A stretch of DNA of 27,691 bases from a virus. Numbering within the stretch: position 1 is the first letter of the stretch; each line of letters starts with the position of its first letter. The stretch is taken from IMG/VR virus record IMGVR_UViG_3300028829_005696, positions 1 to 27,691 of that record, one strand, 5' to 3'. A program made the translations under genes and the position numbers. Shown here piece after piece: positions 1 to 27,691 of this stretch. The notes under the pieces were generated by a model. That model was not told the DNA's origin. It worked only from the letters and a program-made list of their open reading frames with translations, and did not search any database.

Positions 1-300
1 TGGTTTAAATTCTTTGCCAGTTAATGCTGCATAACCACGAGCTGGCAATGATCCTATACCTGCGGTTATATCCGCTAGCCCCTGTAAGCCGCCTGTAAGC
101 CCCGCTAAGGCGCTTTCTCCCATTCCTTGATACATTGCAGCAGGTCCTACAGAAGTCTGCTCTGATGGGCTTATTGTAGCTTCAGGTACAGCTAAGCCCC
201 TTCTTTTCATTTCAGCAGCAATCTCATCACGTGAATATTGTGGAACTTTAAGACCGCGTCTTTTAATTTCGGCTTCAATTTCTTCGCGTGTGTATGCCAT
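1..300 (-). CDS. Ejection (internal virion) protein, N-terminal part, cut by window edge
   Basis: The frame is open from the ATG at 300 to position 1, giving the first 100 residues; the rest lies outside the window. A GGAAG ribosome site formed by the end of the upstream gene lies just before the ATG. The N-terminus has two near-identical 18-residue units, YTREEIEAEIKRRGLKVP (residues 3-20) and YSRDEIAAEMKRRGLAVP (residues 21-38), followed by a Gly/Ala-rich hydrophobic stretch (GESALAGLTGGLQGLADI). By position, last in a P22-type head block after two ejection-type genes, it should be the large DNA-ejection protein equivalent to P22 gp16. The short charged repeats resemble SHOCT/HeH-like modules seen at the ends of phage proteins, but that is only a resemblance. 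Function is inferred from order and composition. Confidence 0.7.
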   Translation of the reverse strand, partial: MAYTREEIEAEIKRRGLKVPQYSRDEIAAEMKRRGLAVPEATISPSEQTSVGPAAMYQGMGESALAGLTGGLQGLADITAGIGSLPARGYAALTGKEFKP

Positions 301-304
301 CTGT

Positions 305-1150
305 TTATCTTCCGTACATTTCTAGCAACTCTTCACTGCTAAGTTGCGATAATGGTTTAACTTCTTGAGTACTTTCTGCTCCACGTGGAACATATTTTTC
401 TTGAGTTGGGCTTCGCAAAGGTGATTGCATGGCTTGTTTTTGTGCAAAATCATGCAATGTTTTTAATTCGTCCCATCTGCTTTGTACTAATTCAGGTCCG
501 GCTCTCCAGCTTCCAGGATCAACTGCTTTCTCAAGCAATTCAGTCTGTCTAACCGAAGCATTTTCACCTAATAGCTTTCTTGTTTCCGCAACTAATTGTG
601 GGATAGTAGTATTAACAAAAGTTTGATATTTAACATAATTTGGATCAGTTTCGCCCAAACCAAGCGAGCCACTGATGCCAGACACTGCTTCTAAACCTCT
701 TCCACCAAGAGTACTATATTTTTTTGCAGCTTCAATAAACCCCTGATCTTCTGCATGATCAATAATGTTTTGTGCTAGAGGTGCTGCATATCTTGCTTGT
801 TTAATACTGGTAGGTATCATTCCTCTTTCAAGATATGATTGTGCCGCGCCTTTGTATTCTTCGCTTCCCGGTTCGAATCCAGCTGCCGCTAAATTTTGCA
901 TTAAGGCAGTTGGTTTAGAAGGAGCATATCCCGACAATGCTTGTTGTGCTTTTGCCTCTAACAATTGTTGCTGCAAAGGCATTAATTGCGCTTCTTGTGC
1001 TGCTTTTTGCTGGGCTAATTTTTGTTGCTCAGCCATTTGCTTCATATTCAAACCTTGCATCAATCCTTGTTGCAGATTTTGCAAACCAAAGTAACCAGGG
1101 CTTGCTTGTGCCATTGTCAGAGGTTTAAAACGCATTACACCTATAGCCAT
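305..1150 (-). CDS. Ejection (internal virion) protein, gp20-like by position
   Basis: 281 aa with a strong AAGGAG site before the ATG at 1150; its stop lies 4 nt from the next start. Residues about 35-70 form a Gln/Ala/Leu-rich helix (many QQ pairs), likely a coiled coil; the rest is helical and hydrophilic, with no membrane segment or enzyme motif. It is second of three consecutive genes with ejection-protein composition downstream of the gp10-like gene, the place of P22 gene 20. In that family these proteins sit in the virion and leave with the DNA to form the channel across the cell envelope. I see no diagnostic motif, so the call rests on gene order, size and composition. Confidence 0.65.
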   Translation of the reverse strand: MAIGVMRFKPLTMAQASPGYFGLQNLQQGLMQGLNMKQMAEQQKLAQQKAAQEAQLMPLQQQLLEAKAQQALSGYAPSKPTALMQNLAAAGFEPGSEEYKGAAQSYLERGMIPTSIKQARYAAPLAQNIIDHAEDQGFIEAAKKYSTLGGRGLEAVSGISGSLGLGETDPNYVKYQTFVNTTIPQLVAETRKLLGENASVRQTELLEKAVDPGSWRAGPELVQSRWDELKTLHDFAQKQAMQSPLRSPTQEKYVPRGAESTQEVKPLSQLSSEELLEMYGR

Positions 1151-1161
1151 GTTTTATCTCC

Positions 1162-1788
1162 TTATAAAAACAAGCTTGCTCCAGCACCAAGCAAACTGCC
1201 TAAGCCGCCCATCAAGCCGGCTTGTGATTGTTGCTCTGCTTGCATCTTAGCCTCTTCTAATCCTGCTCGACTCATCCCAGATTGCGCTAAATCTTCAGCC
1301 AATCCGCGACCCATGCCAGCACCTAATTGTGTTAAGCCAGATAAACCGCTTACACCTGTTCCATACAAACCTAAAACGCGATTTAAATAGTCGCCGTAAT
1401 CTTGCTCGCCCATACCATAAATTTGTTTTGCAAGCGCTTGTTGCTCAGCAGGGCTACCTAACTGTCCGCCTGCTGCTGCGGCTCTGTTAGCGGCCTCTGT
1501 TGCCTGCATCATCGATTGTTGCATACCTGGGCTTGTGCGATATCCAGCGCCTAATGCCTGCATGAGTGCGCCTGGGTCTTGCAACAAACCAGTTAGTTGT
1601 TGCTGTAGGCCGCCTAAGCTTTCTTCACCTGCTTGGATATAAGGCTGAAAATATGGACTTATAGTTCCAGGTATTTGCTCAAGTTGTGACTCAACTCCGC
1701 TATAGTCTGGTTCTTGACCACCAAATAGAGACCCTAAAGCGCCACCAACGGCCATCGGCCCCAAATATTTTGCTAGTGTGTCATCCAT
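1162..1788 (-). CDS. DNA transfer/ejection protein, gp7-like
   Basis: The start is the ATG at 1788, not the TTG one codon upstream, because AAGGAG sits 7 nt before the ATG; this gives 208 aa. The protein is very rich in Gly, Ala, Gln and Leu. It has a short hydrophobic Gly-rich N-terminus (GPMAVGGALGSLFGG) and a matching hydrophobic C-terminal tail (GLMGGLGSLLGAGASLFL). Glycine-zipper ends like these are typical of podovirus DNA-transfer proteins such as P22 gp7, which insert into or cross membranes during ejection. Order (after gp10-like, before a gp20-like gene) agrees. Function is inferred by composition and synteny. Confidence 0.7.
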   Translation of the reverse strand: MDDTLAKYLGPMAVGGALGSLFGGQEPDYSGVESQLEQIPGTISPYFQPYIQAGEESLGGLQQQLTGLLQDPGALMQALGAGYRTSPGMQQSMMQATEAANRAAAAGGQLGSPAEQQALAKQIYGMGEQDYGDYLNRVLGLYGTGVSGLSGLTQLGAGMGRGLAEDLAQSGMSRAGLEEAKMQAEQQSQAGLMGGLGSLLGAGASLFL

Positions 1789-1805
1789 CAAAAAACTCCT
1801 TGAAC

Positions 1806-2066
1806 TTATGTTAGTATATTTACAAATATACCAGAATTGTTAACCATCATGCGCTTAGTAGTACTGTTGTAAACAATTTTGCCAATATTCTCGTCACCTG
1901 TTAATTGCGCAATACTCGCATCATCTAAAAAAGGGAACTTATAACCAGAATCGTTAAAATTGATTCGTAATTGGGTAATCAAGTTTTGAAAAAATGACAA
2001 CCAAACTTGAGAAATCATGTTTTGACCTTGTAAAAAATTTGCGTTCGGTACGTTTGGCGTTTTCAT
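1806..2066 (-). CDS. Small virion-associated protein of unknown role
   Basis: 86 aa; its ATG overlaps the stop of the gp10-like gene (ATGA), so the two are translationally coupled. Visible features are an N-terminal segment rich in Asn and aromatic residues (QVWLSFFQNLITQLRINF) and a C-terminal part with a small beta-rich look (NIGKIVYNSTTKRMMVNNSG). That last motif resembles the strand-turn-strand found in phage fibre and base proteins that report a value on a surface (compare the ATIYN start of the 1108-aa fibre). Placement between head-completion and ejection genes is where P22 carries genes 26 and 14, but no homology to either is evident. Probably a virion or assembly component. Confidence 0.6.
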   Translation of the reverse strand: MKTPNVPNANFLQGQNMISQVWLSFFQNLITQLRINFNDSGYKFPFLDDASIAQLTGDENIGKIVYNSTTKRMMVNNSGIFVNILT

Positions 2067-3478
2067 GCGTATATATCCATCGTTGAGTTAGTCACAACAA
2101 AACGGTTTTTGCCCCAGAATCGAAACTGAAAGGTAATATTGTCGCACCTACCAAGTCGCCAAAAGTCAACCTGACCTCGGCGAACACCTAATGGTTTTAA
2201 ATCTTGCGAAACGTCAATGCCGTAATTAACGCCGTCATCTTTGCTTATTGACAGCGTAACGATCCCTGGTGGGTCGCTCTGGCCTTGCTCCATCTGGACG
2301 TTAACGCGGTTAACAATAAATATTTCATTTCTTGGCGTTCTAAATCTCTTTGTAATCCTAGCCCGTGGTATTACCTTGCCGTTATATGTCGTAATATTCG
2401 TGCTCATTTCATAAAGCTTTGAATCATTGAAACTAATAAAATAAAGTTTGTTTCCAAAACGCACGACGCTTTTCGCTATGTGCTTATTGCGATTCTCGTC
2501 TGTTAGGGTAAAAAACATTTTACTTGTGAAGTCGTACACGATACTAAAGTTATCAGTAACAAACGTCAGATGATAAAAAACATGTCCGTCAATCTGATAT
2601 AGAAACCCGAAGCTATCTTCTGGGTTTTCAAATTCGCTCAGCTTAAAGTCTAAACCTTCAGTACTGATATGAATTGGCAAGTTACCAGTCGTGTAAACAA
2701 TTGTTGGGTTTGATTTCTCGTTTTTAGCAAGCCATACGACCATGCCAAAACCTTCGGCTATTGTTTCGCGTGACAGCACACCATAATCAATCGCCAAACT
2801 GTTTTCACGAACATAGGGAAATAGCGGAGGAGGTAACCCTTGGTCCATCCAGATCTCACTAGCTTTTTGACCCATAATCCAGACTTGTCGATCCCTGACA
2901 ACTGCGGCTTGTAAAATGTCTGCCTTTGTTTGCAAAGATTGGTTGTCTAGCGGATCCCACAACGTGCCATCGCTTAACGCTGATAGGTACCACTTACCAT
3001 TATCAGCCGTTGCAATAAAGTAACCGTCTTGGAAGTCAATATAAACGGGTATGAAATCAATCGGTGCTTTTGTAAAACTTGGCGTCTCATAGTTGTAAAT
3101 CCAAATGTCCCGGCCATCTTCGATTGCAATCTGATTGGCAAAGTTTTCAGTAATATGGACAGGTCCATTAGTTGAGTCGAGCCTACCGACTTCTCTTGAG
3201 CCTAAGAAGCTTGTTACCGTGTAAACAGTATCGCCAAACACAGCGACTAATTCATTTAGCCTTGTACTTAGAAAGATTCCACGCGCTTCGCCTACGCTAA
3301 AATCGAGAACCTCTTCATATCCTGCAAAATCAACCAGTGCTGGCGTTTTGCTATCAATGCCTGAGACCATCATGTTAAAAGTCTCTTCCGTTGTCATATC
3401 TGGGTAACGTGCAAACGTAGTACCCCCGATGATGCCAACGTCATGCGTTGATGGTTGAATGTTCCCAAAGTTTGGCAT
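2063..3478 (-). CDS. Packaged DNA stabilisation protein, P22 gp10-like
   Basis: The likely start is the ATG at 3478, which overlaps the upstream stop as TAATG and has GGGAG at good distance; a TTG at 3490 would add four residues. The resulting 471 aa is almost exactly the length of P22 gp10 (472 aa). The protein is beta-rich with repeated aromatic/Gly strands (for example DGYFIATADNGKWYLS and GKVIPRARITKRFRTP), as expected for the six-fold tail hub that closes the portal and holds the packaged DNA. The upstream gene is gp4-like, matching the P22 order 4-10. The family assignment is well supported by length, order and sequence character. Confidence 0.85.
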   Translation of the reverse strand: MPNFGNIQPSTHDVGIIGGTTFARYPDMTTEETFNMMVSGIDSKTPALVDFAGYEEVLDFSVGEARGIFLSTRLNELVAVFGDTVYTVTSFLGSREVGRLDSTNGPVHITENFANQIAIEDGRDIWIYNYETPSFTKAPIDFIPVYIDFQDGYFIATADNGKWYLSALSDGTLWDPLDNQSLQTKADILQAAVVRDRQVWIMGQKASEIWMDQGLPPPLFPYVRENSLAIDYGVLSRETIAEGFGMVVWLAKNEKSNPTIVYTTGNLPIHISTEGLDFKLSEFENPEDSFGFLYQIDGHVFYHLTFVTDNFSIVYDFTSKMFFTLTDENRNKHIAKSVVRFGNKLYFISFNDSKLYEMSTNITTYNGKVIPRARITKRFRTPRNEIFIVNRVNVQMEQGQSDPPGIVTLSISKDDGVNYGIDVSQDLKPLGVRRGQVDFWRLGRCDNITFQFRFWGKNRFVVTNSTMDIYA

Positions 3479-4173
3479 TATGGCTCCCAACCTTTGCCAA
3501 GGTTAGCTTGGCCATAACTAAAATTACCACCGCGTGAAAAGTTACTTGGCTTTTTAATGGTTAAATCAACGCCTACCATCTTATCAAGTTGTGATTCTAG
3601 TCCTTTTAACGTTGGCTCTAGTTGTCCAGGGAATTGATGCCCGTAAAAGTCACACAACCTTTTGGCGAGTTTGTATTTTAAATAACTAACATAAAAGCGA
3701 TCTAATAAAGATGTTGTGTCAGTATCTAAATCTAAATTTTGCAATTTGTATTTTCCGGTGATTTGAAACTCATAAGCTTGATCTGGTGTAAAATACAAAT
3801 AAAACCGAATTCCACCCACTTCACGTTGACTATAATAGTGAAAGGGCAGACTGCTTATATCTTCGACCCGAGAATCGCCCCAAAAACTTTGTTGACTATC
3901 TCGAATCATTCTATATCGGACATTGTCAATGAAGAAGGTTACATCAGTTTCATTGACAAGATCAGGGATTGTAAATTCTTTTTCACCCTGCGTGCCGTTA
4001 TAGGTTGTTTGCGTGTAATACGGAATCAACGCGGAGCTAATAGACTTTTCAGCTAAAATATCGTTTAGTATATCCAAGCCATCTATTGCTTGCGTGTCTG
4101 ATATCGTCTCAAAGTCACGAGACAAGATGCCAGATAAGTAATAAGCATTTGCTATTAGCTGCCGCGTTATCAT
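3478..4173 (-). CDS. Head completion / tail accessory factor, P22 gp4-like
   Basis: 231 aa, longer than P22 gp4 (166 aa) but with the look of that family: an N-terminal helical segment (MITRQLIANAYYLSGILSRD), a conserved LDILNDILAEKS helix near residue 35-46, a beta-rich middle (VTFFIDNVRYRMIRDS) and a C-terminal helical region with YVSYLKYKLAKRLCDFYG. In P22 this protein binds beneath the portal after packaging and receives gp10. AAGG precedes the ATG, and its stop overlaps the next start. It sits directly after the coat gene, as in P22. P22 gp4 also has peptidoglycan hydrolase activity; I see no residue pattern here that would support or exclude that. Confidence 0.8.
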   Translation of the reverse strand: MITRQLIANAYYLSGILSRDFETISDTQAIDGLDILNDILAEKSISSALIPYYTQTTYNGTQGEKEFTIPDLVNETDVTFFIDNVRYRMIRDSQQSFWGDSRVEDISSLPFHYYSQREVGGIRFYLYFTPDQAYEFQITGKYKLQNLDLDTDTTSLLDRFYVSYLKYKLAKRLCDFYGHQFPGQLEPTLKGLESQLDKMVGVDLTIKKPSNFSRGGNFSYGQANLGKGWEP

Positions 4174-4188
4174 CCTTATGCCCTCAAC

Positions 4189-5385
4189 TTAGAGTGGGTA
4201 TGCAATCCGCATCGCGTAATCAGGTACTAATGTAGAACCCCAAATTACGTCGTTAACGAATCCTCTTTCGTTTTGACCGAAGAGAGAACCGTAGTACATA
4301 CGGAAAGATGCACCACTGTCAGGATCAACCATGTTACCCGTGGGAAAAGGGGTTTCTTCGGGTAATTGAGGCAAAGCTGCAAATAAAGGCTTATTTGCCA
4401 CGATTAATCCTGCTCTATGTGATGGACATACACGTGCTTCTGCGCCGACAACGGAAGTGTTAACGTTGCTGTTAGCATTTGTAGGATCATCAATTAATGC
4501 TGGGAAAACTTGTACAGTAGCTACGCCACCCACAGAATCAACGTTACCAACAACACGTACTTGAACGAATTGTGAAGTTTGTTGATGACCTGTGAAGCCT
4601 AAGAAGAACAAGCTGTTTGCAACTGTGCCTGCATCATAACCAGCAGTAGCCAGTGTGATAATGTCGCCATCTTTGTAGGTATCAATGTCAGATGAAGCGT
4701 TAGACAATGTTAGCAATGTACCTGTTGGGTCAATAGCATCAACTGTTAAGACGTCGCCTGCGTTACCAGCAGTCCCTGCGGTATGAATTGGCAACAAGTT
4801 GCTGCTATAGAATTCAGCGTTGCTAAATTTGCCAAGCATCCAAGAATTAGCAATTTCGTTGTTACGGTTAAGCGCGAATTCGTTTAAGCCTGAGCCTACT
4901 ACCGATGGTATTGTGGTATCAGAAACATAAACTTCAGCTTCTGCATTTGGCGATCCGAAGTTACGGTAGTTTGCCAACGCTTGAGCGTATTGTTGGTAGC
5001 TGTTGATTGGTTGAATTACGTTGCTGCCAGGACCTGGTACATTGAAAGTGCGGTAGGTGTTGCTTACAGCATTTTCCGCGATGTTTTCACCTACGCGTGA
5101 ACCAAGTTCAAAGCTGTAAGCAACGTTTTCAGCTTGGTCAACAATCAAGTTCTGAACGCGTTGTTCAGCGCCTTGGAAAGTTGCAACTAAGCTAGAATTT
5201 GCAACAAAACGAGGAGGCAAGTCAAAAGATACGGTGTCGCCTAAGTTGCAGTTGCCTGCAAAGTTTTGAAAGTTGTTAAACTTTTTGTTCGCAGTAGCGA
5301 TCCATGGGTTTTGGTTAATAAGCAACGCAAGAGATGACTCTTGATAGGTAATCACTTGTTGCAAGATATTGTCAGAAGTAGCCAT
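4189..5385 (-). CDS. Major capsid (coat) protein, P22 gp5-like
   Basis: 398 aa (P22 coat 430 aa). Motifs typical of this HK97-fold subfamily include an N-terminal helix (ITYQESSLALLINQNPWIATANKK), LGDTVSFDLPPRF near residue 47-59, a mid-chain insertion-domain-like section around residues 170-300 (GDVLTVDAIDPTGTLLTLS, DGDIITLATAGYD) and a C-terminal FRMYYGSLFGQNERGF region. The start has GAGG about 10 nt upstream. It follows a scaffold gene and precedes a gp4-like gene. Its codons read as a highly expressed gene: regular, few rare triplets. A terminator-like hairpin sits between scaffold and coat, so the amounts of the two products may be tuned separately. Confidence 0.88.
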   Translation of the reverse strand: MATSDNILQQVITYQESSLALLINQNPWIATANKKFNNFQNFAGNCNLGDTVSFDLPPRFVANSSLVATFQGAEQRVQNLIVDQAENVAYSFELGSRVGENIAENAVSNTYRTFNVPGPGSNVIQPINSYQQYAQALANYRNFGSPNAEAEVYVSDTTIPSVVGSGLNEFALNRNNEIANSWMLGKFSNAEFYSSNLLPIHTAGTAGNAGDVLTVDAIDPTGTLLTLSNASSDIDTYKDGDIITLATAGYDAGTVANSLFFLGFTGHQQTSQFVQVRVVGNVDSVGGVATVQVFPALIDDPTNANSNVNTSVVGAEARVCPSHRAGLIVANKPLFAALPQLPEETPFPTGNMVDPDSGASFRMYYGSLFGQNERGFVNDVIWGSTLVPDYAMRIAYPL

Positions 5386-5404
5386 TGTATTAAACCTCTA
5401 TATA

Positions 5405-5443
5405 ATAAAAAAGTTATAACAGTGGCTAAGCTACTAAGTTATA
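5405..5443 (-). terminator. Terminator-like hairpin between scaffold and coat genes
   Basis: Read on the minus strand, TATAAC at 5443-5438 pairs with GTTATA at 5420-5415, and inside this AGTAG pairs with CCACT (one G-T) around the loop CTTAG, with a 2-nt bulge on one side. A run of six T follows at 5412-5407. The stem overlaps the scaffold stop codon. This is the shape of an intrinsic, probably leaky, terminator. The coat gene's GAGG ribosome site follows closely, so read-through or a nearby promoter must supply coat mRNA. Confidence 0.5.
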
Positions 5444-6194
5444 CAGTCCACTTAGACCGTAGTTGCTTTATGCTGCTTGACCCACTGTCGGTTTTTACGT
5501 TAGAGGGTCTGATCTGATTAAGCGGTTCGCCAGGGCGTCCTTTTTCCTTTGCAAGCTCATTATTGCGCATAGACTCGCTAAGCTGTCTGAGCTCCTTCAT
5601 TGCAACGGCGGCCATTGGGTTAGCAACCTGATGCCCGGTGTATGGGTCAATAACAGGCTGAAAGCTTGAGGCCAGTTCGCGCATTTTAGAAGGATTCTTG
5701 CCAAGGTGATAAAGAACATCGCCGGCATTGTCTACGGAGTTGGATGCAGCTAGTAAACCTGGGAACTGTGTGTAGGGCACTTCTTTTGTGACCTCCTCAA
5801 AATCCTCATATTTACTTGCGGCTGCCTCAATCTTAGTTTGCAGTGACTCAATTAGCTTTTGCGCTTCAGCATTGGCTTGCGCTTCTTGCTGTTGCCTCTG
5901 CATATCTGCCAATCGCTTATCAAGTTCAGAAGCAATCTCCTGACCAATATCAAGGGCAACATTCTGTTGTCCCATATTATTAGTGGGCTGTTCATGAGCT
6001 TGTACAACATCCTTGCCAAATCCCTCACGAGCTTTAGCTATTTTTGCCTTAACAATTTCATTCACTTGAGATTGAGGAATCATTTTCTCTTGTTGCTCGT
6101 GTGCCACTTCTGGCGCACTTACTTCAGGAGTTGATTCAACCATAGGCTCATTGCTGACATCAGCAATTACGCCATCCATAGCGTTATCAGTCAT
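5439..6194 (-). CDS. Scaffolding protein
   Basis: 251 aa (P22 gp8 is 303 aa), highly charged and Gln/Glu-rich. A predicted coiled-coil stretch runs from about residue 85 to 125 (ELDKRLADMQRQQQEAQANA). The C-terminus is basic (SIKQLRSKWTV), the kind of helix-turn-helix end that binds the inside of coat subunits in P22-like scaffolds. It is acidic at the N-terminus and has no enzymatic motifs. It sits between the portal block and the coat gene, exactly the P22 position of gene 8. Transcription probably starts at the promoter at 6349-6379, about 155 nt upstream, leaving a long 5' leader of unknown purpose. Confidence 0.82.
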   Translation of the reverse strand: MTDNAMDGVIADVSNEPMVESTPEVSAPEVAHEQQEKMIPQSQVNEIVKAKIAKAREGFGKDVVQAHEQPTNNMGQQNVALDIGQEIASELDKRLADMQRQQQEAQANAEAQKLIESLQTKIEAAASKYEDFEEVTKEVPYTQFPGLLAASNSVDNAGDVLYHLGKNPSKMRELASSFQPVIDPYTGHQVANPMAAVAMKELRQLSESMRNNELAKEKGRPGEPLNQIRPSNVKTDSGSSSIKQLRSKWTV

Positions 6195-6348
6195 AATTTC
6201 CCTCTTTGACTATCACCCCGTCACGGTTAATCCAACGTTACATGCGTGTCATGACCATTTTACCTGATGGCTCAGTTAAACCGTAATTAAAGCCTACGTG
6301 GCTTTGCTGTTAATTTTCTTCATTGAATAATAACAGCTCTATGAAAAC

Positions 6349-6379
6349 ATTATATACATTTAATGTATATAGTTGTCAA
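6349..6379 (-). promoter_or_regulatory. Sigma70-type promoter for scaffold and coat genes
   Basis: On the minus strand TTGACA (6379-6374) is followed after 17 nt by TATATA (6356-6351); TATAAT lies two bases further on (6354-6349). This is the best promoter match in the window. The -35 overlaps the stop codon of the 83-aa gene, so the promoter begins a new unit for scaffold, coat and downstream virion genes. Confidence 0.7.
6352..6370. promoter_or_regulatory. 19-bp palindrome inside the scaffold/coat promoter, candidate operator
   Basis: ATATACATT (6352-6360) and AATGTATAT (6362-6370) are perfect inverted copies around one central base. The palindrome fills most of the spacer and the -10 element of the promoter, so a bound protein would block RNA polymerase. 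Its half-site TACATT/AATGTA is also the core of the larger palindrome next to the XRE repressor gene (19632-19655). Confidence 0.55.
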
Positions 6380-6627
6380 ACTTTTGACTTTTTGCCGGCG
6401 CATTTCCAACGCTTGCGTGAAAGCCTAAGCGGACTATTAGGGTTTTTGGCAGCTTTAGGGTGCTTTTTCATCTGGCCCTGACTGCGTGCACAGTATGCAT
6501 CGCCTTTCTTTGTGCCAGGTTTGACGCGGGGACCGCCGCCTTTAGCTTTACCCGCTTGCCCGTAGCTTACCTTTTTCCCAGTAGCCGTAATCTTAACTTT
6601 AGCTTTACCTTTTCGCGGTGTAGCCAT
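6376..6627 (-). CDS. Small basic Cys-containing phage protein, unknown function
   Basis: 83 aa, about a third Lys/Arg, with an N-terminus of Lys/Gly repeats (KGKAKVKITATGKKVSYG) and a C-terminal part with two Cys and the order GDAYCARSQG then SPLRLSRKRWKCAGKK. The pair YCARS ... LSRKRWKC recurs in small proteins near portal and scaffold genes of many marine and freshwater phages, to my recollection; the function is not established there. The charge suggests nucleic-acid binding, and the two Cys could form a disulphide or share a metal. The ATG follows the preceding stop by 2 nt; the ribosome site is weak, so coupling is likely. Confidence 0.7.
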   Translation of the reverse strand: MATPRKGKAKVKITATGKKVSYGQAGKAKGGGPRVKPGTKKGDAYCARSQGQMKKHPKAAKNPNSPLRLSRKRWKCAGKKSKV

Positions 6628-6629
6628 CG

Positions 6630-6818
6630 TTATTTTTTGTCGCCTGACATAGTTTTGTACATGTTTTTGTTGTGCGCGCCTTTGCCATTGTCGTGCATGG
6701 TTTCGTATTTCATTACTTTAGGCTTCATCATTGCATGCTTAGGTGAGCCACCTGTTGTTGGTTTGCCTGCTGTCTTTTTTTGTGCGCTTATCGCATAACC
6801 TTTATCTTTCATGTTCAT
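6630..6818 (-). CDS. Small Lys/Met-rich protein, unknown function
   Basis: 62 aa with AGGAG before the ATG at 6818, starting right after the portal stop. It is polar and rich in Lys, Met, Gly and Thr, with no hydrophobic core (for example GGSPKHAMMKPKVMKYETMH), so it is probably disordered or a partner-binding peptide. It lies between portal and the 83-aa basic gene and shares their direction. A role in head assembly or DNA packaging is a guess from position only. Confidence 0.6.
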   Translation of the reverse strand: MNMKDKGYAISAQKKTAGKPTTGGSPKHAMMKPKVMKYETMHDNGKGAHNKNMYKTMSGDKK

Positions 6819-6823
6819 ATCTC

Positions 6824-8929
6824 CTAGATATTAAAGTTTCGACTAATCATGTCCATCTGATGCTCAGCTATCCTTAGCTGATGGTCAGATTCTTTTATAG
6901 CAAGTTCGGCAGCAGTACGATCAGCCTCGTTCTGTGCCTCTTCAAGCCTGACAACTGCATTGGTTCGCATCATCATGGCCTCTTCTGCCATTTTTTCAGA
7001 TTCTTGCTTGAGCTTGCCGATTTGTATCATAAAATCGCCTTGCTGCTTCCTGGCTTGCAGCTGTAGTTTTTGCTGCTCAAGTTGCAATTTCTCTTGTTCA
7101 ACTTGCATTTGAGCTTGTAGCATTTGCTGCTGAGGATTTTGTTGCTGTGCAGCCTTTTGTTCCATTTCTTGCATGTACTCTTCAGACATCTGTTTGAGCT
7201 GCTGACCGCCTTTAATGTCAACATTATCAAGCAATACTGGTAAGCCTTTCTGCTCGATCATTCCTCTGAAGTTCTCGCTGATCTTCATAAGCTCAATAAT
7301 AGTTTGCAAAGACTTGTTTTTCTGTACGTCAAAGTTAGCACCAGCTCTTAATGAGACAAGCATATCGTTAGTGCTGTAGTTCATCATGACAGGCTTATCA
7401 GCTCTTGAATCATTAATAGTGACATACTCGCGCTTACCATCTTCTGTGACGATAGGAATAGTGCGCAGCGTGTTGTAATACTTTGGCATCAGGCTAACAA
7501 TAATATTCGCAACCTGATTAAGGGCCGACAAGTAATTTATGACATACGGCATTGCCGCATTGTTTGATTGTGTCGCGCCTTCAACAATCGCAACACCTGA
7601 TAATTGATTTTGATTAATACCTAGCGACGCATCATAGCTACCTAATATATGCTGTAGCGTTTGATCTTGTAGCTGATTAATCTGAGCGTAAGCAGGGTTT
7701 ATTTGTGACCTTGGGAAAATCTGTGGCGCTGGGTTTGGCGAACCATCGTCGCCTATATGCTGATAAACCAAAGCGGCCTTTGTTTTGCCTGGGTCTTTCC
7801 ATGCTTCGATAAATTCAGGCTGAAAGGGTAGCGCTTCGTTAGCAATCAAGACATCTGTTTGGCGCATGGAGATAATATCGTTCACCATGGCAGATGCTGT
7901 CAGGTTCTTAATGCGCTGAGCGTCAACAGCGTTATAAATGTATGGCCGTGTTGTTTGCTGCCCCTCAATAGTTACCGAGTTTCCATCAACAAAAACGATA
8001 GGCAAATAATCGAAAGTGGTCTCTTCTGGTTTTTCGAGCAGCGTATCTTCAACAAACTTGTATCTTATGATCTTTGTTTTTCTGCGCTTGGTGCGCTTTA
8101 AGATTTGTGGGGGCTCTGCAATGCTTTGCCAGTTAGCAATCATTTCGTCATATTCTGACTTCCACATTGAGTGCTCGGCATCTGGATTCATTGGATCAGA
8201 TACGAGATACATCGTTTCATACTCGTACTTTTTCTCGTAATAGTCAGCTATATAATAGATATCGCGCTTGGTGCTAATATCGTTATAAGACCATCTAAAA
8301 TTGCCATCAACTAAGGGGCTTTTCTTTATCTGCGAGAAATCTATATCGGGGTATTCAGCTTCTAGCTCATGACCATACTTGGGGACAAGCTGAAAGCAAA
8401 AATTGCCGTCTGCTTTTGAGGACTCTCTTGCAAGTGGATCAAAACCGCAAAGCTCAGGCTCAAAAACTTTTTCAAGCTTGATAACTTGTTTCATTGAGTC
8501 TTCATGTTCGTACTCGGTATAAACCTTAATGACAGAAAACCCACCCGAGAGCGTATCATTATATACAGGGTTAGCAATTTTGTGCTCATACTCCGAGCTA
8601 CAGAAAATAGAGCGTACATGACCTTGAACAACGTCCACTTGCTCCCAGCTGACGTTTTTACTTTGCGGCCTTACATCTATTTCAGGAACTTGCTTGGAGA
8701 ACTCGCCGCGTAACCGGCTGACATATGCCTCAACAACGTTAAGCTCCATAACCGGCTTTTCGTCACTTTGTAGGGCATCTTTGTCTTTTTTAAATAGAGA
8801 AGATTTATGCACGAAAGCCTTTAAGTTCTTAAAGCGCTCGATGTTTTCTCTGTTATAAGTGTATGAGTCCTCAACGCAATCTTTTATGCGAGAGACTTGT
8901 GAAGTATACTTTTCGCTCAATCTTTCCAT
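6824..8929 (-). CDS. Portal protein, P22 gp1-like
   Basis: 701 aa (P22 portal 725 aa). The N-terminal half contains the charged helical section and the conserved EVDVRPQ-like stretch (here VPEIDVRPQSKNVSW, residues about 80-94), the DTLSGGFSVIKVYTEYEH region near residue 125 and FDPLARESSKADGNFCF near 160-175. The C-terminal about 130 residues are a Gln/Glu-rich long helix (QQQNPQQQMLQAQMQVEQEK onwards), the barrel that in P22 reaches into the head. It forms the dodecameric ring that TerL docks to. It overlaps the terminase stop by 13 nt, the usual coupling for these two genes. Confidence 0.9.
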   Translation of the reverse strand: MERLSEKYTSQVSRIKDCVEDSYTYNRENIERFKNLKAFVHKSSLFKKDKDALQSDEKPVMELNVVEAYVSRLRGEFSKQVPEIDVRPQSKNVSWEQVDVVQGHVRSIFCSSEYEHKIANPVYNDTLSGGFSVIKVYTEYEHEDSMKQVIKLEKVFEPELCGFDPLARESSKADGNFCFQLVPKYGHELEAEYPDIDFSQIKKSPLVDGNFRWSYNDISTKRDIYYIADYYEKKYEYETMYLVSDPMNPDAEHSMWKSEYDEMIANWQSIAEPPQILKRTKRRKTKIIRYKFVEDTLLEKPEETTFDYLPIVFVDGNSVTIEGQQTTRPYIYNAVDAQRIKNLTASAMVNDIISMRQTDVLIANEALPFQPEFIEAWKDPGKTKAALVYQHIGDDGSPNPAPQIFPRSQINPAYAQINQLQDQTLQHILGSYDASLGINQNQLSGVAIVEGATQSNNAAMPYVINYLSALNQVANIIVSLMPKYYNTLRTIPIVTEDGKREYVTINDSRADKPVMMNYSTNDMLVSLRAGANFDVQKNKSLQTIIELMKISENFRGMIEQKGLPVLLDNVDIKGGQQLKQMSEEYMQEMEQKAAQQQNPQQQMLQAQMQVEQEKLQLEQQKLQLQARKQQGDFMIQIGKLKQESEKMAEEAMMMRTNAVVRLEEAQNEADRTAAELAIKESDHQLRIAEHQMDMISRNFNI

Positions 8930-10506
8930 GACTCAAAGCTTTTCTTGGTAAAAGCTTGATAGCCCTCTATCTTCCTGACAGAGTTTTTTCGGTCAGTGAA
9001 CTGTGTCACCGTGCCGTCTATCAATGCTAGTTTTACCGCATCGTAGCAAGTATCGGCGATATCATCGTGCCGGTGGCTATCATTTGCGGTGATTTTGCCC
9101 ATATGTTCAACACACATATTGGCATGTTTTGATCCAGTATGCAACGTGACCCTATATGAAGCTATATATTGTTGCATTTCGATAAAGCGCGATGCCTTGC
9201 TCCCTGAGGCTTTAGTACGCTCGATTTCCATAATTCTTAGGCCTGGAATTGTTTTTAAGACGGAAACAAGCGTTACACCTGTGCTTTTTTTCTCAATAGC
9301 AATCATGCCCGGCTTAACCGCAAAGCGCATGCAGGCATTGTAGAAAGATAGAAACTCGTCTTGCAAGTCTTTTGGCTCTATCCATATTTCCACACAGTCT
9401 AACCAGTGCAGCGCATAAGTGTCTGTTTCGTACTCGCCAACCTTGGTTTTATATAAACCCCAAAAGCTAAAAACAGTCGGGTCATTATATGTTTTATCAG
9501 TTTCTGCGGTATCGGCAGTAATGAATGTGTGCGTGATGTTATCAGGTATAGAGTCAAGGAAAGGTAAAAACCAGTCTTTCTTAAAGAGGCCACCACCAGC
9601 AGGAACAGGGTTTTGTTGATACTGACTTGCAAACTCGTACGGCATCTTTTCTTTCATCTTCAAAAGCATATCGCTTGTATGCAAGTCTGGCATCAGCGCA
9701 TTGCCGGCAGTATCTAACGCGGGAATAATAAGAGGCGTCCATGGCTTAACATCCATGCCTTGAGTAAGGTTCTCAATAAGGTCGTCTTCATGAAGGGCTT
9801 GCCCAATAGCAAGAATAGGCGTTAATTTTGGGTTATTAACACGGCTTGCGAGTGTTTCAAACCACCATGATTTGATGCGCTGTCGATATTTTTCGCTGGT
9901 GACTTCTGATGGTTTATGAATATCGTCAATAATGATAGCACCACCAAAACATTCTACATCAGGTATTCCAGCACCACGCCCTGTAATTGTTCCCTCCGCG
10001 CCAACGCCAACAATTGCACCACCAGTATTAAATTCAAAATTATCACTTGCTCTACTATCTCCTACAAGTTCCAGACCAAAGAGTTGTTTGTACTCAGGCA
10101 GGTTAACAATTCGCCTAATTGTCTTCGTGTTTTTAACAGCGCTTTCCCAGTTATATGATACATATATAAAGCTACTATCAGGGTAATTAGCCAATGCCCA
10201 GCATATATAGTTAATAAAAATCTCTGTCTTGCCGTACCGTGGCGGGCATCGTATCGCAAGTCTATGAGCGCTTTCATCATGCCTAATGCTAGACTCTAGG
10301 ACTGGTACAACCTGATCTATAAAGCTCGTGCGGTTCTGTCCTCTGCGTACAATGAATTCACGACCAGTGCGAAGTTTATAAAAGTACTTTGTAAACTCAA
10401 GTAAGCTAGACTTTAATACCTCCGGATCAGGAACATCACGCATCATTTTTGCTTCAAAATTGCTCTTTTTTTCAAGATTTGATATTCGTGTAAGCAAATT
10501 TTGCAA
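8917..10506 (-). CDS. Terminase large subunit (packaging ATPase-nuclease)
   Basis: 529 aa. The ATPase domain shows Walker A CPPRYGKTE (residues 87-95) and Walker B GAIIIDDIHKP (about 189-199). The RNase H-like nuclease shows FITADTAETD (first Asp about 332), IAIEKKSTG (Glu about 405) and HRHDDIADT (about 479-486). The motor pumps DNA through the portal and cuts the concatemer; P22-type enzymes package by headful. The annotated start is TTG at 10506 with AAGGAA just upstream inside the end of the previous gene; an ATG 20 codons in is the alternative start. All key motifs are intact. Confidence 0.93.
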   Translation of the reverse strand: MQNLLTRISNLEKKSNFEAKMMRDVPDPEVLKSSLLEFTKYFYKLRTGREFIVRRGQNRTSFIDQVVPVLESSIRHDESAHRLAIRCPPRYGKTEIFINYICWALANYPDSSFIYVSYNWESAVKNTKTIRRIVNLPEYKQLFGLELVGDSRASDNFEFNTGGAIVGVGAEGTITGRGAGIPDVECFGGAIIIDDIHKPSEVTSEKYRQRIKSWWFETLASRVNNPKLTPILAIGQALHEDDLIENLTQGMDVKPWTPLIIPALDTAGNALMPDLHTSDMLLKMKEKMPYEFASQYQQNPVPAGGGLFKKDWFLPFLDSIPDNITHTFITADTAETDKTYNDPTVFSFWGLYKTKVGEYETDTYALHWLDCVEIWIEPKDLQDEFLSFYNACMRFAVKPGMIAIEKKSTGVTLVSVLKTIPGLRIMEIERTKASGSKASRFIEMQQYIASYRVTLHTGSKHANMCVEHMGKITANDSHRHDDIADTCYDAVKLALIDGTVTQFTDRKNSVRKIEGYQAFTKKSFESWKD

Positions 10507-10509
10507 AAG

Positions 10510-10953
10510 CTATTCCTTTTTAAAGATGTCAATAAGATCGCATTCTAGTGAGTTAAAAACATCCACAATTGACTTGTGACAATAATTGATCACTTCTTCC
10601 ATTGATCCGTGCGATTTACAAGTATCATAAATATTTTTGTAATTTGTAATACTTATTATCTTGTTATACTCACGCCTACTAATGTGTTGATGATCGTTTA
10701 TTCTTCTTCTAACATCGTCATAACCATCAAGTTCTCCCTCAAAGATATTAATTAACTTATTTTGTAGATTAGGATCAACATCCAAAATACGTTCATAAAA
10801 ATTCTTAACAGCTTTCTCGCAATATAAAGCCGAAATGCTGATAGTAGAAAGGTTGTTTTGCATAAATTTTTTGCAAAATGCTCGTGTTTCTTTAATACTT
10901 TTATAGTAGTACAAATAGTACCCATAAGACTTAATCTTTTTCAGCAATTCCAT
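10510..10953 (-). CDS. Unknown protein immediately upstream of terminase
   Basis: 147 aa, helical and rich in Lys, Ile, Tyr and Asn, with no membrane segment. An AAGGA site precedes the ATG at 10953, and its stop is 3 nt from the TerL start. Position suggests the small terminase subunit (TerS), but the sequence shows no obvious DNA-binding helix-turn-helix; the N-terminus (KIKSYGYYLYYYKSIKETRA) is aromatic. It contains three Cys (residues about 27, 45 and 113). Codon use is more AT-rich than in the virion genes, like the accessory genes, suggesting it may be an inserted moron instead of TerS. Confidence 0.65.
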   Translation of the reverse strand: MELLKKIKSYGYYLYYYKSIKETRAFCKKFMQNNLSTISISALYCEKAVKNFYERILDVDPNLQNKLINIFEGELDGYDDVRRRINDHQHISRREYNKIISITNYKNIYDTCKSHGSMEEVINYCHKSIVDVFNSLECDLIDIFKKE

Positions 10954-10990
10954 TTGCTTTCCTTAATGCTCGAAAGATTATCAATATATA

Positions 10991-11134
10991 CTATTTTTTC
11001 TTTTTTTTCTTTGGCTTTTTTTTAGCCTCAGTTAGGGCAATAGCTACTGACTGGTTCTGTGGGTAACCTTCCTTCTTAAGTTTCTTAATGTTACTACTAA
11101 TTGTTTTTTGTGACTTTCCTTTCTTAAGAGGCAT
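10991..11134 (-). CDS. Small Lys-rich phage protein, [10 protein letters not shown] family
   Basis: The ATG at 11134 is chosen because AAGGATAG lies just before it; a longer frame beginning at 11188 would run into the tRNA-Asn gene. The 47-aa product starts [19 protein letters not shown], continues with [17 protein letters not shown] and ends in a poly-Lys tail. This pattern is very widespread in phage genomes, usually next to portal or terminase genes; no function is established to my knowledge. The strongly basic tail suggests nucleic-acid contact. Confidence 0.75.
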
Positions 11135-11155
11135 ATTACTATCCTTATAATATGT

Positions 11156-11231
11156 TGGCTCCCCGCCTTGGACTCGAACCAAGGACACAGTAATTAACAG
11201 TCACACGCTCTACCAGCTGAGCTAGCGGGGA
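11156..11231 (-). tRNA. tRNA-Asn(GUU)
   Basis: Complete cloverleaf on the minus strand: acceptor TCCCCGC/GCGGGGA (7 of 7), D-stem GCTC/GAGC with loop AGCTGGTA, anticodon loop CTGTTAA (anticodon GTT), T-arm CTTGG TTCGAGT CCAAG, discriminator G and an encoded CCA (11158-11156). The anticodon stem TGTGA/TTACT has one G-U and one T-T mismatch at the outer end, weaker than in host tRNAs. A sigma70-type promoter ends 13 nt upstream. It may supply Asn decoding to this AT-rich phage or be part of an attachment site. Confidence 0.93.
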
Positions 11232-11243
11232 ATAATGGTCTAA

Positions 11244-11272
11244 ATGTTAACAGCGATGATTAGGCTAGTCAA
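11244..11272 (-). promoter_or_regulatory. Promoter for tRNA-Asn and downstream minus-strand genes
   Basis: Minus strand TTGACT (11272-11267), 17-nt spacer, TAACAT (11249-11244). Initiation would fall about 6 nt before the tRNA 5' end. The transcript could continue into the 47-aa, 147-aa and terminase genes, as no terminator is visible. Confidence 0.5.
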
Positions 11273-11346
11273 AGAAATGATTTTAAAGTAAGCCCAAAAT
11301 GTGTCCACCGACTACGCACAATGCCAGACACAACAAACGGCCTAGT

Positions 11347-11382
11347 TTGTTCTGAAATTTCGGGCTCCATATTCTAACACAC
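11347..11382 (+). promoter_or_regulatory. Weak plus-strand promoter with CTAACACAC start
   Basis: TTGTTC (11347-11352), 17 nt, TATTCT (11370-11375), then CTAACACAC at 11374-11382. The same CTAACACAC follows two other plus-strand promoters (11514-11541 and 19659-19687). Its transcript would run over the CCGCATGCGG repeats. The -35 is poor, so this is tentative. Confidence 0.3.
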
Positions 11383-11393
11383 TTTTATTGATA

Positions 11394-11431
11394 GTTACCC
11401 GCATGCGGTTACCGGTTACCCGCATGCGGTT
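11394..11431. repeat. Tandem 17-bp direct repeats, each with a CCGCATGCGG palindrome
   Basis: GTTACCCGCATGCGGTT occurs exactly at 11394-11410 and 11415-11431 (21-bp period, two helical turns). Each copy centres on the perfect 10-bp palindrome CCGCATGCGG and is much more GC-rich than its surroundings. Spacing on one face of the helix suggests cooperative binding of a dimeric regulator or an iteron-type site. It lies in the about 340-nt gene-free stretch between the tRNA-Asn and the plus-strand gene cluster. Confidence 0.6.
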
Positions 11432-11513
11432 TATTCACCTAGTTCGGATTTTATGCTTCTTATTATTTGATAACTTTATATTCACAATTTCTGTGGAAAA
11501 GTGTGTGGATAGC

Positions 11514-11541
11514 TTGACTGATTGAATAGTTATGCTATTAT
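11514..11541 (+). promoter_or_regulatory. Promoter for the 11574-12615 plus-strand cluster
   Basis: TTGACT (11514-11519), 16-nt spacer, TATTAT (11536-11541). The spacer and -10 hold an imperfect inverted repeat (ATTGAATAG ... CTATTATTCAAT), a possible operator. The presumed start point falls near CTAACACAC at 11552, and GGGGAAATTAAA precedes the first ATG. The leader closely matches that of the 19719 operon. Confidence 0.55.
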
Positions 11542-11573
11542 TCAATTTCTACTAACACACAGGGGAAATTAAA

Positions 11574-11723
11574 ATGACAAAATTGGAAGATGAAGGAAGG
11601 GCGCCATGGCAGTTAGACCCATTGCACCCAGACAATCAAGACGAAGGCTATATACCAGGACGTGACGACGACATAGGAGAAGTTGAACATAAGGATTGGG
11701 ATAATGAACCAGCACCATTCTGA
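11574..11723 (+). CDS. Small acidic protein, unknown function
   Basis: 49 aa, first gene after the promoter, with GGGGAAA about 7 nt before the ATG. It is strongly acidic (motifs GRDDDIGEVEHKDWDNE), has no hydrophobic core and is probably disordered. It ends PAPF. The next gene begins inside its 3' end in another frame, with its own ribosome site, so the two are coupled. Acidic mini-proteins at the head of phage operons are often host-takeover or DNA-mimic proteins, but nothing here proves that. Confidence 0.65.
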   Translation: MTKLEDEGRAPWQLDPLHPDNQDEGYIPGRDDDIGEVEHKDWDNEPAPF

Positions 11724-11886
11724 AACATATTTAATATGTAGACACTGCTATGAGGACATTATATCAAAATGGGCTGGTGATGAAATTTATTATCAATGTG
11801 AAATGTGCGAAATTTATGACGCGCAATCGAATGACATACTAGAAGTAACTGAACAGGAATATGAGGATTTAATTAATGAATATTGA
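11704..11886 (+). CDS. Small zinc-ribbon-like protein
   Basis: 60 aa from the ATG at 11704; a TTG 21 nt upstream is also in frame, but AAGGATTGGG precedes the ATG. Two CxxC pairs, CRHC (residues 13-16) and CEMC (residues 34-37), are set 17 residues apart, the arrangement of a zinc ribbon. The C-terminus is acidic (TEQEYEDLINEY). Such small proteins bind nucleic acid or partner proteins. It overlaps the next start by 11 nt. Confidence 0.7.
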   Translation: MNQHHSETYLICRHCYEDIISKWAGDEIYYQCEMCEIYDAQSNDILEVTEQEYEDLINEY

Positions 11887-12250
11887 CGACATGAAACTAG
11901 GCGACATTAAAAAATTAATGGAAGTTTTCGGAAGCGAGCAATCAAGCACACTGAATAGGCATTCAGGTCAAAAAGTTATTATAAGGACGTGCTCTGCTGG
12001 CGTATGGTTTGGTAAATTAGTTGAGAAATCAGGTAATGAAGTCATTTTAGAAGATGCGCGGCGCATGTACTACTGGAAAGCTAAAAAATCAATTTCACTT
12101 TCTGGTGTAGCTATAGAAGGAATTGATGTAGAAGAAAGTAAAATTATTTCTCCTGTTAAATCTGTATGGCTAGAAGCGATAGAGATTTTAGAGTTATCTT
12201 CAAAATGTATAAAAGATTTGGATGGTGCGCCTTATGTCGAAGCTGATTAA
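11876..12250 (+). CDS. DUF6948-like phage protein
   Basis: 124 aa. The core HSGQKVIIRTCSAGVWFGKL (residues 28-47) followed by GNEVILEDARRMYYWKAKKS and SLSGVAIEGI matches, from memory, a small family of phage proteins usually labelled DUF6948, in which a beta-barrel-like domain carries the conserved Arg-Thr/Cys, Gly-Val-Trp-x-Gly and Ala-Arg-Arg-Met elements. Function is unknown. The N-terminal 27 residues are a helical extension. It overlaps the preceding gene and is itself overlapped by the Gly/Tyr-repeat gene, so it sits in a tightly packed operon. The family name is moderately certain; the coding call is strong. Confidence 0.75.
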   Translation: MNIDDMKLGDIKKLMEVFGSEQSSTLNRHSGQKVIIRTCSAGVWFGKLVEKSGNEVILEDARRMYYWKAKKSISLSGVAIEGIDVEESKIISPVKSVWLEAIEILELSSKCIKDLDGAPYVEAD

Positions 12251-12431
12251 ACCATCAATAGAAGGAATCGGATACGGATATGGATACGGAAACGTATTCG
12301 GAGACGAATATGGAAACGGATACGGAGACGGATATGGAAACGGATACGGAGACGGATATGGAGACGGATACGGAAACGTATTCGGATACGGAAACGGATA
12401 TGGAAGCGGAGACGGAAACGGATATGAATAA
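12235..12431 (+). CDS. Gly/Tyr/Asp tandem-repeat protein
   Basis: 65 aa from the ATG at 12235, overlapping the end of the previous gene by 16 nt. A short head, MSKLIKPSIEGIG, is followed by about 50 residues of GYGN/GYGD-type dipeptide repeats to the stop. I recall phage proteins with the same KLIKPSIEG head and a low-complexity GYGDGYG tail of variable length in a similar operon position; their role is unknown. Gly-Tyr repeats can phase-separate, bind surfaces or self-associate. The ribosome site is weak (GGATGG), so expression may depend on coupling. The frame is chosen over the competing open frame because of the non-repeat head. Confidence 0.6.
12264..12423 (+). repeat. Hexanucleotide tandem repeat array
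   Basis: About 160 bp built from GGATAT/GGATAC and GGAAAC/GGAGAC units, so that a purine-rich GGA recurs every 6 bp. Every plus-strand frame but one and several minus-strand frames stay open across it. One frame gives Gly-Tyr/Gly-Asp, another Thr-Glu-Thr-Asp-Met-Glu, and the opposite strand gives Pro-Tyr/Pro-Phe or Ser-Val. Unit gain or loss by slippage changes length without shifting frame, as six is a multiple of three. Confidence 0.9.
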
Positions 12432-12615
12432 TAAGATGAGTAACATAGGAGGAGCGCGCCCGGGTTCAGGCCCAAAAGTTAAAGGACCGTACAAGCGTAG
12501 GAGCGTATGCATCGATGACAAGATGTATGACCTAGTTAAGGCATATGGTGATGGAAACTTTAGTGTTGGGATTAGGAAGCTTTGTAAGTTGTTGGAGATG
12601 ACTAGCGGAAGCTAG
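12424..12615 (+). CDS. Small basic DNA-binding-like protein (GGARPGSGPK type)
   Basis: 63 aa from the ATG at 12424, overlapping the repeat gene's stop by 8 nt; a GGAG in the repeat lies upstream. The head NIGGARPGSGPKVKGPYKRR is the Gly/Pro/basic start found on many small phage proteins with a following helix-turn-helix or ribbon-helix-helix unit (here SVCIDDKMYDLVKAYG ... SVGIRKLCKLLEM, residues about 29-58). It may be a repressor-like regulator or a terminase-small-like protein. The in-frame upstream stretch of the repeats is open for 48 more codons (from 12280), so an N-terminally extended Thr/Glu/Asp-repeat form is possible. The last codons overlap the tRNA-like element on the other strand. 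Confidence 0.65.
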   Translation: MNNKMSNIGGARPGSGPKVKGPYKRRSVCIDDKMYDLVKAYGDGNFSVGIRKLCKLLEMTSGS

Positions 12616-12693
12616 GAGTCGAACCTAGATCTTAAAGAAGGAAAGACTATGCGTTATCTATAACTTTACGTTCTACCTTTGAACTACTTCCGC
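12604..12693 (-). tRNA. tRNA-like element with oversized anticodon arm (degenerate or intron-like)
   Basis: Minus strand: acceptor GCGGAAG/CTTCCGC (7 of 7), TA, D-arm GTTC AAAGGTA GAAC, T-arm CTAGG TTCGACT CCTAG. These are all perfect and look like a class I, tRNA-Gly-like body. Between D- and T-arms lie 41 nt rather than about 22. TAAAG pairs with CTTTA, enclosing a 26-nt loop instead of 7, with GTTATAGATAAC able to fold inside it. No CCA is encoded (discriminator T, then AGT). The anticodon cannot be read with confidence. A long-variable-arm type II tRNA is unlikely, because the 4-bp D-stem and 7-nt D-loop are class I. Confidence 0.55.
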
Positions 12694-12712
12694 GTTTAAA
12701 TTTTACTCTTCA

Positions 12713-12768
12713 CCCCCCCCTCTCGTCAAAATTGTCGGTTTTAACCGCCCTGAGAGGGGCAGGGGGGG
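12713..12768. other. GC-rich branched hairpin between converging genes
   Basis: CCCCCCCC-TCTC (12713-12724) pairs with GAGAGGGG (12752-12759) and, past a 2-nt bulge, with the G run at 12762-12768, giving a 12-bp stem. Inside is a second hairpin, CGGT/ACCG, at 12736-12747. It lies between the end of the plus cluster and the 59-aa minus gene, so a two-way terminator or barrier is possible, though neither strand has a good T run. The C8 and G7 tracts are unusual in such AT-rich DNA. Confidence 0.5.
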
Positions 12769-12786
12769 CAAATAATATACTTTTGA

Positions 12787-12966
12787 CTACTTCTTAATCT
12801 TTTCTAGCCTTTCACCAACTCTTTGCTGAAGCTCAACGTCATTAGATGCTAAGGCGTATTTATACAACATTATCAACCTATCATCCTTAAATCCATCGAT
12901 GGATCGTCTGATGTGATTTATGGTTAGTATAGGTTTTTTTACTGAATCATTGTCTTTGTTATCCAT
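12787..12966 (-). CDS. Small charged protein coupled to the recombinase gene
   Basis: 59 aa, starting at the ATG that overlaps the recombinase stop as TAATG. The sequence has NHIRRSIDGFKDDRLIMLYK and YALASNDVELQQRVGERLEKI, a helical, charged protein ending in Lys-Lys. No family is recognised. Coupling to a tyrosine recombinase makes a recombination directionality factor (excisionase) or regulator conceivable, but the sequence lacks an obvious winged-helix pattern. Coding is well supported by the overlap and the clean frame. Confidence 0.65.
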   Translation of the reverse strand: MDNKDNDSVKKPILTINHIRRSIDGFKDDRLIMLYKYALASNDVELQQRVGERLEKIKK

Positions 12967-13565
12967 TATGCTACTCCTAGTTCTTCTTCAAAATTTTCAA
13001 ACCACCCATCAAACTTCTTAGATGAATGCTGCGTATAGTGAGCTGTGCTTTCCGGCTTAACATGGCCTAACCATGTCTGTATAAACCTAAGCGCCCTATC
13101 TTCGTTCTCGATCAAGTAATGACCGCACGAATGCCTCATCATATGTGAGTGCAGTTTCATGTAATCAAGGTTTGCATGATCTCCGGCTTTTCTAATCATC
13201 CTGTTAATACCACCTGCAGTAATATACCTGTGAGTTCGATGGTTTATAAAAATATACTTTGAGTCCATCCAGTTTTTATCTTGTAGCTTACGCAAGAAGT
13301 CTATCTGGCCTAAGGATAGTTTTTGAGTAGATGTCTTTCCTGACTTAAGCCTGGTGACTGTTAACAGTCTGCGATTGAAATCAATCTGATCCCACTTCAT
13401 GGTTGTTAGCTCAGTTACGCGCAAACCATGCTTTAACATGAAGAAGATTATCCACTTGTTACGCTCGGGATACATTTCAAATTTTTCACATGACTTGATG
13501 AGCTGTACTGATTCATCTTTATATAGATATTCTCGCTGACGATAGTCAGTGTTCTTTTTACGCAT
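12966..13565 (-). CDS. Short tyrosine recombinase (integrase/FimB-size)
   Basis: 199 aa; GAGG is 7 nt before the ATG. It holds a complete catalytic domain: HGLRVTELTTMKWDQID (catalytic Arg about residue 50), LKSGKTSTQKL (Lys in the beta-hairpin), HSHMMRHSCGHYL (His-x-x-Arg), WLGHVKPES (second His) and the nucleophile in AHYTQHS. It lacks the arm-binding and SAM-like core-binding domains of lambda-type integrases, so it matches FimB/FimE-size enzymes, which invert or resolve short DNA segments. It could integrate the phage or flip a segment. TGCAC ACAAA GTGCA just upstream is a possible control or crossover site. A dimer resolution role is also possible. Confidence 0.85.
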   Translation of the reverse strand: MRKKNTDYRQREYLYKDESVQLIKSCEKFEMYPERNKWIIFFMLKHGLRVTELTTMKWDQIDFNRRLLTVTRLKSGKTSTQKLSLGQIDFLRKLQDKNWMDSKYIFINHRTHRYITAGGINRMIRKAGDHANLDYMKLHSHMMRHSCGHYLIENEDRALRFIQTWLGHVKPESTAHYTQHSSKKFDGWFENFEEELGVA

Positions 13566-13647
13566 TTTTACCTCGTTTTGCTATGCACTTTGTGTGCAGT
13601 TTATTTTTTAAGCTTTGTCATTAAAATGGCTGGAAACGTGACGTTGT

Positions 13648-13941
13648 TCATTTATCACCCTCATCTTCGGTAACAATCATGCTAATGATTGGTATTTTAG
13701 TGCTGTCTAAATTAACTCCATCATATTCTCTATATCCATCACCTTCCAGGTCTAAAACACAAAAATTGTTAGTATCTTTTATTTCGATTATACCATCACT
13801 ATAATTTGAGCATTTAATTAAAAAATCAGAAACAAATTCTCCTTTATCACCTATTGGACCTTTATATCCCCAAAAATTTCTATTTAGCCCATAAATATAC
13901 AATTTAAGTTTTCTATTAATCAATAAATAAGTACTACTCAT
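13648..13941 (-). CDS. Unknown small protein
   Basis: 97 aa, acidic towards the C-terminus, beta-rich in appearance (SSTYLLINRKLKLYIYGLNR, then GIIEIKDTNNFCVLDLEGDG). There is no signal peptide or membrane span. AAGGTT lies before the ATG, shared with the end of the 13-aa reading frame just upstream. I do not recognise a family. It follows a leader region with two mini-ORFs and a hairpin, so its expression may be controlled by translation of those. Confidence 0.6.
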   Translation of the reverse strand: MSSTYLLINRKLKLYIYGLNRNFWGYKGPIGDKGEFVSDFLIKCSNYSDGIIEIKDTNNFCVLDLEGDGYREYDGVNLDSTKIPIISMIVTEDEGDK

Positions 13942-13948
13942 AATTTAA

Positions 13949-13990
13949 TCAACCTTTATAAAATGGCGGCTGTCCATCATAGAACGGCAT
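13949..13990 (-). CDS. 13-codon mini-ORF (possible leader peptide)
   Basis: ATG at 13990 preceded by AAGGAGAAAAT, one of the best ribosome sites in the region; it encodes MPFYDGQPPFYKG and stops 7 nt before the 97-aa gene. It contains two Pro-Phe/Tyr pairs and a Pro-Pro, which can slow ribosomes. A hairpin lies immediately upstream. This may be a leader peptide controlling the next gene, or simply a translated micro-protein. Confidence 0.45.
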   Translation of the reverse strand: MPFYDGQPPFYKG

Positions 13991-14005
13991 ATTTTCTCCT
14001 TAAAA

Positions 14006-14035
14006 CATCGCCACCAAGGGGAATAGGCAGCGATG
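14006..14035 (-). promoter_or_regulatory. 10-bp stem hairpin upstream of the mini-ORF, terminator or attenuator-like
   Basis: On the minus strand CATCGCTGCC pairs with GGTGGCGATG (10 bp, two of them G-U) around a 10-nt loop. TTTT and then AAGGAG follow directly. A hairpin plus short T run just ahead of a strong ribosome site looks like an attenuator or translational switch. The copy of CATCGCTG at 14086-14093 could pair alternatively. Confidence 0.5.
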
Positions 14036-14047
14036 ATTCATTACAAG

Positions 14048-14137
14048 TTACGACAATAAAAAGCTGATATTACTAAAAACATCGCTGTTTATCATGCATG
14101 TTCCGCAATCAAGAACATCAAACCATGGGATGTTCAT
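14048..14137 (-). CDS. 29-aa mini-gene, unknown
   Basis: AGGAGACAATT precedes the ATG at 14137; the product is 29 aa with a PWFDVLDCGTCMI segment holding a CGTC pair and a hydrophobic C-terminus (SNISFLLS). It lies 28 nt after the 57-aa gene and 12 nt before the attenuator-like hairpin. The CxxC could be a thioredoxin-like or metal-binding pair, but at this length nothing firm can be said. The strong ribosome site is the main argument for expression. Confidence 0.4.
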   Translation of the reverse strand: MNIPWFDVLDCGTCMINSDVFSNISFLLS

Positions 14138-14165
14138 AATTGTCTCCTATGTGCGTAGTTATTAT

Positions 14166-14339
14166 TTACCTGAATTTCAACTCAGCAGCTATAACTAGAG
14201 CTTTGTTCAGACCCTCGTTTCCAGTGAGGTCAAAGTTTCTTGTTAGGTATAGAAAATCTTCCTCTCTGGCATATTTCAATACATTAAGCATCTTATTAAA
14301 ATTACATAAAGATTGTTGTAGTGAAATATCTTCGCTCAT
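14166..14339 (-). CDS. Small helical protein, unknown
   Basis: 57 aa, starting within the stop of the upstream membrane protein (ATGA), so translationally coupled. The sequence is helical and amphipathic (LCNFNKMLNVLKYAREEDFL, then LNKALVIAAELKFR). No motif is recognised. It is the last of four genes linked by 4-nt overlaps (134, 81, 135 and 57 aa), which argues that all four act in the same process. Confidence 0.6.
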   Translation of the reverse strand: MSEDISLQQSLCNFNKMLNVLKYAREEDFLYLTRNFDLTGNEGLNKALVIAAELKFR

Positions 14340-14743
14340 ACGCCTATTAATTTTTTATAGAAATCTACAGTGAACACTTGAAAAGCCCTACGAATATACT
14401 CTTTCTTTGCTTGGTTAAACAATTGAAACACCATTTCATTAGTAAAAACGCCGTATGTCGCGTTTGTATCTTCAGTCATTGTAGCTAATAAGTCAACATT
14501 TATTGTTTTAATATTTCCATTGGGCAATTTTTTTTGGTGTACGTATATCCATGTAATGTTTGCAATATTTAAAAGTTTTTTGGCTATTTCTATTTTGCTG
14601 AAGATAGAACGGTTACCATCCTCTATATATAAGGTATAAAGCTTCTGTAATTTCTTGGCTTTGGCAGCCATAGATAAGTTAAGAATGAATTTTAGAAGCA
14701 GCATGGTAAACATGAAGGATAAAAGCAGGTATATTGTTTTCAT
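14336..14743 (-). CDS. Membrane-anchored protein, unknown
   Basis: 135 aa. Residues 3-24 are a hydrophobic helix (TIYLLLSFMFTMLLLKFILN) without a clear cleavage site, so it is an N-terminal anchor; the following part begins with Lys-rich helix (AKAKKLQKLY), placing the C-terminal domain in the cytoplasm by the positive-inside rule. The soluble part is mixed alpha/beta, with aromatic and Lys-rich stretches (YIRRAFQVFTVDFYKKLIGV). Both ends overlap neighbours by 4 nt. The family is not recognised; a superinfection-exclusion or lysis-timing role is possible for such phage membrane proteins but is not shown. Confidence 0.65.
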   Translation of the reverse strand: MKTIYLLLSFMFTMLLLKFILNLSMAAKAKKLQKLYTLYIEDGNRSIFSKIEIAKKLLNIANITWIYVHQKKLPNGNIKTINVDLLATMTEDTNATYGVFTNEMVFQLFNQAKKEYIRRAFQVFTVDFYKKLIGV

Positions 14744-14985
14744 AAGTAGTCTATCTCGCAGTAATTAGATATTGTTTTTTGCACGCATTCATTTAAAGCT
14801 TTTAACCCTTCTTTCATGGTGTTAAAAGGCAAACATATACAAAAAAATAAATCTTCCTTCTGATCATACGCATCAACCTTCAATTCGTATTGCATAGTTT
14901 TACCTTTTGCGATCTCTATCATGACATATGTAAAGCCTGGGCACTCGTGCGTAATGTTGTCTATAGCGTCTAGTATTTCTTTCAT
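14740..14985 (-). CDS. Small acidic cytoplasmic protein, unknown
   Basis: 81 aa, starting in the ATGA overlap with the DUF5681-like gene. Alternating hydrophobic strands and a C-terminal helix (FTYVMIEIAKGKTMQYELKV, then FFCICLPFNTMKEGLKALNE) suggest a small alpha/beta fold. Five Cys are present, none in a metal-binding arrangement. Its function cannot be told from the sequence; the operon arrangement is the main information. Confidence 0.6.
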   Translation of the reverse strand: MKEILDAIDNITHECPGFTYVMIEIAKGKTMQYELKVDAYDQKEDLFFCICLPFNTMKEGLKALNECVQKTISNYCEIDYL

Positions 14986-15386
14986 TTATTACCTTCCAGA
15001 ATCTTGATCCTTTCGTCAAGCTCACCAAGTTTATGTAGCTCAGACATGGTCTTAGTTAGTGAAGCAATAGTCTTACCCTGGTCATCAGGTAAGTCGCCTC
15101 GAAGAGACTTTAACATAACTTCCTCAATTATCTTTTCAAGGTCAGCACTAGATGCAATCTTTGTTATATCTATGTTCAGATTCTCTGAGTATGACCTTGG
15201 ATTTGGGTATCCCTTATCCAGAACTATCTTCGCAGCAGTCATATCGCCTTCAAGAGCTTGCGCTATTACAGACATGAAAACTGACTCTAAGTTGTCCTCT
15301 AAAAGCTTCTTAATGTGAAGTCTTTTGTCCCCACTTCCCTTTGGTCTTCCGTTTGGGTTACCTGATTGTCCTGGCTTAAAAGGCAT
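14982..15386 (-). CDS. DUF5681-type protein, candidate small terminase-like subunit
   Basis: 134 aa beginning MPFKPGQSGNPNGRPKGSGD, the signature N-terminus of DUF5681 proteins. The rest is helical (HIKKLLEDNLESVFMSVIAQ; then SADLEKIIEEVMLKSLRGDL) with a C-terminal coiled-coil-like end. Many DUF5681 proteins lie beside terminase genes and are proposed DNA-binding small subunits; here the gene is 4.5 kb from TerL, which weakens that. CAGGAATT gives a ribosome site, and a strong promoter lies at 15421-15448. It heads an operon of four overlapping genes. Confidence 0.7.
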   Translation of the reverse strand: MPFKPGQSGNPNGRPKGSGDKRLHIKKLLEDNLESVFMSVIAQALEGDMTAAKIVLDKGYPNPRSYSENLNIDITKIASSADLEKIIEEVMLKSLRGDLPDDQGKTIASLTKTMSELHKLGELDERIKILEGNK

Positions 15387-15420
15387 ATTGTTTAATTCCT
15401 GTTTGTAACAATGTATTAAT

Positions 15421-15448
15421 AGTATACAAGATTAAGCAAAACAGTCAA
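15421..15448 (-). promoter_or_regulatory. Promoter for the DUF5681-type operon
   Basis: Minus strand TTGACT (15448-15443), 16-nt spacer, TATACT (15426-15421). It ends about 35 nt before the 134-aa gene and begins 3 nt after the stop of the upstream 82-aa gene. The sequence TGTATACTATT around the -10 recurs at 22925-22935 upstream of the 51-aa gene. Confidence 0.6.
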
Positions 15449-15450
15449 TT

Positions 15451-15699
15451 TTAAGCGTATACCCTAACAAAACCTTTTATCTGCGAATCATATTTTAACC
15501 TAATTGAATCATCATCTGAGTCTGCGTACTCATACGTAACCTCTTCATCTTGTATATCAACCTTCGTATCAGACATTCTAAGCAAAACAAAAATTGTAAA
15601 TGCAAACGTTATCAATATATAAGGAGTGTTAACCCTAAAGAAAAACATAAAAGACAGCTCCCACATAAAAAAGCATATAAAAACGGGATGTTTAAACAC
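15451..15699 (-). CDS. Two-span membrane protein with acidic tail
   Basis: 82 aa from a GTG with GAGGAG 8 nt upstream. Residues 4-22 (HPVFICFFMWELSFMFFF) and about 25-42 (PYILITFAFTIFVLLRM) form two adjacent membrane helices. The remaining 40 residues are acidic and soluble (QDEEVTYEYADSDDDSIRL). The small size and two spans recall holin or superinfection-exclusion peptides, but the family is not recognised. It follows another two-span peptide gene. Confidence 0.6.
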   Translation of the reverse strand: MFKHPVFICFFMWELSFMFFFRVNTPYILITFAFTIFVLLRMSDTKVDIQDEEVTYEYADSDDDSIRLKYDSQIKGFVRVYA

Positions 15700-15722
15700 G
15701 TTTATGTCTCCTCTGCTATTTA

Positions 15723-15881
15723 TTATTTTTTTGTTATTTTCTTTATTAAGAAATCAATAATGAAGCACGCTCCTAGTGCTATTAATACTTTCTCTCCGAA
15801 ATTATGTACGTTATAGAATCCAACTATGATTAAAATTGTTGTCAATATAAGCCATAAATTAAGTTTGATTTTTATTGTCAC
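15723..15881 (-). CDS. 52-aa two-span membrane peptide overlapping the antitoxin-like gene
   Basis: Starts at a GTG at 15881 inside the last codons of the Phd-like gene (23-nt overlap), with TTAGGG about 9 nt upstream. Two hydrophobic segments (LNLWLILTTILIIVGFY and KVLIALGACFIIDFLI) flank a short hinge; the ends are Lys-rich. No ATG is in frame, so the start is less certain. Its position relative to an antitoxin-like gene invites the idea of a membrane-acting toxin, but this is untested. Confidence 0.5.
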   Translation of the reverse strand: MTIKIKLNLWLILTTILIIVGFYNVHNFGEKVLIALGACFIIDFLIKKITKK

Positions 15882-16050
15882 GAATAGTTGCCCTAAGTTC
15901 TTTAATTTTGCCCTTAAGCTTGTTGAACTCTTTTGCGCTCGTTATAACGTGAGTTTCTTTAGAGTACTTTGTAATAACTACAGGCTTAGTTAATGCGCAG
16001 TCAAGTATGTCAGCTGTTTTTAAATGCAGCTGAGTAGCTGAGTATTTCAT
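15859..16050 (-). CDS. Phd/YefM-like antitoxin homologue
   Basis: 63 aa: KYSATQLHLKTADILDCALT (residues 2-21), then KPVVITKYSKETHVITSAKEF. This follows the Phd/YefM N-terminal DNA-binding fold: a short strand, a helix with a regularly spaced Leu/Ile face, a strand pair V-V-I-T, and a second helix. The usual C-terminal toxin-neutralising tail is short (KGKIKELRATIRDNK). CTGGAG precedes the ATG. No RelE/Doc-type toxin is adjacent. Orphan Phd-like genes in phages may act as anti-toxin defence or as a regulator. Fold call moderate, function inferred. Confidence 0.6.
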   Translation of the reverse strand: MKYSATQLHLKTADILDCALTKPVVITKYSKETHVITSAKEFNKLKGKIKELRATIRDNKNQT

Positions 16051-16061
16051 ATATTCTCCAG

Positions 16062-16244
16062 TTAAAAGTTTAATAAAAACTTAGGTTTGTGCTCGCAACC
16101 ATCAAGTATGCTTTTAAATTCAGGAGCATATATAATATTGTCCATTCTGTCATGCATTTCATCAGTTGAATTAGAATCCATTATGTAGTCTATCATTTTA
16201 AGCAAGTAGCAAATTTTGCTTTCATCATCCATTTTATCTTTCAT
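16062..16244 (-). CDS. Small acidic protein, unknown
   Basis: 60 aa, with the start overlapping the upstream stop (ATGA). It is helical with Asp/Met-rich segments (MDDESKICYLLKMIDYIMDS) and ends CEHKPKFLLNF. No motif is recognised. It is third in a chain that starts at the 16605 gene and proceeds into the antitoxin-like gene. Confidence 0.6.
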   Translation of the reverse strand: MKDKMDDESKICYLLKMIDYIMDSNSTDEMHDRMDNIIYAPEFKSILDGCEHKPKFLLNF

Positions 16245-16438
16245 TTACTGTCCCTGTTTTTCTTTTGCTTCTTAAGCATTACTAGATCGATCCTTCCTGG
16301 TTCGTCAGTGTCCAAATGGTATTCGTACTTTCCTGGTACTGCTAATTTAGTGTAGTCAGCAAACCAGGCAACCACATTACCCCTCATATCCTTAACATAA
16401 ATGTTCTCTCCGGATTTTACTAAGTTAACCTTGATCAA
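16241..16438 (-). CDS. Small beta-rich protein, unknown
   Basis: 65 aa. It begins with TTG at 16438, overlapping the previous TGA stop (TTGA), a usual arrangement for coupled starts; the first in-frame ATG would remove the conserved-looking N-terminal strand. The sequence MIKVNLVKSGENIYVKDMRG and VAWFADYTKLAV suggests a small beta-barrel; the end is Lys/Arg-rich. The family is unknown. Confidence 0.55.
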   Translation of the reverse strand: MIKVNLVKSGENIYVKDMRGNVVAWFADYTKLAVPGKYEYHLDTDEPGRIDLVMLKKQKKNRDSK

Positions 16439-16605
16439 TGTCCAAAATACTCCCCAAAGAAATCTAAAATAACCATCCCTTCTGTAGTAACTACTACTTT
16501 ATCTAAGGGTTTATACTTATCGCCCTTAGGTAAATTAACTGTTAAATTTTCACCGTGCTTTTCCATAACGTTTTTAATGATATCGTGGAACTTCTCTATT
16601 TTCAT
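16435..16605 (-). CDS. Small protein, first gene of the 16.6-15.7 kb operon
   Basis: 56 aa, ATG at 16605 with GAGGGTAA about 7 nt upstream. It has an amphipathic N-terminal helix (MKIEKFHDIIKNVMEKHGEN) followed by strands (LTVNLPKGDKYKPLDKVVVT, MVILDFFGEYFG). There is no known motif. It is directly downstream of the minus-strand promoter at 16628-16656, so it heads the run of small genes continuing into the antitoxin-like gene. Confidence 0.65.
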   Translation of the reverse strand: MKIEKFHDIIKNVMEKHGENLTVNLPKGDKYKPLDKVVVTTEGMVILDFFGEYFGH

Positions 16606-16627
16606 GAATATTTACCCTCTTTATTCT

Positions 16628-16656
16628 AATATAACACATGATTATGTTTTGATCAA
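16628..16656 (-). promoter_or_regulatory. Minus-strand half of a divergent promoter pair
   Basis: Minus strand TTGATC (16656-16651), 17-nt spacer, TATATT (16633-16628). The -35 is part of a small palindrome (TTGATCAA at 16649-16656). It drives the 16605 gene leftward. Confidence 0.55.
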
Positions 16657-16657
16657 C

Positions 16658-16699
16658 ATATACATTTCGCTTTACTTGGCGAATCATAATTGATAATAT
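16658..16699 (+). promoter_or_regulatory. Plus-strand half of the divergent pair, with operator-like repeats
   Basis: TTTACT (16671-16676), 17-nt spacer, TAATAT (16694-16699). TTCGC/GCGAA (16666-16670 and 16679-16683) form an inverted repeat across the -35. ATATACATT at 16658-16666 is identical to one half of the palindrome in the late promoter at 6352-6360. Confidence 0.5.
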
Positions 16700-16741
16700 T
16701 AATTATAAGTAAATTATTAGTAACTTAAAAGGAGTATTAAA

Positions 16742-16960
16742 ATGAACGCAAATGGAGCAGATTTATTATTTACATGCAATGAAAAGGCTATTGAGCATTA
16801 TTGCAATGTCTTCGGAGCACCAAACTGCAAAACAACAACAGAATACGAGCATTTCATAGAAACAGAAATACCAGCAATAGAATTAGAGAGTGGCAAGGAA
16901 TACTACGTTATTCCGAGACTAAGAATGTTGAGAGCGCCTAAATCTTCCTTCCGTAGATGA
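16742..16960 (+). CDS. Small protein, unknown
   Basis: 72 aa with AAGGAG 10 nt before the ATG. It is mixed alpha/beta with Cys at residues 12, 21 and 29 and an acidic centre (EYEHFIETEIPAIELESGKE), ending basic (RLRMLRAPKSSFRR). No family is recognised. It is first of three plus-strand genes expressed from the divergent promoter. The 64-nt gap after it holds a repeated GTAAGCAATG, the second copy being the start of the next gene. Confidence 0.6.
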   Translation: MNANGADLLFTCNEKAIEHYCNVFGAPNCKTTTEYEHFIETEIPAIELESGKEYYVIPRLRMLRAPKSSFRR

Positions 16961-17024
16961 TACGGCGCCAACAACACATACTACGTAAGCAATGGAATTA
17001 TATTTAAATACAAGGATGTAAGCA

Positions 17025-17225
17025 ATGAAATTTCCAATATACGACACTAACTTAATGAAAATTAAAGACAAAAACCTTATACTGTTTGAAAACAACAAGA
17101 AAATATTTGCACAAGCAATGCTTGAAGCAGGAAAAGAAAAAACAGAAGAATTACTAAGAGATATAAGGGATAAAGATGATGAATTTCAAACAAGCATACA
17201 ATTACCTAGCAAAAAAAAACTATAA
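17025..17225 (+). CDS. Small Lys/Glu-rich protein, unknown
   Basis: 66 aa, AAGGATG 7 nt before the ATG. A central charged helix (FAQAMLEAGKEKTEELLRDI) is probably amphipathic or coiled-coil; the C-terminus is Lys-rich (PSKKKL). It overlaps the next gene by 50 nt in another frame. Function unknown. Confidence 0.6.
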   Translation: MKFPIYDTNLMKIKDKNLILFENNKKIFAQAMLEAGKEKTEELLRDIRDKDDEFQTSIQLPSKKKL

Positions 17226-17370
17226 GTATAAAGGAAGATCTATAACTTATAGAACCATTAGAACAATGGTAGACAACGGGTATTTTAATACTGATCAATG
17301 TGTTTGTGGCAATAAGTTAATACCTGTTAGTGAACTTGATTCAAAAATAAAAAAACAACACGAAGAATAA
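17176..17370 (+). CDS. Small basic protein with CxC motif, unknown
   Basis: 64 aa, starting within the previous gene after AAGGGATAAAG. The N-terminal half is a helical, aromatic-basic unit (NFKQAYNYLAKKNYKYKGRS) that looks like a small helix-turn-helix with TYRTIRTMVDNGYF as recognition part. CVCGN near residue 42-46 is the only Cys cluster. It may be an excisionase-like or other small DNA-binding protein. It converges on the RusA gene with only 3 nt between stops. Confidence 0.55.
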   Translation: MMNFKQAYNYLAKKNYKYKGRSITYRTIRTMVDNGYFNTDQCVCGNKLIPVSELDSKIKKQHEE

Positions 17371-17373
17371 CAA

Positions 17374-17835
17374 TTACTTTAATCCAAAGTTTTTAAACCT
17401 ATGGTCAACGTTAAGCTTACTCTTCATATTAGGGTAAGCTTCTATCTCTATAATATCTTCTGTATGATATCGTTTTTCAATTGAGCATTTAATAACCTGC
17501 TTATCATCTTTATAGGTAATGCCGTTCATTCCATCGAGTATGCTTTTTAAACAATTATCTATATCAGGTGTAACAGTAGGCATAATATCTCCTTGTATAG
17601 CAGCCTCTGTACGACTTTTTGTCCAGCTAGAGGGCGTCTTTATTTTAACAATTATATTTACCGTCACAGGGCCTTCTATAGCTTTAATATGATTAGTTTG
17701 CATGTGTATCATTGCATAAGCACCGATATCAGCTTCAAACTCTTTAGTTTTTTTTGGTGTAAAAAATGATTTTGTCTTGGACGAGTATCTAGGGCGCTCT
17801 TTACCAACGACTTTAATTGGTATGACCATCCTCAT
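17374..17835 (-). CDS. rusA: RusA-family Holliday junction resolvase
   Basis: 153 aa (E. coli RusA 120 aa). Core motifs: N-terminal IPIKVVGKERPRYSSK, central TPDIDNCLKSILDGMNG (Asp at about residues 91 and 93, Lys 97, Asp 101) and YKDDKQV (Asp 110/111). These match the catalytic D70, D72, K76 and D91 cluster of RusA. The dimeric enzyme cuts four-way junctions and in lambdoid phages substitutes for host RuvC during replication and packaging. The start is ATG at 17835 with AAGGAC upstream; an ATG two codons in is possible. It is the last gene of the replication operon. Confidence 0.9.
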   Translation of the reverse strand: MRMVIPIKVVGKERPRYSSKTKSFFTPKKTKEFEADIGAYAMIHMQTNHIKAIEGPVTVNIIVKIKTPSSWTKSRTEAAIQGDIMPTVTPDIDNCLKSILDGMNGITYKDDKQVIKCSIEKRYHTEDIIEIEAYPNMKSKLNVDHRFKNFGLK

Positions 17836-17853
17836 AATATCCAGTCCTTGGAT

Positions 17854-18036
17854 CTAAATTAGTGGCGCCGCGATGTCTGATTGAGGTGACACAAGGAATC
17901 CATTCACAGCATCCTGCTGATCTTGTCGTTGACACTGAAGACGCGACGCTTGTTTATAATATATATCTATTGGCTAATGACCATCAATGGATAATATCTG
18001 TAAAAAACATTCATCACTTAAAATTATTTTATTCAA
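17854..18036 (-). pseudogene. Interrupted reading frame between the replication gene and RusA
   Basis: One minus-strand frame runs from a TTG at 18036 to a TAG at 17854 but has an in-frame TAG at 17974. The upstream part reads NKIILSDECFLQILSIDGH; the downstream part begins PIDIYYKQASRLQCQRQDQQ, continues with a Gln/Asp-rich stretch and ends DIAAPLI. The downstream part has no good start. The final stop is 18 nt before RusA. On the opposite strand 17862-18119 is open (85 codons from GTG) but lacks a ribosome site. Possibilities are a nonsense-broken gene, amber read-through, or a non-coding stretch. The 17860-17960 segment is clearly more GC-rich than its neighbours. Confidence 0.35.
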
Positions 18037-18040
18037 TATT

Positions 18041-18913
18041 TTATTTAGAACATAAACTGGACAATTTAACAGGGGGCTTAGATCTTTTGTTTGAAATCTT
18101 GTTGCCTTGTGACTTGTAAAATGGAACAGTGCTTTTTAATTCCCCTGATCGGGCCTTGTAGCCCCGTGACGAGGATATCTCTGTGTGAGGTATCATATCG
18201 TCTAGCCATCTTTCATTGTTCAAGTACGTGGCTGGATTTGGGATATACTGCTTTGAGTTATGTTTCCATACGGCGTCTTGTCTTTTAGGAATGTCATCCA
18301 TGACAAGTGCTTTATTTTTTTTGCTTAACCTTTTCCATGATCTCTGCGCTTGTTTCTTGCCAACCTTCTTTGGGTACTTACCCCAAAAAACAAAAAAGCT
18401 GCTGTCACCATCATCGACAGATGATGATGTATTTGTTTTAGTTTTTTCTTTTTTATTAATTATATTATTTGTAGGTGCTGTTTTACCGTTGCCCGGATAA
18501 TCCGTTGCCCGGGTTTTCAGTGGTGCGGTCACATGTTCTTGATTACATTTAACCGCACTACTGATTTTCAGTGCCCCGGTGCCGTTAATAACTTTGTCAC
18601 GATATTCGTTTCCATTTTTTACAATTATGCAACTATTTCCAAAAGCACCGCTTCTTTTCCTGTCTTGAAAATATGCTATTAAGTAATTTTCATTTAAAAA
18701 CTTCATCGCTGCATCAAGCTTATCTCGCCCAACACCGAAATGTTTTCTTAGTTGTGATTTGTTTACTGTCCAATCATTCGGCAAACTAATCAAATAACAA
18801 TAAACTGATAAAGCCAGTGGGTTAGATATTGTTTGAAGAACAAAATTAGGTATAATCGTAAAAGGAATTTCTTCCTTTATTAATGAGTTGAAGTCTTGTT
18901 TTTCTACTGACAT
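18041..18913 (-). CDS. Replication initiation/organiser protein with winged-helix domain
   Basis: 290 aa. An N-terminal helix-turn-helix unit spans about residues 15-90: IPNFVLQTISNPLALSVYCY, DWTVNKSQLRKHFGVGRDKL, MKFLNENYLIAYFQDRKRSG. This is the arrangement of phage replisome organisers. After a low-complexity linker rich in Lys, Thr and Ser comes a C-terminal unit, FFVFWGKYPKKVGKKQAQRS, with IPNPATYLNNERWLDDMI, the Trp/Pro/Arg pattern of lambda O- or DnaT-like replication proteins that recruit the helicase loader. AAGGAG lies before the ATG. It is followed by RusA, so this is the replication operon. No separate helicase or helicase loader is visible in the window. Confidence 0.75.
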   Translation of the reverse strand: MSVEKQDFNSLIKEEIPFTIIPNFVLQTISNPLALSVYCYLISLPNDWTVNKSQLRKHFGVGRDKLDAAMKFLNENYLIAYFQDRKRSGAFGNSCIIVKNGNEYRDKVINGTGALKISSAVKCNQEHVTAPLKTRATDYPGNGKTAPTNNIINKKEKTKTNTSSSVDDGDSSFFVFWGKYPKKVGKKQAQRSWKRLSKKNKALVMDDIPKRQDAVWKHNSKQYIPNPATYLNNERWLDDMIPHTEISSSRGYKARSGELKSTVPFYKSQGNKISNKRSKPPVKLSSLCSK

Positions 18914-18958
18914 TAAAATCTCCTTAGTATAAAGATGTTTGGTTTGATTTGATTAAGG

Positions 18959-18990
18959 CACCTCAAGGATTGGGGTGTTTTAATTTTGAC
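18959..18990 (+). terminator. Intrinsic terminator-like hairpin on the plus strand
   Basis: CACCTC (18959-18964) pairs with GGGGTG (18972-18977; one G-T) around a 7-nt loop, followed by TTTTTAATTTT. On the plus strand it would stop transcripts that run antisense to RusA and the replication gene from the 16742 cluster. The stem is short, so efficiency may be modest. Confidence 0.4.
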
Positions 18991-19068
18991 TTGAAAAAGC
19001 CTTTGATTTTTTGATGGTTTTTTTTGCATGACTTTCCCTGTTAAATTCCTTTTCAACAGTTTCACCTA

Positions 19069-19100
19069 GTTGATTTCTGAGCTTGACTTGAGAAATCAAC
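19069..19100. repeat. 10-bp perfect inverted repeat
   Basis: GTTGATTTCT (19069-19078) and AGAAATCAAC (19091-19100), 12 nt apart. No T run follows on either strand, so it is better read as a protein-binding site or origin element than as a terminator. Confidence 0.6.
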
Positions 19101-19171
19101 CAAAGTAATATTTAGGCATCTGGCGTCTTAAATCAGATAGACCTATAAAACTGTTGGGTTTTAAAAATGTA

Positions 19172-19205
19172 GTCACTCATATTAACCTTAGTTGATTTGA
19201 GTGAC
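19172..19205. repeat. 8-bp perfect inverted repeat containing a GTTGATTT copy
   Basis: GTCACTCA (19172-19179) and TGAGTGAC (19198-19205) with 19 nt between; the loop includes GTTGATTT (19191-19198), shared with the repeat at 19069. Likely a second site for the same regulator. Confidence 0.5.
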
Positions 19206-19245
19206 AACCGTTTTTCCTTACTTGTGTTAGAGCGGTAAGAGTTTG

Positions 19246-19275
19246 AGGCCGCACTGAAATGCACCTTTGCGGCCT
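19246..19275. terminator. Hairpin downstream of the repressor gene
   Basis: AGGCCGCA (19246-19253) pairs perfectly with TGCGGCCT (19268-19275) around a 14-nt loop, 6 nt past the repressor stop. On the plus strand an AT-rich stretch ending TTTATTTTT follows; on the minus strand there is no T run. Likely the end signal of the repressor transcript or a two-way stop. Confidence 0.45.
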
Positions 19276-19281
19276 TAAACA

Positions 19282-19551
19282 TTATTTATTTTTCGTAGAA
19301 TACTGATCAAGAGTTCTAGGGTCATCAAAATTTAAACCTAAAAAATAATCGTATCCATACTTCTTATCATTATCAAATGAAAAATTAACCAAATCTTCTA
19401 TATGAGATACATGAGGTATCGCATTACCCCGCTCCCAATTACCCAAAGTTGATACGGATATCTCCATTATTTCTGAGAACTTTTCTGTAGAAAGACCAAA
19501 TTCTTGCCTAAGGCCCCTCACGTTTCTAGCAAATGCGCTTAACTTTTTCAT
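19282..19551 (-). CDS. XRE-family repressor-like regulator
   Basis: 89 aa, GAGG 5 nt before the ATG. The helix-turn-helix covers about residues 8-43: ARNVRGLRQEFGLSTEKFSE, ISVSTLGNWERGNAIP, the classic pattern of lambda cI/Cro and P22 C2 type domains (the TLGNWERG recognition and turn segment). The C-terminus (about 45 residues, YFLGLNFDDPRTLDQY) is too short for a LexA-like self-cleavage domain, so it would not be cleaved on SOS induction in the cI way; it is Cro-sized or a compact repressor. It is expressed away from the 19632-19655 palindrome, with early genes on the other side, the usual switch arrangement. Confidence 0.85.
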   Translation of the reverse strand: MKKLSAFARNVRGLRQEFGLSTEKFSEIMEISVSTLGNWERGNAIPHVSHIEDLVNFSFDNDKKYGYDYFLGLNFDDPRTLDQYSTKNK

Positions 19552-19631
19552 ATAAACCTCGTGATTAATAACTATTATTTGAAGTTAACACACAAACATA
19601 TAAGTATCAACTATTTACATATAAAACCTAA

Positions 19632-19655
19632 TTTTTTACATTTAAATGTAAAAAA
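19632..19655. promoter_or_regulatory. 24-bp perfect palindrome, candidate operator of the XRE regulator
   Basis: TTTTTTACATTT (19632-19643) and its exact complement AAATGTAAAAAA (19644-19655). It lies 3 bp upstream of the -35 of the plus-strand early promoter and within the divergent region of the repressor gene. Half-site-like TTTACAT copies flank it at 19612-19618 and 19659-19665, the latter being the -35 itself. Confidence 0.7.
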
Positions 19656-19658
19656 CGC

Positions 19659-19687
19659 TTTACATGGCTAAAAATAAAAGTTAATAT
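19659..19687 (+). promoter_or_regulatory. Early promoter for the 19719-22249 operon
   Basis: TTTACA (19659-19664), 17-nt spacer, TAATAT (19682-19687). The start point should fall near CTAACACACA (19695), followed by AAGGAAATTAAAC and the ATG. The leader is nearly the same as that of the 11574 operon. Confidence 0.6.
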
Positions 19688-19718
19688 TAAATCTCTAACA
19701 CACAAAAGGAAATTAAAC

Positions 19719-19955
19719 ATGAAAGCATTTGAAAACATCTGGAACTGTAATAAAGGTTTATATGACAACGATATACACCTTATTAAGGACTGCTTACAAT
19801 CACTTGGATTATATGAACATCTAAATAATTTAGATAATGATTTGTTTCAGTTAGACAAGCAACGTTACATCAACCTAATTCAAAAAGTTGCTACTGATCA
19901 AAACAGAGGAGATTTAATTGAGGACCTAGGTTTAAACGGATTAATTTATTGCTAA
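19719..19955 (+). CDS. Small early protein, unknown
   Basis: 78 aa with AAAAGGAAA before the ATG. It is helical and acidic, with regularly spaced Leu (HLIKDCLQSLGLYEHLNNLD) and a second helix (DKQRYINLIQKVATDQNRGD). No motif is recognised. As first gene after the presumed repressor-controlled early promoter it may be a regulator or host-takeover protein. Confidence 0.65.
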   Translation: MKAFENIWNCNKGLYDNDIHLIKDCLQSLGLYEHLNNLDNDLFQLDKQRYINLIQKVATDQNRGDLIEDLGLNGLIYC

Positions 19956-19965
19956 GGAGGGCGAT

Positions 19966-20388
19966 ATGAATAAGTACTCAAAAGAAATGGCTATGTTTAT
20001 TGATGAAACAATTAGCTTCCACTCTGACAGAAGCGGATTTGTAGAAGTTAAAAGTCTGCCGTGCTCAGTTATAAAAGAGTTTGCTGCAATATGCATGGAG
20101 TCTTCAGACGATGAAATTGTATTCCTCACTGAGGCTGACCAATCTGAGATTACAAAACTAATAGTTCAGCACTTTAAAAAAGAAGATGACGATACATTGT
20201 TTGACTTAGATGAGTACATATCTAACGAAGCGATTAAGTATTATACCCCCGTTTTGGAAGAGATGCTTGAATCAGTATCAACAAAAAATATGCAAAACGT
20301 ACTTGAAAGCAATGGGTTTCACATGATTACCGACAGAGACAACGGCGAAAACCACTGGATAAATGGCTCAAGGAGGGTAAACTCATGA
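19966..20388 (+). CDS. Acidic early protein, unknown
   Basis: 140 aa, AAGGAGGGCG before the ATG. It is acidic overall, with a helical core (CSVIKEFAAICMESSDDEIV, then EEMLESVSTKNMQNVLESNG) and a basic C-terminus. No enzymatic motif is visible. It overlaps the next start as ATGA. Function unknown. Confidence 0.65.
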   Translation: MNKYSKEMAMFIDETISFHSDRSGFVEVKSLPCSVIKEFAAICMESSDDEIVFLTEADQSEITKLIVQHFKKEDDDTLFDLDEYISNEAIKYYTPVLEEMLESVSTKNMQNVLESNGFHMITDRDNGENHWINGSRRVNS

Positions 20389-20483
20389 AAAATAAAGAAT
20401 CTCTTAAAGATGTATTTTGGCTAGTAGTAATGGCTGGGATGATTTTTATTATGTTCATACAAATAACGGAGATACCGCAATGA
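20385..20483 (+). CDS. 32-aa single-span membrane peptide
   Basis: It starts in the ATGA overlap with the previous stop and ends in an ATGA overlap with the next gene. After a charged head (MKNKESLKDV) comes a hydrophobic helix (FWLVVMAGMIFIMFIQI). Both overlaps make expression likely even at this length. Function unknown. Confidence 0.5.
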   Translation: MKNKESLKDVFWLVVMAGMIFIMFIQITEIPQ

Positions 20484-20719
20484 GGAGTTTTTTTAGAATG
20501 ATGGATCGTGATATGAAGATAGAGTTTAATACTGACATAAATACATTAACTAATATTGTATGCCAGCTTGAAAGCTTGGGAAGGTCTATACGCTATAATT
20601 CAATACCAGGCCACGATCCTGTTGAAATTGAAAAAGTTGTTAGTCAAATTAAATCTCAAATTAAATCTCAAATTAAAGGAATTAATAACAACCAACATAA
20701 TATTGCGAAAACATTATAA
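20480..20719 (+). CDS. Small early protein with SQIK repeats, unknown
   Basis: 79 aa from the ATG at 20480, overlapping the peptide gene by 4 nt; a longer frame from 20417 would overlap that gene and lacks a ribosome site. The N-terminus is basic/Met-rich (MRSFFRMMDRDMKIEFN), the middle helical (TLTNIVCQLESLGRSI), and the C-terminus carries three short SQIK/KSQIK units from a 12-bp DNA repeat (20643-20678). Function unknown. Confidence 0.6.
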   Translation: MRSFFRMMDRDMKIEFNTDINTLTNIVCQLESLGRSIRYNSIPGHDPVEIEKVVSQIKSQIKSQIKGINNNQHNIAKTL

Positions 20720-20729
20720 GGAAATAAAT

Positions 20730-21620
20730 ATGTTAAGAGGTACAAAGCCTAGCAAGGTAGATAAAAGACTAAAGGCTCTATTTTATGGTGATGCAGGTGT
20801 TGGAAAGACTACAGCTGCTATACAGTTCCCAAAGCCTTACGTAATAGATACCGAAAAAGGATGCGTAAATGATAAGTATGTTGATATTCTGAATGAAGTT
20901 GGAGGAGCAATATTTCATACTGTATCTTTTTCAGAGTTAATAACAGAGGTGAAAACGCTAATATCTGAGAAGCATGATTATAAAACATTAGTTATAGATC
21001 CATTAACTAATATTCATCATAACTTAATTGATGAGTGCCAAAATAGCTTAAGATCAGGTAAAGACGATGGAACTGGATTTGGAAGACATTATGCCTTAGC
21101 AAACAAAAAGATGAGGCATCTTTTTAATTTACTTTCAAGGCTGGATATGAATGTTATTGTTACAGCGCATTCAAAGGATAAATACGTAGAAGGTACTGTA
21201 AATACAACGTCTGGAAAGACTTTTGATTGTTATAAAAAGTCAGAGTTTCTATTTGATCTTCTTTTCAAGATAAGGAGAGAAGGAAAAGATCTTGTTGCAA
21301 CTGTTGAAAAAAGTCGAGTTGATGGTTTTGAGTTATATAAAGATTATGTTTTTAGCTATAAAAATATATCAAAAATTTATGGAAAGGAGATACTTGAGAG
21401 GGATTGCACGCCTGAAGTTTTGGCTTCAAAAGATCAGATATCAAGTTTAAACGATCTTATATATAAATTAAATGTTCAAGAAAAAGTAACTTCAAAATGG
21501 CTTGAATCAGCTGGTTGCTATGATTTTTCAGAGATGAATGAAAAAACAATACAAAAATGTATAGACTATCTTCAAAACAAAGTTGAAGAATCTATGATAA
21601 AAGACGACGTAGAAATGTAG
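20730..21620 (+). CDS. Sak4-like RecA-fold ATPase (single-strand annealing/recombination)
   Basis: 296 aa from the ATG at 20730 with AAGGAAAT upstream; a longer in-frame extension to 20556 lies inside the previous gene and is rejected. Walker A is GDAGVGKTT (residues 20-28), followed by PKPYVIDTEKGCV. Walker B-like TLVIDPLTNI lies near residue 85-94, and LDMNVIVTAHSKDK near 138-151 is the strand with the sensor-like His. The core matches phage AAA_24/Sak4 ATPases, RecA-like proteins that anneal or exchange strands together with a phage SSB. An SSB-type gene lies 165 nt downstream, as expected. The C-terminal about 70 residues are helical. Confidence 0.8.
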   Translation: MLRGTKPSKVDKRLKALFYGDAGVGKTTAAIQFPKPYVIDTEKGCVNDKYVDILNEVGGAIFHTVSFSELITEVKTLISEKHDYKTLVIDPLTNIHHNLIDECQNSLRSGKDDGTGFGRHYALANKKMRHLFNLLSRLDMNVIVTAHSKDKYVEGTVNTTSGKTFDCYKKSEFLFDLLFKIRREGKDLVATVEKSRVDGFELYKDYVFSYKNISKIYGKEILERDCTPEVLASKDQISSLNDLIYKLNVQEKVTSKWLESAGCYDFSEMNEKTIQKCIDYLQNKVEESMIKDDVEM

Positions 21621-21628
21621 GGATTAAA

Positions 21629-21775
21629 ATGAAAAGTACTAAACGTAAAAAAGTGAGAGAGGGTTTTGATTTTTTTAAATCTGTTTTTAAGAATTACTTG
21701 TTCGTTATAGTAAGTCCCCTGGTGTTTACCGGGGTTCTTATGACATTGATTAGCAAGTTAAGATTATTTAAGTAG
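21629..21775 (+). CDS. 48-aa single-span membrane peptide
   Basis: Starts 8 nt after the ATPase stop with AGGGATTAAA before the ATG. A very basic head (MKSTKRKKVREGFD) precedes a hydrophobic helix (YLFVIVSPLVFTGVLMTLIS) and a Lys/Arg end. The positive-inside rule is ambiguous. It sits between the ATPase and the SSB-type gene in the same direction; no family is recognised. Confidence 0.55.
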   Translation: MKSTKRKKVREGFDFFKSVFKNYLFVIVSPLVFTGVLMTLISKLRLFK

Positions 21776-21784
21776 GAGATTTTT

Positions 21785-22249
21785 ATGTTAAATGATTTAG
21801 GTGAACTTGATATTTCTAGTGTATATATCACTAAGGAAGAAATCCTAAAAGCCAACATCGTGGATCGTTACAGCGGAAAGTTTAAAGTTGATAAGGTGAA
21901 TTTTATTGAAAAAAACAGCAAAGGCGACCCTATGTTAATGGTCAGCCTGAACTTTAAAACCGATGATAAAAATTGTTTTTGTACCAAATTTTTAACGCTT
22001 AACGAAAAAAGCAAAAAATTTACAAGGCAGTTTTTTGACAACATCGGTCTAACAGAGATGTACGACACAAAAAAAATAAAGCTATCTGAAATTCAAGGCA
22101 AATATGGAAATGGTCACTTTAAAGCAGAAGAAAACGACAAATATGGCTGGCAAATGGTGCTCGTAAACTATATCATGGACGACGAAAAAGAAGATAGTAA
22201 AATAAATGAGCAAAACACAGAAAATCAAGACGACGACATACCTTTTTAG
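21785..22249 (+). CDS. Single-stranded DNA-binding-like protein with DDDIPF tail
   Basis: 154 aa, AGGAGATTTTT before the ATG. The body is an OB-fold-like beta-rich domain (SGKFKVDKVNFIEKNSKGDP, MLMVSLNFKTDDKNCF, KFTRQFFDNIGL). The linker is acidic/Asn-Gln-rich and the last six residues are DDDIPF, the same tip found on bacterial SSB, which recruits partners such as RecO, PriA and exonucleases. The body resembles DUF669-type phage SSBs rather than bacterial SSB. Together with the upstream Sak4-like ATPase it forms a recombination pair. Confidence 0.85.
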   Translation: MLNDLGELDISSVYITKEEILKANIVDRYSGKFKVDKVNFIEKNSKGDPMLMVSLNFKTDDKNCFCTKFLTLNEKSKKFTRQFFDNIGLTEMYDTKKIKLSEIQGKYGNGHFKAEENDKYGWQMVLVNYIMDDEKEDSKINEQNTENQDDDIPF

Positions 22250-22258
22250 GTAACCAGT

Positions 22259-22315
22259 TTTAACGGCGCACGTAATCCAGCTTCCTTGTACACCATACTG
22301 ACGTGCGTCGTTAAA
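22259..22315. terminator. 15-bp inverted repeat between converging operons
   Basis: TTTAACGGCGCACGT (22259-22273) pairs with ACGTGCGTCGTTAAA (22301-22315) with one G-T pair, leaving a 27-nt loop. It starts 9 nt after the SSB stop and ends 1 nt before the stop of the holin-like gene. The AT outer ends give short T/A runs on both strands, so it can act as a bidirectional terminator, though the loop is long for one. Confidence 0.6.
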
Positions 22316-22316
22316 T

Positions 22317-22715
22317 TTACCTTCCTTTATTTCCGAACAAGTAAAAGCACGCTGCCGACGATAAATACACATGACATGGTCCTATTGGTAGCCCGTGAAT
22401 ATCGTTCCAACTGATTGACTGCGATCCAGTAAACGCTGCTTTTAAAACTCCGTTGGTCTCAACATATGCCATTTCGATTGGTATTCCAAAATACGATGCA
22501 AAAAAAGGAATCAGGCATACATAGCTGATAATTATTATTGCGCATATAGATTGGAGCCATACAAATGGTTTGTACTTAATTTGACGTATTGATTCAACAG
22601 CTTTGTATTTAGCCGTTATCTTGTGCTTCTTAAGATCAAAGTAATTTTTGATTATACTGCCGAGCTGTCCTTGAATCCCTCCGAGGACAGCTGCGCTACT
22701 GTAGTTTAAATCCAT
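22317..22715 (-). CDS. Holin-like small membrane protein
   Basis: 132 aa, AAGGAAG before the ATG. The N-terminal about 55 residues are soluble and basic (IKNYFDLKKHKITAKYKAVE, then SIRQIKYKPF). Residues about 50-78 (FVWLQSICAIIIISYVCLIP) form one span or a hairpin, and a second hydrophobic stretch near the C-terminus (PCHVYLSSAACFYLFGNKGR) ends basic. The layout, with a soluble head, RPF/KPF-W then a hydrophobic pair, a short SWNDIHG linker and an L-YLFG-K/R end, is that of small phage holins of the 3TM type, but it has only two clear spans. No endolysin is next to it, so this is a moderate call. Confidence 0.55.
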   Translation of the reverse strand: MDLNYSSAAVLGGIQGQLGSIIKNYFDLKKHKITAKYKAVESIRQIKYKPFVWLQSICAIIIISYVCLIPFFASYFGIPIEMAYVETNGVLKAAFTGSQSISWNDIHGLPIGPCHVYLSSAACFYLFGNKGR

Positions 22716-22741
22716 TTTGACTTCCTTGTCATTTTAAAAAT

Positions 22742-22897
22742 TTAAAGTTTTTGTAGCTTCAGTAAAGCACCAATCAGTCTTTGATAATCGCTAATCAAAC
22801 CAACGGTGCTAGGCTCGGCCATTTGCAGTGCCGCTATCAATTGCTGTACTAGATTCTCTTGAATTTTATATTCAACAATTTCTTTTGTTTCAGACAT
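22742..22897 (-). CDS. Small helical protein upstream of the holin-like gene
   Basis: 51 aa, GGAGAATTAAATA before the ATG. One long amphipathic helix pair (EIVEYKIQENLVQQLIAALQ, LISDYQRLIGALLKLQKL) carries Leu at heptad-like spacing, so a coiled-coil is likely. There is no membrane segment. It lies between fibre genes and the holin-like gene in a shared operon. It could be a fibre-assembly or lysis-timing factor; nothing is specific. Confidence 0.55.
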   Translation of the reverse strand: MSETKEIVEYKIQENLVQQLIAALQMAEPSTVGLISDYQRLIGALLKLQKL

Positions 22898-22924
22898 TAT
22901 TTAATTCTCCATAGTTAGTTGAAG

Positions 22925-22950
22925 CAATAGTATACATTAAGTTGCATACA
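22925..22950 (-). promoter_or_regulatory. Possible promoter for the 51-aa and holin-like genes
   Basis: Minus strand TATACT at 22934-22929 directly preceded by TG, in TGTATACTATT, the same string as at the 15421 promoter. No good -35 is visible. It lies in the short gap after the fibre stop. Confidence 0.3.
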
Positions 22951-22953
22951 AAT

Positions 22954-25900
22954 TTATACTTCAACTCCTGCTAACTGTAAATTGTTTAACAAAATATCAT
23001 TTGAGCCAGAGTCATTTTGTACATATAGCTGAAATGTATCGCCTTGCGTTGCAAAACCAATTACGTTATAGCTAAAACCCGCAGGTACACCGCTATCAGC
23101 TTGCAGCTTAGCCGTTGGGCCAGCAGGTACACCATTTTGCAACAAACCTACTTGCAAGTCTTGGTTGTTACCGCCTGATTGCAATGTGAGCTGCCCTGTC
23201 AAGTTAATGGTAAAGTAGTTCGGCCGTTTGCTATCTTTGGTAATTACGCCGGTGCTATTGTTTAAAGTAACACGCGATTCACCGTTAGAAATAAAATTAG
23301 TAGCGGCAACAGGCGTTGGTGTGCTAACTGCCGAAATCGTAGTAACCAATGCGTTAGCATCTACTTCTGAATTAATAAAAGCAACTAAATTTGGCGTATT
23401 TTGATTAGCCTCAACAATCCAGCTCGGTTGCAAGTCAATGTCAATGACAAGCGGTTGATATGTTGGCAGATTCAAATTTCCGTCTACAAACGTAGTTGAT
23501 GTTAAGTTTGCAAAACCAAAAGTTGCTAAATTATCGATAAAAATACCGTTCTGGTTTTGCTGCGGATGCACAATCAAACCACTTAAATTTACCGCGCCAA
23601 ATCCTACAGCGGTAGGGTGGTTTTCAAATTGCAACATGTTGCCTTCGAAAAAGTTGGCTGGCGTTGGATTGGTTGACTCATCATACCAACGCAAAAATTC
23701 ACAACTTGTGAACTCGACTTTACTTGTACCAAGCAAGCTAATACCAAATTGAGGTTGAGCAACACTAGGCGCTTGAAAATAGTAAAATAACGTTTGGCTA
23801 ACATCGATTAAGTCAAAACCTTCTATTAACATACCGTTTATGCAATTTCTAAACTGACAATTTGTAATATTAAGCGTTTTACTGCGTCCAGAATTAAAAG
23901 GGTCAGCTGCGTTTATATTAGTACCATAAATTGCATAGGTATTATCGCCTTGAGCGCTTAATTTAATGTCAGCTATTTCAAAGTCTTCATCATAGACCTG
24001 AATCATGCCGCCAATATATGAACCTGTCATAGTAATTGAACTGTTGTCTCGGCCTGTACCTTTAAAAGTTACACCAGGTTGGTTAATAACTATTGGTGAC
24101 GTTATTGTTCTGTCGCCTAAGAAAATGTAAGTTGTATTTGATTGTATAAATGCCGGAACTTCACCATCTTTTACGTAGATTATTTTTTGACCTAAAACAA
24201 CGTTTCCGGTTGTTGTGTCAAGCGATAAATCTTGAGTGCCGTTTGCCTTAATTTCAAACGCTGTAGCGCTTATAAAGTTTTGAAAATCAAGATAGCCATT
24301 CGGACCTTGCAACGTTCTAACTACTGAAATGTCATTAGAACTCATGTCTAGCGTTTTATATATATTAACTTGCCCAATACCAGAAAATCGCATGTACTCT
24401 TCTAGCGAACCACCAGTTGCACACCAAAAATTACGCTGCCCTGATTCATTGCCAGCAGTAACATTTTGTGTAATGTGATCTTCTCTTAAGTATGTAAACG
24501 GGTTTGCTGCACTATTTTCACTGCTATTTATCATCTGATAAGTAGTAGCCCCGTTTGCTCCAGCATTCTGATTTCTAATGGCATATTGTAGCAAAGAACC
24601 AGGCGTGGACACGTTTGTTTGTTCAATTTGATTTAGAAATGCAAATTGCGTGCTAATTAAAGCTTGTGACTCAACACTATTTGCGTTGAATATATTGCCA
24701 GCCTGCATATCGATAGAAGGCGTTTCAATTCTTACGTTAGCTTGTATAACCCCTGCGTTTGTTATGAGGTTGTTTTGCATGTTTAAATCGCGAAAACTAA
24801 CGTTTTGGACACCTGTTTTAAAACAATCAATCTGTGCATTATTAATAATGTTTGTGAAAACGGTTTCTGCTTCAAATGCTGCATCAGTATCATTTACAAC
24901 TTGCACAGTCATTGTTTCAAAGGTTTTACTTAAACCGTTGCTTGCTTGTGTCTGACCGCCAATGCTAGCAATTGGAACTCCTGGCGCTGTTGGCGTTAGG
25001 TGCTGGAAAAAAAGTAATGGGCCGCCTATGTCAGGATAATCAATTTGCAGGGCACGATTAACTTGTACGCCCGTTGTGTTACCGCCTTCAATAACACTAA
25101 ATCCTAAACGGCCAGTGCTAGAGAACACTTCAAGGTCAACATTACTATCCATGTTTATGGTAGGGCCAGCGTCATAAGCTTCTTGCAAAGTAGAAACGCC
25201 GATACTACCAATTGCCGCATCAATCCCTTGCAATGCGCCGTTTACACTTGTGCTAGTTGGCGTATAGTTCAGCGGCGTGTAGTTAGAAAGCAACCCATCA
25301 CTGATTAGTTTGTAATTTACTGTGGCGCCATTTAATACAGATGGTGTCTGCTCAATTTGGTCAATATCAAGCGTTGCTGCAAGACCATCAACAACAAGGC
25401 TGTTGTAAAATGAATTTACGCTAGTTGCATTTAAAACGCCTGTTCCAGTTTGCAAATAAGTAGCGGAGCTTAAAAAATTAACATCTTTTATTGTTGACAC
25501 CATTTGGTTTTGCGAGCAGTCAAAAAGCGCTGCACCACGAACTTGTGAGTTGTTAATATTAATGCCTATGCCAGGTAAAGCATTAGATTTTTCTACTGTA
25601 AGCGCATCTAAATAAAAGTTATCAATAAAGCATGATGTGTTTTCTAGTATTAAAGATGGCTCAGGCCCTACAGCCACCCAATTGTTTACAATTAATGCCG
25701 CCCCAAAAGCACCACCTTGTATTGTTACTGTATAAGGTGCCGTAGTTAAAATATCCTCGAAGCGAATACCAACTATAGTTGTAGATGCAGTGAAATCTAA
25801 ATTAGCGCCACCAACTAAATTTAAATCCGCAAAATTATAAATGCGTGAAATGGACCCGCCATTGAAACTAGGATCAGCAGTAACAGTGTTTGTAATTGCC

Positions 25901-26280
25901 AACGCACTATTTTGACCGTCAATATTAACCCATGCTTTTAAAGCAAGGCTTGGCTCAATAAATATACCTGTCACTAAAAAAATAGTGTATGGTTTACTTG
26001 CGCTTGCATCTGTAATTTGTGACAAAGCGTAGCTTAATGTTTCGTAAGGGTTGCCAATTGTCCCAGCATCTGGCGTATCGTTACCAGTATTTGAAACATA
26101 AACCTCGGTAGGGCTTGAGGATGTGGAGCTATCTACTAGATTCTCCCATGTAGCTCCGTTGTTTTTAGTGACTTGTAAATTATCGACGTCGACATTGTAA
26201 ATCGTCGCCCCATCTGGAACGCTAGGTAGAGCGTTTCTTTCTGCGGTTGTTAGCAGTGGAAATATGAGTGTCTGTGTCAT
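22954..26280 (-). CDS. Large tail fibre / tailspike-type adsorption protein
   Basis: 1108 aa. A short head (MTQTLIFPLLTTAERNALPS, GATIYNVDVDNLQVTKNNGA) is typical of the part that attaches to the tail. From residue about 61 EVYVSNTGNDTPDAGTIGNP starts a pectate-lyase-like right-handed beta-helix of several hundred residues with repeated Asn/Asp/Gly turns. The centre has LQEAYDAGPTINMDSNVDLE near residue 360, a module common in phage fibre proteins. The C-terminal about 120 residues form a beta-sandwich-like knob (VGLLQNGVPAGPTAKL ... GDTFQLYVQN). It should bind and possibly cut a surface polysaccharide, but catalytic residues cannot be assigned by eye. Confidence 0.8.
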   Translation of the reverse strand: MTQTLIFPLLTTAERNALPSVPDGATIYNVDVDNLQVTKNNGATWENLVDSSTSSSPTEVYVSNTGNDTPDAGTIGNPYETLSYALSQITDASASKPYTIFLVTGIFIEPSLALKAWVNIDGQNSALAITNTVTADPSFNGGSISRIYNFADLNLVGGANLDFTASTTIVGIRFEDILTTAPYTVTIQGGAFGAALIVNNWVAVGPEPSLILENTSCFIDNFYLDALTVEKSNALPGIGININNSQVRGAALFDCSQNQMVSTIKDVNFLSSATYLQTGTGVLNATSVNSFYNSLVVDGLAATLDIDQIEQTPSVLNGATVNYKLISDGLLSNYTPLNYTPTSTSVNGALQGIDAAIGSIGVSTLQEAYDAGPTINMDSNVDLEVFSSTGRLGFSVIEGGNTTGVQVNRALQIDYPDIGGPLLFFQHLTPTAPGVPIASIGGQTQASNGLSKTFETMTVQVVNDTDAAFEAETVFTNIINNAQIDCFKTGVQNVSFRDLNMQNNLITNAGVIQANVRIETPSIDMQAGNIFNANSVESQALISTQFAFLNQIEQTNVSTPGSLLQYAIRNQNAGANGATTYQMINSSENSAANPFTYLREDHITQNVTAGNESGQRNFWCATGGSLEEYMRFSGIGQVNIYKTLDMSSNDISVVRTLQGPNGYLDFQNFISATAFEIKANGTQDLSLDTTTGNVVLGQKIIYVKDGEVPAFIQSNTTYIFLGDRTITSPIVINQPGVTFKGTGRDNSSITMTGSYIGGMIQVYDEDFEIADIKLSAQGDNTYAIYGTNINAADPFNSGRSKTLNITNCQFRNCINGMLIEGFDLIDVSQTLFYYFQAPSVAQPQFGISLLGTSKVEFTSCEFLRWYDESTNPTPANFFEGNMLQFENHPTAVGFGAVNLSGLIVHPQQNQNGIFIDNLATFGFANLTSTTFVDGNLNLPTYQPLVIDIDLQPSWIVEANQNTPNLVAFINSEVDANALVTTISAVSTPTPVAATNFISNGESRVTLNNSTGVITKDSKRPNYFTINLTGQLTLQSGGNNQDLQVGLLQNGVPAGPTAKLQADSGVPAGFSYNVIGFATQGDTFQLYVQNDSGSNDILLNNLQLAGVEV

Positions 26281-26291
26281 GGTTTAATTCC

Positions 26292-27691
26292 TTATACGTA
26301 GAACTCTGGGTCAAAACCTGGGTAATGATCAATGGAAAGACCAGAGCATACAAAATCTACGCCCGGAAATGCTCCATCGTATTTATATTCAAGCAAAATA
26401 TTAAAATCTTCATTAAAATCGGCAATTGGGAAAGGGAAAAAACCAGTCGGCGGAGAATATGTTAAGTCGCCTATGAATTGCCAATTTATTGGACGCAAAA
26501 CGCCATCTTGACGACTATAATTACCAAAGCCACTTAGGTAAAGTCCAAACTCAGAAAGAATCATTGTAAGTTTCATTTGAAAAGGAGTCTGTTTATCAGA
26601 TGTTGATAGCGTAAAATCGTCAATAGCGTCACTTGTAACCTCAAATACGGTACGTGTGCCACTGTTGTTTTTCCAACTCCAACGGAAATAAGCTTTAGTG
26701 CCACCAACAGGACCTTTGTACCGCACGACACCAGTTATGTCGATCACGATTTTATGACCTGGTCTAAATTCATTTGGTCTAACTGTTGGGGTTCCATAAT
26801 ATGGTTTATTGGCTACTGCTTCAAACCACACTGGTTGGTAGGTGTTTTGCGGATAGTTAAAAGTTGGAGTTGAAACAGTTAACCGACAATGTGAAATTCC
26901 GGCATTACCAATTTTTGGAAAGACACCAAAGGAAATGCCGTCATAACTATTTGTATGATCAACTCGTATTCCACCGTTATTAATACCATTTAAAAATGAT
27001 TGTGATACATTAATGCGGCTGGCACCACTCAGTGAGGTAATGCCTAATACCCCGTCATCTGTAATAATGCTTGTACCTGCGACCATGCGCAGAGTTTTAT
27101 AACCGCTTATGAAGTCTGCCAAAGGGTCAAACTCCATATACAACTCTGGCTGATCATCACGACCACAATAAAATTGCATCCTGTCAATTTTTTCTGGTGG
27201 AAAATTAATACCACCCACATTAATAACTCTAATGTATGATGAATTTTGTAATTGCCCACTAGGCGCACCATAGGAAAAACTTATGCGCGCAGCCTCTTTA
27301 CCAAAACCCAGTATGGCTTCATTGTTCATTGCTAATTCTGAATAATAAGTGTCAGAATTCACGTCTAACGCGAGAGGCTTACCAGGGTTTTGTAAGATAC
27401 TACCGTCGCCATTATTGTAAGCTGCTTGTAGATCAATGCTTGAAATTTGACCAAGTCCTACGATAAGTTCCTGGATAATACAATTAAAATTAACAATTGT
27501 AATATCATCGGCATCTGATGTGTTTTCAACGGCAACCGTTATCTGGTCAAGCGGGTTAAGCAGCGCTAACATTTGAAGCGCAACGTTTTGATCTCCAGGC
27601 GATGTCGGTCCAAAATATGTACTTTGCTGCGACTTGGTTTGTCTTACGCCATTTATATAGATAACAAAATTAAACGTATCTGTGTCAGAGG
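26292..27691 (-). CDS. Second tail fibre protein, N-terminus outside the window
   Basis: The frame is open through the right edge, so the ATG at 27572 is not the true start. The first visible part (FNFVIYINGVRQTKSQQS, then ALLNPLDQITVAVENTSDAD) is the same type of beta-sandwich module that ends the 1108-aa fibre. After it comes IDLQAAYNNGDGSILQNPGK, the same LQxAY unit as in that fibre, then a beta-rich C-terminal domain ending DHYPGFDPEFYV. At least 465 residues are present. Shared modules suggest the two genes derive from one fibre ancestor or exchange parts. It starts the minus-strand tail and lysis block. Role: host adsorption. Confidence 0.75.
   Translation of the reverse strand, partial: SDTDTFNFVIYINGVRQTKSQQSTYFGPTSPGDQNVALQMLALLNPLDQITVAVENTSDADDITIVNFNCIIQELIVGLGQISSIDLQAAYNNGDGSILQNPGKPLALDVNSDTYYSELAMNNEAILGFGKEAARISFSYGAPSGQLQNSSYIRVINVGGINFPPEKIDRMQFYCGRDDQPELYMEFDPLADFISGYKTLRMVAGTSIITDDGVLGITSLSGASRINVSQSFLNGINNGGIRVDHTNSYDGISFGVFPKIGNAGISHCRLTVSTPTFNYPQNTYQPVWFEAVANKPYYGTPTVRPNEFRPGHKIVIDITGVVRYKGPVGGTKAYFRWSWKNNSGTRTVFEVTSDAIDDFTLSTSDKQTPFQMKLTMILSEFGLYLSGFGNYSRQDGVLRPINWQFIGDLTYSPPTGFFPFPIADFNEDFNILLEYKYDGAFPGVDFVCSGLSIDHYPGFDPEFYV

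Follow-up and report, generated by a model that had tools for sequence, protein, structure and literature searches.

How phages match the supply of scaffold to that of coat protein is an old question. It is raised here by a 27,691-nt stretch of DNA from an uncultured phage (the window) that encodes a P22-type portal (PF16510, E 9.5e-91) and in which the scaffold and coat genes follow a promoter sequence, a palindrome and a leader. The DNA elements concerned are these.

4189–5385, minus strand: gene of the major capsid protein, or coat (matches phrog_283, major head protein, E 1e-6)
5439–6194, minus strand: gene of the 251-aa scaffold protein (matches phrog_8865, head scaffolding protein, E 3e-6)
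6349–6354, minus strand: −10 hexamer TATAAT after a 19-bp spacer (with a 17-bp spacer the −10 would be TATATA, 6351–6356)
6374–6379, minus strand: −35 hexamer TTGACA of the scaffold/coat promoter, in the sole exact TTGACA-N15-19-TATAAT of the window
6351–6371, unstranded: perfect palindrome TATATACATT-T-AATGTATATA over spacer and −10, candidate operator, identical in the sister phages L004/L005

We think it probable that scaffold and coat have their own promoter under two stacked controls, an operator palindrome and a leader of tandem pseudoknots; the sequence suggests control at both transcription and translation.

The initial annotation called this the best promoter in the window; in a scan for the two hexamers with spacers of 15–19 bp, TTGACA-N19-TATAAT at 6349–6379 is the only exact match. 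TTGACA is retained at this position in L004, L006, L007 and L009, so that relatives keep the promoter; the leader downstream diverges. More widely, TTGAC lies within 150 nt above the leader in 57% of 58 relatives, against 12% in shuffles. These data support the prediction of an independent, near-consensus sigma-70 promoter, from which an mRNA would start just upstream of the scaffold gene. A spacer of 19 bp is more than sigma-70 promoters usually have, and 17 bp is obtained only with the poorer TATATA.

Two palindromes had been reported, and both exist exactly as described, in letters and coordinates. The one at the scaffold promoter, ATATACATT-T-AATGTATAT at 6352–6370, gains one base on each side to give a perfect repeat at 6351–6371 (arms of 10, one central base); the other, TTTTTTACATTTAAATGTAAAAAA at 19632–19655, has arms of 12 and no spacer. 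No other perfect inverted repeat in the window is as strong as these two. The search for TACATT/AATGTA pairs that the initial annotation had proposed, run within the window as TACATT-N0-4-AATGTA, found two, compared with 0.03 expected from whole-window dinucleotide shuffles. Shuffling within 250-nt blocks, which preserves local AT-richness, gave an expectation of 0.245 perfect repeats with arms ≥10 and gap ≤4 (2 seen; P about 0.02), and two repeats with a common 6-mer half-site arose in 0 of 200 shuffles. Both palindromes thus exceed chance, and both lie at promoters. Looser matches to either core (≤3 mismatches) were at chance level only, and therefore no hidden wider regulon is visible.

The palindrome at 6351–6371 might still be incidental, an AT-rich extended −10 with chance symmetry. 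TATA-rich promoters are prone to symmetry, about 0.25 such repeats are expected per window at local composition, and most relatives have the promoter without a dyad (L007 and L009, for instance, show nothing comparable). Against this, a perfect 21-bp repeat falls exactly over the promoter and is kept in the sister phage although the adjoining leader diverges. At this promoter L006/L008 carry a dyad too, TATACAC-N5-GTGTATA, re-spaced by 2 bp (p 0.003 versus shuffles of that segment). We consider coincidence improbable. Nor does the palindrome appear to be a general part of scaffold promoters: among 53 sequences including the window, only four promoter segments had a dyad at p < 0.05, and three of these belong to the window and its close relatives. 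Promoter function does not explain the dyad, which is for the most part restricted to the window's clade. MerR-type activation through a dyad in the 19-bp spacer is unlikely because the dyad is centred away from the middle, at spacer position 13, and we saw no MerR gene. A terminator or attenuator of read-through RNA was rejected as well (nine AU-rich pairs, −6.1 kcal/mol, no long U run). We favour an operator, at which a bound dimeric DNA-binding protein would shut out RNA polymerase; the capsid genes would then stay silent, in a lysogen for instance.

Which protein might bind there leads to the early region and to two further sites.

19282–19551, minus strand: small XRE (HTH_3) protein, 89 aa, probable lysogeny repressor (PF01381, E 1.5e-6)
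19632–19655, unstranded: perfect palindrome TTTTTTACATTTAAATGTAAAAAA, which probably serves the XRE region as operator (the sister phage has TTTTTTACATTTATATGTAAAAAA on the other strand)
19614–19620, plus strand: extra half-site TTTACAT
19659–19665, plus strand: another extra TTTACAT, which overlaps the −35 of the early promoter that points right, TTTACA-17-TAATAT
16658–16666, plus strand: single ATATACATT, which the sister phage does not keep (it has ATATGTATT)

The XRE protein scores 28.6 bits against PF01381, above the curated cut-off of 23, and is identical in the sister phage. The palindrome and the TTTACAT array sit between positions 19551 (minus strand) and 19719 (plus strand), where the XRE gene and the early operon diverge. 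TTTACAT is a better form of the early half-site than TACATT, since four of its seven copies in the window cluster within 52 bp at 19614–19665. A single inner-base change in the sister phage breaks the TACATT/AATGTA symmetry of the early site and leaves every TTTACAT intact. The early site is thus a predicted operator array with half-site TTTACAT. With both the domain and a divergent operator present, the protein is a probable HTH_3 phage repressor.

The initial annotation went further and had this one XRE protein read 19632–19655, 6351–6371 and 16658–16666 through the same half-site, coupling early, accessory and virion genes. The TACAT core is indeed common to the sites, no shuffle reproduced two long repeats with a common 6-mer half, and the XRE gene adjoins the early site with its clustered half-sites. 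In the sister phage the XRE protein is identical and the scaffold palindrome intact; as that phage is nearly identical to the window phage, it says little on a shared dyad. The identity of the half-sites did not hold, however: the scaffold site reads TATACAT-N3-ATGTATA and the early site has TTTACAT with four central bases, that is, one base apart per half-site and one bp apart in spacing. At 16658–16666 the half-site is present, but weak as evidence (0.46 copies of this 9-mer expected in the window) and lost in the sister phage. The 2-bp re-spacing of the promoter dyad in L006/L008 is a further difficulty, and a dyad common to XRE region and scaffold promoter was found in none of ten larger leader-bearing genomes, all with an HTH_3 match. 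We regard it as unlikely, though conceivable, that a single protein reads the three sites. For the scaffold operator taken by itself, the XRE protein is the first candidate, albeit a doubtful one. The differences in half-site and spacing would instead suit two regulators, XRE on the TTTACAT array and another phage or host DNA-binding protein on the promoter dyad. Other small putative DNA-binding proteins are encoded in the window: the product of 15859–16050 is of Phd/YefM type (TIGR01552, above cut-off; identical in the sister phage), and that of 12280–12615, which in our reading resembles a ribbon-helix-helix protein, is conserved (82% over the C-terminal part in the sister phage) and has no family match. 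Nothing links either to the scaffold-promoter site, and the core similarity to the XRE sites would have to be coincidence. This division of labour seems unlikely too.

Whatever protein may bind the operator, a second level of control would lie in the RNA. The structured leader RNA, which had escaped the initial annotation, starts about 70 bp downstream of the promoter palindrome, and its parts, all on the minus strand, are as follows.

6195–6342: predicted 5′ leader of the scaffold mRNA, its start placed 7 nt below the −10 from the promoter position
6289–6305: hairpin AAAGCC-ACGTA-GGCTTT (stems AGCT/AGCT, TAGCC/GGCTTA and AAGC/GCTT in relatives)
6199–6279: leader RNA of conserved structure (model R1), made up of a pseudoknot, a hairpin and a second pseudoknot, its end beside the scaffold start
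6264–6275: pseudoknot 1 stem 1, CTGA (6275–6272) with TCAG (6267–6264), covarying
6254–6271: pseudoknot 1 stem 2, loop GCCA (6271–6268) with TGGT (6257–6254), covarying
6208–6226: pseudoknot 2, CCGTGACGGGGTGATAGTC, GAC (6222–6220) with GTC (6210–6208), nearly invariant
6200–6204: Shine-Dalgarno GAGGG, 3 nt after pseudoknot 2

Folded alone, the leader reaches −32.6 kcal/mol (z = −1.7) and is not unusually stable by nested folding; this is as expected for short pseudoknots and gives no support either. The case for the fold comes from covariation. The first pseudoknot is H-type, and its stem 2 was outside the model used for search and alignment. In an 18-sequence alignment without the window, two-sided changes occurred at 8/8 pairs with 100% of cells paired (0/500 shuffles), and the window sequence itself pairs 8/8 in pseudoknot 1. 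Across 61 phage leaders 96.8% of cells were paired, with 118 two-sided compensatory cells (0/500 shuffles); slid registers paired at most 37%. The second pseudoknot, which ends at the Shine-Dalgarno, is nearly invariant, so its covariation rests on one compensatory change, GAU/AUC in L015. The second hairpin is not counted as proven because it stood out little from plain shuffles (98% against 86%).

R1 was built without the window, and both the window and L015 are absent from its training alignment (A2). It nevertheless recovered the window leader at 75.1 bits (E 4.9e-18 in 889 kb; the only match in this record) and the L015 leader, which the DNA pattern had missed, at E 3.5e-13. Each of 21 phage records gave one match, or two in the two records with tandem copies, and 20 of the 21 encode a P22-type portal. 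In 58 of 61 cases the match ends between 13 nt before and 4 nt past the next ORF start. An Rfam search of the window returned two tRNAs only; the leader had no match, and the leader region alone scored far below threshold. Searches of the literature turned up no relevant account of a leader RNA in front of a phage scaffold gene. In 257 Gb of bacterial genomes the leader DNA motif had 109 exact pattern matches, approximately chance by a rough estimate, with none seen at a scaffold gene, and R1 scored at most 30.5 bits on the pattern-selected pieces. The search found the leader in no cultivated phage. Among named phages, the coat and XRE proteins of the window had no tblastn match, the coats of relatives match Vibrio, Shewanella and Pseudomonas phages at 22–26% identity, and the leader is absent from the three phages checked (vB_ValP_FGH, 41E34.2 and PAE2). 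Judged by its covariation and position, the leader is a structured RNA new to the catalogues, common to dozens of phages and directly before the scaffold gene.

It probably serves to control the translation of scaffold and coat. The leader, of about 150 nt, would fold into tandem pseudoknots with a hairpin between, the last ending 3 nt before the Shine-Dalgarno, and a factor binding this fold would set ribosome initiation on scaffold, and on coat via coupling. The most economical ligand would be unassembled scaffold protein, giving an assembly-linked feedback. Instead of such a feedback operator, the leader could be a riboswitch for a small molecule, an element that recruits ribosomes or the target of a host protein, a serious alternative to which we give somewhat less than even weight. 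Compact pseudoknots with A-rich third strands beside the Shine-Dalgarno resemble known translational riboswitches in form, and some phages have tandem copies. On the other hand, the stem sequences vary freely, with only letters of the linker, loop and last module fixed, and the gene context seen was always scaffold/coat, which suggests an assembly-linked signal. We tentatively extend the scaffold-feedback reading to a widespread, undescribed RNA sensor that may tie scaffold and coat synthesis to assembly in phages with P22-type capsids, with unassembled scaffold as ligand; in the window's clade the lysogeny repressor would in addition silence the promoter above it, and the capsid genes would be locked twice. 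A conserved, covarying fold that dozens of phages carry immediately ahead of the scaffold start offers a definite cis-element for experiments. Should the promoter palindrome be a true operator, a temperate phage would shut its capsid genes at their own promoter, beyond early control and antitermination.

The portal–scaffold–coat order and the P22-type portal are shared with the late operon of the Salmonella phages P22 and epsilon34, which is turned on by Q antitermination (PMC2629481). The initial annotation's contrast with P22 may hold: instead of relying on one antiterminated promoter, the window phage would use an internal promoter, predicted from a near-consensus TTGACA-19-TATAAT match before scaffold/coat, and TTGAC is enriched in relatives. 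P22 has 13 nt between portal and scaffold and no leader match, where the window has this predicted promoter and a long leader. The early region resembles the lambdoid immunity operators (CI/C2, Cro), likewise a small HTH gene divergent from the early operon with a palindrome and repeated half-sites over promoters. Lambda and P22 repressors act on early promoters, whereas here a related, non-identical palindrome lies at a late structural promoter; the XRE protein, moreover, has only 89 aa and no peptidase domain. For the RNA, the closest logic is that of P22 scaffold feedback, reported decades ago, in which unassembled gp8 lowers its own synthesis after transcription. The same logic is proposed here, with scaffold made only while assembly uses it up, but P22 lacks a leader RNA of this type and the window has a conserved fold. 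The T4 gene 32 leader, an autogenous translational operator built on a pseudoknot, similarly has its pseudoknot in front of the initiation codon of a phage protein made in abundance; the window's gene and fold differ from it, with tandem modules and no Rfam family match.

The IMG/VR virus record (27,691 nt, 38% GC) contains a single exact two-hexamer promoter match (6349-6379), directed at the scaffold gene; we infer that this promoter is used.

Features of the window
Window: P22-type portal (PF16510, E 9.5e-91)
Window, start 6194, minus strand: scaffold (phrog_8865)
Window: coat (phrog_283)
Window: terminase, tyrosine integrase and Sak4-like protein
19282-19551, minus strand: XRE protein, 89 aa (PF01381)
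6379-6374, minus strand: -35 TTGACA
6354-6349, minus strand: -10 TATAAT, 19-bp spacer (TATATA if a 17-bp spacer is assumed)
6351-6371: scaffold-promoter palindrome, exact, arms of 10, one central base
19632-19655: early palindrome, exact, arms of 12, no central base
19614, 19635, 19646 (reverse) and 19659: early-region TTTACAT copies, that at 19659 overlapping a -35

The protein encoded at 15859-16050 (minus strand) resembles a Phd/YefM-type antitoxin and scores above the TIGR01552 cut-off. The sister phage has an identical copy, and no toxin partner is obvious; the protein is a possible DNA-binding regulator. The 12280-12615 product (plus strand) has a repetitive Thr/Glu/Asp N-terminus; the basic segment after it is conserved and resembles a ribbon-helix-helix protein. 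The sister's version (70 aa) lacks the repeat and keeps the C-terminal part at 82%. A short tyrosine integrase occupies the same place in the window (12966-13565, minus strand) and in sister phage L004 (574-1185). The two are only 30% identical amid neighbouring DNA much of which is >90% identical, pointing to a swapped integration module.

When the relatives' scaffold upstream regions were compared, a block lying between the promoter and the start codon proved to be conserved. The DNA pattern CCGTGACGGGG-N2-4-ATWGTC, taken from the last module of this block, matched 83 viral contigs; in about 57 of these the match lies immediately before a scaffold-like gene. Side-by-side reading exposed an H-type pseudoknot: stem 1 varies as CGCA/TGCG, CCCA/TGGG, CTGA/TCAG, CCGA/TCGG, CGGA/TCCG and GCCA/TGGC, while the loop pairs across an A-rich linker with a downstream strand (GCTA/TAGC, GCCA/TGGC, GTTA/TAAC, CCTA/TAGG, TCCA/TGGA). 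Under a strict parse, 32 of 53 distinct leaders form 8/8 pairs, compared with 4% of shuffled leaders, and in an 18-sequence alignment omitting the window all 144 of 144 cells pair, with two-sided changes at 8/8 pairs (0/500 shuffles). A covariance model, R1, given stem 1 as its only structure and not stem 2, matches the window at 6199-6279 (75.1 bits, E 4.9e-18) and also detects the distant phage L015, which the DNA pattern missed. Over three helices, 96.8% of cells in the 61 R1 matches pair, with 118 two-sided changes (0/500 shuffles); slid registers pair at most 37%. Unaided, RNAalifold recovers stem 1 together with the GAC/GTC stem of the last pseudoknot, the latter with one compensatory change (GAU/AUC in L015). 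The leader module is tandem in L036, L090 and several others (e.g. L057 and L116), which carry an additional copy, pseudoknot or hairpin, on the 5' side of the conserved pair.

In 58/61 cases the start of the next ORF falls within a span from 4 nt upstream to 13 nt downstream of where the R1 match ends. Each of 21 leader-bearing records (31-57 kb) has one match, or two where modules are tandem, and 20 of them encode a P22-type portal. No Rfam family matches the leader, and it is absent from three phages of Vibrio or Pseudomonas whose coats are related.

TTGACA is kept at the corresponding place in four relatives (L004, L006, L007, L009). Among 58 distinct relatives of the leader, 57% have TTGAC within 150 nt above the leader and 50% a promoter match of at least 10/12 there (12% in shuffled sequence for each), which suggests that a dedicated scaffold/coat promoter is common in the leader-bearing group. 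Perfect DnaA boxes (TTATCCACA/TGTGGATAA) cluster just above this promoter, 40-170 nt above the leader, in L054, L013, L065, L100, L015 and, by eye, L093 (12 in 57 upstream regions; 0.45 expected from the remainder of the same contigs). The window has no such cluster. These could mark a replication origin or a DnaA-controlled late promoter. At 1952-2103 of L010, upstream of the scaffold promoter proper, a long dyad, GTATACATT-N9-AATGTATAC, accompanies a TTGACA, and a tRNA gene (2031-2103) follows.

The two palindromes are the window's strongest perfect inverted repeats, they exist as initially annotated, and they exceed chance: 0.245 repeats with arms of at least 10 are expected with local composition kept (P(≥2) ~ 0.02), two sharing a 6-mer half arose in 0/200 shuffles, and TACATT-N0-4-AATGTA matches exactly these two sites (0.03 expected). 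Degenerate matches do not exceed chance. A sister record (IMGVR_UViG_3300022308_000003; 34,129 nt), probably complete and circular because its last 40 nt recur in its first part, encodes an identical XRE protein. Its scaffold palindrome is intact, with indels just below; in its early palindrome a central A-to-T change breaks TACATT/AATGTA and every TTTACAT copy is kept. At the corresponding promoter L006 and L008 (coat 79% identical) carry TATACAC-N5-GTGTATA; L007 and L009 have the promoter and no comparable dyad. In 10 larger leader-bearing contigs, no dyad is common to the XRE upstream region and the scaffold promoter.

The window has seven TTTACAT copies, four of them inside a 52-bp stretch of the early region, which from its sequence is a predicted operator array with half-site TTTACAT and 4 central bases in the palindrome. 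The initial annotation raised the possibility of one XRE protein reading the same half-site here, at the scaffold promoter and at 16658-16666. Both palindromes are probably operators and the early one probably belongs to XRE; the shared half-site does not hold, the scaffold site having TATACAT with 3 central bases, and the 16658 site, which reads ATATGTATT in the sister record, should be dropped from the XRE targets. One common reader for both palindromes is possible, if somewhat unlikely.

Short conserved pseudoknots whose stems vary and whose linkers are fixed, preceding a gene that has to keep its output in step with coat supply, are consistent with a translational operator, and we propose that the leader would control scaffold in this way. 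In the window the Shine-Dalgarno GAGGG begins at 6204, shortly after the end of the last pseudoknot at 6208; once stabilized, the fold would therefore lie within the ribosome's landing site. The simplest ligand would be unassembled scaffold protein, in agreement with the feedback reportedly known for P22 scaffold; a small molecule or host factor may serve instead. The promoter palindrome would add a transcriptional lock to such a translational operator. P22 itself has a 13-nt gap and no leader before its scaffold gene, in contrast to the conserved structured leader of the window. Whereas Q antitermination turns on the late operon in P22-like phages (PMC2629481), the leader-bearing group is predicted commonly to use a scaffold/coat promoter of its own.
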